Shown: in pieces, positions 1 to 64,000 of the stretch
Layout of the letters: each line of letters starts with the position of its first letter
Position numbering within the stretch: position 1 is the stretch's first letter
From: Moniliella sp. 'wahieum'
Lineage: Eukaryota > Basidiomycota > Moniliellomycetes > Moniliellales > Moniliellaceae
Direction of reading: 5' to 3'
NCBI GenBank assembly: GCA_003971905.1
Contig: RSEE01000025.1
Coordinates: forward strand, 620,001-684,000
Length of the DNA stretch: 64,000 nt
Notes under the pieces: model-generated
Told to the model about the DNA's origin: nothing
The model's database searches: none
The model's input: the letters and a program-made list of their open reading frames with translations, nothing else
Translations under genes and position numbers: made by a program

Positions 1-84
1 AACGCTACAGCCAAGGCAAGGTCAAAGTGCGGTGCGACTGGACCGTACACATGCCCGCGTGAGAACGAAGACCGAGAGGTTCAG

Positions 85-939
85 TTAGCGTCTGTAGTGA
101 ACACATGCATGATCGTATAGAGGGGGCAGGGACGAACCTTCGATCACTGCATCTGTCTTGATTCCACTGCGCTCCTTGATTAACACAAGGGGCGCCTTCC
201 CCCCCTGTGGATCTTTGACTTTGATCTGAGCCACGGCAAGTCGCCGGGTGCGAATCTCGCACTGCACCGCCCCCCCATCCAAGTTGGTGGGGATCACGAA
301 CGCAGAGCGCGATCGCACTGCGGAGCGCTTGAGTACATGGAACAATTCGTCAGGCGGAAACGTATCGGATTCGCTGAGAGCACCCAAATTAGCAAGATGA
401 ACTTCTTTCTTAAATGTCCCAGGACGGACAGCTACCCAGCCTTGGAACGAGTACATAACGTGATGTAGACTCATCAAGGGGCCCTGGGAGTCTGACAAGA
501 CAATCTCCTGGTTCCTTCGCATCATGGCCTTGGGATCTCCCAGGATTGGAGTGCCAGTGTAGGAGAAGAGAGGAGGCGAACCGGCGCCCTATCACACAGT
601 GCAGAGAAAACTCCAGAGTAAGTTTGGGGGGGTAGGAAGAGTAAAAGGGGGGACGGAACGTACGGACCCGCGCACAATAGAAACATCGGTTCGGCTGGAT
701 AGAATGGAGGACCGCTTGAGGCGAAGGAGAATAGGCTGGTCGTGGGTAGCATACTGAGGGAAGAGACCGTAATGGGCCATGCCCAGGTCAAAGCGGGATA
801 CGTAGGGTGGCGGTTCTTCTTCCCCCTCCGCCTCGGTGAGCCCCAGAGACCATACCGAGTCATCGTCATCCGAGTAGGCTGGCGAATCGGCGGCGAGGGC
901 GTCGTCCTTGGTTTTGCTGTTGCTAAAGGGCAGGATCAT
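85..939 (-). CDS. LURP-one/tubby-C-terminal-like protein (tentative)
   Basis: Two exons join in phase: 939-664 and 588-85, with a 75-nt intron (589-663) that has a GTACGT donor and a TAG acceptor. The product is about 259 aa. The N-terminal third is acidic and low in complexity (a DDDDS run, then EGEEEPPP). The second exon reads like a compact beta-rich domain: a short 'IVLSDSQGPLMSLHH' segment, 'FQGWVAVRPG', then alternating hydrophobic strands ending in 'KTDAVIEGS'. That order (small linker, 'default D/S-x-x-G-x-P-L-x-x-L' strand, W-x-V strand) is what LOR/tubby-like scramblase-type proteins show, but I rate the family call as weak. No signal peptide or membrane segment is visible. This is one of the few multi-exon genes here that needs no frame correction. 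The start is the first in-frame ATG, followed by ILPFSNS. Confidence 0.6.
589..663 (-). other. intron of the LURP-one-like gene
   Basis: The GTACGT donor lies at 663-658 and the TAG acceptor at 591-589. A CTTAC branch-like motif lies inside. The splice is phase 0 and restores one open frame across both exons. Confidence 0.7.
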
Positions 940-1401
940 TGATGTGAATGTCAGCACGGAGGGCGCGGAAGATGAGGTTTGCCGATCTCAGGCCAGCCGC
1001 GTTGCAGATATAGGGAAGCAGAATGCCATGGATGGTCGAGGGAGAGCGAAGCGGAGGTCGGAGGGTATGTGGGCTGCGAGCTGCGGACAGTGCTGCGACG
1101 CAACACGTGCTCTGCGTCAACGTCTGTTCAATGTTGCATCCAGTCAACCGCTGCGGCAATAAGCCACCACACATGACGTCACCCATTGCGCCCCCCGGAG
1201 TCTGGCAGCCTCTAACCGGCAGCACACGTGCATATCGTAGGCCTGCTGGTCTACCCCGGTATCGGTCTCGCAGACGGTGTGAAGCCTGGGGGAGCAGGTC
1301 GAAATGAAGCGACCAACATGCCAGCAACGGTACTATCGGCCCAATCAACCAACCGCGAGTTTGAACTCCCTCTTTCATTCTCATCTGAGACCAACTAGAG
1401 T
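940..1401. other. intergenic, no gene seen
   Basis: This is the upstream region of the minus-strand gene at 85-939. Short open frames exist on both strands but none has recognisable content. The stretch ends at the left arm of the large palindrome. Confidence 0.6.
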
Positions 1402-1850
1402 GTGTTGAGCCACCGTGTGGGTGGCTCCAGTGTGGGCCAAACGTCCCCTTTCAGCCCCACCTCCCAAGCCTAGGAGTTCCGTGGTTTTCTCGCTCCCGTG
1501 TTTTCCTAGTTCCGCGGCCTACTTAGCCCCTAATGGCAACTGGCTGGCTGATGTTACCCTGTACTAGTAGGCGCAGCATTGACCACCATCACCACCACTA
1601 CTAGCGCCACTGCATGATGAGACCTGGAGTCCGGATGGTCCTCGAGGGTGATGCAATCGCACTGATGGTGGTGGTGGTGGTCTAAGCCAACCAGCAACGC
1701 CTACTGAGGAACATCAAGCACCGAGTCGCCACCAGGGGCTAAGCTGCGGAACAAGGAAAAACAGGAGAGAAAAACAACCGAACTCCTAGGCCTGAGGAGG
1801 AACTGAAGGGACATTGGCCAAAGCGCGAGCCACCCGGTGGCTCAACACTG
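1402..1850. repeat. 449-bp imperfect palindrome (fold-back element)
   Basis: The left arm read forward matches the right arm read in reverse complement over nearly its full length, with small indels. The outer ends carry GTGTTGAGCCACC against GGTGGCTCAACAC. The middle of each arm carries CCTAGGAGTTC...TTCCG...TTAGCCCC. The inner ends carry CCACCATCACCACCAC against GTGGTGGTGGTGG. The centre lies near 1626. A third partial inverted copy of the central segment (ACCTGGAGTCCG...CCTCGAGGG) follows at about 1850-1885. There is no coding potential or terminal transposase. It could be a MITE-like or fold-back element or a hairpin-RNA locus. Confidence 0.75.
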
Positions 1851-2015
1851 CATTGCCCTCGAGGACCAGCAGGACTCCAGGTTTTCCGCCGGGGTGGTTA
1901 TCGGGCATATGCACACACACACACAACAGTGTGTATTGAACGCTGCGAGGGTTGGCTTTGCGTCGGGCGGACTTGCGCTCGAGAGACAATTCCACCCGAC
2001 GATCGTGTTTGTGTG

Positions 2016-2288
2016 GCAGCTGAGAAGAAGTCGGTGGCTCTTACTATTGCTGCCAAGAAGGATTACAAAGTCAATCAAAGACAATCAGGGGGCGAGAAGA
2101 AGGAGCGCCACAACCTGACCTTCCACCGCCCTAAGACTCTGGCGGCTTCCCCGTAAGCCCTTTTTGTTTTTATTGTAAACAGGTGCGCTCCCCCATCTAC
2201 CCTGATGGTAACAAGAAAAGGCCGGCGTTCGCTTGCACAAGGGCCAGAATGCTCTCGATGTGTCGACCCAGATTGGCTTAAACTAAAC
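2016..2288 (+). pseudogene. relic of 60S ribosomal protein uL23 (Rpl25/L23a)
   Basis: Two pieces of uL23 are readable. At about 2016-2152 a Lys-rich stretch leads into 'TFHRPKTL', the universally conserved start of the globular uL23 domain. At 2183-2288 'VRSPIYPDGNKK' followed by 'KGQNALDVSTQIGLN' and a stop corresponds to the family's C-terminal V-N-T-L-I-R-P-D-G-x-K-K-A-x-V-R-L...ALDVANKIG. Only about 30 nt separate the pieces, bounded by GTAAGC and AAACAG, so the middle of the domain (roughly 60 residues) is missing. The last segment also needs a 2-nt correction after 'NKK'. The residues are diverged from typical family members. A functional copy presumably lies elsewhere. Indel errors alone cannot explain the missing middle. 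Confidence 0.6.
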
Positions 2289-2683
2289 TACCTTGTTTTT
2301 TTTTGCTATGCCGCTATCCTCCGCTCTTCCCCTTCGTTCTTCCGTTCTGACAGTACTGATATCCCGTGTTATACTCTGTACTGTGGTGCACCTAAACGCA
2401 CTTTCGCCCTTTGGAAATATCCTCAAGAGCGCAAAGTTGTCCTCTGTCGTGGACCTAGACGCAGCTCCTGGACCAGGGGGAGGCTCAACAAATCTATTGC
2501 CTCGGCCAGCCAACTACTCCTCAGCACCTTACCACCACCCATGTGTATGTTTCTTCGTTACCCGTAATCGATAATCGATAATCCTTGAATGGGCCATGGT
2601 CTGCCAACTCAAAAGAACTACGTAGTACGCATGCTGCTGTACACCCATACCCTACTAGTATGGATTCAAAGTCTGCTCGACGT
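2289..2683. other. intergenic, no gene seen
   Basis: This stretch lies between the uL23 relic and the 3' end of the CPSF6-like gene. It contains a small (ATCGATA) palindromic doublet at 2566-2584. Confidence 0.5.
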
Positions 2684-3829
2684 TCACTCGTTTGCCTGAC
2701 GCGGTCGTTTGGTCGCGCGACTATCATCCCACGCGCCGTGGCTCCGGCCTCCACGTGGACGGTACCCAAAGTCGGGACGGAAATTGTCCCTGTGTTCCCG
2801 TCGGTCCATCTGCGGGGCGGGAGCAAAGTTGGGACGGGCAGGGAGACCGGCCATGCGCGGCGGGCGCGGCAGAGAAGACGGGGCGGGCATCGGCGCGGGG
2901 GGCATGGAAAGGCCCATCATCCCATGGCCGGCATGCCCATCATTGGCATCATCGGCATATTCATCCCCATTGGCGGACCTGCTTGGTTCCGATCCCCACG
3001 CTGGTGGGACTGGAAGTCTCTCCCGCCTCGGCCGCGACCGCGCCCGCGTCCATCGCTCTGTCGCCCGGAGTCTTTGGGCAATACAGCATACGGGTTCCCT
3101 CGTGCCGAGAAAGCAGTTCCACTTCCATCTCCGCATCCTGATAGGGATTCTGGCTCCACCACTGCGCTAACGTCAAAGCATCCTGTTCGGAGCCAGTGAC
3201 AATGTACACCGCACCCTTGGACTTGCCATTGACCTTATGCTCCGAAAAGGTAATGTTTCGGAGTGAGATGGACACACCCGCTGCAGCGGCAGCTTGGCGA
3301 ATGTCCTCGTCCGTAGTCCACTGGTGGAGGTTAGTTCATCTTCCTCGTAACAAACAGAGAAATGGGAGGGGAGGGGCGCGTACCCAGTTGAACTCGCTCA
3401 CTGTCAAGGCGTCTTTCACGTTCGGATCAGGGTAGTGCGGCTGCTGCCAGGAACGGTTGTCATTCGAGTAGCCAGTGTCGGATTCGCCTGTAGGGCGGGG
3501 GGCGGGGGGGGCTGGGTTCGTGTACCCGCCGGAATCACGACGGGGAGGAGGGTTTGGGCTTGCAGCTTCGTCCGGGACTCGCTCTCCCGCGGGCGCTTGC
3601 GCACAATGGTAGGAGGCGAAGATGGCTCCGGTGGCGCATCTTGTGCGGCTGCTGCCGAGGCAGGTGCAGTGTAGAGGTCGTCCTATGGGGACAAGAAGGT
3701 ACATGATGTCAGTCACAGGCCGGAACTGCTTTCTGCCTCGCTGACAGGAGAAGGGGGGGGTGAAGGAGAGCGTGTTGCAGCAGGAGAGAAAGGCACACTC
3801 ACGCCATACAGGTCAAAGTCGTCTTCCAT
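2684..3829 (-). CDS. CPSF6/CFIm68-like RRM protein (mRNA 3'-end processing)
   Basis: Members of this family form the large subunit of cleavage factor Im, which helps choose polyadenylation sites in the nucleus. Exon 1 (3829-3803) encodes MEDDFDLYG. Exon 2 (3682-3384) carries 'KRPRE' and a Pro-rich linker up to 'VSEFNW'. Exon 3 (from 3320) begins 'WTTDEDIRQ' and carries the RRM hallmark '[14 protein letters not shown]', the most diagnostic motif of this RRM. A Gly/Arg-rich 'RGRGRGRGG' segment, a Met/Pro-rich '[13 protein letters not shown]' segment and a basic C-terminus 'KRPRQANE' follow, as in fungal homologues. Introns are 3683-3802 (GTGAGT) and 3321-3383 (GTACGC). At least three frame switches are needed: after 'KRPRE', after the RRM near 3040, and in the Met-rich part near 2930. 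They look like indels rather than decay, because the order of domains is complete. Confidence 0.8.
3321..3383 (-). other. intron 2 of the CPSF6-like gene
   Basis: The GTACGC donor follows a Trp codon and the CCAG acceptor precedes the next Trp codon, giving the F-N-W-W-T-T-D-E-D junction expected in this RRM family. It is 63 nt long and phase 0. Confidence 0.8.
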
Positions 3830-5329
3830 TGTGGGATGGGCAGGGAAACAGGTACGCGCAGAGGACGGAAAATGCGTGTGCACAGAACACGACAGTCAAG
3901 CAGTAGACAAGAGCCAGAGGGGAAACGCGGGGGGCGGGCTAGGAAGGCGAGCGAAGTGGCGGTTGGCTGCCGCAACGTCGATCGGTTTTCACTGCCGCCA
4001 TCCATCGCAACCGAGCGGAATAGGCTACGGCAAGCTACTGCGAGCGGAACTAGGCTCGGAAGGCTTGCGACACGTGATTTGCACCGTATTGCGTCTTCTG
4101 TGTCTTGCTGCATGTTACTCCAGGGTTGAATGTTTACGTTTCAGCCGGGATGTCCGTGGGTTGTCCACACCGCGCCAGCAGCTCCACCCGGATGTTCGTA
4201 GTATTATAGACTACTGAGGGTTCGCTGGGCGTGAGTAGCAAAGGGTAGAGAGAGGTGGCGGGGTGGGTGGAGCCTTATACGCACTGAAGGCGACATCCCG
4301 AAGTCTATACCCTGGGCGCGGTTGTCAGATCATCGACGCCTCCTCCCAAAATTGCACTGCAATAAAGAGTCGAGGTTGATATAGGTCACATATAAGTATC
4401 GATCTCATCCTGAAGACCCACATAGTATCCAATAATCTATATACAGGGGCTCCATAATGCACATAAAGCGGCAGATAAGAGCCGAGTCAATGGTTAAAAG
4501 CCCGAGCGCGCCATGTGGAACTGAGAGTCCGTAGGAACCCAAGGATTTATTGGTGTTAGAATCTCTGGAGATGTGTAGAACAATGCAATGGCAAAGGTGT
4601 CGGTGATTCCCGGCTAAGCCTTCTACCACACCTGGAAGAGACAGGGAGTATACTTGTGCATCCTTCGGAGGTCAAAATAAGGGACCAATAGCGATATAAA
4701 GGCGCTTTGGTCTCTTCAATATGTGCAGCCTCTTCCATGCATCGCGAGATAGAATCCTACCGCCCATATGCTATCCATAGCGGGTTTGTACGTGAACAAG
4801 TGCGGTTGGAGGCGGGCGCCTTTTGACCAGGACATTGGAAAATGCCTACCCTGTAAAGGGCTCATCACCGAGTAGGGCAAATGAATTCTCTTCGATTGCG
4901 CCTCGCCTAATAACAAACGAGAAAAGAAGGGTCGATTGCGTGGTCTACTATAAGGGCGCAGCTGTGGATGGCGGCAGTGGAAAGGATGCGGTATGAGTAA
5001 GCAGAGAAGAGGATCCGAGTAGGAGGCGGTAGAGGTGGGCGCCCTGGTCAGTGCCGCGGCGCTGTCAAGTCCAAGTCAGTTAAGGCTCTCGTTTACATAT
5101 ACAGTGGTTATCGGCCGCCGGCGCCGTGTGTTCCTGTGGGGTAAGGGATCGCCCTCTCTGCGCCGTCAGGCCTCAGGCCTTAGGGGTCACATTTGTCCTC
5201 CCGGAGCTTTTGTCATTCCTGAAGTGTATACGCTCTTGGAGGCAGTCGTGCCCCAGAGAAGGCCCACCCATCAGTGTCGCGATTACGCACGCAAGCAGCC
5301 ACTTAGGCTCAATAGATGTGATGCCACGC

Positions 5330-5460
5330 TGGCGTAGTGGCGCCGGTAGTCCGTTCGGAGCCTTCGGGTTCATTCCTTGCAGCCAGGAACGAATATTCTC
5401 ATGTGCAATGCAATGCACTATACCATCTTCCTGTTGCACTCTATAATAATAGTCTTTCAC
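5330..5460. repeat. diverged dispersed repeat, copy 1
   Basis: This is similar in the same orientation to 44868-45010. Shared blocks include GCCGGTAG, CCTTC-GGTT-ATTCCTT and TGCAATGCAAT. On the minus strand both copies read a peptide containing 'CIAHE' followed about 20-35 residues later by 'GLPAPL.Q'. The indel between the copies is compatible with either a coding relic or an old transposon fragment. The family is not recognised. Confidence 0.5.
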
Positions 5461-5510
5461 GATGAGGCTGTCGAATGGATGTCCTGCACCGTGATGCGTG
5501 ATGAGATATG

Positions 5511-5540
5511 AGATCTGAGATCTGAGATCTGAGATCTGAG
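5511..5540. repeat. (AGATCTG)n heptameric palindrome array
   Basis: About four tandem copies of a 7-bp unit made of the palindrome AGATCT plus G. The same unit recurs at 22240-22261. Confidence 0.9.
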
Positions 5541-7005
5541 AGCGCATGTGTGCCCTCCAGATGCGGTAGGCCTATTGTTGACGATGTCGGAAGCGATGAC
5601 CTTCTGCGGGGGGGGGGGTATAGTCTTGCGGCGCCTCTGGTGACCTGTGTGGGCTTTTGGTGTTATTGTGGGGCTGCGCGCGCCTTCCCCTACTTTTGCC
5701 ACGACATCATAGTCCGCCGGCGACAACCTCATCGATCATCGATCATCTCCCAACCACTGAAGTATATACGCAGGACGACGGCCACATCCTCCTCACGAAC
5801 CTGTGGTACCGCCTCCGTTCAACGTGATCAACGTACTCAACACGCATTTCTTTCGTGCAAGAGTTATGGCATTGTTTTTTGGGTTGCCGCGTTTTTCCCT
5901 TCTCTTTCCAAAAAGGTCCGACTACAACGGGGGGCCACTAGGCCACTGTGACAACACGTGATGAGTCCCGAGTCGGGTTGAGTTAGCCCATTTTCTCCCT
6001 TTGTTCGCTTCAGTCTTCTGAACACCGCATCCGTTTTCTGTGAACAACAACTATCTATTCTCTCGTTTTGATCAGAAGACGTTTCGTAAAGTCCCCGACA
6101 CACGCCCCGTATCCTGCAAAACTTACCAAACAGATAGGATTGCGCTCTGCCACTTTCGTTACAAGAGAGCAAAACTCAGCATCCTTTTCAAAGCTACTCT
6201 TCAAAGTCCAAAAGCTCCAAGCTCCACAAGCCCGTGCGTCCGGGGTTCCCTTCAATAGCTTCCATGTTAAGGTTCCGCGTTCAGCGTACGTACACAACAC
6301 AACACACGTCCGATCAATATCGCTACGGACGTGGGTGCATGGACAGTGACTAGCTTTTGACTATAAGGTAGTGCCATGGATTCCAAGAACCCAAGGAGTG
6401 GTGGTTTGTGTCTTACTATCACCGCACTGCAACTTTCAAAGTCAAAGTCGAGCAATGTTGCGTTCAAACCACGCTATCACATGGGCACCCAACCAGTGTA
6501 CAGCCCCCAGCGTTTGACAGCGCACCATTGCCATCCCCAGACCATCCCATTTGGCCCCTCTCCGCGGCGGCCAGCGTCTGGGTCTAGCTTCAGGCCCAGG
6601 CCTCAGGCCGGACTCAGGTACCATTTCCCATGCCCACGGCATGACATGGGCTGCTGTTGATGAACTCAGCGCACTCGGCATCCCCAGCTCCCCACCTGCC
6701 CATCCTCAGGCCTCAGGACCCCCACCTGGTCCTAGGCTACTGGCAGCTGGAAGAATGCGGATCTCTCTGAACGGGCGACAACCCTCAGTTTGCAGGGGTT
6801 GCCCCAAGGTTCACAACCGCTCCATCTGACCCCACTGCACATCATCTGCCTTGTCATGCATGCATCATGCCACGCCATCTTTACCGTGTGCTGGTTTGAC
6901 GCTTCAAGCTTCACATGTCACATGTCACCTGTCGAGCTGCCCATACTGAGCTCTGTCGTGTGCCATCTGCCCTCCCGCTCATGTCCAGGCCATCTGGCGT
7001 GTAGG

Positions 7006-7012
7006 TATATAA
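7006..7012 (+). promoter_or_regulatory. TATA box of the ADH gene
   Basis: TATATAA lies 77 nt upstream of the ADH start codon. It is followed by a pyrimidine-rich, ATG-free leader ending in CCACCACC before the ATG, as expected for a strongly expressed fungal gene. Confidence 0.6.
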
Positions 7013-7088
7013 TCCCGACCCCTTTCGGGCCCCGCCGTCGTTCTTCTCTCATCACAAGTCTTCGCTTACTTTTGACCCCCCCACCACC

Positions 7089-8239
7089 ATGTCTGACCCC
7101 CGCGAACAACAACTTGAGGTGCCCACCCAGGCCACCAAGGCCATCTTCGACAAGGTCGGCGGCCCATCAAGTTCGTCACCTACGACCCCAGCAAGATCCA
7201 GCTGAAGCCCGGTGAGGTCCTCGTCCGTATCACATACACTGGTGTCTGCCACACGTACGTCCCCGCTCTCTCCCTCGTTGATCCGAGATGATGTTAACGC
7301 GTTGATCCAGTGATCTGCACGCCATGCTTGGCGACTGGCCCCTCCCTACCAAGCTCCAGGCTAAGGGTGAGCCTCTGGTTGGCGGCCACGAAGGCGCTGG
7401 TGTTGTCGTCAAGCTCGGTACGGGCTCTGAGGAGTGGATCCAGAAGGGTGCCCGTGTGGTATCAAGTGGGTTGCTTCGGCCTGCCTGAACTGCGACTACT
7501 GCCGTGTGGGCTTTGAGCCCAACTGCATCCACCTCGAGAACTCGGGTTACAGCGTCGACGGTACCTTCCAGCAGTACGTTGTGGCTCCTGCCAAGTACGT
7601 GACGCCGATTCCCGACGCCCTGCCTCTCATCGATGCTGCCCCCATTCTTTGCGCCGGTGTGACTATCTACCGCGCTCTCCTTGAGGCCGGTCTGAACGTC
7701 GGTGACTGGGTTGTGCTCCCCGGCGCTGGCGGTGGATTGGGCCATCTTGGTGTGCAATACGCTGCTGCGATGGGCTTCCGTGTCATTGGTATCGACACTG
7801 GCGATGAGAAGAAGGCTCTCGTCAAGCAGCTTGGCGCCGACGCCTGGATCGACTTCCGTGAGTCGAAGGACATCGTTGCCGAGGTCAAGGCCATCACTGG
7901 TGGTCTCGGCGCCCACGCTTCCGTCGTGGCTGCCGCTTCGGAGGCCGCTTACACCAAGGTCTCGCTTACCTGCGCCCTCGCGGTACCCTCGTTGCCGTCG
8001 GCATGCCCCCCGGCACCTTCATCAAGGCTGACGTGTTCGACACCACCGTCACTGCCAAGCGCATCGTCGGTTCCATCGTGGGCAACCGTGAGGACGCCAT
8101 CGAGGCCCTCCGCCTGGCTGAGCGCGGCAAGGTCCGTGTCATCTACCACACTCGTGGCCTGTCCCAGCTCAACGAGGTTTACGCCGAGATGCACGAGGGC
8201 AAGCTCGCCGGCCGTATCGTCCTTGACGTTGACAAGTAA
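7089..8239 (+). CDS. zinc-dependent alcohol dehydrogenase
   Basis: A cytosolic-type, NAD-dependent medium-chain alcohol dehydrogenase of about 365 aa (ethanol/acetaldehyde interconversion). Visible residues are the catalytic zinc ligands in 'GVCHTDLHA' and 'GGHEGAG', the structural zinc loop '[15 protein letters not shown]', the Rossmann motif '[14 protein letters not shown]' and the C-terminal '[13 protein letters not shown]'. One 56-nt intron (7255-7310, GTACGT donor) interrupts the Thr codon in C-H-T-D-L-H. Three 1-nt deletions break the frame: near 7165 (CCC, should be CCCC before 'IKF'), near 7453 (GG, should be GGG before 'IKW') and near 7971 (TT before 'YLRPRGT'). With these three bases the exon sum is an exact multiple of three. 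Strong codon bias (C/G endings) and the TATA box suggest high expression. I regard it as a functional gene with sequencing indels. Confidence 0.92.
7255..7310 (+). other. intron of the ADH gene
   Basis: GTACGT donor, CTCGTTGATCC interior and GATCCAG acceptor, 56 nt, phase 2 within the T of C-H-T-D-L-H. Confidence 0.8.
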
Positions 8240-9010
8240 ACAATTCACCCTCATGCCTTTAACGACTTAACTGAACACGTCTCCATTCCTGCATGGATTT
8301 TTTACCGTCATCTCTGTTTGATTCTTTACATACTTTACATATAGCTGCATCTTTTCCTTGTGTCCAGCCCAAGGAAGCCACTAGCCAAGCACTTGAAGGC
8401 AAGCTTGAGGTGGGGAAAGTCGATGGTGAAGCCCTTGCATGACGCGTGGTGCTTGATGATCGATGATGTCAACGTTCAACTTGCAACTTTCAAGAGGCGT
8501 GCAGACTGACTGCACATTGAAATTTTAAGCTTCACTTGAAGGCTGAGCTGGGCTTGCCTCGGTTCGGCGCAAGGCGGTCCGGGCCGGGAGAGGGGAGGCC
8601 GGAGGAGAGAGACGGAGACGCCGTGTCCCCAAGCCGGTGGCGAGGTGTGGGTTGCGGTTGTGGGTCCGGGTGGCCGGCCGCAACGGGAGCCGGAACCGGC
8701 ACGCGGGCTGCTCCACCGCGTGAGTGCAGGCCTGCGCTCGCCCTCCCTCGTGCGCTGCCCCGCCGGGTACTGCGGCCTGGGCGGAGCGTGGCGGAGCAGA
8801 CGGTATTGGATCGGTCGGCGTCCCCCCAACCAGTCCGCACCAGCAGCCAGCAGCCAGCCGCACCCACCCGGCTCAGCGAACCTCTTGCATCCGACGACCC
8901 CATCGCCACTCCTGCGCTTACCTTACCGTGGCATACCTTGCGTTGACGCTTTGACGCCACACCCCTTCGCCCTTCCCTTCTTCCCCGGCCCCCACTTACC
9001 CCTACCCCCC
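8240..9010. other. intergenic between ADH and the carrier gene
   Basis: The first 200 nt are the ADH 3' region. The rest is GC-rich with overlapping open frames on both strands that resemble nothing and cancel each other. It ends in the C-rich leader of the carrier gene. Confidence 0.5.
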
Positions 9011-10218
9011 ATGTCGTCCAACGAAGAGCCTCTGACACCAGCGGAGAACGCACTGGCCGGAGCGTTGGGTGGTGTTTGCCAATGCAGTCACCTATCCGCT
9101 CGACACGGTCAAAACCCGTGTCCAGGCCGGAGCACGTCGGCCCAGCACCGATGGCAAACTGCCCGCGGGCCTGCCGCCGATCCACAAGAACACCTCTCTC
9201 TTCAAGGGCGTTCTCATCTTGGCCCGGTCCGAGGGCTTTCGTGCTCTCTACAAGGGCTTTGGCGCAAATATGGTCAACACGTTCCTCATGCGTATGTGCT
9301 GCGTTTTCTCCTTCCTCCTTCCTCCTTTTGTCCTGGCCTCTCGCCGCACGACCATTCCCTTGGCCCCCGCTGGGAGCGGGAGGGGGGGAAATAAGTCGTT
9401 GAACCAAAACTAATCCGTGATGACCTATTTTGTGCCTGCGAGCAGAATTCGCCTACTTTTACGCGTACGCCAACGTGCGTCGAGTCTACTTCCGCACCAT
9501 TCTGCGCATCCCACGCGGCACACAACGTCCCGTGCTCTCGACGGCTGTGGAGCTACTGCTAGGCGCGGTAGCGGGGGCGATTGCACAACTATTCACCATT
9601 CCAGTGAGTGTGATTGCGACGCGGCAGCAGCTAGGTGCGGCGCCTTCGCCCACGTCACCACGGACGTACAAGTTGGAGCATGAGCCGGTGTCTACGGGTC
9701 CGCTTGGCTGGGCCCAGCATAAAGCCAAGAAAGTGTGGTTGGAGCTTGTGCACGACGAAGAATCGATTGTGGGCGTGACGCGCGACATTTATCGTGAAGA
9801 TGGCATTACGGGGTTTTGGCGCGGGTTCAAAGCTTCGTTGGTGCTCTGCTCCAATCCGGCCATCACGTACGGCGTGTTTGCCCGGATGAAAAATTGGGTC
9901 GTTGCCGTATCGGGTGACCACAAGATGACTCCAGGTCAATCGTTTGTCGTTGGCGCAATGTCGAAATCCTTAGCGACCATCGTCACATTTCCTTACATCC
10001 TCGCCAAGATCCGCTTGCAAGCTCGTAATGCTCAATTCAACTCCGCTTGGCGCATGTTGGTCGCCATCCTCCAAACCGAAGGCATTCAAGGTATGTACCA
10101 AGGCATGCAGGCTCAAATCACCAAATCCGTCTTGTCCCAAGCCCTCCTCTTCTTCGCTCGCGATTACTTTGAAATCTGGACCCGCGCCTTGCTCGCAGTG
10201 ACGGGGGCGAAACGGTGA
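9011..10218 (+). CDS. peroxisomal adenine-nucleotide carrier (Ant1/PMP34 type)
   Basis: An SLC25-family transporter of about 351 aa with three tandem carrier repeats. 'TYPLDTVKTRVQ' opens repeat 1 (the P-x-D/E-x-x-K/R signature). 'FTIPVSVIATRQQ' opens repeat 2 and 'TFPYILAKIRLQ' opens repeat 3. 'NTFLMQFAYFYAY' and 'GFWRGFKASLVLCSNPAITYGVF' match the Ant1/PMP34 subgroup, which imports ATP into peroxisomes in exchange for AMP for fatty-acid activation. There is one 154-nt intron (9292-9445, GTATGT donor, GCAG acceptor) inside the Gln codon of L-M-Q-F-A-Y-F-Y. One frame correction is needed near 9072, where 'ALGGV' must join 'FANAVTYPL'. Exon 2 (773 nt) is completely open. The substrate assignment rests on subgroup motifs; other SLC25 transport activities cannot be excluded. 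Confidence 0.85.
9292..9445 (+). other. intron of the carrier gene
   Basis: 154 nt, GTATGT donor and GAGCAG acceptor, phase 1. It is the longest clear intron in the window. Confidence 0.75.
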
Positions 10219-11879
10219 ACGTTCACGCGTTCACGTTCAAGTGAATGAACGGTGAATGGTGAACAGTGAACGGATCGGAGCGGATCGCTCGGGTGGTGGG
10301 GTAGGGGTGTAGAAAACGAGGTGAATCGGGGTCCGGGGGGGAAATGGTATATGGCGGGGGGAGGGAGGAAGAGAGCCCTATACGTCTCTCCTCCTCTTTT
10401 TGCTTATTTTTTTGTTCTATCTCTCTCGTTTTTGCCCTCCTTTTTCCTTTTCGCACACACAGCACAGATCCGGTTGGTTTATTGCTTGTTTGTTTGCTTA
10501 TTTGCTTGTTTGTTGGTTTGCTGGTTGGTTGTTTTTTTTTGCACTTGGCCCACCACATTTTCACCCCCTTCCCTCCAGATGTCTAGACACCTACCTTACC
10601 CCCCTCCCTACCGTCGAACAATTTCACTGCCTTGCTTTTCCTCACCGCGTGGCGCCCGCCTCCCGTCCCACGGATCAGATCATTGAATCATCCCGCTTGG
10701 GCCCATAGTTCTTCAGGCCAGATACCGTGCCCTCGAGGATCTGGTGTGCTTCCCTGTCCCCATTCGCATAAGTATTCCTATTCGTATTCGGTTTGGGATT
10801 GGGATTGGGATTATCTCGATTATCCGAGACGCAACACCAAGGCCAAGCCCAAGACGCACAAGCCCAACATGCTACAGCTAGCCTGCTACAACACCCACCA
10901 ACGCCAAACAACGATGCAAATAATAGGACTGGGGAATCGGTAGCGTTGGCTGCACTGCAATAGATGGAACGGTAACAAAACACAAGTGCTAGCAATAGCT
11001 TAGCAATAGCAGTAGCATGGCATGGCAATGGCATAGCGTAGATCCAATGGGAGGGAATCGGCGGCAGGCGGGTGTGCGGGGGGCGTAGCAGAGGTAAGGT
11101 TCAAGACGTACGTTCAAGGGCATACAGGGTTTACTTGCCCAGAGGTCACGAACAAAAAAAAACAGGTTGCAAAAGGAATCGATCACGCGAAACCTTCATT
11201 GAGGTTTCGGAGAATGAAGATGAGCGCCCAGACTGGGCATTCATCATCGCAACTGCGATAATACTACGTGACCTGACAGCGTAGAAAACGTGTGTATTTC
11301 TAGAAGGATGGAATATTGTCCGCTATACCAGTTTCTCTGCTAGATGTGTGCTGTTCGTCCAGAGAGGACGTTGGGTGCGCCTCTGGCACTTGGCTTTCTT
11401 GTCGCATCGGCTGGCTCCACTCAACCCAACGGCCCAACCCTCATTAATCATTGCATACCTTCTCGATTAACGATGGCCCACCAAGCTTCTGCAACCTGTC
11501 GGACATTCTCACAGGATGAGTCAATCTCTGCGCCTGCTCTCATACGCGTTGCGCGTTCTCCTTCCCATCATGCATGCCACACTTGACTTGCATCGGACGA
11601 TTACTATATCGGAGTATTCCCCACATGTGCTTGCCACCCCTTACTTGCCAAAACGTACGCGACACTAGCAGCCAGCAATGCGGGTTCCCCATTCCAAGGC
11701 ATGGGCATGCAGTGGCGGTACCGGTAAGATATGTAATCCATCCTCGAAGAAGCTCCGTGCTCATCACCGATCCATAACCCCACATGACAAAAAAAGAGAA
11801 GCAAAACAGAGAGAGGCAGGCGGGAGGTTGAGGAGATGTTCCATCAGTGATAATGGCACCATGGTACCCTGTTACCCTG
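10219..11879. other. intergenic 1.7 kb with low-complexity DNA
   Basis: It holds AACGTT/ACGCGT-type short palindromes just after the carrier stop (10219-10275), a TTGC/TTTG-rich low-complexity block (10480-10540) and a GGGATT triplet repeat near 10797. No gene is recognised. Confidence 0.5.
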
Positions 11880-13164
11880 TTACCCCTCCAACGGTCGTTC
11901 CACCACAAGCGCCACATTGATCGATTTGATGTCCCCACCATCCTCTTCAAACATGAGTTGGTAGGTGGACGAAAGCCGATCTAGATCGCTTTGGTGGGTC
12001 TGCTGCGCATCAGCCCGTCGGCCCTCTTGACCCGACCCCCCACTGAGAAAGAAGTACGTACCTTGCCTGTAGGCCCTCCGCCCATGACGGTGGCAGGGTA
12101 GAATATGGTCGTGTCGGGGTAGACGGCCAAGACTTGTTGTCCCAAAGCGTACTCACGCGGTGGGAGCGTCCGGCCCGATTCGGGGAGGGGAAGAAGAGTT
12201 TCGAGGGTGGTACTGTACGTTTTGCTATGAAATCGCGTTAGCGTCAATCATCATCATCGTGGGGTAGGGGGAGGGGGGGGGTAATTCTACCAGAGTAAGG
12301 GAAAAAGGGGACGTACTCGGTATTGTAATCGTCTCTCACCACGTAGCGATTGTGATCGTTGTGGATACACTCTACCACTGTAGCCATGATCCATTCTTCC
12401 AGCGACGCGGGGTCCCCATTAAGCAGAGGCGTACGGAACGCCACCTTGCGCCCGGGCTGGAGAGGTAGCTGGGATGCATCCTGTTCCCGCTCTGGACGCA
12501 CTTGGTCGTGAAGGGGGAAGTGACAGCAGAGGGAACGGCCGAGGTGGCCCGTTCTGGTCCAGAGGGTCGGTCTGCCACTTTACGCTGTGCTTTCCCGCGC
12601 TTGGAAACGGGCGGGTCGGAGGGATTGTCCGAGGTGTGGGAGGCGGAGAGGGACGGGGTGGTGGCAGGAGAAGCGGTTTTTGAGGGGGGAGGATCGACTC
12701 GCCTCCGTTTACGAACAAGCACGTCGTCGGTGGAGGGAGGAGTGAGTAAGGCCTGAAGAATGGATACCTTCTCGTACGCATTATCGGACAAGTCGTGGGC
12801 TAGCTGCAGACGCGGTCGCAGCTCGGCACGCACGTCGTCCAAGCTGCGATCGGGCCAGGAAGGGTTGGTCACCCGCCATGCCTGGATCCGTTCGTACTCG
12901 TCCTCGAGTGGCTTGATCTGGTCACGCAGAACATCGAGTTGGCGCAGCTGCTCGCGGATCGAAGTCCAGAGCTGGGCTTCCTCAGGGCCAGCTGCAGAAA
13001 GGGAAGGAGAATGATTAATGATTAATGAGCACTGTGAACATGATGGCAGCCGCCCTGCCTGCTGGGCGGTGTTCTGTTGAGATGCGCCCAGCAACGGCAA
13101 GCATCCGAGAGGGAAGGGAAGAAAACAACGCACCATTTCCACGGCTGCGACTGCGCAAGCTCAT
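11880..13164 (-). CDS. SGF29: SAGA complex subunit SGF29
   Basis: SGF29 reads H3K4 methylation for the SAGA histone acetyltransferase through a C-terminal tandem tudor domain. Four exons (13164-13134, 12991-12317, 12224-12062, 12002-11880) give about 330 aa. The N-terminus has a helical segment ('SIREQLRQLDVLRDQIKPLE') and then a basic Ser/Pro linker. The tudor pair starts at 'PGRKVAFR', with 'EEWIMATVVE' and 'RYVVRDDY'. The second tudor has 'LPPREYALGQQVLAVYPDT' and 'TIFYPATV', which is the family's most diagnostic stretch. The last exon ends 'QLMFEEDGGDIKSINVALVV' and ERPLEG. Introns are 12992-13133 (GTGCGT), 12225-12316 (GTACGT) and 12003-12061 (GTACGT). One C is missing from a C5 run near 12510, where 'VTSPLHDQVRPERE' must be read; with it the exon sum is divisible by three. 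I expect a functional nuclear protein. Confidence 0.9.
12992..13133 (-). other. intron 1 of SGF29
   Basis: 142 nt, GTGCGT donor, ATTAATGATTAAT palindromic interior and CTGCAG acceptor. It separates a 31-nt first exon (MSLRSRSRGN) from the main exon. Confidence 0.7.
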
Positions 13165-14072
13165 GCGGGCACGCGGGTGTGGCGGGTGTCCTCGACCCGG
13201 GTGGGGGCAGCAGACGACGATGACAAGACAAACGAAGGGTGGTTGGTTGACGTGAGCACGGATCTCACTAATTAATTGCATGTATTAATTACCAGTCTCG
13301 TAAAGCCAAGCAAGCCTAAAAAAGCGAATAGGCGCTTTTAAAACCAGCTGCCCCCCCACCCCTTAGTCGAGAGGATCACTCGTTCGACCGGGCCAAGAGG
13401 CACTTCTTGCATTACTTGCTTGGGCTTCAAACTTGAAGCTTTAGTTAAGGAAGGGTCTAAGGGTCTGCCAACAGGTATTACTACTATAGTATATAGGCGT
13501 GCACAACAATGCAACTCGTGCCACCAAAGGCATACGACCAAGTAAGGGGGGAAGAAGTGGGAACATCGATCAGTACTGATCCCTACCCGCGTATACACTC
13601 CCACGCTCGTACGCTCCTCCTACTTTGTCCGACACTCGCGATGTTAAAGTCCTACGCTGACCCGATGTTCCTAGGGGATCGCCAGGGATCGCCACAACAG
13701 AAGAGAGCAGGTATTATACTTTTGTCTTCCCCCCCTCCCCCTCAATACAGCCGCGCTGCACCTGGTTTGTCGTCCACCGGGAACCCGACATCCAGGAAAC
13801 ACAGTCCGAGCGGGCAAGAGACGAAAGGGAGAAGAAAAGAGGGCATATATGGAGAGAGGGTAAGGAGAGAGGGTCAGGGGCGAGACGTGTGGGGACAATG
13901 GTTGAGAGGTGCTCAGCCTGAGCCGTACCCGGCCTCAAGATTGTATTCCGTAACCAGTGCTCAGTTGAGGCTCCTGAGCACCAAACTCATTTCTCCACTC
14001 AATCCAACGGGGAGCGCTGCGTACCAGAGACCATACCCACCAGTGCGCCCAAGCCTGCCCCAAGCGCGTTCA

Positions 14073-14091
14073 GTTCAACGTTCAACGTTCA
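14073..14091. repeat. (AACGTTC)n palindrome array
   Basis: Short array of the palindrome AACGTT plus C, with further scattered AACGTT copies up to 14310. Confidence 0.8.
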
Positions 14092-14493
14092 AATCAAAGC
14101 GTTCAGTTCGTCTTCAACGTTCTGGCGCTCAGCTCAGTCTGAGCGCTGAGGCTCAGCCTGAGCCTCAGAGCGCGCCTCAGCAGGCCTCAATCAGGGTGTA
14201 CAAGTTCAGTTCACTATTTTCAACTCAACGAACGTTTTGTTCCTATCCCGTTGAGTTCAACGTTCCACATCCCACCTTCAAGCTTCAACCGTAACGTTCA
14301 ACTTGAACGTACTGACCTTCAGATCTCAGAGACCGACGGGTGGCACCGACGCATGGACACTGATACGGAGTATTACGGACTTCCAATCGACAACACCCGA
14401 GGCCGAGGCCCGAGGCAGAGAGACTGTGAGAACCGGCTGCAGTGGGGCGGCACGGCACGGCACGGCACACGCCATCAATTCCATTGCAGGTCC

Positions 14494-14548
14494 CAAGTTC
14501 CCAGTTCCAAGTTCCAAGTTCCAAGTTCCAAGTTCCAAGTTCCAGGTT
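14494..14548 (+). repeat. CAAGTTC tandem repeat
   Basis: About seven copies of a 7-bp unit CAAGTTC with occasional variants. This is a heptamer but not a perfect palindrome, and so a useful contrast to the palindromic arrays. Confidence 0.85.
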
Positions 14549-15836
14549 GCATCATAGCCTAGTCGGAGCGGGCATCGCGGGCGCATGGAGTGTCCCCCTG
14601 TGGGCATCGATCTTGATCGTGCCATCAAGCCACAACAGTGGCATGTATCGAGTATCTTGCATCGTATCATCTATACGACCCTGCAGACCTGCACGTTCCC
14701 CGCCATATAATACGCAGTCCGGCAGGCAGGTGGGAAGCAGGTCCCCGCTCTAAGAACGCAGCTGACGCAGGGACATCGGGCAAGCAGAATGAGGTCCAAG
14801 GTCTACGATGTAAGATCTAAGATCTAAGATCCAAGATCCCAAATCCAAGATCCCAGATCGATCGAGAGTCAATGGGAGCTAGGGACTAGTTCAGTTCGTC
14901 GGAAGGCAAGCGATGGGAAGGGAAGGAATAGGGAGAGAGAGAGGAGGGAGCGAGCGAACGGCAAGAAAGCGGTAAAGCCTCAGGCAGCAACAGACTGAAG
15001 CACAGCACAACGGAAGACAAAAGGGGAAAGGAAAAGGGAAAAAGGACAGGAAAAGGCGACGGGCAGGAAAGCGAGGCAAGTGTCGGGTCAAGAGTCAAGT
15101 CAAGTCAAGTCACGGCGAGTCAAGCCAAGGCGAGAGGCGAGAGACAAGAGGAGAGGCAAGAGGCGAGGCAAGAGGCGAGGGGTGAGAACAGAGAGTGTCT
15201 TTTGGTTGGTCGTGGGAGATCCAACGAGGAAACAAGCGCACACAACAACCGTCGAATAGAAATGGGTAAGGAGAAAAAGAAAAAAAAGAGAAAAGAGAAA
15301 CCGAAATACAAAACTATACTAGCGTTTAGTAATACGGGAAGAAATACGGGAAGTGGTGGTGGTGGAAATGGTGAAGGTGAAGGTGGTGAGGGTAGGTTAC
15401 CAGGGTACAGTAGGTCTGCCGAGTAATACGTGCCCCCCACAAACGGGCGAGGTTTTAGTGGAGGGGGTGAGAGGACCACACAAGAGATGGGGGGAGATGG
15501 GAATCAATAAGGTGTCGCAAGTCGGGCCTTTTTGAACCTCCGTGGGCCAAAAGGCCACGGGGACCCAAGGGCAGGACAAGGACCGAAGCGGGCAAACATG
15601 GAGGGGGAAGCCTAGAGGGGAAAAAGGAAAGAAAGGAGAGAGAACGAGTGGAAGAAAAAAGGAAAAAAAGACAAAAGCAGGGGAGAGGAGGATGAGAGGA
15701 GTAGGGGAGAGGGGGGGATCCACCAGCTTAAGAGAGGAAGAAGAAAAAAAAAAGAAAAAACGGTGCGTGCGGGTGGGGGTAGCGGGACAAGTGGGGCAGG
15801 GCGAGGCAGAACGCCACGCCACAACCACACGAGCCA

Positions 15837-18800
15837 TTAAAGCGAGACGTGAGCCCGCGCAGGACGAAGCCAAAGGGCAGTCAAGTCAATAACCGACCGC
15901 CAAAGAAAAGCATAGTAGACACTTGAGTTGGGACGCAAGTGCCTGGTGTGCGCGACGACTGAGCAGCGTAAAGCGGGGAACCGTTTACTCTCGTCGTCCA
16001 CCTCGAGACGAGTGGCGAACGAGTAAATGTCGGGCTCGCCCTCCTCCGACTTCTCGTGGACGACAGTAAGGCGCTGGAGGTTGGTGAAGAAGTCTTCCAG
16101 CACCTCGTTCTTGGTCGAACGAACGCGACGGCCCATACGGTTGATCCACTCGAGCTTGTTCAGCACGTAGTACACGACGGTAATGATGATCGTCACACCA
16201 ATCGAGTAGGCCCAGACACGCACAACGGTAACCACGTCGGTCCAGTTGTGCTTGTTGTGGCGCAAGGGGCGAGTGGATGTACTTGGCAATGGGGCCACCG
16301 AGCCAGCCAAACAGAGTGAAGAGCGTAGCAAGCGCATCGACACCGAGAATGGCACCAACAAGCTCCCAGGACGGAATGGTGTTCTCGTCCGACGTGCCCG
16401 AGCCAAGACGCGTGACAAAGATGAGCCAGTTCTCCGTGAGCGAAACCTCAAGGAAGAGGATAAGCTGCACGTTACCGAAGTTCTGAACGATACCACCGTC
16501 GGGGAGGAAGAGGGTGCCACGGACAATCCAGGTACCAGCAGCAAGCAGCGCACCGAGGATGGTCGAGATGACCCAAATCTTGGGCAGCTGCCACTCGACG
16601 GGCTCCTTGGCGGGGGCATTGTCGTACGCAATGGCAATGGTAGCCAAGTCGGCAAAGAGAGCAATGAAGACAATCAGGTCGGCGCGGATCACCTCGTCAC
16701 GGATGCAGATCGACAGAAGCAGGTAGATCTCAAGGTGAAGACAGAGCGGATACGGTACTGAATGTAAGCCTTCATACGGTGGAAAATCTGGCGAGCGACC
16801 TTGATCGAGTGTGATGATGGTCGACAGACCCTCGTCGAGGAACACGACGTCAGCAGCCGAGCGAGCAGCGTCCGAAGCACCCTCCACAGCATACCACAGT
16901 CAGCCTTCTTGAGCGAGGGAGCGTCGTTGACACCGTCACCCGTCATGGCAACCAAGTGACCACGGTGCTGGGAGCATCTCGACGACCTGGTACTTGTGCT
17001 CGGGGAACACCTCAGCGAAACCGTCGGCAGCCTCAATAAAGTCGTGAATGGCCGAACCAGCAAGACCGCCCGAGCCAATCAGGCGCTGCGAGTCGTACAC
17101 CTTGGTGCCGAGCGAAAGCATCTTGCAAGTCTCCTTGGCAATAGCGACAGCGTCACCCGTAAGCATCTTGACAGCGATACCAAGGTTCTGGGCCTCAGCA
17201 ATGGTAGCAGCCGTGTCCGAGCGAGGGGGTCAAACATGGGCAGGAGACCAAGGAGGTGCCACTCGCCATCGTTGATGGCAACACCAAGCGAACGGAAACC
17301 ACGGGACGCAAAGTCGCCAGCCACCTTGCGGTACTGGGCAGCCTGCTCAGGGTCGGGCTGGCACAGCTTGAGAATAGCGTTGGGGGCACCCTTGGCAGCG
17401 ATGTACTGCTTGCCGTCCTTCTCAACCTCGGCAGTGATACGCTTGGAGACGGGGTCGAAGGGAGTGAAGCGGTGGGTGATCCAGCCCGAGGCGAGCTCCT
17501 CCTGGGCACCGGGGTAGTCCTTAAGGGTCGAGATGGTAACCTTGTCAATGGGGTCGAGCGACTTGATGTTGTGCGACGAGGCGAGGGCAGCGACAGCCAT
17601 CATGAAGTTAACGTCGACACCTTCCGAGGTGAAGGGCTCGTGGATCGAGAGCTTGTTGGCAGTAAGGGTACCAGTCTTGTCCGAGCAGAGCACGTCGACA
17701 CCAGCAAGCGACTCAATGGCAGTAAGCTTCTGCACAATAGCCTGGCGCTTGGCGAGGTAGGCAGCACCGACAGCCATGGTGGTGGTGGTAACGCAGGGAA
17801 GACCGACGGGAACACCGACAACGAGGAAGATCAGGGTGTAGGTGAGCAAGTTGTTCTCCTTGGGCTCAGCAATACCGGTGTGGCGGAAGAAGCCCGAAAT
17901 CCAGAAGCCAACGACGAAGGCCATGACAAGAACCAAGAGAGCGGTACCAATCGAGTCCATGACCTTCTGGAAGTGACCCTGCGACTCACCGCCGAGCACA
18001 AGAGCAGCGGTGCGGCCGACGAAAGTCTGCTTGGCAATGTCCGTGCAGAGGACGAAACCCTTCCCACGCTTGCAGCCAGTGGTGTAGAAGACCGTGTCAC
18101 CAATGTGCTTGTCAACGGCAAGTGACTCGCCGGTAATGGCCGACTGGTCGCAAGCAATGATAGCGGGGCCTTTGTCGACACCCTCGTCATCGTCATCGTG
18201 GGCCGTGGCACGAGCCTTCTCGAGAATAGCAGCAGCCTGAGATCCGTCCTTGTCCTCGTAGTCAGCCAGCAGGCGACCGTCGCAGGGAACCGTCTGGCCA
18301 TCCTGAACAATAACGATTTCACCGGGGGCGACCTCACGAGCTTCAATTTCAACCTCTTGACCGTTGCGAATAACCGTGGCGCGGAGCGCAATGCCCGCCT
18401 TGAGCTGAGCGACAATGTCACCAGCCTGCTTCTCCTGGTACCAACCGACAAAGGCGTTCAGGGCCAAGATACCGCAGATGACACCCAAGTCAATCCAGTC
18501 ACGCAGACCACCGGCAAGAGCGGCAGCCAGCTCCATAACGTAAAGAATGGGACCCTTGAAGAAACCGAGGAACTTCAGGAAGAGGTTCTCCGACGGGGCC
18601 TCGAGCTCATTGTACCCGAACTGGGCACGGCGAGTCTGGACGTCCGAGTCGGACAGACCCTGCTGCATCGAGGTCTCGAGCCTAGAGGAGGGGAAAGAGT
18701 TAACAGGGCTGAATGCCAACCAGGGCGCACAAGAGAGAGCAGACGTACCAGCTGGCGGGGACCTTTTGGGCGACGGTCTCCTGCTCGCCGTCCTTGTTGA

Positions 18801-18978
18801 CGCGGACCTCGTGGACCTTCCACGGGCGGAGGAACTCGCGCTTGCGGACGACGGTGATGTTGTTGTCTTGTTCCTCGTCGCCGCTGTGGGCCTTTTGGGC
18901 CTTGATGAAGTCGATGAGCGAGGCGTACTCGTCGTTGACCTGGGCGCCGTAGGAGCCCTTGGGCAGGTCGTCAGCCAT
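15837..18978 (-). CDS. PMA1: plasma-membrane H+-ATPase (P3A-type)
   Basis: The proton pump that energises nutrient uptake at the fungal plasma membrane. Exon 1 (18978-18749) gives [11 protein letters not shown]... to 'VPASW'. A 67-nt intron (18682-18748, GTACGT) follows. In exon 2 the transmembrane hairpin contains '[20 protein letters not shown]', the actuator domain ends 'DQSAITGES', TM4 has 'VVGVPVGLP', the phosphorylation site is 'CSDKTGTLT', the nucleotide domain has 'KGAPNAIL', the hinge motif is '[18 protein letters not shown]', and later TM segments include '[20 protein letters not shown]'. An acidic insertion ([11 protein letters not shown]) precedes 'DQSAITGES'. The first 1.5 kb of exon 2 is open. 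Further on about six indels break the frame (near 17227 in a C run, 16973, 16890, 16805, 16740 and 16265). The order of domains is complete. The C-terminus is uncertain: a stop may lie near 15990 after 'RLEVDDE', and the frame here runs on to 15837. Confidence 0.93.
18682..18748 (-). other. intron of PMA1
   Basis: 67 nt, GTACGT donor, GTTAACTC branch-like motif and CTCTAG acceptor. It splits the Trp codon of P-A-S-W-L-E-T. Confidence 0.8.
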
Positions 18979-19761
18979 GGTTGGCAGAGGGTGGGGTGGG
19001 GGAGGGAGGGGGTGTGCGCGCGAGAAGAACGAGAGGTGAGTCACTGGGTGGGGGGGGGTCGCGGCGCGGGGGGGCGAGAAGAGGGGCGGGGGGAGGGGGC
19101 GGAGGGCGAGGCGAAAAAGGCCAGCAGCGACGGGCGAAGCGAGCCCTTTTAACCACGCCGGCCGAAGCGTCTGTGCACCAGACTGCGCCCGCGCCGCGCC
19201 CCCGGACAAGCCTGAACTTGGTGGGGGCACGCGGGCAGTGTGGGCGAGGAGTTTGTTGGGCGCTGGGCGCTCTGGAGAGTGAATAGTGAATCTGCGTATG
19301 CATTCTGCATCCGCCGTGGATTTTGCACTCTGCCTTGCGTGCGGGGGCGGCTGGCTGTCCTGGCTCGGCCTGTGCGTGGCACCAGCCCAGCCACGCGCCC
19401 CGGCGCATCACCGTCGCCACTAGTATGGTCTCCCACGCCATGCGCTGGGCATGCGCAGCACGGGAGCGCGGCCCACAGCGCACCCACGCGCGCGGCTGGC
19501 CAGTGCGGCGGGTGGGTTGCGCCAGCCGCATGCATCACTGCTGATCAGCGCGGTGCCGCTGATCAGCGATGGGTTAGGGTGCATGCAGTACGATCGGTGA
19601 CAGCAATCACACCACGACACGACATCAGACATCCGCCCCTGACTACTCTGACGCCTGATATAATAGTGGCCGCAGCGGTGCTGCAGCCTTCCCGGGGGCG
19701 TGCGGCAGCCGCTCGGCGTAATTCCATGGGCGAGCGGGATCGCCCGCACCCCCTAGGGAGC

Positions 19762-19786
19762 GATGATCGATGATCGATGATCGATG
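19762..19786. repeat. (ATCGATG)n palindrome array
   Basis: Three tandem ATCGAT+G units. The same unit recurs at 20433-20449 and 61821-61845. Confidence 0.9.
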
Positions 19787-21707
19787 AACGTTTGTTGAGC
19801 ACTGAGCGTTCGGCCCCGCGCCCCGCACGGCGCCACTGTGCCGGGAGCAATGCAGGGCGGGGGCGCACCTGCCGGCCGAGACGGGCGGCGCGCATGCACA
19901 CCTGAGGCTTGGCTGGCGCGTGCCCGCTGCTCCCTCCGCACGGCGCCAGTGCAAGGTCGCGACCAAGCGGATTCTTTGTCGGGTCGCAGTGGTCAGCATG
20001 CACCACGGCCAGCTCCCCCAGTGGCAAGGCGGCTGGCGGGAGCGTACCGCCCTCGTAACCGCTGAGGCTCAGCGCTCCGGCAAGGCTGATGCCCTGATGC
20101 ACCCCTGACTAGTGACCGGTGGCCGTGACCCCCCCGTGCAGAGCGGGCAGTACGTTCTGAGGCCCTGCGGGGGAGTGAGTTCGGGATATGAATCTGAGCG
20201 CTCATGAGCAGCGCAAGCGAAGGCTGGTGTGGCCGTCGTGTGGGCGCGGGCCGGCGCTGGAGGCACGGGCCCTGTGGAAGGCCTTGGCAGGGGCTGTCGA
20301 CCCGTGAGCCGTGCATGACGTCCCCTAGGATCGACATCCGTGCATCCGCCTCTCCCCACGCGCGCGCTGGGCTGGCCACCGGGCACTGCGCCGCACTGGG
20401 CCACACGCGGCAGGTGGCTGGGATGGGATTGAATGATCGATGATCGATGGGTTAGGTTGGGTTGTGATCTAGGCTCTCTCTCTCTCGCTTCCCCAGGCCG
20501 CCGTGGGCCGACCTGGGCCGACCAGTCAACCGGTCAGTACGTTCAGTAGAGTATGAATACGAATCCTGAGTTCACCCGGGACGATGTTCAACCAACCAGG
20601 CCGCGCGGCAGCAGCAGCGCGCATGACCCGCTCCACTGCCGCTCCCCCCAGTCAAAACAAAACGTTCAGCGTTGTCAACGCGCCAGCGTCAACGTTCATA
20701 CGTTCATTCACGTCCACCCTTCCAGCTCCACCGCAGGCCTCGCCGGTCTTTCCGATCATTGATCTGACCGATCATTTCGATCATTCCAGCTCGCGGAACG
20801 AGTGGGTCGATCATCGATCAGTTCTCAAAGGAAGCCAGAGCGAAGACGCTGCGTCGTGGCTCCATCGACGTTGGATCCAGCTCCTACGTCAAGCTTCAAG
20901 CGTCAAGCGTCAAGCTTCAAGATTGCAGCAGCTATGTAGATTGTTTGCGCTTCAATTGAATATTGGCTTTCTGGGCGTGTGCATGGCTAGCATGAGTAGC
21001 ATCGCCTTGCACCCATTTTTCGGAGCCATTCTAATTCTACCCCTACCCTTGCCCTCTTCTTTTCGCTCCGCTCCAGACTCCTTGGCGCCTTGGCATCGAC
21101 TTTCGAGAGCGCGCCTGCCCAGCTTGCTCGGCTCGGAGCTCCGCCACATCCCCATATGGCTGTACACACCCTCTCCTTTGTGTATAAGAAACCGGTACGC
21201 ATAACCGGCATAACGCATCTGCATCGCCGGTACCCCCCTTGGAGCGTATAGACTTCACATGTCACATGACCGTCACACGTCACGGCAGGTGGCGCTGCCG
21301 CCTGCGAAATCCTGCGTCTCGTTTTCCCGGTTCCCCCCGCCTAGCGCTGCCAGGCCTGCCTGCTTGTTGGTTGGTACAGCAGCCACCAGCCACTAGCCAT
21401 GCCTCAGGGGCAGCGGCAGTGTGTGGTAGCCGGTATGCCGCCATGTGTGGCGGGTACCGTACCCAGCACCGGTTTCGGTCCTGTCCCATGTCCGGCTCCA
21501 CTGGCCGCGGCAGCAGCGGCGGTGGAAGCGGTGCGGCGCCGCGCGTGGCCCTGGACCTGAGGCTCAGGCCTGCGGGAGCGCCGGAGCGCCTGCCTGTACT
21601 GACTGGTACTGAGTACTGAGTTACTGACTGGGCGCTTGGCTTTTTTGGTAGGAGGATCTCACATGCTGACATGCGGATCTGCTGACATGCATGACAAACA
21701 ACAGCGA

Positions 21708-21733
21708 GCATGCATCATGCATCATGCATATGC
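21708..21733. repeat. (ATGCATC)n palindrome array
   Basis: ATGCAT plus C units, followed at 21980-22000 by a variant ATGCGTC array in which the palindrome has one base changed. Confidence 0.85.
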
Positions 21734-22463
21734 ACGTGCATGAGCCTGCTGCATGATGGGTGAGCCAGCGCTCAGCGCTCACCGGACACACACACCAGAG
21801 ATCTGCCGGACTGAGGACCTGAGGAACTGAGGAACTGAGTCCTGCGCTGTGGTTTCGCCTGGGTTGCGGGCGAGGCAAGGATCACTGACACCAGGGTCCC
21901 CAGTACCGGCCGCAGCTAGTCCCTAGTCTCCCCCCCCGCTGGAAATTCAACATTGCACCTTGCGCATCCCTGAGAAACATGCGTCATGCGTCATGCGTCA
22001 TGCACATCATGTCTTCCGACCAGCGGTCTCAGATCTTATATTTACCGGATTCAATATTCACCGCCCTATCTACATGTCCATGTCATCGCTGACATCTCGC
22101 TGTCATCCCCTCCACATTCCACCACCTCCACCACCCCGTCTATTCCCGCCCGTCCCACGCCCCCTTCGCTACCGCCCCCTTCGCGTGGCGCTCCCAATGC
22201 CAGATTGGTGTTAGATGTGCGATGGGAGGTTGAGATGCGAGATCTGAGATCTGAGATCTGGGAGATGTTGAACGTTGAACGGTTGATGCATGTTGGTGCA
22301 TGGTGATTGATACATGATACATGATGCATGATGCATGTTGGTACATGTGATCATCGACTCAGTCGATGAAGCTGAAGCGCAACCAGTAGGATCCGTTGAC
22401 AAAAAACGTCTCTCCACACGCACGCATCCCAAGTAAACCATAGCAAACAAGACCTTTTCCAAT

Positions 22464-22520
22464 TTCAAGCTTCAAGCTTCAAGCTTCAAGCTTCAAGCTT
22501 CAAGCTTCAAGCTTCAAGCT
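22464..22520. repeat. (AAGCTTC)8 palindrome array
   Basis: The longest heptameric array in the window: about eight perfect AAGCTT+C units. Confidence 0.95.
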
Positions 22521-22848
22521 CCAACCTTCCTGGTGCGAGCTTCACAATGTCACAGGGCGCACATTAAGTGCATGAGCGCATGAGCACCCAGACTGAGTGG
22601 TTGGCATTTGCGAGAATCCGACAGGGTGCATCATGCATCAAATTCCAAATTCCAAATCGAACCAACGCAGAAAAAAGGCCAGGAAAATGAGCAGAAAGAT
22701 GGGAAGGATACGCATGGGACATGGGACAGGAGAAGGGCTGCGAGAGATAGACATGGCCAGAGGGCTGAGGCTCAGCTGAGCCAGCCATTTTTCTGGCACG
22801 ACCGCCAACAAAATGCCATCCATCACAAAAAAAGTTTAAATACAACAA

Positions 22849-22874
22849 GTAACTAGTAACTAGTAACTAGTAAC
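22849..22874. repeat. (ACTAGTA)n palindrome array
   Basis: Three to four ACTAGT+A units; immediately downstream a GGAACAT heptamer doublet follows. Confidence 0.9.
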
Positions 22875-23046
22875 GTGGAACATGGAACATGGCACGCTGC
22901 GCTCAGCCGTTCAGCCGCTCCGCTGCTGAGCCTCAGCGCTGAGCTCAGGTGGACGGTGAGTAGGAAGAATGGAGATACTAGTCCTGCTGGATCATCAATC
23001 AGGCGCTCTGCTGTCTTCTCTCTTCTCTCTTCTCTCTTTTGAGATC

Positions 23047-23066
23047 TGACCGGTGACCGGTGACCG
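23047..23066. repeat. (ACCGGTG)n palindrome array
   Basis: ACCGGT+G units after a CTCTCTT tandem. A related ACCGGT+C doublet is at 46374-46391. Confidence 0.85.
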
Positions 23067-23970
23067 TGACCCGGCTCGGCCGGCGGACTTATCGCTGTCT
23101 TGGGTGGCAGCCGTTCGTTTGCATAAAGCGCTAAGTGCTAATGCCGAAAGAGGGGCAGAGATGCCGAGGTGGTATCTGGTCCCTGCTGGTCGGTCGGTGT
23201 GGCTGGCTGGCTGGCTGGATGTGGTCGGGTCTCTCAGGACGTTTTGCCCCAGAAACCTCCATTCAGTTACTCAGGTACTCAGTGTCTAGTGTACTCAGTG
23301 TCTAGTGTACTCAGCCCCAGAGAAATCCGAGGACAATATCTCGAGGAACACGCTGGTCGTCGGTGATATATAGGTCACTGGTCACCGGTCACAGACCTGT
23401 CACACGCAGCTGCTAGTTCCCTCCCCCAGGATCCTGGGTGACATCATCGAATTGCCAAGCCACACCCCCGCAATCCCCGCCCCCCCCTCGTTTTGCGTGC
23501 CAGCCTGTCCCATGTCAGATGTCACAGACGCGAGTCTGAGGCTAGAAACTTAGCTTCAGATCGCAGAAGCTTCAGAGGCTTTGGAGGCTTCAAGCTCCAG
23601 GGCCTCAGGGCGTTTGGGTTCGGGCTTAGGCCCATAGGGATTACTAGTTACTCAGGCGGCGTCCGAGGCCGCGGATATATTTTTCCCCCTGTGTCCTGCT
23701 ATCGTTTGCCAGCTCGTGGATATGAATACCGCGGTGCTGTTCCTCGTTCCTCTATTGCTAGGTACGAAGTACTAGGTCGTGCGGGTAAAGCCGGAACCAG
23801 CGTGAACCGAGTACCCGGGTACTACCACGGTAACGCAGTAAAGCCGATAGTCGATAATCGAAAACCCGATAACAGCGCCCGTGGGTATGCGTGACGCGTG
23901 ACGCGCGCTACCTGCATGTGTGAACATGTTCGTGATGCGCGTGATGCATAGTGTGGCTCTGAGGGATCTG

Positions 23971-24004
23971 ATGCATGATGCATGATGCATGATGCACGGT
24001 GCAT
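23971..24004. repeat. (ATGCATG)n palindrome array
   Basis: Four ATGCAT+G units decaying into a GTGCATG variant at the right end. Confidence 0.9.
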
Positions 24005-24349
24005 GGCGGCCGACTGCATCGACCATCCCTTGTCAACAAACGCATGTCTTGGTAGGCAGTCACATGTCACATGTCACAAATAACCACAGCTCTTAGAGCT
24101 TAGATTGTTGCTACAAGGAGGGATAGTGGAGTGGATGGAAGAGTAGGTGGACGCGTGCCGAGTAGGTAGGTAGACGAGTGATGGACCATGGTCGATGGAC
24201 GACCATACGTGCGCGCTAGATGGACGACAGATGCTCACCGGCCTCTCAGTATACTGGTGATGGTCACTATGGTCACTCATTAGGCCTTACCGGTACCGGT
24301 TACCCCCTTCTCACCATTTCGTTGTTACTGCTCTGGCATATTTTACTGG

Positions 24350-24380
24350 TTACTAGTTACGCGTTACGCGTTACGCGTCA
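24350..24380. repeat. ACTAGTT/ACGCGTT mixed palindrome array
   Basis: An ACTAGT+T unit changes in phase into ACGCGT+T units, showing one array switching palindrome while keeping the 7-bp period. Confidence 0.85.
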
Positions 24381-24513
24381 CTCGCGCACGACCAGCAGTT
24401 ACTAGTTACGAGTTACTCGTTAACGCTGCTAGTTGTTAGATTCCTTTTCGCCACCCCATCTCGCCGCCCGCGATCCATCATATGCATCATCGATGAGAGT
24501 GTTGGTGGTCGAC

Positions 24514-24550
24514 GTTACGCGTTACGCGTTACGCGTTACTCGTTACGCTT
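24514..24550. repeat. (ACGCGTT)n palindrome array
   Basis: About four ACGCGT+T units, with an ACTCGTT variant at the right end. Confidence 0.9.
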
Positions 24551-26490
24551 ACGTCTGTCCAGTGTGCATTGTATGTCCCTACCCTCATTAACAACGTCAT
24601 TAACGTTTAACGTTTTACGTTTTACGCGCGTCGCAATCACGTTTAGCGTTGAAGTTCAACGTTCAACATCATCGACATCATCGATCCTCCGTCCACACTG
24701 CATCTGCATCTGCATCTGCATCTGCATCTGCATCATTAACGACTGTCGTGTCCCCTACATTGTCGCACGGTCGTGCGCGCGCGCGTCCTCGCATATATAT
24801 CGCCACGCGCCACTGCAGATCGTTGCCTACCGTTGCAGGCTATGCACCGCCCTCAGTCTGCCAAGAACCTGCAAGAGCCTGCAATAACTCCCCCCAGGCC
24901 CCAGGCCCCGTTTCTCTTCCGTCCACAGCAACAACAGGCACCAACACACACCAACACACACAACACGCAAAGTGGACTGATTGGTTCAGCCGCGGTTCCT
25001 TTAGCGTTAATTACGTTAATTCTCGATTTTCATCGACCATCACCAATTTTGAATACGGAACTATATTGACGAGTGCGAGAGCTGCCGTGAGTGCATGAGC
25101 CCAGCGCGGGGGGGCGCGGTACTACGTCGGGGCCGGCCGGGTCGGGATCGGGATCGTCGGGATCGGAGTGGAGGGTCTTGTTAGTACTTAATACTTGGTT
25201 GTCTTTTCGTTCCTTGGTCGGAGTGGTCGGAGCGCCGCGCATCCAACTAGTATGCATCTTCAAAGTGTCCTACTGGGAATCTCGCTTCCCCCCCCCCTCT
25301 CTGCTGCACCGTCGCCACCGTCGCCACCCACACGAGCCGAGACAGGAAACCACAAGATATGAACGTACGTTGACCGTTGAACGTTGAACGTACGACTCCT
25401 GAGTAACTGAGTCCGAATCGCGCCGCGCATGAGGAGGAGCGCGTGGGTTAAGTATGGGTGTGTTTGTGTGCCAACTAGCGGCACACAACAGCTGCACATC
25501 GACCCTGGGGGGCACTGAGTACTGACTGAGTCCACCGTGAGCCGGGTCAGATCGATCGTACGGCTGGAGTTGAACGTTGGGACGTTGAGATCGAGTTGAG
25601 AGTTGAGTACTTGAGTAACTGCGATGTGACAGGTACGAGCGAGGCTCGAGGCTGGAAATCCATGCACCATGCCGGAAAGAGGATTATCGATCATGGCATA
25701 TGGTGCAGCATGACGAAGTGTTTGCGGGGTACATCAGGGTTCAACTCATCAGGGTACATCCCCAGCCTCAGGCCACCTCGGAGTACATCTTTTGGTAAGC
25801 ATTCTTTTGGCGCGTTGTCAGATGTGTACATGGTATATGCCCTGTGATATATGTTCCCGTATGTCCCCAAGTTGTACACCCGAAATGGGAAGCTGTGCCT
25901 GCGCGCCTTCGATCATTGCGATCATATTTCTCTGATCGAATCGACGACTTTCGTCTGCAGGTACTTTAGTTGTGTTGCGGCCGGGACGTCGACTAGGTAC
26001 TAGGTTCTACTTCGTTCCTACCCTTTTCGCGTTCTGCGTTCCTCGACACATGCCAATGTAATGCCACGCGGGCCAGGCCGAAGCCGGGCGGCCATTGTTG
26101 CTCGCTGGCTTGCACGCCGAGCTCCAAGCAGCAAAGTGGACACCACCCCGACCTCCAGTCTCCCCGTTTCTCCTCGGCCAAAACAAGAACGTGTTGGCGC
26201 ACGAACGATACTTGGCAGAGGCAGTGCCGTAACGGTCTGTGTGGATGCATGTATCGCAGGCAACCATGGTGGCTCTCTTGCGCTTCCCCGTTATTCAGGG
26301 GGGGGGAGGGGGGAGGGAGGAAGGTATATAACAGTGTGCATGATTTCGGACGCTACCGACGTTTGACTCCCATCGACTCTCATTATATCTCAAGAAAGGC
26401 AGAGAGAAAGATCCAGCTGCGCGTGTCTCTGCGCTCTCCCCCGAGAGCAGCTGGTAGAGGAACTGGAAGGCTTTTTTCCCATGGCTGATT

Positions 26491-26852
26491 CCATGTCATT
26501 GGCAGAGCTTAAGGCTGGGACAGGGGGAACGCTACGTCTAATCCTAACCGTTCATCTTGCGGGGTTACTTAGGGCACCACCAGGGTCAAGGAACCAGGGG
26601 GATCGCCAGGATATCAGGACCCTCCGGCTCGCGCCATCCGGTCCCGTACCCTAGGTAGCGCGTGTGAACACGGATAAACGTGGTTGACATCCGAGCGAGG
26701 AACCATGTCCACTGAGACTTAGTAGCCAACTCCTTCCAATGCGCAAACAACTTGCCCGCCGTCTTGGTGCCGTAGTATTCTCGCGTCGTCAAACCAGGGG
26801 GAAAAACGTCTCTTGAGTGCGTCCCTGGTACTTGGCGTTCTTTCCTATATAT
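26491..26852 (-). repeat. dispersed repeat with coding relic, copy A
   Basis: This is about 360 bp, matching 54458-54812 in opposite orientation with small indels. On the minus strand it reads 'YQGRTQETFFP', then in a neighbouring frame 'LTTREYYGTKTAGKLFAHWK', 'MSTTFIRVHTRYLGYGTGWR' and 'EPEGPDILAIPLVP', then a stop. Copy B conserves 'STTFLRVHTRFLGYGTGWR'. The protein family is not recognised. The shared peptide and shared 3' flank suggest fragments of a duplicated gene or transposon. Confidence 0.75.
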
Positions 26853-27365
26853 TCTGCTGCATCTTCTGCATCGTCAGGGACACGAACCCTGAGGACCTAA
26901 GGCCTCACCTTGAGCGTTGAGCCTGGACGTTGTTGAATCTGTACCGCCTCTCACACCATTCACGCTTCCCGCCTCGTCGCCTGGACCATCCGCCGCTCAG
27001 CGCTCAGCGCCCAGCACCCATAGTGGATCGGCATTGGATGTCGGGGGGAAGAAAGGCACACGACCAACCAGGATCAGCCGGGGCAGTGTGGTCCAGCATC
27101 CCGTCGTCCTTCTTTCGTGAAGAGGCGAGGAAAGACGGGGTGAGGGCGGGCAGCAGGGATTGCCACGTACGTTTGGCCTTTGCCCAGAACAGCGATGCGG
27201 GAGGGCAGGCTGGAGGAGAGGGCAAGCGGGGTGGATACTGGATGTGGATGTGGACAGGAGATTGGTGTGCATGTGACTGGAGCAGGGCCGAGTGTGGGGC
27301 AAACCGCCTGGGCATGGATTGGTTGGTCAGAAAAATTGGTGCCCTGTGCTGACAAACCCGCTGAC

Positions 27366-27405
27366 AGCCCAGGGCAGAGCAGGGCAGAGCAGGGCAGAGC
27401 AGGGC
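27366..27405 (+). repeat. GGGCAGAGCA minisatellite
   Basis: About four tandem copies of a 10-bp unit. Confidence 0.9.
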
Positions 27406-27846
27406 AGCCTACGGAGGGGGGCACTGGGGGGGCAGCGCAGCACCTGGCCGGGCGAGGGAAGCACAGTGGCGCTGTGCCTGGCTGCACGCGTGGGTGGGGG
27501 CTGGGCCGGGCCGGGCTCTGCCGAGGCTGCGGGGCAGAGGCGACGGGGCAGTGTGGAGGCGGGAATTAGTAATGGGGATGGCACGGGGGCAGCGGGGCGC
27601 GGGTGCTGCACCACGCTGGTGTGGGTGCATGCCGTGGCCCTTGCAGCTGCAGGCTGCATGCGCCAGGGCCAGGGCGGAGGAGCGGACGGGCGCGAGGTCT
27701 GTGGCCAGAAGCCAGGCCCAGTCTGGCCAAGCAATGCGGCAGATTAACACTGGTCGAGACCCAGCAGCCGCTCGAACCAGCTCGCCAGCCCCACCTCCCC
27801 GCGCCCGACCACCTTCTCCGGCCCCGTCTCCGCTGCGTCCGCCGCC

Positions 27847-29887
27847 ATGTTTGCTCTTGGCCGCTCCGCCCTGCGCTCCGCCCCTCCCGTCCTCCGCGCC
27901 ACGCGCGCCTTCTCCGCATGCGCACCTGCCCGCCGCGTCGTCGCGTCCCAGCCGCTGCGCGCCAAGCAGGCCTCTGCCCCGCTCGATGCGCCCCAGGGCT
28001 ATCAAGTCATTGAGCACGAGTGCGTTGTCCTCCCTTGTCCCCTCCGCCACCCTTGCCTCCCTGCCGCCGTTCCTAACCCCTTTCTGCAGATACGACGCCG
28101 TCGTGGTTGGTGCCGGTGGCGCTGGTCTGCGTGCCACCATGGGTCTCGCCGAGGCTGGTCTCAAGACGGCGTGCATCACCAAACTCTTCCCCACCCGCTC
28201 CCACACTGTCGCTGCCCAGGGCGGCATCAACGCCGCCCTCGGCAACATGACCGAGGACGACTGGCGCTGGCACATGTACGACACGGTCAAGGGTTCTGAC
28301 TGGCTGGGCGACCAGGATGCGATCCACTACATGGCCCGTGAGGCCCCCCGCGCAGTGATCGAACTGGAGCACTATGGTCTTCCCTTTTCGCGCACCTCGG
28401 AGGGCAAGATTTACCAGCGCGCCTTTGGTGGTCAGTCGCTCCAATTCGGCAAGGGCGGGCAGGCGTACCGTACGTGCGCTGCCGCCGACCGCACGGGCCA
28501 CGCTATGCTTCACACGCTCTATGGCGAGTCGCTCAAGCACAAGTCCAACTACTTTATTGAGTTCTTTGCTCTGGACCTGATCATGGAGGATGGCGAGTGT
28601 GTGGGTGTGATGGCCATTAACCAGGAGGACGGGACGATCCACCGCTTCCGTGCACACAACACGGTCCTTGCCACCGGTGGCTACGGTCGTGCCTTCTTCT
28701 CCTGCACCTCGGCCCACACGTGCACTGGCGATGGGATGGCCATGGTGTCGCGTGCAGGTCTGCCGCTGCAAGATTTGGAGTTTGTCCAGTTCCACCCGAC
28801 TGGCATTTACGGTGCTGGGTGCCTGATCACCGAGGGTTCGCGTGGCGAGGGTGGATACCTGCTCAACTCAGAGGGAGAGCGGTTCATGGAACGGTACGCT
28901 CCGACGGCCAAGGACTTGGCTTCTCGTGATGTCGTCTCGCGTGCCGAGACGATGGAGATTCGTGCGGGCCGTGGTGTAGGACCAGAGAAGGACCACTGTT
29001 ACCTTCAACTGTCGCATTTGCCCCCCAAACTCTTGCACGAGCGTCTTCCTGGTATCTCGGAGACGGCTGCCATCTTTGCCGGTGTGGATGTGACCAAGGA
29101 ACCGATCCCGGTCCTGCCTACCGTGCACTACAACATGGGTGGCATCCCGACCAACTACCAAGGTCAGGTGCTGACCCACGAGAATGGGCAGGACAAGGTG
29201 GTCAAGGGGCTGTACGCAGCTGGTGAAACGGCGTGTGTGTCGGTCCACGGCGCGAACCGACTGGGAGCCAACTCGTTGCTGGACATTGTTGTGTTTGGTC
29301 GTGCGTGTGCGAACCACATCAAGGAGAACTCGACGCCCGGAGCACCGCACAAGCCTCTGCAGGGCGACGCGGGCAAGAAGGCGATTGTCGACCTGGACAT
29401 TGCGCGCAACTCGAACGGTCCGCAGCACACGTCGGACATTCGGTTGCACATGCAAAAGGTTATGCAGACGGATGCCGCCGTGTTCCGGATGCAAGAGTCG
29501 TTGGACGAGGGCAAGAAGATTGACCATGTGGCCGACATTCTGCCCCAGGTGGGCATCAAGGACCGCTCTTTGATCTGGAACACGGATTTGTACGAGACGT
29601 TGGAGCTGCGCAACCTGTTGACGTGCGCGACACAGACGATGCACGCTGCTGCAGCGCGGAAAGAGTCGCGCGGTGCGCATGCACGTGAAGATTTCCCCGA
29701 CCGAGACGATGTCAACTGGATGAAGCACACGCTTTCCTGGGACACGGCCGTGGACTTTGTCCAGCCTGGCGAGCAAAAGGTCAAACTCGACTACCGCCCC
29801 GTCATCTCCACCACGCTGGACGAGAACGAGTGCCCGAGTGTGGCCCCCTTTGCCGCAAATACTAAGCGAAAATCTATGGATCTCTAA
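27847..29887 (+). CDS. SDH1: succinate dehydrogenase flavoprotein subunit, mitochondrial
   Basis: The catalytic subunit of complex II (succinate to fumarate, electrons to ubiquinone) on the matrix side of the inner membrane, 656 aa. Exon 1 (27847-28019) encodes a typical Arg/Ala/Ser-rich presequence starting [21 protein letters not shown] 70-nt intron (28020-28089, GTGCGT) ends before '[15 protein letters not shown]', the FAD-binding Rossmann motif. '[18 protein letters not shown]' contains the His that binds FAD covalently. The substrate region includes '[20 protein letters not shown]', '[20 protein letters not shown]', '[15 protein letters not shown]' and '[20 protein letters not shown]'. 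The C-terminal domain ends '[20 protein letters not shown]'. Exon 2 is open over 1.8 kb with strong codon bias. The extreme C-terminus ([12 protein letters not shown]) is not the usual ending and may reflect an indel or an unspliced short intron near 29855. Confidence 0.96.
28020..28089 (+). other. intron of SDH1
   Basis: 70 nt, GTGCGT donor, CCTAAC branch motif near 28075 and CTGCAG acceptor. It splits the Glu codon of H-E-Y-D-A-V. Confidence 0.85.
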
Positions 29888-30600
29888 TCCGGTCGACCAT
29901 TGTCACTTCCATGTTCCCCTCCCCTCCCCCCCCCCCTTGGGCACATCTTGTGGATCAGGTTCCGGATCATGAATTGGTTCCCCACATGGCCGTGGCTGCG
30001 AAGTGAACTTCAATCCATCCCACAGCATCTCCCGTTGAAGGTGGATCCCGTAGGAACAGATCAAGTAAAGGTGTACCTGCCCCCTTAGTCGAAAGAAACG
30101 TGAAAGACAACTAGGATGGTGAAGGAGCAATCCTCAAGTGGCGCGGGAGCCTAACGTCAGTTGGTTGGTTTGGCTACTTGAAGCTTGAAGCTTTTGACGG
30201 TGGGCCAAACGCAGAGAGCCTTTGTGAATTCTTGACTGTAGCAAGCACCCCCTTGTTCATACAGATGGAGTTGTTACGACCCCCCCCCGGGGGTCGATAC
30301 TTCTCTCTGAGTCCCCATGCATCGTGAAGTCGGGCAAGCAGCGGGAACGCAACCAGATGCTGGTTTTTTGGGAGCAGGGGAAACCTGCCTCTTGTGACCT
30401 GCCTCTTGTGACCTGCCCCTTGTGACCTGCGAGAGATACGTCCTCTTCTCGCACACTCTTTACGTGAAGATGAGGCGTCAGCGAGTAGGACTGAGGCCAG
30501 CCAATAAAGTGATGGGCGTGTGGGAAACGTGGTGGGAAAGGGAGGGCAGTCCAAGAAGGGGGATATGAATGATGACAACTGCTGCTGTCGACTCCCATCA
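29888..30600. other. intergenic between SDH1 and tRNA-Ala
   Basis: No gene is seen. It contains an AAGCTTG doublet (30177-30195) and a 16-bp tandem repeat (30384-30434). Confidence 0.5.
30384..30434 (-). repeat. 16-bp minisatellite
   Basis: Three copies of a unit reading CCTCTTGTGACCTG(CC) on the + strand, the last copy with a C/T change. Confidence 0.85.
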
Positions 30601-30672
30601 GGGCGGATAGCTCAGGGGTAGAGCGCTTGCTTAGCATGCATGAGGTCCGGGGTTCAATTCCCTGTTCGTCCA
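30601..30672 (+). tRNA. tRNA-Ala (anticodon AGC)
   Basis: The full cloverleaf can be drawn. Acceptor strands are GGGCGGA / TTCGTCC with discriminator A, and the D arm is GCTCAGGGGTAGAGC. The anticodon loop TTAGCAT carries AGC, and the T arm is CGGGG-TTCAATT-CCCTG. There is no intron. The anticodon stem CTTGC/GCATG has one T-T mismatch at the second pair, and the acceptor stem has G-T pairs. The A and B boxes are intact, so I expect a functional gene. Confidence 0.9.
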
Positions 30673-31076
30673 TTCCTTTGCATCAGTTGGTAATACACAA
30701 CGGTGCATGATGGATTTTTGGGGGGTTACCTTTTTTCGACTAGGCCTCGCGTCCGTTCCCTCGTTCCTTGGACCGGCGGTCTGTTCCTGCAGCTTCGTCT
30801 CAATTGAAGTAAGAGGGGGCCCCTTCTCGCTTCCTCTGCTTCCAGGGGGTGCAAAAACGAAAACGATATGTGCTCTGAAGAATTCCCGTCAGCTTCTCTC
30901 TCGGGAACCACTCTTCATTGTGACCACCCCCCCCCCCCCCATGACGCATGTGATGACGGGCTTCATTTCGTCCACAGCCACATACTATAGTAATCGGTGT
31001 CGCGCTGTCTGCCTTGACTACCGCGGATCGCAGCACTTTGTGATGGTGGAAAGCAGGCTCACACATCTCTAAAGGG

Positions 31077-31107
31077 CCATATAACTCTCACACGGCTGAC
31101 ATGTGTA
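31077..31107 (+). repeat. 31-bp direct repeat, left copy
   Basis: CATATAACTCTCACACGGC and then TGACATGTGTA, repeated with four changes at 32229-32259. Confidence 0.7.
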
Positions 31108-32228
31108 TACCTACTATACAAGTCGCCGACTGGCCTAAATAAGGGGCATCAGGTTTGAAGCAACGTTTAAGGCCGCGATGGCGAAAGTTGATGTGGCCGC
31201 AGGTCAGAATGGACACGCTAACCCACCCAAAATATACCTAAAAATGCATTTGATCGAACTGGAAAGAATCCCATTTGGAACACTTGGAATAGGAACCACT
31301 TGTCGCGGCCCCTATAACGTGGGAATAGAGAGTGATGTGGACTCATAGGATTCAACCAGATATCGGGGAAATGAAGGCATGCGAATTTTGCAGATATGCC
31401 CCTAGGGCAAATGCATATTAAGGGTAAGGTAAACGATCTATATATTATAGAGAGCGGATGGGACAATTGTATGCAAAATTCAGCCCTCATATGTGACTCT
31501 AAAGCTAAGAGTGCCGGGAATCTGGGATAATCCCAGACGCACCCCGCAGCCGTGAAGGCCACCGAACTTCCAGTGTCGTTGCGACGGCTATCGCCTCTGT
31601 CCCCGTTCCCTTTTTTTTTCTTGGTCGTGCCTGCGGCGACCAACCCCGATTTTGACATGTCTTCCTTTCTACACCCCCTCTTGTATCCGTTTCCCTTTTG
31701 ATATTGCCTTTACACACCTGGTTGATATGGGGATCCTTTCCCCCACCTTTCATTCTCGTCCACCCCCTCCGTTCTCGTCATCTCCCGTCTATCCTGTCCG
31801 ACTCCTGCCCGTTTTCCAGCCAATTGATCCATTACAGGCAGCCTCCTCTTGTTAGCGTCCGACTTCTCCTCCGACCTCGTCCTCCAGCAATCCGTCAATC
31901 CAGTCGCGCGAGCCCTCCTCTGGCCGCGTCGATTTCCAGTCGTCTCTATCCAGTCTCAGTTGAGGCAGTTTTTGACCGCCGGTGCCTCCTCCCGTCCCTA
32001 AGTCCCGGAGGCTTCAGACACGTTACTACGGCCCAAGCCGGTGCAGACGCAGCCTTGCCACACGTGCAGCCGCCCCACTAATGGCCTCTCCTCGTCCTAG
32101 CTCCGCTCGGATCCACCAACCAGCCCAAGCCCGAAACTACCGTGAGTCGACCTACCGTCTCCTAAGGGATCGTACCCCAAAACCCCGGCGGGCGTGCCCC
32201 CTGTGTGGCGGGCCACTCTCCGTGACAA

Positions 32229-32259
32229 ACATATAGCTCTCACACGATTGGCATGTGTA
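32229..32259 (+). repeat. 31-bp direct repeat, right copy
   Basis: CATATAGCTCTCACACGAT and then TGGCATGTGTA; partner of 31077-31107, about 1.15 kb apart in the same orientation. Confidence 0.7.
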
Positions 32260-32709
32260 ATAGATGTGTTTTGCCCATCAAATTGATGTGAATTGATGCG
32301 CACAACCTGACTACTTACACAAAAAAAGAGAAGTGTGTGGCGGCTGTATGTCCTTACAATATCCCGTGAAGCCACACAGATGACACCACAGTGTTTATAT
32401 GGTCCGTGCATCTCGTTCTAATCGAAGCCACAACAGTAAATGGGCGTGTAGGAGGGCGTATGGATGAGCGTGTGGGAGATAAGCATCATTGTGAGATAGG
32501 AAGAGAGGACAAGGTTGATATCAACAACCATGTCAGCCATCCTTGTTTTAGGGGACCTTGTTCATGACGTTCATGTGAATATGTTACTTAACACTCTCTA
32601 AAAATGTTCGGAGTACATGTGTATACCGGTATACAGATATATACCTGTAGCTACCGATATCCCATCTTTTCTCCAACATCCCCTCACCGTCTGGACATCT
32701 TTCGGTGGG

Positions 32710-32716
32710 TATATAG
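32710..32716 (+). promoter_or_regulatory. TATA box of the RBR gene
   Basis: TATATAG lies about 108 nt upstream of the chosen ATG and is followed by a pyrimidine-rich leader. Confidence 0.45.
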
Positions 32717-32823
32717 CCCCTTTCCTCTCTTCCTGAATCCAACGTTTTCTACGCGCCGGAGCTGACCAGGCTTATGTGCCTTTTCTCGATACCACATCTG
32801 GGGAATTGCAGCCACATCGACCC

Positions 32824-34295
32824 ATGCCACACCAATCCCTGTACGCGGAGATAGTCCGGGAGGAGTCGCCCGCCAGCGCAGAACGTGCAAAGCTGATGGA
32901 GCAGGTGGCCAATAAGTTAAATCTAACTGTAAGTTTGTGCCGGAATGATAATGTGCTTTCTATTCAACCCTTGAAACTGATATAAAATGATACAATCCAG
33001 ACGAAAGAGGATGGACTTCTCGTGTTAATGTACCTCGATTGGGATTGTGACCGTTTGGAACGATCCCTGTCGGTGTCTGGAATTGAAGAGCTGAAGAAAA
33101 CGCGGATTGGCGGACTGCCAGCCTGCGCCAGAACCGTCGCGAACAACAAGGACAATGAAACATTGTGGTGTTTGCTTGAATGGGTCTACGAGAGACGTCG
33201 ATGAGTCCGTCCTGGCAAGTGAGATGTGGCCACCGATACTGTACCAGCTGCTACCGTAACCTCATCCGGTCTAAAGTGGAGAGTGGTCATACGGGTCGGA
33301 TTCAGTGTATGGAACCATCCTGCGACCGTGTCCTCAGCATCCAGATGATCCAACAGGTGGGGGGTCCAAAATGTATGTCGCATTGATGGACAATATTGAT
33401 CGCATGTTGGTTAACAAGTCAACCCATCTGTGTTGGTGCCCTTACCCGGATTGTGACGAAGTGGTGGTCTACGATCATGGTAAACGTCACATCCCAACAA
33501 CTATGTCCAGTCCTGTGCGTTGTAACAAAGGCCACATCCGTTTTGCTTTGCTTGCGGCGAGGCGGTTCATGGGTGGCTCTCCTGCAATGAGATGCGAATC
33601 GCTCAGGGCATGTGCATCAACGTTCAAGAACGAGGCCGCATTGAGAATCACCTTCTTTCTCGCCAGTGGATCTGGAAAAATACCAGGCGCTGTCCTACAC
33701 CTGGATGTGGCGTCCCAATAGAAAAGAATGGAGGATGTGAAACCATTTATTGCAAGAAATGCCACCACGAGTTTAGTTGGGTATATTCACTTTCTCATCT
33801 GTATTATCCAATTGTTTCCGTTGCACCGTCAACGACTGTTGATCAGTTGGCTAATGAGGTCGCTGATCAAGAGGCGAGGTACAAACAGGAAGAAGCTCTG
33901 ATTCAAGCATTGTTACAGGGCTACGAAGAGGGGTCGGCGACTAGCACCCGGTCCGCACAGACCAATCTGTTGACTGATTTGAAGGCTACTCTACGAGACT
34001 GTCGCCTACAGGTGAAGTGGTGTTGTTTTTGGTCCTTGCTGCACCAAGGCGAAAAAACAAGGATCGTGACACAGGAGAAGAAGTGTTCTCGGCGCGTTTG
34101 CACAAGACTACATTGCTATTGGGCTCTCTGAATGAGCCCCCGCGTCGGAGCAACCGGATATCAGGCTCGCGGGAATCCAATATCACAGTGCGATACTTCT
34201 CTACAGCCACAGCCAAGAGTTTGAAGAGTGAGCTGGATGAGGTGCGTCGATCACAGCGGACATTCCTGCAGTATCTGGTTAAGGAGGCGTTGTGA
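32824..34295 (+). CDS. ariadne-like RBR (RING-IBR-RING) protein
   Basis: RBR proteins are E3 ubiquitin ligases that pass ubiquitin through a RING2 cysteine. Exon 1 (32824-32929) has the ariadne helix 'YAEIVREESPASAERAKLME', followed after a 71-nt intron (32930-33000, GTAAGT) by 'LLVLMYLDWDCDRLERSL', the UBA-like segment. RING1 reads 'HCGVCLNGS' and 'RCGHRYCTSCYRNLI'. It is followed by 'IQCMEPSCDRVLS', 'LCWCPYPDCDEVVVYD', the IBR 'CFACGEAVHGWLSCNE', and RING2 'RRCPTPGCGVPIEKNGGCE' with 'YCKKCHHEFSW'. Frame corrections are needed before RING1, inside RING1 near 33213, near 33372, and at a T4 run near 33535. A possible intron follows 'EFSW' (GTATAT to GATCAG, 33780-33846). The C-terminal part to 34295 ('LKSELDEVRRSQRTFLQYLV') needs another frame switch near 34010. 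RING2 lacks the His after the catalytic Cys and the usual final Cys pair. Confidence 0.82.
32930..33000 (+). other. intron of the RBR gene
   Basis: GTAAGT donor, CTGAT branch-like motif and CCAG acceptor. The splice joins 'NKLNLT' to 'TKEDGLLV'. Confidence 0.7.
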
Positions 34296-35308
34296 ACAAC
34301 ATTGAGGCCGCGGCTACCGGGTACTAAAAAAAGGCGAGTGTGAATGTTGTTGTGTATAAGTGGTGCGTGCGAAACATGACGAAGGTGTGCCAATAAAAAG
34401 CACATCACTCACTTTGGCTCTCCGTCATTTTTCTCCGAGAAGGCAAGCATATATGAAAACCCTCCTTCTGATCTTAGAGACCATCTGTCATCGAAGGTAT
34501 CTCTCGTCAGTACTAGTGTGTTACACCTACTAGTATATCCGCCGAACTATAGACCTGTAGGTTTTGCCTGCACCAACTGCGTCAACGTACCATCAGCCAG
34601 CAGCATTTACGTTATCCGATTATCGCCATTCCGACGCCATCCTCACTGGGACCTCTGAGTTGGGGCTGAGCTGAGCCTCAGCGCTGAGGTGAGACCGGTG
34701 AGGCCTGCAGGAGGCACAACAGGATTACGGATTGCTAGTGAGGTGTGCCACCTGCTTTGAACATTGCAGCGGGCTCCACTCTTATCGCCGGCGGCGTGCG
34801 GTCCGACATGTCTTGGGCGTGGCCGGGAGAAACCGGACGAGGCGTGGCAGCGGGCCGGTTGAGGGACACTGGAGTGGTGCCCGTGAGAAGGGGCGGGTGG
34901 GTCTTTGCGGTAGCATGGCGCCAGTGTGGGTGGCTGCGACGCACGGGCCCGTCCCTGTCCGTCCCTGCCCGACCCCGCTGGGTGGCCAAGAGACAGTGAC
35001 CGGGGTAACGGTAACCGTGTCGGGCAGGCGCGGGGCTGTGTCGTGCCCCGCACCCCACCGCTTCCCCCCCATCCCCGCCTCGTCCGGCGCTGCTGGGAGT
35101 AGGGTGAAATCACCGCGAAGCTTCAAGTCCAGCTGGAAGCGGGGAGGCGGCAGAGGGCGCAGCAGCAGCAGCGGCAGCGCGTTGCTGGCGCCGTGAAACT
35201 TGATATGCCTTGAAGCTTGAGGGTGCACCATTCCGGTCGCTTTCCCAGCCCGTGTGTTCTCTCCCCTCTTCCACCAACCTCGCCAACCTCGCCCCGATCC
35301 CCGCCGCC
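34296..35308. other. intergenic, FBPase upstream region
   Basis: It contains GAGCCTCAGCGCTGAGG-type palindromes near 34670 and a GC-rich stretch whose open frames on both strands cancel each other. No gene is seen. Confidence 0.5.
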
Positions 35309-36451
35309 ATGACTGCCGACTACTTCCCCCCTGAGACCGACATCATCACCCTCACGCGCTGGGTGTTGCAGTCGGAGATTGAGGCGCGCAAGACTCACGA
35401 GCACGTCACCGGCGATCTGACCATCCTGCTCACCGCGCTCCAAACCACGTGCAAGTTCATCGAGTCCAACGTGCGCAAGGCGCGTCTCATCAACCTCGTC
35501 GGCCTCGCTGGAGCCGAGAACGTGCAAGGGGAAGACCAAAAGAAGCTCGACGTGCTCAGCAACGAGATTATGGTCAACGCCCTCCGTGCTAGCGGCAAGA
35601 CTGCGGTGCTCGTGTCGGAGGAGGTGGACGAGGCTATCTTTGTCAAGGACTCGCCCAAGGCCACTGTCGGGCGCTACTGTGTCGTGTTTGACCCTCTCGA
35701 CGGCAGTTCCAACATTGATGCCGGTGTCAACATTGGCACCATCTTTGGTATCTACGCCGTCAAGCCCGGTAGCAAAGGGACACTGGCGGATGTGCTCCGC
35801 CCCGGCAACGAGATGGTAGCTGCCGGCTACTGCATGTACGGCTCTTCGGCCAACCTGGTCCTTACCACAGGAAATGGGGTAAATGGGTTCACGCTTGATA
35901 ATGCTCTGGGCGAGTTCATCCTCACCCACCCTAACATTAAGATCCCTCCTCGCGGAAAGATCTACTCTATCAACGAGGGGAATGCCGCATATACGACAAG
36001 CCCACCCTCAAGTACTCGACCATGTCAAGTTTCCCAAGGACGGCCGCAAGCCCTACTCAGCTCGCTACATTGGCTCGATGGTGGCTGATGTGCATCGCAC
36101 CTTGCTGTACGGGGGCCTCTTTGGCTACCCAGCGGACAGCAAGAGTAAGTCGGGCAAGCTGCGCATTTTGTACGAGGCGTTCCCCATGTCGTTCCTAGTG
36201 GAGCAGGTATGTCTCTTCCTTTTTTGTACTTGCACAGGTCAATACTAATACACTTTCCATCTCTCCAGGCTGGCGGCAAGTCCACGACGGGCACCAAGCG
36301 GGTAATGGACATCCAGCCGGATGGCATCCACTCCCGCACGGGCATCTTCTTGGTTCAAGGAGGATGTGGAAGAGCTGTACGTATTCTTCACCCTATTGCC
36401 TTTGGCACATCCTAACTTCTGTTGTCCAGCGAGTCGTTTTACAAGGCGTAA
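35309..36451 (+). CDS. FBP1: fructose-1,6-bisphosphatase
   Basis: The key cytosolic gluconeogenic enzyme (fructose-1,6-bisphosphate to fructose-6-phosphate), about 343 aa. The N-terminal '[13 protein letters not shown]' is typical of fungal enzymes. The Mg-binding/active site reads '[20 protein letters not shown]' and the substrate loop '[18 protein letters not shown]'. '[18 protein letters not shown]' and '[17 protein letters not shown]' match the conserved C-terminal domain, ending 'ESFYKA'. Introns are 36207-36268 (GTATGT, CTAAT branch) and 36377-36429 (GTACGT). Four single bases are missing: two near 35993-36015 (in '[18 protein letters not shown]') and two near 36350-36360 ('GIFLGSREDVEEL', both in G runs). 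With these the exon sum is exactly divisible by three. The first 690 nt are error-free. Confidence 0.94.
36207..36268 (+). other. intron 1 of FBP1
   Basis: 62 nt, GTATGT donor, ATACTAATAC branch region and CTCCAG acceptor, phase 0 between V-E-Q and A-G-G. Confidence 0.85.
36377..36429 (+). other. intron 2 of FBP1
   Basis: 53 nt, GTACGT donor, CCTAACTTC branch and GTCCAG acceptor. It leaves a 22-nt last exon. Confidence 0.85.
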
Positions 36452-37236
36452 GATAACGTTCCACCGTTTGGTCCCCATCATACCTTCAAGAGGGGCCATG
36501 AGTGTTCTTGACAACTGCTTGTGTCACTCATCTTTCCTTCCTCTCCTTCCATGGCACATGCAACAGATAGCCTTCTTGACATGCATGACAGTGATTTTTT
36601 ACGCACTGTGGTTCACAAAGTTTGATGACTTCTTGGGAAGAGCCTGTTGGAAGAGGTAAGGAAAAACTATTATAAGTTAAGATAGAAGGGTTCCATGTCT
36701 GCTCACACTCTTCTCGCTCGAAAGCGTGTTCGTTGCATGCCACACATCATGTCCTCTTCCACCGTTTCGGAGCTAAAATAATACTTTTCCAGTCAAGAAA
36801 AGCACTGCTGCTTGCCTTTGATCCTGAAAAAACTTTGCTGCTTTGTCTTGAGAGCGCGGGGCAATGTCCACATGTCATCAACACATCTCTACTATATCTC
36901 CAAAACACGCATAATGTGACCAAACAACACAGCTTTGGTGGCTCACCTCCACACCCTCTTGCCCTTTTCCTCCTGGCGGTTCCCCGCAGCCTACCTCGTC
37001 CACCCCACCGCCACGTTTTAGAGTGGATTCTCCCTCGGCACTCACGTTACGCTCACGCTCTCTTTTTCCCTCGTATTGCTCTCTTCTTCTCATCCGTCCC
37101 ACCACCACCAATCCTGTCCTGTGTTTTCCTTCATCTCCTCCTGACTACGACCCTCGATGTGACCCAGAAAAGGTACTCTCCTCTCGCTCTCATCCGATCC
37201 CTGGTCTCAGGGCACCACCTGAAGACGCATCTAGAC
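36452..37236. other. intergenic, pyrimidine-rich cyclin promoter
   Basis: No gene is seen. Pyrimidine content rises from about 36950 towards the cyclin start. Confidence 0.5.
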
Positions 37237-39427
37237 ATGTCTTTACCAAGAAGAAGACTCAAGCTCGACTTCATCCAGCTTCATTCCTTCCATCTCACTG
37301 CACAATGGGGACCTGGTCGAGTTCCTCTCCCGCCCTCTGACCAATGAAACAATCGGTATGTATCTATGGTTTTCCATGTTCAACCCGAGGATGCTGCGAA
37401 CATTAACCTACTAACTCCCCCACCTGATCAGAGTATGTAGCGTCCCGGGTATCTTCGCTTCTCTCGCAAGACGGCAATAAGAAGGTCAACAAGTCCGACT
37501 TGGATACGAAGACGGTGGAACTCGAGAAAGAGCAGGCCGACGCTATGGACCTCTTCTCTTTCTCTTCTCCCTCGCCGACCCATACGCGCAGGGCGTCTAC
37601 CCCATCTCCATCTAACCCAAGTCGATTGGAGCCCCACATGGTTCTCCCGGACCTAGAGTGCTGGTTGTGGCACTTGACCCAACAGTCCGGTGCATCCGCA
37701 TCCACCGTGATGGTAGCACTGGTCTACATTGAGCGGGCACGACCTGCCTTATCCCAATGCACTTCGCGCCTGCCCACCAATGCTTATTGCCACCGCATCC
37801 TTCTCGCCGCCTTGGTTGTGGCAGCCAAGATGACTCATGACCGAGCACTGAATAATAGTGTGTGGGCACAACATTCCGACTTGTTTGTCACGCAGGACGT
37901 GAATCGGATGGAGGTTCAGTTACTGCAATTGATCAATTACCGTTTGGTCGTGAACGAGGACCAGTTGCTTCAGACGTGGTGGCCCGGCCATGGTCATGGT
38001 GCTCAGCCCACCCCTCGGCGAGTGCCACAGTTCCTTATCCGCTTGTGCGGACTTGCAGGCCAAGCCGGCGGGACGCGCACGATCAGAGGCGAGTTTGAGG
38101 GACAAACGGGGGCGAGATATAGCCACGGATCGGTCTCCAGCGTCGGACGACGCCACCCACTAATGGAACCCGCGTCCTCAGCCACACCTCGATTGGCCTC
38201 GACCCAACAGCAAGCAAACCAGTCCGAATGCGGACCTGGGCCGGAACCGATCGGCCACGCTGCCGAAAGAAGGCTTCGGCTAGGCACATGGCCCTCATGC
38301 TCCCGCCCGGCTTGTTCTCAGGGCCTGGTATCCTGCCTTTCGTTTTCTCTCGCTGTTTTCCCCCCGGAACGAGCTCTGTCCGCGCTGGAAACGTCCCCAA
38401 AACAGGGGGGCCCAGCTCCATTGATGCTATTCAGTACGGCAAACGCGGCATGGTCTGCTCCCCCAATGATGATGAGGATTGTTCGCCTCGTCCCGAGAGA
38501 AAAGTCAAGGGCAGTCCAAAGGCCGAAGGGTTGCCAACTATCAAGGCTAATATGGAGCATGTTGCCCTGATGAACTTTCCGGAAGATAAGGGCAGAACGA
38601 ATGTCACTTCCTGTACAGAAGGAAACGCGAAAAATAACACCTCGGTTGAGCAACAAACGAAGACGAGGCGGATCTCTCCCCTCCCCTCCCGTCACGCCAA
38701 CGAGCATGGTCAACCCTGTTCTGAAGAAAAAGAACGAACCAGGGGGGCAAGGGAACCTGACCCTCCCTCATATGTGTCCGACTCCCACCCGCGTCTTTCT
38801 TTCTTTCCTGTCACACCGGCCTTACCTACCGCTCTATCGCGCCCTCCTACTGGTCATCCCACCTCGCCCCGCATACCCCCGTGCAAACATACGTGGCGCA
38901 CCAAACACCATCTTCACTCCCCCAACCTTGGACGCCGCCACGTAACAATGACAAGGGCGTGGAAGACTCCGACGAGACGTCGTCCTCTCCTGACCACGTT
39001 CCGCAGCATGCCTCACCTCGTTCCTTCGTCGGTCTTTTCCACCACGGATGGTTCGGCACTTGCACCCGCACCCGCACCCGCACCTGCACATGTTCCTGAT
39101 CCTGCTCCTGCAGTCGCTCGCACTGGCCCTCATACGGCCTCCGCTGCTCATATGCAAGAGCAACACCCATGTCCCCTCTCGCACTCGTACTCTAGCTGGG
39201 CGGTCCGAGCACGCTTCAAATTGTGCTTTCCGCTTGGTATAGAGGAAAAACGAGAAGAAGAAGAATGTCAACCGCCTGCCCCACAAGCTGTATTAGAAGA
39301 AGAAGCGGAACCCCATACACTTCCACACCAGCGCCACGCCCCCCCTTGGCGCGGGCTGAAAGCCAAGGCATCAGCCTTGGAGTTGCGTACCGCCGCTCGA
39401 TGGCGGTCATTGGTGCAACATTATTGA
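37237..39427 (+). CDS. Pcl/Pho80-type cyclin
   Basis: Pcl cyclins partner Pho85-type CDKs. Exon 1 ends 'DLVEFLSRPLTNETI'. A 76-nt intron (37356-37431, GTATGT, CTACTAAC branch, TCAG) follows, then 'EYVASRVSSLLSQDGNKK'. The cyclin box is clear: 'VMVALVYIERARPALSQ', 'YCHRILLAALVVAAKMTHDR', 'WAQHSDLFVTQDVNRMEVQL' and 'LQLINYRLVVNEDQLL', with spacing as in fungal Pcl proteins. Before the box lies an unusual Ser/Pro insertion (SFSSPSPTHTRRASTPSPS). One frame correction is needed in exon 1 near 37304 ('A-N-G-D-L'). The C-terminal half is low in complexity: 'LPSPPVTPTS' near 38690 and an Ala-Pro repeat near 39060-39090 can be read only by switching frames. The 3' boundary is therefore a guess; the last plausible stop is 39427. 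Confidence 0.72.
37356..37431 (+). other. intron of the cyclin gene
   Basis: 76 nt with a textbook branch CTACTAACTC, GTATGT donor and ATCAG acceptor. Joining restores N-E-T-I-E-Y-V-A. Confidence 0.8.
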
Positions 39428-40610
39428 TGTTCCCACAAAACCGGGGGTAAATAAAGGACAAAAAGCGATTGTGAGCCTAGAGGTCGATGCATCAATTATC
39501 ACACAGGTCGTAGATCCATCTATGGGGTGTGCCAATGATTTGCCTCCCCGCCATTTTCTACAGTGCAGCCCTGCACGTTTCCTCATTTCTTGCCCTCTCT
39601 CTTCAGCCTTCCTCGTTTATTTATCGTTTCCTGCTTGTCTTTTCTTTTTTGCTCCTTGATGTTTATATACGTTGCGGTTTCTAGGTGTTGACTGTGATCT
39701 TGCGGCACCCAGTCGGCAGACCAGGATCGCTTCGGTTCCATCAGCTTCCACGCTGATGGGTATCGCCCCAAGGTAGCACTGATACCCCTGCGCCCTGAAT
39801 TCTCTCGTGTGTGCGCCTCACTGGCCAGTGCCTTAGTAGTCTGGCCTCTTAAGTATATATAGATGCCTTTGCACCCACAAACCCTATACTCTGGCAACAA
39901 TCACACCTTCTCATCCTTCTGCCCATTCGGCTATATGGCGGAGAAATGGTATGTGGCATGCGACCCTGTTACATGGAGACATTTCTCAGTCCCTCCGTCT
40001 CTTGCCCGATATTCTCTTCGTAGTTACCCTGGTCATACCGACCATCCTTGGATCCGTCCTACTCAGCCAATCTGGGTCCGATTGAGCTGGGGACTAAACC
40101 GAGCGCTTCTCCTGCCCTTGCTCTACTACAATCTGGGACAGATGCCCCTCAGCTCGGCCTTCTTTTTGAACATGGATGTTGGGTGGTATGCAGTGGACGT
40201 GGTGACCGGTGAGGATTAGCGCCCACATTAACTCGCCTGGGCGTTTGCGTGCGACCATTGAACCATCTGAACTCATCTCACAAGTTCCGCCACAGTGCGG
40301 TCTTTCTAACCAAGGTCCTTCGCCTACATGTTGTGGATGCTTTACTTTTGAAGATGGTTGCATGGATGAAGTTGTGATCGTTGCAGATCCAGCCAATAGC
40401 AGGACATGGGAATAGGAATGGAGTAGGTACATGCAGAGGAGCAATGCTGGGAGAGGTAGAGGCAATGTCTGTGGGGAGGAGAGGATGGGCAATAAGGGGG
40501 GAGGGAGAGCAAGCCGATGCACCAAGCATAACCGACGAGATGGGTCCAGCTGAGCAACGCACACACGGGAACCGAACAAAAGCCGGTGCGTATAGCATGT
40601 AGCAACACGC
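39428..40610. other. interval with one doubtful small gene
   Basis: Apart from the open frame at 39935-40219 no gene is seen. The right end is the 3' flank of the minus-strand wall-protein gene. Confidence 0.45.
39935..40219 (+). CDS. doubtful small ORF, 94 aa
   Basis: The frame begins MAEKWYVACDPVTW and ends GWYAVDVVTGED. A TATATATA box lies at 39854-39861, about 75 nt upstream of the ATG, with a CAATCACACC-type leader between. Composition is protein-like (many W/Y) with a hydrophobic stretch 'ALLLPLLYYNLGQ'. The family is not recognised. A GTGAGG near the stop could be a donor for a further exon. It may be chance. Confidence 0.25.
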   Translation: MAEKWYVACDPVTWRHFSVPPSLARYSLRSYPGHTDHPWIRPTQPIWVRLSWGLNRALLLPLLYYNLGQMPLSSAFFLNMDVGWYAVDVVTGED

Positions 40611-41189
40611 TTACGCCCACGAAGGCTTGGGCACAATCTTGAACTTGCCACTAGCGTTGCCCGAGTCACCAAAGACGATGACAATGTAGTCGCTACGGGT
40701 GGTCAGGCCGTCTGGGAGTTTGACGATCGTGTGGCCCCGGCCAATGGGGATGTTGGCGTCGGTGGTGAGCAGGTCCCACTCCTCGTGCAGGCTGCCGGTG
40801 CCGTCGTCGTAGCCGAGCTTGATGGCAACGGGGCCGTTGAGGTTCGCACCCTCGGGGGCAGAAGACACGTCCCTGTCAGGAGCAAAGCGGGTCTGGTTAG
40901 CACCTATCCGAAACGAACACTCTGAGAGAGGAGCGGGGAGAGACGAACCATTTGATCACTGTCGGCACGCCGGAAACAAAAGTCTCGCCCGCAGCAGGTT
41001 GGGTGATGCTGGGGTCCCAGACGATGCGCTCCTGCAGGTCAGCGCGCGCGTCCAACTGCTCAGACCAGGCGCCGCCAGAAAGCGCGCCCAACTCGCGCGC
41101 GGCAAGCTTGTCCTGGGGGGCACAGTGAGGGCCAGGGCGGAAGCGGCGGAGGCCAGAGCGGCGAGGGGGAGGAAGGAGGCAAACTTCAT
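40611..41189 (-). CDS. secreted Kre9/Knh1-domain protein
   Basis: A small extracellular protein (about 167 aa) with the Ser-Thr-rich GPI-type/Kre9-Knh1 N-terminal domain found in fungal wall proteins linked to beta-1,6-glucan. The signal peptide is MKFASFLPLAALASAASALA. The domain begins 'WDPSITQPAAGETF' with 'VPTVIKWDVSS' at the splice, continues 'GPVAIKLGY' and 'HEEWDLLTTDANIPIGRG', and ends with the family signature 'DYIVIVFGDSGNASGKFKI'. No GPI-anchor signal or Ser/Thr tail follows, so it is probably soluble or wall-bound. The intron is 40873-40948 (GTTCGT donor, GACAG acceptor). One C is missing from a C6 run near 41115 ('TVPPQDKLAARELGAL'); with it the total is 168 codons. TTTTATA at 41286-41292 is a TATA box on this strand. 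Confidence 0.85.
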
Positions 41190-41285
41190 GCTGGAAGAGG
41201 GGAGTGGTAGACGCGGAGAGAGAAGTGCGATGAGAGGCGGATGGATGTGGGAGTTGGGAGAGAGACGCGTGGGAGGAGGTCTGGG

Positions 41286-41292
41286 TTTTATA
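41286..41292 (-). promoter_or_regulatory. TATA box of the Kre9/Knh1-type gene
   Basis: TATAAAA on the minus strand, about 97 nt upstream of the ATG at 41189. Confidence 0.55.
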
Positions 41293-42537
41293 GGGCCTCT
41301 GTAGCCCGCCCCCCAGCTGGACTATTCGGGTGGATGTCAGCGGCGTGAGATCTGGGCGAGGAGAGTGGGCTGGTGCGGCGGCCGTGGAGGGAGGCAGAGA
41401 GCGTGGCAGTGCGAAGGAGTGGGGCGATTTGGGCGTTACGCATTACGCGTTACGCAGAAAGGCAGGTCTCAGCGTTGGGGCCCGGGGCGAGTCAATGAGA
41501 GCACTGCGCCAGTGTGGGGGCGTCGGAGTTGCGCGCAGGAGGGTGAGACTCGTGTGATGCAATTGTCGATCCTCGGGCGGCTCTAGTGTGGGCTGGTGCG
41601 AGCTGGTGTGGGCTTGGGCGAGCTGGTGCGAGCTGATGCCGGCAACGGGGACAGTCTCACACGGTGCGCCACGTCCGTCTTGGCTTCCGCCACGCTAGCC
41701 CACTGGCACCGTGCCGGGCAGGGCGCCTCAGCCTGCCTGCCGCTCAGCGCTCAGCAGCCTTAGTGCACTGCGCACGGAGCCACTCAGGCGCAGCGCCAGC
41801 GCTCAGCAAGCGTTATGCCATGCAGGAGCTGCTGGGGCGTGGAGCGAGCCTCAGCGCCTCAGCCGCTTCCCGCGGGCATCCCCGGAGGTGACGTCATGCG
41901 GTTGTCCTGTCGTCGGACGTCCGCATGCTTTCCAGCAAACCAAACAAACGATCTTACAGCCCAACGCCCACTCTCACAACACTATTACACGCCCACACCG
42001 CCCACCCCAGACGGTGCCCACCTATTTCTCGCATTCTGCCTCCTCCCGTCAGCAACCACAACACTCAGCCACACTGGCATTGCCCCTCCGCCAGTGCGCT
42101 GCAGACTGGTGGGCATGCGGTATGTCAGCAGCACATGGTTAGATTGGCATACTCGACCGCACAGTACCTATCTGGCAAAAAACTCAGTACTCCTGCATTT
42201 CTGCTTGCCGCAGAGGCCGTGGAAGATTTCGGTAGATCGAAGAAATGCGCAGGGCTGCGAACCCGAGCGTTGTAGGGGTTAGGCCTTAGGGCCTCAGCTT
42301 GAGGCACCTCATGTATTAGCCTATGGGAGTGGGACGATGGATTTCCACAGTTCAGACCACACCGTTGCTTTCTCTCTTTGTTCTTGAATGCGTGTTGCGA
42401 GCTTTGCTCAGCCTCAGCTGCCACTCAGCGCCAGGACAGAGCTTGGCTGGCTTGACTACTAGTTAGACTGGCTTGACTAGCTGACTGGCTTTATTATAGC
42501 CTGACTTGCAGTGGCTCTTGGCGTTGCCGTCACAACT

Positions 42538-42592
42538 TGTGGCCCTGGTTGGCCCTGGTTGGCCTGGTTGGCCCTGGTTGACCTGGTTGTAC
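42538..42592 (+). repeat. GGCCCTGGTT minisatellite
   Basis: About five copies of a 10-bp unit, with a 9-bp variant and GACCTGGTT at the end. Confidence 0.85.
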
Positions 42593-43119
42593 CACGACAG
42601 GCAGGACTCGGCCGAGCTGGAATAGACACTACCTCCATGCCGCGCCCCTTGCATTCCCTCCTTGGGATCGGCGGCTCCACAGGGCTCCACCTGTCGACCC
42701 CCGACACTTGTGGTGTTTTGAGATATCATGTCGATCATGCATGATTGCTTCCACCATGCATCATCGGTCGCCCTTCCATGCGTCATGCATCATATATCAC
42801 CCCTCTCTAATCTACCATTCAATCACACGAACAACAACGGTGATGCGAACAGTGCTGGAAGACCATCCTCCCAAGAGTGGATCCCAAGCTTGTCCGCTTC
42901 GTCCGGGACATACCAATTTAATGTGCCGGTTGTTGTGGAAGAAGAGGAAACACGGTCAAGGCAGGGGAAGAGATGGTGTGGATGCAATCAGTCTCGGGAG
43001 GCAGCCCGGAGGCTCAACAGGAAGGGGCGGAACAGAGGCGGAACGGGCCGCTTCGCACAAACCTGCTGGCGAACTCTCGATTGGGTTGATACACGAGCGA
43101 ACCACACACTGTACGCCGA

Positions 43120-43159
43120 ATGAGCAAGCCCGGTAGAGAATGAGCAAGCCCGGTAGACG
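43120..43159 (+). repeat. 20-bp perfect tandem duplication
   Basis: The unit GAATGAGCAAGCCCGGTAGA occurs twice head to tail. Confidence 0.9.
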
Positions 43160-44867
43160 TGGTCGTTTGTTGCCCTTGCTTGAAGTTCCACAAAACCTAT
43201 GAATTTTCAAAAAAGGAAAGTGTGCACAGGGGAGATAGAGCCGAGGCAGAGGCTGAGAGAGGAGAGAAAAGAGATACCAGAAGGAGGGCCAAAAAAGGGA
43301 AAAGCCAGTCGAAATCATGAGACACAAAGAGGGGTAGTAAGAGTCATATGGGTCGTCATATATACCCAAAAGGGAAGAATGGAACCGACTGACTCAAGCT
43401 CGCGCCAATTTTCAACTCTGCATCATCACGTTGTCCATCTGGCTCAATTCGCTTTCCGTTTTGCTCGTGCTCCCTATCCGATACCTGTTACTTAGTATTT
43501 TCTACCACGAACGAGCTCGTGCCGCCATTCTCCCCATCTCTGGCTGTGCATTGGTCTCCCTCGGGTAGCCCCGACTGTTATGATAGAGTGTGCTGCTGAC
43601 GTTTTGTACCGTGAACCCCCCCTCCCTCCGGTACTACAGGCGCCCGGGACAAATCCTGATGTCATCATAGTAGTGGTGGCTATGGACGAGACATGACACC
43701 TCTCAGTTCTCCACGATCGGCAATAGGCTTTCGGCAGGATCTCTCACTGTGTTCCGTCGTACCGTAGCCTGGTGCAAAAGGTCACCGTGGACTCAACTCT
43801 ACCTGGGGTCGTCTGTGATGCAACCTTTTTTCGGGTTCAGCAGTGCCCCTCTCAGCGCGACCGACAGAGCACCGTCGCAAGCGGATGAATCGATGGGTAC
43901 ACTATGGTCCCACAAGGAAAATGATACCCCCCCACCCTAGTCTCCTATATCTTCTCCGCTCGTTATAAATAGCAAAAAGAATATCGCTCTAACCCTCTCC
44001 TTATTGTTTCCCGACAATGACAATAATTGTCCCCTCTCATCAACCCACGCACCTTACGCCTCTCCGTTTGCTATACTGTGCCCACAGTAAGAGATCCGAC
44101 GGATCAAAGGTGTGATTCTTACTCTAGTCTCTGCTATGAGACTTGGTACAGGACCCCTTCCTTGGACTGGGAAAAGCTTTCCGTTCAACACCCGGTCTTC
44201 TTGTGATTTGTAGGAGAAGAGCTCGTCCTTTTGTTTTTTGTTGTGGTTCCGTGGGGGGGGTACAGTATAGAGGGAAGGGGCTGCGCTCCTCCTCTGAGAA
44301 GAAGGCTCCGGATTGATGACGGAAAGCGCCGTAAGGGTGGGAGCCATCGCCAGTATTAGCTGTTTGAAAATGTTGTCCGTGGCGGTGTGGCGGGTGCATT
44401 CTCCTCTGTTAAAGGAGGAACTAACAGGATCACCTAAAGAAGTTAGGGCGGCCAGGGAAACTGTGCTGGACCGATACCAAGGGGGACCCCCTGAGGGTGC
44501 ATGAAGTCTCCAACACATGGCCCACATATGGCCGGCCGTCAACGTCATATGAACAGAAGATGTATTGTGGTGACCGGTGAACGTGCTTGATTGAGATTTA
44601 ATATGACCAAAACAGAACATACGAACCGTAGTAGCCGCCACGAGACTTCGCCATCGATCATGTTCTCACGGTAAGAAAGACCATTCATATGGTGTGTTGG
44701 TGAGTAGGTCACTATACTGCAGCTCACAATACAATAAACGGGTCATCTCGATACCCAATGCGTTAGAGGTGGTATCACAGAACCGTGTATGTGGCTCATC
44801 CGATTGACCGTCCAAGGATATATGTACCGTTAAAGTATATGTAGGGACGGGCCCCACTTCGTGCGGC

Positions 44868-45010
44868 GCCACCCTGGTGTAATGGTGCCGGTAGCCCAAT
44901 CCCGGAACCTTCCGGTTTATTCCTTCCAAATATTCCTTCCTGGATGAGGGCAGGAATGTTCTCTGGCGTCTGTAGCTCATGCGCAATGCAATACACCATC
45001 AACTGTCTTC
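44868..45010. repeat. diverged dispersed repeat, copy 2
   Basis: Partner of 5330-5460. The minus strand reads 'LMVYCIAHELQTPENIPALI', then 'GLPAPLHQGG'. A 2-nt shift gives the alternative 'YRHHYTRVAPHEVGPVP', which continues open to 44666. The relation between the copies includes a roughly 30-nt indel. Confidence 0.5.
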
Positions 45011-46373
45011 TCTGTGGTCTTTCGCACTTCAGTGCTCTATTCATGACACGAGAGGATGGGGGCGTCGAAGGGAATACCTGCGCTTCGTATGCACTCAGTC
45101 TCCCTCGCGCTAAAGGGCGGGAGGAGTGGGAAGATGACACAATAGAGCCGATTGCTTTTCATGTGAGTGTGCTGTCGAGGTGGGATTTTTTAGAATAAAC
45201 CCGCCTTGTTCTACTTATGTACTCTCTGATGCATGGGATTAATGCAACCGAACTGGGAGGTGCTGAGACTCGAACAAGAGCGGGCAAGACCGGGTCTGAC
45301 CCGGCTGCTGGGAACCGATGTTTCGTCCTCAAGATGGGAGAAGCCTGGACCAGACTAGCAGACGTAACGCCCAGTGCGCACCGAGCCTCCGAGTACAGAG
45401 ACGAGAGATGCACGGCATGCGGTAGGGGCTGGGGGGGGGCATGTGGAGTCGGTGGGTGATGCTTTTGCACAATCGATGGCCCTGAAAAAACCAGGGCCGC
45501 GTGGAAGGTTGGGTGCTATTGTTGAGAGCGATCACGCATAGAGCTTGTACGATGTAAACTCGCACTAATCGCGGGGAAGCTCTCAGATCTCATTTTCTCC
45601 GAGGTGAGGCCACGACGGTCCGTGAAACTCTTCATGGAAGCGGCCTATTTAGGTCCTGGGTGGCCACAGCGTTGAAAGACTACATCACGATTCCACTACA
45701 AAACCCATTTATGTGATGCGAACGCGGGATGGTTGTATGTAGGAAGAGAACTGGGTTTGTATGTGTTCTATACATGTGGACACAAGAACTATAGCTGAAG
45801 TTTGAAGATGAATCTCCGTGATATTTTGTTACACATTGATCTTGAAGGTCCTGATGACTTGACGACGATGCTAGCCGAGGCCTGTGCTCATGCGATGAGC
45901 TCGAGCTGCAGGCAAACGCCAGGCAAGGTTGGCGCGTGACGAGCGAAGCCGGGTCTCTCCCTGTCCCGTCCCCAGGCGTTTTCGCAAAATGGCATGCATC
46001 TGATGATATACCAGACTCCCCCCCTCCTTGCGTTGGGTCCGGTCAAGTCGAAGAGTAGTAAGACTTGTGTGACTGAGCATGTGCCTCCATGTCTTCTAAC
46101 CCGCAAAACGTTCTTGAAGGTTGAAGGTTGAAGCTTGCAGTATTCACAACAGTCTCTGCTCTTGAGATTACGAGCTGGATACAACTTGTCGGGTGCGATC
46201 TGATATAATGCGATCGCTGTTACATATTTGGCTCCTATACTCTTCACAGGGAGCAAAGCATCAGTTGTTCTCTTGTCCACCAGCGTTCGGTACGTCGGGT
46301 GCGTTCAACGGTTCAACGTTCCAGCGCGCCACACAGGTTCCACGTTCAACGTTTCAACGTTCACACTTTCAAC

Positions 46374-46391
46374 GTTCACCGGTCACCGGTC
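46374..46391. repeat. (ACCGGTC)n palindrome array
   Basis: ACCGGT+C units directly after a cluster of AACGTTC/AACGTTTC units (46305-46372). Confidence 0.85.
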
Positions 46392-47220
46392 ATTCCTGCC
46401 TTTTTTCACACACGACTATACTGCATCCAATATGTATGGTTTTGTGGCCACCGATCGTACCGCGAACAGGTTGAGCTGAGCTCTTCTGGTTTGTTTGCAT
46501 ACATAGGCAAAATGATGGTGAAAAGGGCGGAGATGACACGCATCACAGTCGTGAGTATCAAACCTACGCGCTGGGATATTGAGTCTATAGCTTTAAGCCA
46601 CCCAGCTTTTCAAGCTTTTTGACATGAAGCTTGAAGCTTCACTTGAAGTTTGAGCGCTTTTGAGCCTTGAGCTTGAGCGCCTTGAGCTAGCTTGAGCGCT
46701 TGAGCAGCTTTGACCTTCAAACTTTTCACAACTGCAAAGCCCTAAAAAGTTCATGATTGGGATTCACGCAGGGCACGCGGGTCACGTGCTACTATTATAC
46801 CAGCGTAACGCGTAACGCCCTTTTGACTCGTAGCGCGAAGGCTCGAAACGCGTAAAGTGTAAGACGCACAACGGGTTTCGGACGTGGCGAGTGGCCATGG
46901 AGTCGTCCGCGTCATCCGCGCCAGCGTCATGGATGGAATGGTCTGGGGGGGGCAAGCAACTGCCGGGAACTGCCAGTGACGTTATGGTTGTTGCCACACG
47001 ATTAGGTACGTGGTGTGAGTCGGTGTGAGATCTGAGAGGCATGTGCGGTCGCGGCTAACACGTTCACGCGTTCGCGTTTTTACAGGGGACATCACATGTG
47101 ATATGTGAACATGTGAACGTTGTGAACGTTGAGTACGCCGAACGCGCGGAATACGTGGCACAACAGGACACAATATTCCTATGAGTTACCAGCTCTCGCT
47201 CCCCATTCACATATTCACGC

Positions 47221-47240
47221 CGTAACGCGTAACGCGTTAG
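47221..47240. repeat. (ACGCGTA)n palindrome array
   Basis: Two ACGCGT+A units; the same unit occurs at 46803-46818. Confidence 0.85.
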
Positions 47241-48168
47241 GTAAGTAGTAAAGCTAGACAGAAGGGGGCAGATCAGATCTCAGATATCAAAATTGTGGGT
47301 AGGTGGTACACCCCCCTGGCTAGGTGATGCAATGGTACCATTGGGCGTCGATATTCGATCGTGGCCGTGAAAGTGTATTGCCATCGGTCTCGCGTTCAAC
47401 GTTCACGCATTGACGTAAACGGCGGGGGACATTTTCACAGGGAAATCAGTCACCTCGTGATGTTTGGCACGTCCCGCCGGAACCGCCACCTTCGGCGCCA
47501 CTTTGGGTTCATTTACACTGAGACAGGGTTGCGGTATTCCCTAGATTCACTCGAAGCTTGACCGCCGAGCGTGAAAAAAGCGGCCGTGAAAATAGCTCCG
47601 CACGGGGGCAGTGTGCAAGCAGCTCCTCGTTTGAAAAAGCGCAGACGGAAAATGCACGCGTGGATGATCATCACCCATGCCACCGATGAGATCCAGGAGC
47701 CCCCTGCGACGTCCAAAGGCCGAGGTCCACCTCGCCTCAGCGCCTCAGCAGCTCAGCCCAGAGGCCTGACCAGATTTTTCACTCTCGATTGTCGTGCCCT
47801 CAGGCTCAGGCTCAGCGGCTCAGCCTGAGCCCTTGCCTCAGGGTTGTCAGGGCCTCGGCGCCTCAGCCGAACCGTCGTCGTCCGTCAGGGCATCAGCCAC
47901 CAGCAGAACCCGCTAAGCCCATGCAGGCAGAGGCATGCTCTGGCCGCCGCACGCAGCTTGCAGTGGGCAGGACAGGCCATGGCGGCTCGGAGTCAGATCT
48001 CAGACAACAGAGATGCCTGTGGTCTGCGTATGCCTGCCGCCTGTTCTGGTCTCTGCGCCCTGGCCACTAAGCTTGCTCGTGGGTTGGAGCAAGTGAACTT
48101 GCTGACCCTCTCTCAACTCTCGACTTCCATCCGTCTGTCCTTGCCCCTGGCTTCTACCTTCTCACGCC

Positions 48169-49982
48169 ATGGGCTCGGCCAGCACATCTAGCAGTGAGCG
48201 CAGCACCGACCCTATTTTTCTGCGCGCACCAGTCGCCGCACCAAGCGCCATATCCACACCCACAACCAGCATCGCCAGCAGTGGACTCTCCAAAGCACTG
48301 TCCGGTGTCTCCACCGGCCTTCCAGCCCCTTCTCCTCCATCACCCCTACTCCTCGCTCTCCACCCACATGGCGCACGCCTCAAGCGCTACTCCCCCCACC
48401 CAAGGAGGAGACCATCCGCCATTAGGCCATCCTCCCGTTGAACCTTTTCCCAGTGGCCATGGACCCACAGCTCTCGATATTTCGAACTCGGCCCGCTCGG
48501 CGGCCCAGCTGCTGCAAGCTCGATGGGAGCTAAAGAATCAGCATCAGCAGCGGCAGGAGCAGCAGCTGAGGAAAGCCCCTCATAAATCACGTACCCATGC
48601 CGCCGACCCCACCCGCTTAGCCGAAACCGATGCCGCTCTTCCACAACGGGTAAACACCTAAAGCGCAATCGTCGTCATCAATCCCAAGAGCTGGAAAATT
48701 TCCCAAGCAATTGGTCTTCCCGTTCAAGCGATCGGAACCGTCTAGCGTCACGTTCGCGTAGGTCCAGCCGTGCTTCGGTGGAAGGATCTCTTCGTTCTGA
48801 TCGTTCAACCCCCTCGGCTAGGAATAGCTTTTATTCGGCTCATTCCATCTTCAACCCAACAGGGGAACAGGAATTAACGGCATTGGTGTAATTCCTGAGG
48901 TGTCTCAGTCGCACACTTCGTCGCCCTCTTCCACGGCTTCACCTCTCCCTGGCAGCGATGGCCGTAAAAGGACACAGAGCACCACCTCACGCTCAATTCG
49001 TTCGGTTCGAACCGACACTGTCTCGTACTTGTGGGATGCATCAGCAGAGGATGCGAAACGTACGCGCCGCTCATCTGATGTATCATCATTGTTCCCGGAC
49101 ATTCCCGGTGCCTGGACCGAACACCGCATTGAACCAACACCCCTTGCAAAGGGGAAAACTTATTCTACGTCGTCTACGCTTGGATCGTATCCTATCTCCA
49201 ACAGGAAGATCATCCACGCCGCCCTCAGAGCTCTCGCAGCTCTTTCTACCAAACCGAACTACTCTCATCGTCGCCAAAGGATAAAACAGGTCTGTCCGAC
49301 CTAAGCAACCTACGTGCCTTGGACATGGGGCATCGGCAACTTTCCCATGCATCCTCGTTAGCGCGTACTTTGACCCGTCCTCTTTCAGCGCCACTTAAGC
49401 CGGTTCTCCAATTCTGGTTAGCAGCCTGCCTAAGCACAATGGCTGTGCTGTCACTCAGTGTTCTCATGGCTTGCTCTTATCTCTTGACTTTTTACGACGA
49501 TGCGGCCCACAGATCCCGCTCCCTCACCTCGGCCGCAGCGAAAGCTAGGGGCAAAGCCCCCACCGTCGGTAGCATCCTCTTCCCCTTCGTCTGGCTCCTC
49601 TCTGCACCAATACGAGTGCCGTTGCGCCTCTTCTCTCGATCGAAGCCCACTCGTTCTACTTCCTCTCCTCCTGATCTGGACGATGTTGGTGGTCCCGAGG
49701 AGAATACCCCGTCGGGTGCCCCGGGCCCACGACCTCCCATTGGCCCGCTCTGGCTAGCCTCGCATTTGCCCTTACCGTTACATTCGGGCAGGGATGTTGC
49801 AGCTGTTTGTCTCTTACCGCCGCCGCATGTTCCACCAGTATTTTGACGCGGACGTTGACCACAGTCCGATTCGGACGGGCAGACTGGTCCCCTCCCCGCC
49901 AAGTTCACGGGAATCCCAGGGGAGCTCTGCTGCGCCAGTCACTTCTCCTCCATGCCGCGTTACAGTCACAGGCAGCAACTAA
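48169..49982 (+). CDS. unknown Ser-rich membrane protein (frames broken)
   Basis: The family is not recognised. An ATG in good context (CTCACGCCATGG) starts 'MGSASTSSSERSTDPIFLRA' (48169-48385). Coding character continues through different frames: 'LDISNSARSAAQLLQARWEL' with a Gln-rich helix (48470-48560), an Arg/Ser-rich segment 'RLASRSRRSSRASVEGSLR' (48740-48800), 'RSIRSVRTDTVSYLWDAS' (48990-49050), and finally two hydrophobic segments, 'PVLQFWLAACLSTMAVLSLS' running into 'VLMACSYLLTF' (49400-49490) and 'GSILFPFVWLLSAPIRVPL' (49567-49625). A third hydrophobic stretch 'LASLAFALTVTF' lies near 49760 in another frame, after which the frame runs to a stop at 49982. At least five frame switches are needed, so exact exons are unknown. 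It is probably an integral ER or plasma-membrane protein with a long cytosolic N-terminus. Confidence 0.5.
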
Positions 49983-50579
49983 TTCCTGATATCCTGATCT
50001 TGATCTGGATCATAATCCCTGATGACCTCTCTCTCTCGTTTATTTCCTTTTCTGTTAGCGTCTTTCTTGCCTGCCCCGCATGCACGTTGCCACTGTTTTT
50101 CAGACACGGATGCAGCCATTGGCCTACACGCTCCTTACTAATTGTGCCGCTGCCCGTGTCGCGTGTGTAATTTATGAATGAAGAAGAGATGGCACTGTAG
50201 CTGGCACCCTTAGGATACGTATCGGTTGCGTATGGCGTAGAGTAACCCCAGTAACTACAGAGTACGGGCAGTGCCACGGTGCTTTTGCTTGCACCTGCTC
50301 TGAAAATGGACATGGCCATCCAAGGGCGGCGGCGTGTCAGAGCAGTAGTGCTTTTGCAACATTCAGAAGTGGAGACGCTCAATTTCCGTGTTGCGTGGCA
50401 AGCCCTTGCGCCGGGGCTAGTTGAATCGACCGAACGTCAGGCTGGCCAGCAGCCGCAACTGCTAACCCACCACTGTCCACCCAACCACCATTGCCTGCAA
50501 GCGCCTTACCCGTCCCCGCACCCTGGAACCACCTCCTCCCTCGCGCTGCGCCGTCCGCACGACTGAACACGAGCCCACC
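49983..50579. other. intergenic, p24 gene upstream region
   Basis: No gene is seen. The last 100 nt are C-rich leader. Confidence 0.5.
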
Positions 50580-51499
50580 ATGTCGTCCTCTGCCCGGTCC
50601 CAACTGTGGCTCCGCTCCACCTCCTTGCCGTCGCTCTGCTGGCCTTCACGCTTGTCCACAGCGTGCGCACATGATCGAGATGGCACCATATGGGAAGGAC
50701 TGCTTCTTCGAGGATCTGCACATCGGGGACCAGGTATGCCATCCACCCTTTCCCGTTTCCCCCACCCCTCTTCTGGCAACGCCGTCTGAGTCCGACCTGT
50801 GACTGCTGCCCCTGCCCTGTCCTAGCCCCCTTTGACTTCTAGTGGTGTTACGCAGATGACGCGTCCTACCAAGTGGGTGGAAGCTCGCAGCTCGACATTG
50901 ACACTATTCTCACCGACCCCTCTGGGAACGCTTTGTACGAACGGTCGCGCAAGGATACGGGTTCCTATTCGTTTGTCGCCTCCGCCGATGGGCGGTTCGA
51001 ATACTGCTTCTCCAACGAGTACAGTAGTGCGGGGGATAAGAACTGTGAGGGGGTGCTACGCTGAGGGAGGACGCTGGTATGGGTATGGGCGGAGCGACGA
51101 CTCAATTTTTCGATACAGCTTCAAGCCATGGCATTATCTATGTTGAGGAGGAAGGCGACATGTCACCTGTCGAGCGCGAGGTGCGCGACTTGGCCGCAGC
51201 AGTGCAGGCCGTCAAGGATGAGCAAGCCTACCTCGTTGTGCGAGAGCGTTTGCATCGCAACAGTATGTCCTCCTGGAATGGGAAGCAAGCTGAATACTAA
51301 CCCTTCTATGTACTTAGCTGCCGAAAGCACCAACGCACGGGTGCGTACCTGGTCGGTCCAAGCGCTCATGTTGCTGCTGTGTGTGGCGTGCAGATCTTCT
51401 TGTTAAGAGGTGGAGTTTTTTTCTCTTTGGGCAATGGCGAGTGTAGACTGACCATCTTCCCCTGTCTCCAGGCACTTTGAGGTGCGACGTATTGTTTGA
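50580..51499 (+). CDS. p24 family cargo receptor (emp24/gp25L)
   Basis: p24 proteins are type I membrane proteins of COPI/COPII vesicles. The signal peptide region contains 'LHLLAVALLAFTLVHSVRA'. The GOLD domain has 'KDCFFEDLHIGDQ', then after a 122-nt intron (50734-50855) 'SYQVGGSSQLDIDTILTDPS', 'GNALYERSRKDTGSYSFVA' and 'GRFEYCFSNEYSS', with the two Cys of the conserved disulphide. A second intron lies about 51036-51114. The next exon gives 'HGIIYVEEEGDMSPVEREVR' and the heptad region 'DLAAAVQAVKDEQAYLVVRE'. A 55-nt intron (51263-51317) is followed by 'AESTNARVRTWSVQALML', the membrane span, and after a last intron (about 51398-51474) 'HFEVRRIV'. That tail carries a Phe and basic residues, as expected for coat binding. 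At least four small indels occur (near 50625, 50668, 50862 and 51385). Confidence 0.85.
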
Positions 51500-52829
51500 T
51501 CCCTCTTCTCGTTTGCATCCTCTTTCCCTGGCCATGGACGTGTGCTGTCGTGGCACATGTTGTGGCATGTCCCCCCATCCGTACATTATACCTTTCGCTC
51601 GTGAGGGATGTCCCTCCTACGCCTCATTTCATTGTATTCATGCGTTGGTAGGGCGCCCACCAGTGTCTAATAACACCCGCCAACCTGGATGGAAATACGG
51701 TTGTTGTGACCTGGGACGCGTCGAGACACTTTCATGCCAAGGTTGTTGGTCCCCATTGCCTCGCTCGGTGGACAATTTGTCAATGTCGAGGACAACATTT
51801 ATGAGGATCTGTGCTAGGCCTACCAGCAATGATAGGAGCGCTTCAGCGAACACGTTTAGAGTGGGGACCATCCACGACAGTGCATCACCCCAGCGAGCCC
51901 AGTTGCATTATATATGCTTATCTACTTCCCCTGCCCTGCCCTGCCAGGCCGGCCTACATGATCACCAGCTATAGGGCAGGCAAGATTGTTATTCAGCAAG
52001 CTCGTCCTCTGGATGGTTAACAAGCGACATCAACTTCGCTAGTCGGGAGATCAGCTCCCGGGCATCCGGGTGCATCACATTTACCCAAGCGATGTAACAG
52101 GCGCGCGCCGGGTATGAAGATGGCAACGGTGGGAAGTCGTAGCCCAGACTATGTATGCCGAAAGCCCACTATCCCATGTCATCCCTTGGTGGCGAATGGG
52201 ACTTTTTGGCAGCTTTTTGCATTGGGTTCTCTATGGTAGCAACAAACTGTTGGCTGAGGCGGGTAACAGAGTTTTTCTCAGCACCACCCATCTTGTCGAA
52301 GCAATGTCCCTCTGCTACAAACTCACCATACCTTCCGAGTCGTCTTGTCAACAGAGGGATGGGAAACAAGGCATCTCATCCCTAATTGCATACTCTGGCT
52401 TTAGAGAATCCATCTGTCCCCGGCACCCTTGGCACGTATGTTCTCGTCCTGCCCCGCAAGCGTTGATGAACTACATGGGCTGCTTGGGGACAATTCTTGC
52501 GTGCACTATTTAATACCTATGGCGCATGACTCGGAAGAGGGTTGCTAGATGGGGAATAGCATTTTGGGGGTCGTAGACGCGCCTACTAAGGTGCGCATGG
52601 AAGAGCATAGCGCCATAGATGCCCAAGGCAACCGGCAACCAATCGCGTGAGACCCATACGTTAGGGGAGGAGGAAAAGGGAAGGGGATAAAGAGAGACGG
52701 ATACTCCCTGTCCCCTCACTGAACCTCACCCCGCTCCCACGCGCAGCGGGGCCCCAATGATCGTTCCCATATCGTCAAGGCTCACTCAGCCTGACGCCAG
52801 GGCCGGTACAGATATCCAACGAGGAGAGC
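51500..52829. other. 1.3 kb without a recognised gene
   Basis: Short open frames occur (for example 52151-52513 on +) but none has recognisable content or introns. The right end is the 3' flank of uL15. Confidence 0.45.
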
Positions 52830-53096
52830 TTAGGCAACCAGCTGGATGACACCGCCAGCCTCCTTGATCTTGTACTCAGCCGCGGCCGAGACAAAGCGGG
52901 CCTTGACAATGAAAGGAAGCTTGGGCAGGGTGCCCTTGGCGAGCACCTTACCGTAACCAGCAGCCAGGGGTCAATCAACCGGCACCTCCGTCGACGAGGC
53001 GGTCAGACCCTCGCGAGCCGAGGCCGGAACGAGAGTCCAAAGCTTGTCCAGGTTGATCACAGGGCGCCAGTATGGTTGTCAAGCTGGTGGAAGTGG

Positions 53097-53133
<37 letters not shown>

Positions 53134-53338
53134 TGTCGAAGTTGGTACGGGGTGGTGCTGACCACCAGCGAGACCGCGACCACCCGGATGCTTGCGGTGC
53201 TTGCTGTTTAAACGTAGCGGTTAGTGCATGCTCTTCAACGGAGGAGCTCCAAGAAAGGGGATGAGACGCACCGATACGGCCGTGACCCGAGGAAACGTGG
53301 CCACGGTGCTTGCGGGTGTTGTGGAGACGGGTGGGCAT
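52830..53338 (-). CDS. RPL28: 60S ribosomal protein uL15 (Rpl28/L27a)
   Basis: A component of the large ribosomal subunit near the peptide exit region. Exon 1 (53338-53272) reads '[20 protein letters not shown]' and RI, the universal N-terminus. A 68-nt intron (53204-53271, GTGCGT, AACAG) follows. Exon 2 reads '[17 protein letters not shown]', '[19 protein letters not shown]', '[11 protein letters not shown]', '[20 protein letters not shown]' and ends '[14 protein letters not shown]'. Indels occur at the splice junction (one G missing), before 'YWRPVINL' near 53068 and around 52972. At the last site an extra G and a missing C produce an in-frame TGA between 'TEVPV' and 'PLAAGYG'. The strong codon bias of an expressed ribosomal gene is kept, so I do not treat this as a pseudogene. 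Confidence 0.92.
53204..53271 (-). other. intron of RPL28
   Basis: 68 nt, GTGCGT donor, CTAAC branch and AACAG acceptor, in the G of G-R-I-G-K-H-R-K-H. Confidence 0.8.
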
Positions 53339-53875
53339 GTCAACAGTCTTGGAGGTTGGTGCTGGGCGAAGAGACGGCGCGACAAGCAAATGCAAACAGA
53401 AGGCAGCAGCAGCCTGGCCCCTACAGAAAGAGTAGGGTTAGCTTCCGCGTACGTCATCAGTGTAATATTTCGCCGCAGCAGGTTTTCACCACGGTACTAG
53501 GGTTGCAAACGCCGTCTGGCGCACGTCACGTGTCACGTGTCACCCTTGGTCTGACGTCGTGGTCAAGCTGGTCAAGGGTCCGATGCCGTCTGCCAGCGAC
53601 AACTGGAACGCGGGATTAGGTCGTGCACCAATTGGTCTTTGCGTGGCCTCCTCAACCATTGTGATTATCCACCCGGCATCACGTGAAGTCTGACGTCCCC
53701 GCTATGGACGTTCGCACCAGCGTGCCCCCGTTCATACTAGTGGTTGCCAGGTAAAGCTGCCGGTTGTCATTCATTCCAACTCACTTGTACCTTTCCCCTA
53801 CCCCCCTTCGCTATCTCATTCGTCGTGTTCACTAGCTTCAGTCTCCACCGTACGGATCCCGCGGGCTGGGGATAA
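53339..53875. other. RPL28 upstream region
   Basis: It contains a CACGTGT array at 53524-53543. No other gene is seen. Confidence 0.5.
53524..53543. repeat. (CACGTGT)n palindrome array
   Basis: CACGTG plus T units about 190 bp upstream of RPL28. CACGTG is also an E-box-like core, so a regulatory role is conceivable. Confidence 0.8.
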
Positions 53876-53882
53876 TATAAAA
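53876..53882 (+). promoter_or_regulatory. TATA box before a small ORF
   Basis: TATAAAA, 37 nt upstream of the ATG at 53919. Confidence 0.4.
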
Positions 53883-53918
53883 GATTGAGGTGTTCTCTGT
53901 GGCACGGCCTGCTCTACC

Positions 53919-54113
53919 ATGTCTTTGCCCGTGTCAACCTTCCGGCCAACCTTTCCGGCTCAAAGCCTACAGACATCCCAGTCTGCTCGTTCTGGTGCAC
54001 ACCAAACTTTGCCACGGGAGCCTACGCCTCAACTCATCAGAGGCCTCGCCTTGTCTCTAGCTCCATTCGGATATGCCAGTACTAATGTTCAAGCTCGTCG
54101 ATATCAACTGTAA
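53919..54113 (+). CDS. doubtful small ORF, 64 aa
   Basis: It starts in the context CTCTACCATGT and reads MSLPVSTFRPTFPAQSLQ... to 'STNVQARRYQL'. It is basic, Ser/Thr-rich and without acidic clusters over the first 40 residues, so it could be a mitochondrial presequence. The stop overlaps a perfect GTAAGT donor (54111), so the frame may continue in a later exon. The family is not recognised. Confidence 0.35.
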   Translation: MSLPVSTFRPTFPAQSLQTSQSARSGAHQTLPREPTPQLIRGLALSLAPFGYASTNVQARRYQL

Positions 54114-54457
54114 GTGGACTTGTTCCAAGGGAAAGCGCCCTATAAACTGTGGGTCGGACTCCACAGTTCGGGATCATAATCCGCCCATGACATAGAACTG
54201 ACATATGCATAACGAGGAGACCACCGGGCCTACGGCCCGGTCTGCTGTGTCCACCTTAGCCACCGTTCCCCGTCGCCACCGTAGCCACCGTTCCACGCTG
54301 GAACCCATCACGCTGGAAACAATATCACCGATACGTGCTGGCTGGCGTGGCTGGCGGCGCCCCCGGTGGCTGCGCCACCGGTGGCTTACGCAATGCTTGT
54401 AAAAACAGTGGTGCACCCCGTTCGGGATTCTAATTCGGATGCTTGAACAAGCAGAAT

Positions 54458-54812
54458 GCGAGAAGAACGCCAAGCCAAGTACCAGGGACGCACTCAAGAG
54501 AGTTTTTCCCCTGGTTTTGACGACGCGGGATACTACGGCACCAAGACGGCGAGCAAGTTGTTTGCGCATTGGAAGAGGTGGCTATAAGTCTCAGTGGAAA
54601 TGGTTCCTCGGGATGTCAACCACGTTCCTCCGTGTCCATACGCGCTTCCTAGGGTACGGGACCGGATGGCGTGAGCGGAGGGTCCTGATATCCTGGCGAT
54701 CCCCTGGTTCCTTGACCCTGGTGCGCCCCTAAGTAACCCCCGCAAGATGAACGGTTAGGTTTAGACGTAGCGTTCCCCCTGTCCCAGCCTTCTTAAGTCT
54801 GCCAATGAAATG
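54458..54812 (+). repeat. dispersed repeat with coding relic, copy B
   Basis: Inverted partner of 26491-26852. It reads 'YKSQWKWFLGMSTTFLRVHT' and 'RFLGYGTGWRE' on the + strand, then keeps the same 3' flank. Several indels relative to copy A break the frame. Confidence 0.75.
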
Positions 54813-57800
54813 GACGTTGTCTAGAGATGCATTTTTCCTCTGGGCAGTGCATGATTTGTCCGCCAAAGGGATTCCTATACCAGTGGTCACTAGGTCACAG
54901 TCACTGTCTGCCAGCTATTACTAAGAACTCTGCATAAAAGTAGAGAGCAATGCGCAAAAGGGCGATAGGGCGTGACTGGCGTCTAAGAAAGCCCAGACTC
55001 CGTGTTACGGGGCACTCAGGTTATTTCCGGACGAGCGTAAGCCAGCTCATCTCATAGACATCTCATCCAAACACGCGTCAATCGCGTTACACTAGCGAGA
55101 GAGAGCAACGGATACCTTATCCATGCTGGAAATATCTCATCCGCTGCCCGCCCTGTGGCCGCATGTGCTTATCGGTACGATGCGTTGTGCTCATCGCACC
55201 CAGTCACACAACCCTTTAAGCTTACCTGTGCTGCGCCCAATTGCGCAGCGTCAACGTTGAGAGCACGGGATCAGTCTTTACCCTCTGGAAAGTTCCCCGC
55301 ATTCTGTTTATATACCTCTGTGTCATGAGGCACTTGAGGCCTGAGGCCTGGTTCTTCTGTATATAGTAAGCAGCCCTGCGTAAGGCTTGCTATAGCTATG
55401 GTCCTTGTCGACCACCATGTTACACCTGATACTGACCTGTTGAATTACTGTCCCTGTTCTCTACCCTTTCCATTCCTCTCTCGCCCATTGCACCTTCTCC
55501 ACCGTATAAATTTACAAACTGACATGTCGGTTACACTCTAAGCCGCGGTACTCGCAACCTAGCGCTTGCTCTTCGTTAGGAACTGTCTGATTCACCTATT
55601 ACACATCGCGTGTCGAGTGTGGTAACGCCCCAGGGTAACCCATAATGCATAACCCACGTTACGCGTTACCACAGAGTTCCTGTGAACCCCCGCAACGGGT
55701 CTGGCCGGACTTTACGTACGCTCCTTCCTCGGAGGTTCTGAGCTGCGGTCGTTGCACGCAGGCGCCGCCCCCCAAACTAGAGGATCTCCCCCTCGCCTCT
55801 ACACCAACCCGCTCGGTTCGACCAGGATCTGAGGCAGGACATACCGGATGTGGTTCCGATTAGCCGTTCAAAAGTTATAATACCCCCCTAAACACCTTAA
55901 CCACAACAAAAATGCTTCGTCGTTATCGTCTTGTGATATGTAGAGAGTGAGGACCATATGTATAAGAGCTGAGTACTCAGACTGAGTGTGGAGAGAAGCA
56001 CTGCAAACGAGCAACTATAAACAAGACATTATATTCTCACAAGTTACTAGTTACCGGCTTCCAACGTGGTCCAACTGAAAAATTCTAAGGCTAAAAAGGA
56101 GCTTCCAGGAAACCAGTTAAGCAGGTTAATATTTAATGCGCAACCCCCGGAGTCGAGATGCCAGCTTGGAGGCGCGGCGCTGCCGAAAGCTTGACGGAAC
56201 GAGAAAAAGAAACGCCCCCCTGGGTGGTTCATTTCTCAACGTACCCAATAAAACCTCCGTTGCCGACAACATTGAACGTTGAACGTTGAACAGGCGCCAT
56301 AGCACCGATGCATATGTGCGTACTCTTTCTGCCTTTCGCTCTCACCGTTTACATGGTGACGAAAGGGGGGGAATTCAAAGAACGAACGATGTGGATGGCA
56401 TCTGTTAAACGTAGGACTCAACAACGTTTTGACATGAAGATAGATTGATAGTAGATCGATAAGATGCGGTGCGTGCTGATGCAGCGCTGATGCACTCTGA
56501 TCAGAAGCACAGGACGATGGGCGAGATGGTCGATGGGAGGCTATCCGGCTATGGGCGATGGCAGGCGATAGACGGTAGGCGCTAGGCTGCCAGGTGCGGT
56601 GAAGTCGAGTGATGAGCGTTTGACGTTTGATCCAGCCAAATTCAAATGGCTGTCATCGCCATCGCTGTCATCAGCGCGACAGCCTGCGACAGCCAAGCAC
56701 CTCTCGCCGGATGCTTGGCGCCACACGGCGTGGCAAGCCGAAGAGGGAGGCACTAGGCTAGTGTGCTGTCGGCCCTAGCTCGGTACAGCGAACGGCGATA
56801 GGCGCGAGGCACCCTGAAGGCACTACAGGGCACTTTCCGGCACTGCTCCAATCGCCGCCGCACTTTCCTGCTCCACTCCGCTTCACCGTATGATTCACCT
56901 GACCGCCTCGCACGTACCCCTGAGCGCCTCCGCCTCCTCCCCGTCTCATCGGGGTTTCACCGCCCAAGAGTGGAGAGCGAGCAGCAGACGGCCTCTTATG
57001 ACCGACTAGTAGGACTCCACTACAGGCGGGCTTTCGGCCTGACCTATTAACCGCGGCAAAATATCTGCCAACAGCTGTACGTCATACCACCCCGCCGCCT
57101 TACACCCAGCTGTGTGTATCTCAGCCAGCCGATCCCTATAAAGGTAACCACAATCATCGTCAGACGCATGTGGCCATGATGCACTTGATGTGTCCTGCTT
57201 CGTGCTCTTCTCTTGGGCGGCAGGCCGATCACAGTGACTTGTCAAGCGTCAGCGCGTAAGCTTCAAGCTTCAAGCTTCAAGGCACTACTTAGGACCTCAT
57301 CGAACTCATGATTATCCACAATCTCCACACTTCTCGCGCCGTAATCCATAAGCTTAGAGCTGCCGGCCATCGGCCAGTAATGCGTAACGGCAACTGGCTA
57401 AGCTTTTGTTTGAACTTGGGTGCGGATGCAGACGCAGACAGAAGGTGAAAACGGTGAAAACAGATGGATGAAGAGAAGAAAGGGCGGGACCCATTGGACC
57501 CGGAACGGGATCCGGGGGATAACCCGGAGCCGGTGCCTGTCCGCACAACTTGATGGGCTGTGACATGTGATGCATGTGAACGCATGAGCGATGTGAGATC
57601 TGAGATGAGCGCATAATAAGCATCGGACCAAGCACCCTGCCCACCTCAGAAAAGCACCGGGCGGGCGTGGTGGGGAGCTCCGCCTCATCACCGCACCACA
57701 CAGTATAATATGGTACGTGATCACATTATGTGTCAACGTACGTTCAACATGATGTGGACTGTACGTTCCACACGTTACATGCACATGATGCAATGATGTA

Positions 57801-57831
57801 ATGATGGACTCGGAGACCCCATTGGGGGCCA

Positions 57832-57873
57832 TTCAAGCTTCAAGCTTCAAGCTTCAAGCTTCAACGTTCAACG
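57832..57873. repeat. AAGCTTC array running into AACGTTC
   Basis: Four AAGCTT+C units change in phase into AACGTT+C units, another case of the palindrome switching inside one array. Confidence 0.9.
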
Positions 57874-58302
57874 CCAACAAAAGCATCAAGCTGTGTCCGA
57901 TGAACGTGTTGCTGGATGCACCACGCCTGCCAGGCTTCACATCCAAGTAAGCACTAAGCCCAGTCGGCAGCTCCAGCCACATTCATTCGCTGGGACAGTG
58001 CCGCTGGGGTGTCCGCGGGTTGTGCTATAGTGGCAGAGGCCATATGATATGATCGACGTGATCGCGCTTGTTGCCGCATCGGTGGCTCCGATGCATGCTC
58101 AGTTTTTGCCGTATCATTTATCATTTACACTAGACCGGCGCCACACGCATATAAGACACGCCGCGCGCACTGACTTGCCTTTTGGAATTGTTATTTGCGC
58201 GAGCCAAGCAGCTGCCTTTGGCACTCCTTCCTTTGCTCTCTCCCTCCTTCCGCCATCCCCCTCACCACATCTTCGCCCATCCTCTTTTCGTTATTTGCAC
58301 CC

Positions 58303-58552
58303 ATGACCTGCTGTCTTCGCCATACTTCCTATTCACCCTCAATGTCCCATGCTTCCGGACTCTCACGTACGTATGTCCTCCGTGCATCGCCTCAAAGTCA
58401 CCCCTCTTCTTCTGTATCTAGTGCCCCCATTTTCCCAATCATAACCGGGCTAATTCCTTGTCCATCTTGCAGGAAGCATGGGCAACATGGCACTCGGTCC
58501 CTACGTTCGCTGTCCGTTCTGCGACAACATCATTGTCAAGTTGAACGAGTGA
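58303..58552 (+). CDS. possible tiny two-exon gene, 47 aa
   Basis: Exon 1 (58303-58366) starts MTCCLRHTSYSPSMSHASGL. A 106-nt intron (58367-58472) has a GTACGT donor, CTAATTC branch and TTGCAG acceptor. Exon 2 reads 'RSMGNMALGPYVRCPFCDNI' and IVKLNE before a stop. The phases match exactly, and a TATA-like CATATAAG lies near 58148 with a pyrimidine-rich leader between. 'RCPFCDN' is a half zinc-knuckle. The family is not recognised; it may be the truncated reading of a longer gene. Confidence 0.35.
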
Positions 58553-59682
58553 CCTCCTGCCACCGCTCCTCATCGGGGTACGTTGCAAAGAACCCTGAAG
58601 CTTCACCTCAGGCCTCATCCCAGTCCCGGCGGCTGGTCTCCTGCCCCTTGGTCCTTACATGCTCCCCTTGACTTGTCGCCATCGACTGTTACGTTGTGGG
58701 ACTATGCGTCGTGGATCATGACGAGCCCTGAGGTCAGGGACCTTAGGCCTATGATCTGCCTCAGCAAGCCTGCTCCCCCGCTGAATCATGGTCACTGAGC
58801 TGGTTCCATTTCGGCTCTCTCGCCCCAAGTTTCATGAGTTTGATCGTATATTCTTCATCCCTCTGTCCAGCTTCCCATTACCACATCGATACCATCACTC
58901 TCCTCACATGAACATTTTGTCCTGTATCCTGTTTCTTCCCATTTCGTCGAGAAGACCGCTAGGCAACGAATACATCTCCCCCTCTCCATCTCGAACTTTG
59001 GACCTACTTATTATCTTCTTGACACCATACTCCATGTCATGCCTTGGGGCATCTGCATCTCCGCTCTACTGGCTGCCGTATTGTGATATGCTCGCAGTGC
59101 CACGTTGTTTCCTGGTGATTCTACATCGTTCTGCTCAGTCCCGTTCTCTTAGCCCCCAACACACTAGTGTAGCCCAATTAAGGACTGGGCAATGGGGTTG
59201 ATTTAATACTCTCTAGTTTTCTTTCGAGTCTCGACTGGTAATGGGTTGGTTTTCACTCGCGAACTCATTCTATTGGGGCCTAACAAGGTACATCGCAGGT
59301 ACAACACGCGTCCAGTTCGAAGGGAGGATTAGGATGGGGAATCTCTGTTGGTGTGCCCTGCTACACCTTGCACACACGCCGATGAAGGATTGGGCACAAC
59401 GGTTGTGGGTGTGTAAATCAGACTGCAGTTGACCATCTCATCGTAGTAACGTCTCTCGTGGCCTCTTGGTCTCTCCGAATTGCCCGCTGTTCGCAATGAA
59501 TCCAAACTCAGTAGCTCTATCGGACGTACTAGTCAGCAAGTTGATTGGCTTTGCAATGCAAGAACATGGAATTCATCAAGCTTCAACCTGCAAGCTTCAC
59601 GCTTTCTAGCTAGCGCAAGGGTGGTGCAGGGGAAGTATGAGCATCTGAAATGCTATCTTGCAGGAGGGACAACCGGGATGCT
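58553..59682. other. intergenic 1.1 kb
   Basis: No gene is seen. It is pyrimidine-rich on the + strand between 58800 and 59200, with an AAGCTTC/CAAGCTTC block at 59575-59605. Confidence 0.45.
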
Positions 59683-60498
59683 TTACTCCTTCGTCTCCTC
59701 GGTGGGCTTCTCCTCCTTGGCCTCCTCCTTGGCCTCCTCCTTGGACTCCTCCTTAGGGGCCTCCTTGGACTCCGGCTTGGACTCCTTCTCGATCGGCTCA
59801 AGCACCTCGCCCTTCTGGGCCTTCTCGAAGGCGGCCTTAAACGACTGTGCGTCTGCAAGCACAATATGTCAGTACAATCCCTCAAAACAAACAAGGCTAC
59901 AAGACGTACTGTCGGCGTTGGCAAAACGGATGGCAAGCGTTTCAGCTTGGGGCTCACCATCCGACACATCCGCCGCTACGTTGTACACCCACGACCGGTC
60001 GGACGAAACGTTGGGCTTGAGCTCAATGTCCGAGGTAACTGTTCAGCCGAGTTAGCATTTCATCTCCTGCATTCCGAACAGGAATTCAGTTCGGAATCCA
60101 GTAGAGGTAATACACACTGTAGTGGTTCGCGCACACCTTGAGCGTCTTGTCTCGCCGCATCACAACACGCACCTTCTTGGTGTCCTTGTGCTGGAGCAGA
60201 CGCACATCCCCAGTACCCCTCTCTTTCCATTGCTTGCCTCGGGGTCGAAACGGAAAAGCTTGGCGCGGCTGCACACAAAAGATTATTATTAGGATGCCGA
60301 ACTGAGCCTACAGAGCAACAAAAGGGCCAAAGCAGACGGAGACGTACACCTTGTACACCACATTCTCATCCTCCTCGAGCGTCTTGGTCTCGACCTGCTT
60401 CTCGAGCTTGATGACCGGCTCGTAGTGCGGGTCGTTCTCTTCGCCGGGGTCGTTGCCGGTGGAGGCGAGGGGGTCGTTCTAGGCTCGGTAGCAGACAT
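59683..60498 (-). CDS. YRB1: Ran-binding protein 1
   Basis: RanBP1 binds Ran-GTP and helps RanGAP discharge export complexes at the cytoplasmic face of nuclear pores. Four exons (60498-60348, 60268-60118, 60038-59910, 59852-59683) encode about 200 aa. Motifs in order are '[20 protein letters not shown]' (start of the RanBD), '[14 protein letters not shown]', '[20 protein letters not shown]', '[15 protein letters not shown]', '[15 protein letters not shown]', '[19 protein letters not shown]' and '[14 protein letters not shown]'. A Lys/Glu-rich acidic tail made of K-E-E-A/S-K-E-E repeats follows. Introns are 60269-60347 (GTACGT), 60039-60117 (GTGTGT) and 59853-59909 (GTACGT). Two single bases are missing, near 60470 (before 'NDPLAST') and near 60231 (before 'QWKERG'). 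With them all phases agree. Confidence 0.93.
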
Positions 60499-62700
60499 GG
60501 GGAGGGGGCCGGTGGTGGTGGTGGTGGGAGAGCGGAACAATGAACACCCGGGGCGATGACGCGGATGATGATGAGAGCTCTGCTCTGCCCCAGCCCATTC
60601 TGCGCCTGGAAAAAATTGAATCCGAAGGAGCCGCAGCGGCACGGCGCCACTCTCCCATGTGGATGCGCGCGCGCAGAAGCAACACTGTTCCCCTGCAGAA
60701 ACCCTAGCGCTTGGCAGACCAACACCAACAACGCATCCGCTTCAATTTCATAGATGGACCGGACTGTTGCCCATCGGACGTTCGTCCGCTCTTTGGTGTT
60801 CCACCGCCAACCGCAGCTCAGCCTGAGCAGCCCTCACAGGCTCACCCCAAAATGCACCATCGAACGCATTGTATGCGACTGACGAACTGGGTGTGCCGCC
60901 CAATAGAGTGCGGGTAGAATTTACCACAGACCTCTTCTCTAGATCGCCCCCCCCAGCATCGGAACCGAGGCAAGGCGAATGAAGTTATTCGGTCGCAACA
61001 AAGTTTGAGCTTCGGCCCGTTAGGGAGTTAGAAGGCAAAGTACCCAGGGCACATTCAAGGTTGGTTCTTCCTCCTCTGTAGCCATGACGACGCGAGAGTA
61101 CTATGCCTCAAGACTGCTATAAGGTGTTGGTTAAGCACTGAAAGGTGCTACAGCTGAACTTTTGGGTCTCTTACAGTGATGGAGATAGTTTCCGCTCTCA
61201 TGCCCACCCGCTCATTATTGGTATCTCACTGCTTTTGTGCTCCTTATTGCGGTTTGTAAACAAGTGGTGAGACCCAAAGGATCTTGGTCTCTGCAGGTAA
61301 CCGGTAACACTATTTCCCTCTCCTAATTGGACAGGTACTGTATAAAAGTCGAGGGAAGGCAGGTACAACCAATTAGTGGCTAGTCAAGAAGAGGTACATG
61401 ATTTGTTGCCGTAAGAAAAACAGAGCAATGGCTAAGGACGGGGCTTGAGAGCTTGAGGGAATAAAAGAATCCCGGTTACCTAAATCGGACCTGACGCGTG
61501 ACGGGCAGCGCACGTGTGGAAGCAGACACCGGATGAACGCTCAGGCGCTTAGGCTGAGCGAACGTGGTGGACAAGTGTTTCTCTGTTCCCTTGACGATCA
61601 TCGAGATGACGCGGACGCCTCTGCTACAGGAAGCAACCTATGAGGCACTGTACTCAGATCCACCTACCGCCCGCCCCCGCACAGATGCCACCAGGGATGT
61701 GGCAATCCGGTTGGAGTTTAAAATTTAACGTTTCATGTCGAACTGAATGTCGAGGTCAACGTTTCAATCTTCCACTATAGTAAACGCCCGCCCTCTCTTG
61801 TCGGTCGATGCACGATGCAGGATGATCGATGATCGATGATCGATGAGGCCTCGGCCTCAGCGTCCTCAGCCTGAGGATACTACTGCGATCGATGATTCTT
61901 CGCCTTGTCGCGGTCCCACAGCCGACTCCACACCACCACATGGCTCAGGGCGGATGCTCGGTGCGGGACGATCGAGGATCCCGATGAGGTCGATGAGGGA
62001 GAGAGAGAATGCCTGTCTCTGTCTCCCAGCCTCTGTGGGCGGCGCAAGAAGGGGCTCGTCCTTTAGCTTCTCCAGCTCTCTCTGCTATACTATTAGTCAC
62101 AAAACCCCACCGCGGGGGGGACACACAGAAGAGTGGGCACACCCGGTGGCGGTGCCTGTCGCTGCCGAGTGACAGTTTTGCGAGAAGCACGTGTACCCCC
62201 CACATGCATCCATGCATCCATGCCTCCACACACACCCCAACTGAAACTGTGGTGTATTGGACATTTTGCTCTGCATGTGGGTGGCACCATGTGTGGCTTC
62301 CTCGAGAAGTGGCATACACGTTCAACCAAGAAGAACGCCAGCTAAAAGGGCGTAAAAACCCCAGAGCTTGACTAATTAGTACATACCCTACAATAGATGT
62401 GTATACTGTTAACTGCCACGACCAGAGCCTCTCGAGCACCCCCACAGTATGCCACATCTATCCTGATTCAGAGAGAGAGGCGCCACCGTTCCCTTCAAGA
62501 CCACAGCCAGCCTCTCCTGTTGTACTCTTATGGATGGCGCTAGGCACGGAGCGATTTGGCCGAACGCGAACGTTGTGGCGCAGACTCTCGCGAGCTTAGT
62601 GCTGTTTTTTAGTTCCAAGCGAGAGGACGCTCGCGCCTTCGTTATCTCTCTGTCATAACATCTTGTTGCTTGTACTAGAGTGAAGAGTGACTAAAAAGCA
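60499..62700. other. 2.2-kb interval, no recognised gene
   Basis: It contains an ATCGATG array (61821-61845), GCCTCAG palindromes near 61850-61875, and ATGCATCC units near 62205. Nothing coding is recognised. The last part is the polygalacturonase promoter. Confidence 0.5.
61821..61845. repeat. (ATCGATG)n palindrome array
   Basis: Three ATCGAT+G units, the same unit as at 19762-19786. Confidence 0.9.
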
Positions 62701-62707
62701 TATAAAT
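62701..62707 (+). promoter_or_regulatory. TATA box of the polygalacturonase gene
   Basis: TATAAAT lies 97 nt upstream of the ATG at 62798, with a TC-rich leader between. Confidence 0.6.
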
Positions 62708-62797
62708 CGTCCATCTTCCTCATCTCTCTCACAAGTCTCCTCATACTCACATTCCCCCCCTCACCTCTCTCCCACATTCGACCTTGTTCTCCTCGCC

Positions 62798-64000
62798 ATG
62801 CAAATTTCCCCCTTCTTCGTTTTCTGCCCTGGGCATGACATCCGTCGTCTCAGCGCGGAACCCCATTACAAAACGGATGAGCGTACCCCGTCACGTTCAT
62901 GGTGCCCGCTCAGGGGGCACCTGCACCATTTCGGACTACTCCCAGATTGGTCAAGTTTCCACTTGCCAAACAATTGTACTGCAAGATCTTGCAGTGCCGG
63001 CCGGGGAGACGCTCACACTCAAGCTTCCTGACCAGGCTCACCTGACATTTTCGGGAACGACCACGTTTGGGTACAAAGAGTGGGAGGGTCCCCATTTCCC
63101 TGAGTGGAACCGGGCTCACCGTCACCGCTGCCAAGGGCGCAGTGATTGATGGCGGTGGTCCCAAATACTGGGACGGTCAGGGGGAAAGGGAAAGACCAAG
63201 CCCAAGTTTTTCCGTATGGAGGATATGACCAATAGCCACGTCACCGGGTTGACGGTCCAGAACACCCCGGTGCAAGCATTCAGCATTACCAATGCCCAAT
63301 CTCTCTTCCTCGACCACATCACCATCGACAACCGACTTGGTGACACTCAAGGCGGACACAACACTGACGGCTTTGATGTGGCCAACAGTGACGGAGTGTT
63401 CATTACCAACCCGACTGTACGTACAGAGCTATATCCCTCTCCCATCTCTCTCATCACTGCTTTTTTATCTGACCGATTTTCACTTCAATAGGTATGGAAC
63501 CAAGACGACTGCCTTGCCATCAATAGCGGCAACAACACCCTCTTTTCGGGTGCCATGTGCTCGGGCGGTCACGGCATCTCGATTGGCTCCGTCGCTGCTG
63601 ACTCAACTGTGTCCGGTGTACACGTGGAGAACTGGTGAGTAACAATTCCACTTCCAATATTCTGCTCTGCTCTGGACCTGTTTTGAGCCCTCATTTTCTG
63701 ACCGCTCCCCTTTCCCCATACAGCCAAGTGATGAACAGTGCCAACGGTATCCGGATCAAGACCGTGCAGGACGCAACCGACGGAGCGGTGACCAACGTCA
63801 CGTACACAGGAGTTGCCTTGACCAACATCACCCAGTTTGGCATGGTGATCGAGCAGGACTACTCCAAGTCCAGTGGAGGTCCTAGCGGGCACCCTACAGC
63901 CGGAATTCCCATTACCGATGTGACCATCAACAACATTACCGGTACCGTCGCATCGGATGCTTCGCCGCTCAACATTGTCTGCGCCCAAGGCGGGTGCAAC
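62798..64000 (+). CDS. secreted endo-polygalacturonase, GH28 (3' end outside window)
   Basis: It hydrolyses alpha-1,4-galacturonan in plant pectin outside the cell. The N-terminus is a signal peptide (MQISPFFVF...[10 protein letters not shown], broken by one indel near 62826), then '[10 protein letters not shown]'. The parallel beta-helix carries '[10 protein letters not shown]', '[14 protein letters not shown]' and the GH28 motifs: 'GHNTDGFDV' (N-T-D), '[13 protein letters not shown]' (catalytic Asp pair), '[12 protein letters not shown]' (G-H-G) and 'ANGIRIKT' (R-I-K). Introns are 63417-63491 (GTACGT, AATAG) and 63635-63723 (GTGAGT, ACAG). Frame breaks occur near 62826, around 63100 (before '[18 protein letters not shown]') and at a G run near 63185. 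The reading runs off the right edge at '[10 protein letters not shown]', about 20-30 residues before the usual end. The gene suggests a plant-associated lifestyle. Confidence 0.93.
63417..63491 (+). other. intron 1 of the polygalacturonase gene
   Basis: 75 nt, GTACGT donor and AATAG acceptor, phase 0 between N-P-T and V-W-N-Q-D-D. Confidence 0.8.
63635..63723 (+). other. intron 2 of the polygalacturonase gene
   Basis: 89 nt, GTGAGT donor and TACAG acceptor. It splits the Cys codon of V-E-N-C-Q-V-M-N. Confidence 0.8.

Follow-up and report, generated by a model that had tools for sequence, protein, structure and literature searches.

Several known systems offer points of comparison for the repeats described here. 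In CNG trinucleotide repeat expansion, each unit comprises a palindrome and one further base, and the folded arrays contain one mismatch per unit; V(D)J coding joints and the excision footprints of hAT and Transib elements combine a short duplication with two palindromic (P) nucleotides, and theta-type templated insertion is also known. FEN1-deficient (rad27-delta) Saccharomyces cerevisiae displays fold-back template switching, with a class termed "palindrome extension plus DNA amplification", where the new strand folds over to copy itself and then rejoins the template further back, leaving an inverted copy beside a direct duplication (PMC5677150). Likewise, template switching in yeast quasi-palindrome mutagenesis extends the identity between inverted arms (PMC3820800), small inverted triplications linked to FEN1 share the direct-inverted-direct copy order (PMC13334657), and the heptameric repeats of Xanthomonas and Nostoc share a unit of seven (PMC4692102).

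In this work, we analyzed tandem period-7 arrays in a 64-kb stretch of DNA (the window), in an unselected genome sample of 200 kb (20 segments of 10 kb at fixed genome positions) and, for genome-wide counts, in the eukaryotic assembly of 69.5 Mb and 223 contigs. Its ITS/LSU region has signatures suggestive of Dikarya, perhaps Basidiomycota; Pfam searches for flagellar proteins gave no match, nor did their controls. An array was defined as a perfect period-7 run with a self-overlap of at least 8 bp, and expected palindrome counts were obtained by permutation of the unit letters. The window contains 60 such arrays, whereas three order-1 Markov shuffles of it all lacked them; a 6-bp palindrome is present in 39 of the 60 (13.1 expected) and in 19 of the 52 arrays of the sample (7.3 expected), where array density is lower (52 per 200 kb vs. 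60 per 64 kb). No palindrome excess was detected at periods 3-6 and 8-14 in the window, nor at periods 2-6 and 8-16 in the sample. Arrays of the window, listed without strand, include:

5509..5541, array AGATCT+G, 4.7 units
19761..19787, array ATCGAT+G, 3.9 units, then TGA-ACGT in phase
21709..21729, array ATGCAT+C, 3.0 units
22239..22260, array AGATCT+G, 3.1 units; shorter by one unit in the other haplotype
22464..22520, array AAGCTT+C, 8.1 units; six fewer (2.1 copies) in the other haplotype
22848..22874, array ACTAGT+A, 3.9 units
23040..23066, TGA-GATC, then in phase array ACCGGT+G
23969..23996, array ATGCAT+G, 4.0 units
24349..24378, in-phase switch from TTA-CTAG to TTA-CGCG (array at 24356-24378)
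24513..24539, array ACGCGT+T, 3.9 units; shorter by one unit in the other haplotype
46369..46392, in-phase switch from TCA-ACGT to TCA-CCGG; TCA-ACGT-TCA-AC instead in the other haplotype
53525-53543, array (previously given as CACGTG+T at 53524)
57832..57873, array AAGCTT+C, 4.7 units (57832-57864), with in-phase switch to TCA-ACGT
61821..61846, array ATCGAT+G, 3.7 units, then TGA-GGCC in phase

The preliminary description had claimed dispersed heptamer arrays whose unit is always a 6-bp palindrome plus one base. The arrays and their palindrome excess at period 7 withstood comparison with shuffled sequence, with other periods (2-16 over both data sets) and with DNA outside the window, and all but one of the listed positions were recovered within a few bases, the exception being 46305, an interrupted copy (GTTCAACGGTTCAACGTTCC) rather than a perfect array. 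The rule itself is narrower and sharper than claimed: "always" does not hold, as 21 of the 60 window arrays and 33 of the 52 sample arrays lack a 6-bp palindrome, and "any 6-bp palindrome" is too broad, given that 57 of the 58 palindromic arrays in window and sample carry an A....T palindrome, with a unit consisting of T-N-A plus a 4-bp palindrome. A general preference for 6-bp palindromes was ruled out on these grounds, palindromic 6-mers at large being unenriched (observed/expected 1.11 in the window and 0.97 in the sample). Palindromic 6-mers do recur in phase more often than other 6-mers, by 5.2-fold (window) and 3.5-fold (sample) at distance 7, 4.3- and 3.7-fold at distance 14, and 3.3- and 1.6-fold at distance 21, with ratios of 0 to 2 at most other distances and small-count exceptions at 17, 22 and 23 in the window and 23 in the sample.

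Arrays also switch palindrome in phase, as had been reported at 24350 and 57860 and is confirmed here. When the first of two adjacent in-phase units is palindromic, the second is also palindromic in 10/13 pairs with four differences and in 17/34 with two (for the latter, the calculated chance is 1 in 9). Where the two palindromes differ (27 pairs), N is unchanged in 21. In the sample, the in-phase excess of different palindromes is limited to distance 7 (7 cases), with 2, 0 and 3 at distances 14, 21 and 28 (about 2.3 expected).

The elementary unit is a dispersed 12-mer, TNAab-b'a'-TNAab (b'a' being the reverse complement of ab), in which two direct copies of 5 bp enclose an inverted copy of 2 bp. 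The length distribution of maximal period-7 TNA-palindrome runs has its peak at 12 (n=73), compared with 7, 7 and 4 runs of that length for A-N-T, C-N-G and G-N-C, and with 9 over all five Markov-3 simulations; this one strand-symmetric phase is shared by 58 of the 73. In a scan over window and sample (264 kb), covering loop lengths 2-5 and stem lengths 1-4, the combination of loop 3, stem 2 and T..A ends gave the largest and only large excess, with reverse-complementary spacers in 58/77 exact 5-2-5 repeats (4.8 expected). Counted against the rule are minor excesses at loop 2, stem 1, A..T (116/227 vs. 56.8 expected) and loop 3, stem 3, A..G (6/19 vs. 0.3), as well as T-N-G, with 6/12 in the window yet 1/21 in the sample. 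Genome-wide, four exact motifs outnumber the same letters read backwards (1038 vs. 0, 191 vs. 2, 760 vs. 16, and 1021 vs. 5). Outside direct tandem copies, N4 is palindromic in 123 of 339 T[CG]A-N4-T[CG]A (background 5.8%), with controls at 7/143 (A[CG]T), 81/1332 (CNG) and 86/1626 (GNC). E. coli (200 kb), the sole outside comparison, gave 2/14, counted in favor of the rule. In the window, 12-mers and their haplotype states are located as follows:

8469..8480, + strand, 12-mer TNAab-b'a'-TNAab
11441..11452, + strand, 12-mer
14319..14330, + strand, 12-mer
20910..20921, + strand, 12-mer
22049..22060, - strand, 12-mer; lone 5-mer ATTCA in the other haplotype
23641..23652, + strand, 12-mer; lone 5-mer TTACT in the other haplotype
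24324..24330, + strand, empty site with lone 5-mer TTACT; 12-mer TTACTAGTTACT in the other haplotype (L051 from 7396)
25514..25525, - strand, 12-mer, identical in both haplotypes
35209..35220, - strand, 12-mer
40201..40212, - strand, 12-mer
42279..42290, + strand, 12-mer
44569..44580, - strand, 12-mer
45581..45592, - strand, 12-mer
47026..47037, + strand, 12-mer, identical in both haplotypes
47993..48004, + strand, 12-mer, identical in both haplotypes
55641..55652, - strand, 12-mer
56126..56137, + strand, 12-mer
57559..57570, - strand, 12-mer
58606..58617, - strand, 12-mer
61492..61503, + strand, 12-mer
61717..61728, - strand, 12-mer

None of these 20 12-mers falls within coding sequence, which was drawn roughly and totals 7,989 bp (2.5 expected). 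The bases at N, a and b show no bias and follow the background, with no effect of stem G+C: 15 of the 16 ab dinucleotides are represented among the 58 12-mers of window and sample, and all 16 among 93 from sampled and array-targeted loci. The spacer is thus the reverse complement of the two adjoining bases, whichever they are, which supports the earlier suggestion of a structure-driven process acting through strand pairing. The in-phase T[CG]A at 7-bp steps would suit protein-binding or regulatory sites phased at 7 bp and kept by selection, but with N, a and b unbiased such a protein would have to read self-complementarity rather than sequence, and unit number and palindrome differ freely between alleles, so we regard this explanation as highly improbable.

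Comparison with the second haplotype revealed arrays at corresponding places on contig C139, and therefore they are not an artefact of one contig; unit number often differs, one allele being shorter by exactly six units (AAGCTTC at 22464, 8.1 vs. 2.1 copies) and several by one. Three clean pairs of 5-mer and 12-mer alleles were found, at 22049 and 23641 in the window and at 7396 of L051; their empty alleles are single 5-mers (ATTCA, TTACT and TTACT) without any inverted repeat beyond T..A, and no base is lost. Since the empty allele is plain TNAab, a pre-existing palindrome is not required, and the earlier alternatives of an enzyme acting on 6-bp palindromes or of 7-bp-phased binding sites are not supported, on this point as well as on the lack of enrichment of palindromic 6-mers as such. 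Of 15 seven-nucleotide indels, 7 overlap the motif and none the control cores, which counts in favor of the rule; that no more than 7 of the 15 fit counts against it, as does the two-allele table, where 10 of 18 phase-locked rows are the same in both alleles, shared sites being counted twice (one row per allele). The intergenic DNA of the homeologous contig C71, tried as an outgroup, does not align, and the allele pairs are consequently unpolarised, so that any single pair could be a precise 7-bp deletion; inspection by eye of alignments of repeat-element copies, a before/after comparison, gave no seven-base differences of the TNA type.

These allele pairs can be read as empty sites and excision footprints of a DNA element with a 5-bp TNAab target duplication, whose hairpin opened two nucleotides off the tip would leave two P nucleotides (b'a'), slippage lengthening some products. 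The 12-mer has exactly this form, and the genome holds repeat elements as well as a long terminal repeat with a 5-bp duplication; that duplication is AGAGC, though, not TNANN, and thousands of footprints would stand without visible donors. TNA-flanked inverted ends at 20-4000 bp are not in excess in the 264 kb, with none for 10-mer ends with the same N. Besides, footprints usually vary in length, whereas the 2 nt and 5 bp are nearly constant here, and T-N-A occupies only one side of the 5 bp, where a dimeric transposase would be expected to act symmetrically. Such an origin thus seems quite unlikely. A variant in which the duplication is 3 bp long (TNA) and the element leaves 2+2 bp of its ends was rejected: the flanks of TNA-pal4-TNA match by exactly two bases on a single side, with no match opposite, in 35+23 cases vs. 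12 without a match on either side, and the lack of inverted-end excess contradicts it too.

On balance, and with moderate confidence, we favor the view that the arrays stem from a single kind of 7-bp insertion, sequence-specific and recurrent, which turns TNAab into TNAab-b'a'-TNAab and would arise through nascent-strand fold-back, the direction being probably insertion rather than deletion. Reading the strand as b'a'TNA, the last five nucleotides of the nascent 3' end (b'a'TNA) would detach from the template and fold onto themselves, bringing the terminal A to the T that lies two bases upstream; the polymerase would copy a' and b', adding two nucleotides (ab) and forming a 7-nt mini-hairpin, b'a'-TNA-ab, flush with the duplex; synthesis would restart on the vacated 5-nt template, adding b'a'TNA again, and a hairpin evading repair would be fixed as 7 bp. 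Hairpin synthesis at breaks, as earlier suggested, may be one version of this mechanism. Arrays would result from repeated insertion in either orientation, with ordinary slippage assisting, and a new event at an array edge would meet the same TNA with different neighbors, yielding another palindrome while the 7-bp phase and N are kept. A single insertion, repeated, would in this way explain the period, the palindrome, the TNA and the in-phase switching with constant N.

Slippage of hairpin-forming heptamers might also be considered sufficient, chance TNA-palindromes expanding because the looped-out hairpin unit escapes mismatch repair. Alleles do differ by whole units, and higher copy numbers are commoner than rare independent events would give: the 264 kb contain 118 runs of 12-14 bp and 18 of 19-21 bp, so that, per site, growth is much more probable than birth and slippage must contribute. 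Nevertheless, slippage cannot make the phase-locked 12-mer, which is shorter than two units, or different palindromes in phase, and it predicts ANT, CNG and GNC arrays equal to or better than TNA, which are not seen. As a full account it is therefore very unlikely; it is refuted as the birth step and retained as the growth step.

For the 7-nt hairpin, TNA, ANT, CNG and GNC give identical calculated energies (mean +1.99, unstable alone), and six-unit arrays of CNG (-16.1) and GNC (-16.4) fold more stably than those of TNA (-11.9); array enrichment does not track this stability, as ANT is equal and CNG and GNC are more stable yet show no excess. The restriction to T..A is unaccounted for by these energies and is counted against the fold-back proposal; presumably some protein accounts for T-N-A. 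A terminal-transferase-like or end-joining activity dedicated to double-strand breaks with frayed TNA ends, in the manner of theta-type templated insertion, would give the same product as fork fold-back, a templated inverted and direct micro-copy with any N, a and b, and theta-type insertion is a known process; break repair normally also deletes and varies in length, while the three clean pairs lose no base, and we consider this origin unlikely. More broadly, and as a doubtful possibility, this lineage might have an activity for DNA synthesis or end processing, either dedicated to the task or strongly biased, that recognizes T-N-A on a frayed or broken strand, folds it, makes a 2-nt mirror copy and re-copies 5 nt. 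The resulting 7-bp insertion, bound to its site yet otherwise general in sequence, would then be among the main forces shaping the intergenic DNA.

Palindromic seven-base arrays thus appear to be built by repeats of a specific copying error that turns the five letters TNAab into twelve. One explicit mutation rule, countable genome-wide, comparable between haplotypes and testable in vitro, takes the place of a puzzling repeat class, separates the birth of short tandem repeats from their later growth by slippage, and enables the search of other genomes for the signature and hence for the enzyme responsible. If true, fold-back synthesis, familiar chiefly as an error that is rare or confined to mutants, can proceed with a single fixed geometry and leave scars in great numbers. 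No description of this rule was found in searches of the open-licence literature.

With CNG repeats, the arrays share a self-complementary unit with one unpaired base (39/60 and 19/52 arrays), but CNG expansion involves one sequence driven by hairpin stability, whereas TNA arrays admit any a, b and N between a fixed T and A. The 5-2-5 form likewise has the short direct repeat and junctional palindromic nucleotides of V(D)J joints and hAT or Transib footprints; it differs in that no such element was found in the 264 kb, in its little length variation and in having T-N-A on one side only. The heptamers of Xanthomonas and Nostoc are G-rich and quadruplex-forming, with no palindrome rule apparent in the available part of that report (PMC4692102). 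Quasi-palindrome mutagenesis perfects existing arms (PMC3820800), whereas TNA insertion would make the arm anew, and the FEN1-linked triplications measure, on average, 148/160/148 bp, the spacer being 30 bp and the junctions 6 bp (PMC13334657), compared with 5/2/5 here. As in rad27-delta yeast, an inverted copy adjoins its source and is followed by a direct repeat (58/77 vs. 4.8 expected). The rad27-delta events are larger, vary in length (one insertion, for example, is of 66 bp) and turn where a palindrome or an imperfect inverted repeat already exists (PMC5677150); the empty alleles of our three clean sites show neither a palindrome nor an inverted repeat of several base pairs at the turn, and the self-copied and duplicated lengths are not variable, loop 3 with stem 2 being the sole large excess. 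In TNA insertion, one A would face one T across a single base, with two nucleotides copied and five re-copied, and this in an unmutated genome and at a great many sites.

The 64-kb window contained 60 perfect period-7 runs with a self-overlap of at least 8 bp, taken here as arrays, whereas none occurred in any of three order-1 Markov shuffles, the comparison proposed in the preliminary description, which had reported that the unit of such arrays is always a 6-bp palindrome plus one base. A 6-bp palindrome was present in 39 of the 60 runs, with 13.1 expected when the letters of each unit are permuted, and the comparison with other periods, likewise proposed there, gave no palindrome excess in the window at periods 3-6 and 8-14. 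In a sample comprising 10 kb from one fixed position in each of 20 contigs of the same assembly (C1-C20), 19 of 52 period-7 runs were palindromic (expected 7.3). Furthermore, identical 6-bp palindromes at spacings of 7, 14 and 21 exceeded the recurrence rate of other 6-mers, and most other spacings displayed no such excess, with a few small-count exceptions (e.g., 23). Palindromic heptamer arrays are thus real and above expectation in both data sets; conversely, 21/60 arrays in the window and 33/52 in the sample carried no 6-bp palindrome, therefore "always" fails, though the observation stands.

The rule of the arrays is T-N-A plus a 4-bp palindrome. The palindrome was of the A....T type in 57 of the 58 palindromic arrays (window and sample), and palindromic 6-mers in general displayed no excess (observed/expected 1.11 and 0.97). 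Throughout the whole genome, four exact motifs, counted including overlapping places within longer arrays, were found 1038, 191, 760 and 1021 times, versus 0, 2, 16 and 5 for their letters reversed, controls of the same composition and equally palindromic. Outside direct tandem copies, N4 was palindromic in 123/339 occurrences of T[CG]A-N4-T[CG]A (background 5.8%), and in 7/143, 81/1332 and 86/1626 for the control cores A[CG]T, CNG and GNC, respectively; when the gap was 2 or 6 instead of 4, the palindromic share was 42/160 and 3/318, near the random-letter values of 1/4 and 1/64. T-N-A also matches the stop codons TAA and TGA on either strand, which the 7-bp step of the window arrays brings into all three frames; this match was taken as a coincidence, because the palindromes stay unexplained by stop codons.

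Maximal period-7 runs of the TNA type peaked at a length of 12 (n=73), compared with 7, 7 and 4 runs of that length for A-N-T, C-N-G and G-N-C, and 9 in five simulations summed. A single strand-symmetric phase, TNAab b'a' TNAab, where b'a' is the reverse complement of ab, was common to 58 of these 73 runs. The 12-mer is a 5-bp direct repeat flanking a 2-bp reverse complement and, being shorter than two heptamers, is not a 7-bp duplication. When this 5-2-5 form was scanned over loop lengths 2-5 and stem lengths 1-4 by loop ends, the spacer was reverse-complementary in 58/77 cases at loop 3, stem 2 and T..A ends (expected 4.8); among the best four classes per cell, the remaining cells were near expectation with two exceptions, namely loop 2, stem 1, A..T (116/227 vs 56.8 expected), whose words appear to sit within arrays like ATGCATG, and loop 3, stem 3, A..G (6/19 vs 0.3). 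In the same test, T-N-G was raised in the window (6/12) and not in the sample (1/21). The base N of the 58 12-mers was A in 5, C in 24, G in 20 and T in 9 (7.8, 21.2, 21.2 and 7.8 expected from the TNA background), ab tracked the background, and G+C was without effect.

The 12-mer is a real, sharply defined mutational product. With 58 copies in the 264 kb of window plus sample (38 in the 200-kb sample alone), extrapolation from the sample suggests about 13,000 in this genome of 69.5 Mb and 223 contigs, the fine statistics resting on those 264 kb plus selected loci; 200 kb of E. coli gave 2/14 in the 5-2-5 test. None of the 20 window 12-mers lay inside coding sequence (7,989 bp, roughly drawn; expected 2.5), and they are probably neutral intergenic scars.

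A unique window stretch, from the region of the succinate dehydrogenase flavoprotein gene, is matched at 94% over its whole length on contig C139 and at 88% over about 2 kb on each of contigs C71 and C114; the assembly therefore appears to contain a second haplotype plus a more distant pair, resembling a polyploid or hybrid genome in which the haplotypes are separated. Two C139 stretches align to window positions 16755-27380 and 44576-52518 at 89-91%. At three sites one allele holds a lone 5-mer and the other a 12-mer, the alleles being unpolarised.

Four-copy region, allele pairs, repeats and tRNA gene (window positions unless stated)
27400-30700: four-copy region, by sequence match, with C139:16213-19549, C71:132412-134493 and C114:113554-115639
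22049: allele pair, ATTCA vs ATTCAATATTCA, unpolarised
23641: allele pair, TTACT vs TTACTAGTTACT, unpolarised
7396 of L051, another stretch of this genome: allele pair, the window being the empty allele, unpolarised
47409: fourth allele pair, inside a 22-bp length difference, TCACGCGTCACG vs single TCACG
1402-1848: repeat with inverted ends, by sequence match
26490-26836 and 54474-54814: repeat of about 350 bp, copies 91% identical to each other
30601-30672: tRNA-Ala (AGC) gene

At 22464 the window carries 8.1 units of AAGCTTC; the corresponding array on C139 is six units shorter. Among 15 seven-base indels between alleles, 7 overlapped a TNA-palindrome motif and 0 a control core, under a strict rule that scores units missed through gap placement as misses. 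As counter-evidence, 10/18 phase-locked rows of at least 12 bp were identical in both alleles, a list in which each allele stands separately and shared sites count twice.

Regarding the other repeats and genes, the right half (about 233 bp) of the repeat with inverted ends has 39 other copies at 92-98% identity among the best 40 candidates, the copy of the 350-bp repeat at 26490-26836 is absent from the other haplotype, and numerous almost identical copies of the tRNA gene, about 75-80 bp long, are present elsewhere in the contig set. A putative solo long terminal repeat elsewhere in the genome (L013:8975-9828) begins TGTCACGGG, ends CCCGTGACA and is flanked by a 5-bp duplication, AGAGC. The 5.8S rRNA genes, listed at 14 places, include divergent copies (148.6 down to 120.3 bits), and for at least 7 of the 14 the nearest contig end is no more than 3 kb away.

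A 7-bp insertion rule explains the in-phase switching of palindromes with constant N. An event at the TNA of an array edge, with neighbours cd instead of ab, would create a new unit TNA-cdd'c' keeping the 7-bp phase and the same N; different palindromes in phase with the same N are so predicted, matching the observed adjacent units. Among adjacent in-phase pairs drawn from the window, the sample and array-targeted loci, with the first unit palindromic, the second was palindromic too in 10/13 with four differences and 17/34 with two, the chance level being 1 in 9 by our own calculation, and N was unchanged in 21/27 pairs of different palindromes. Different A....T palindromes at spacings of 7, 14, 21 and 28 numbered 17, 10, 7 and 7 in the window (about 2.3 expected, all pairs), and 7, 2, 0 and 3 in the sample, in excess at spacing 7 only. 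Since runs of 12-14 bp numbered 118 and those of 19-21 bp 18, an existing array is, per TNA site, much more likely to grow than a new one is to arise, and ordinary slippage probably carries part of this growth.

Read on the b'a'TNA strand, the product is b'a'TNA-ab-b'a'TNA. In the simplest scheme, the last five bases of the nascent 3' end would detach from the template, the terminal A would meet T across one base, and polymerase would copy a' and b', after which the hairpin would be flush with the duplex and synthesis would restart on 5 bases of bare template; in such a fold-back the loop would span 3 bases, 2 would be copied and 5 copied again, matching the data. A transposon excision footprint fits the form of the 12-mer as well, although the geometry tested yielded no donor. 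The process was rated as a form of fold-back template-switch mutagenesis. The fold-back route leaves the T..A requirement unaccounted for: folding calculations gave the 7-nt hairpin the same energy with TNA, ANT, CNG and GNC (mean +1.99), and gave six-unit arrays -11.85, -11.88, -16.08 and -16.38, respectively. A protein favouring that particular turn must be postulated. We found no description of the TNA insertion rule in the open-licence literature, which is not proof of its being unpublished. In rad27-delta yeast, fold-back, self-copy and return events have been described, of which the proposed 12-mer route would be a miniature; however, according to that report, the yeast events turn at existing inverted repeats and their lengths vary (PMC5677150).
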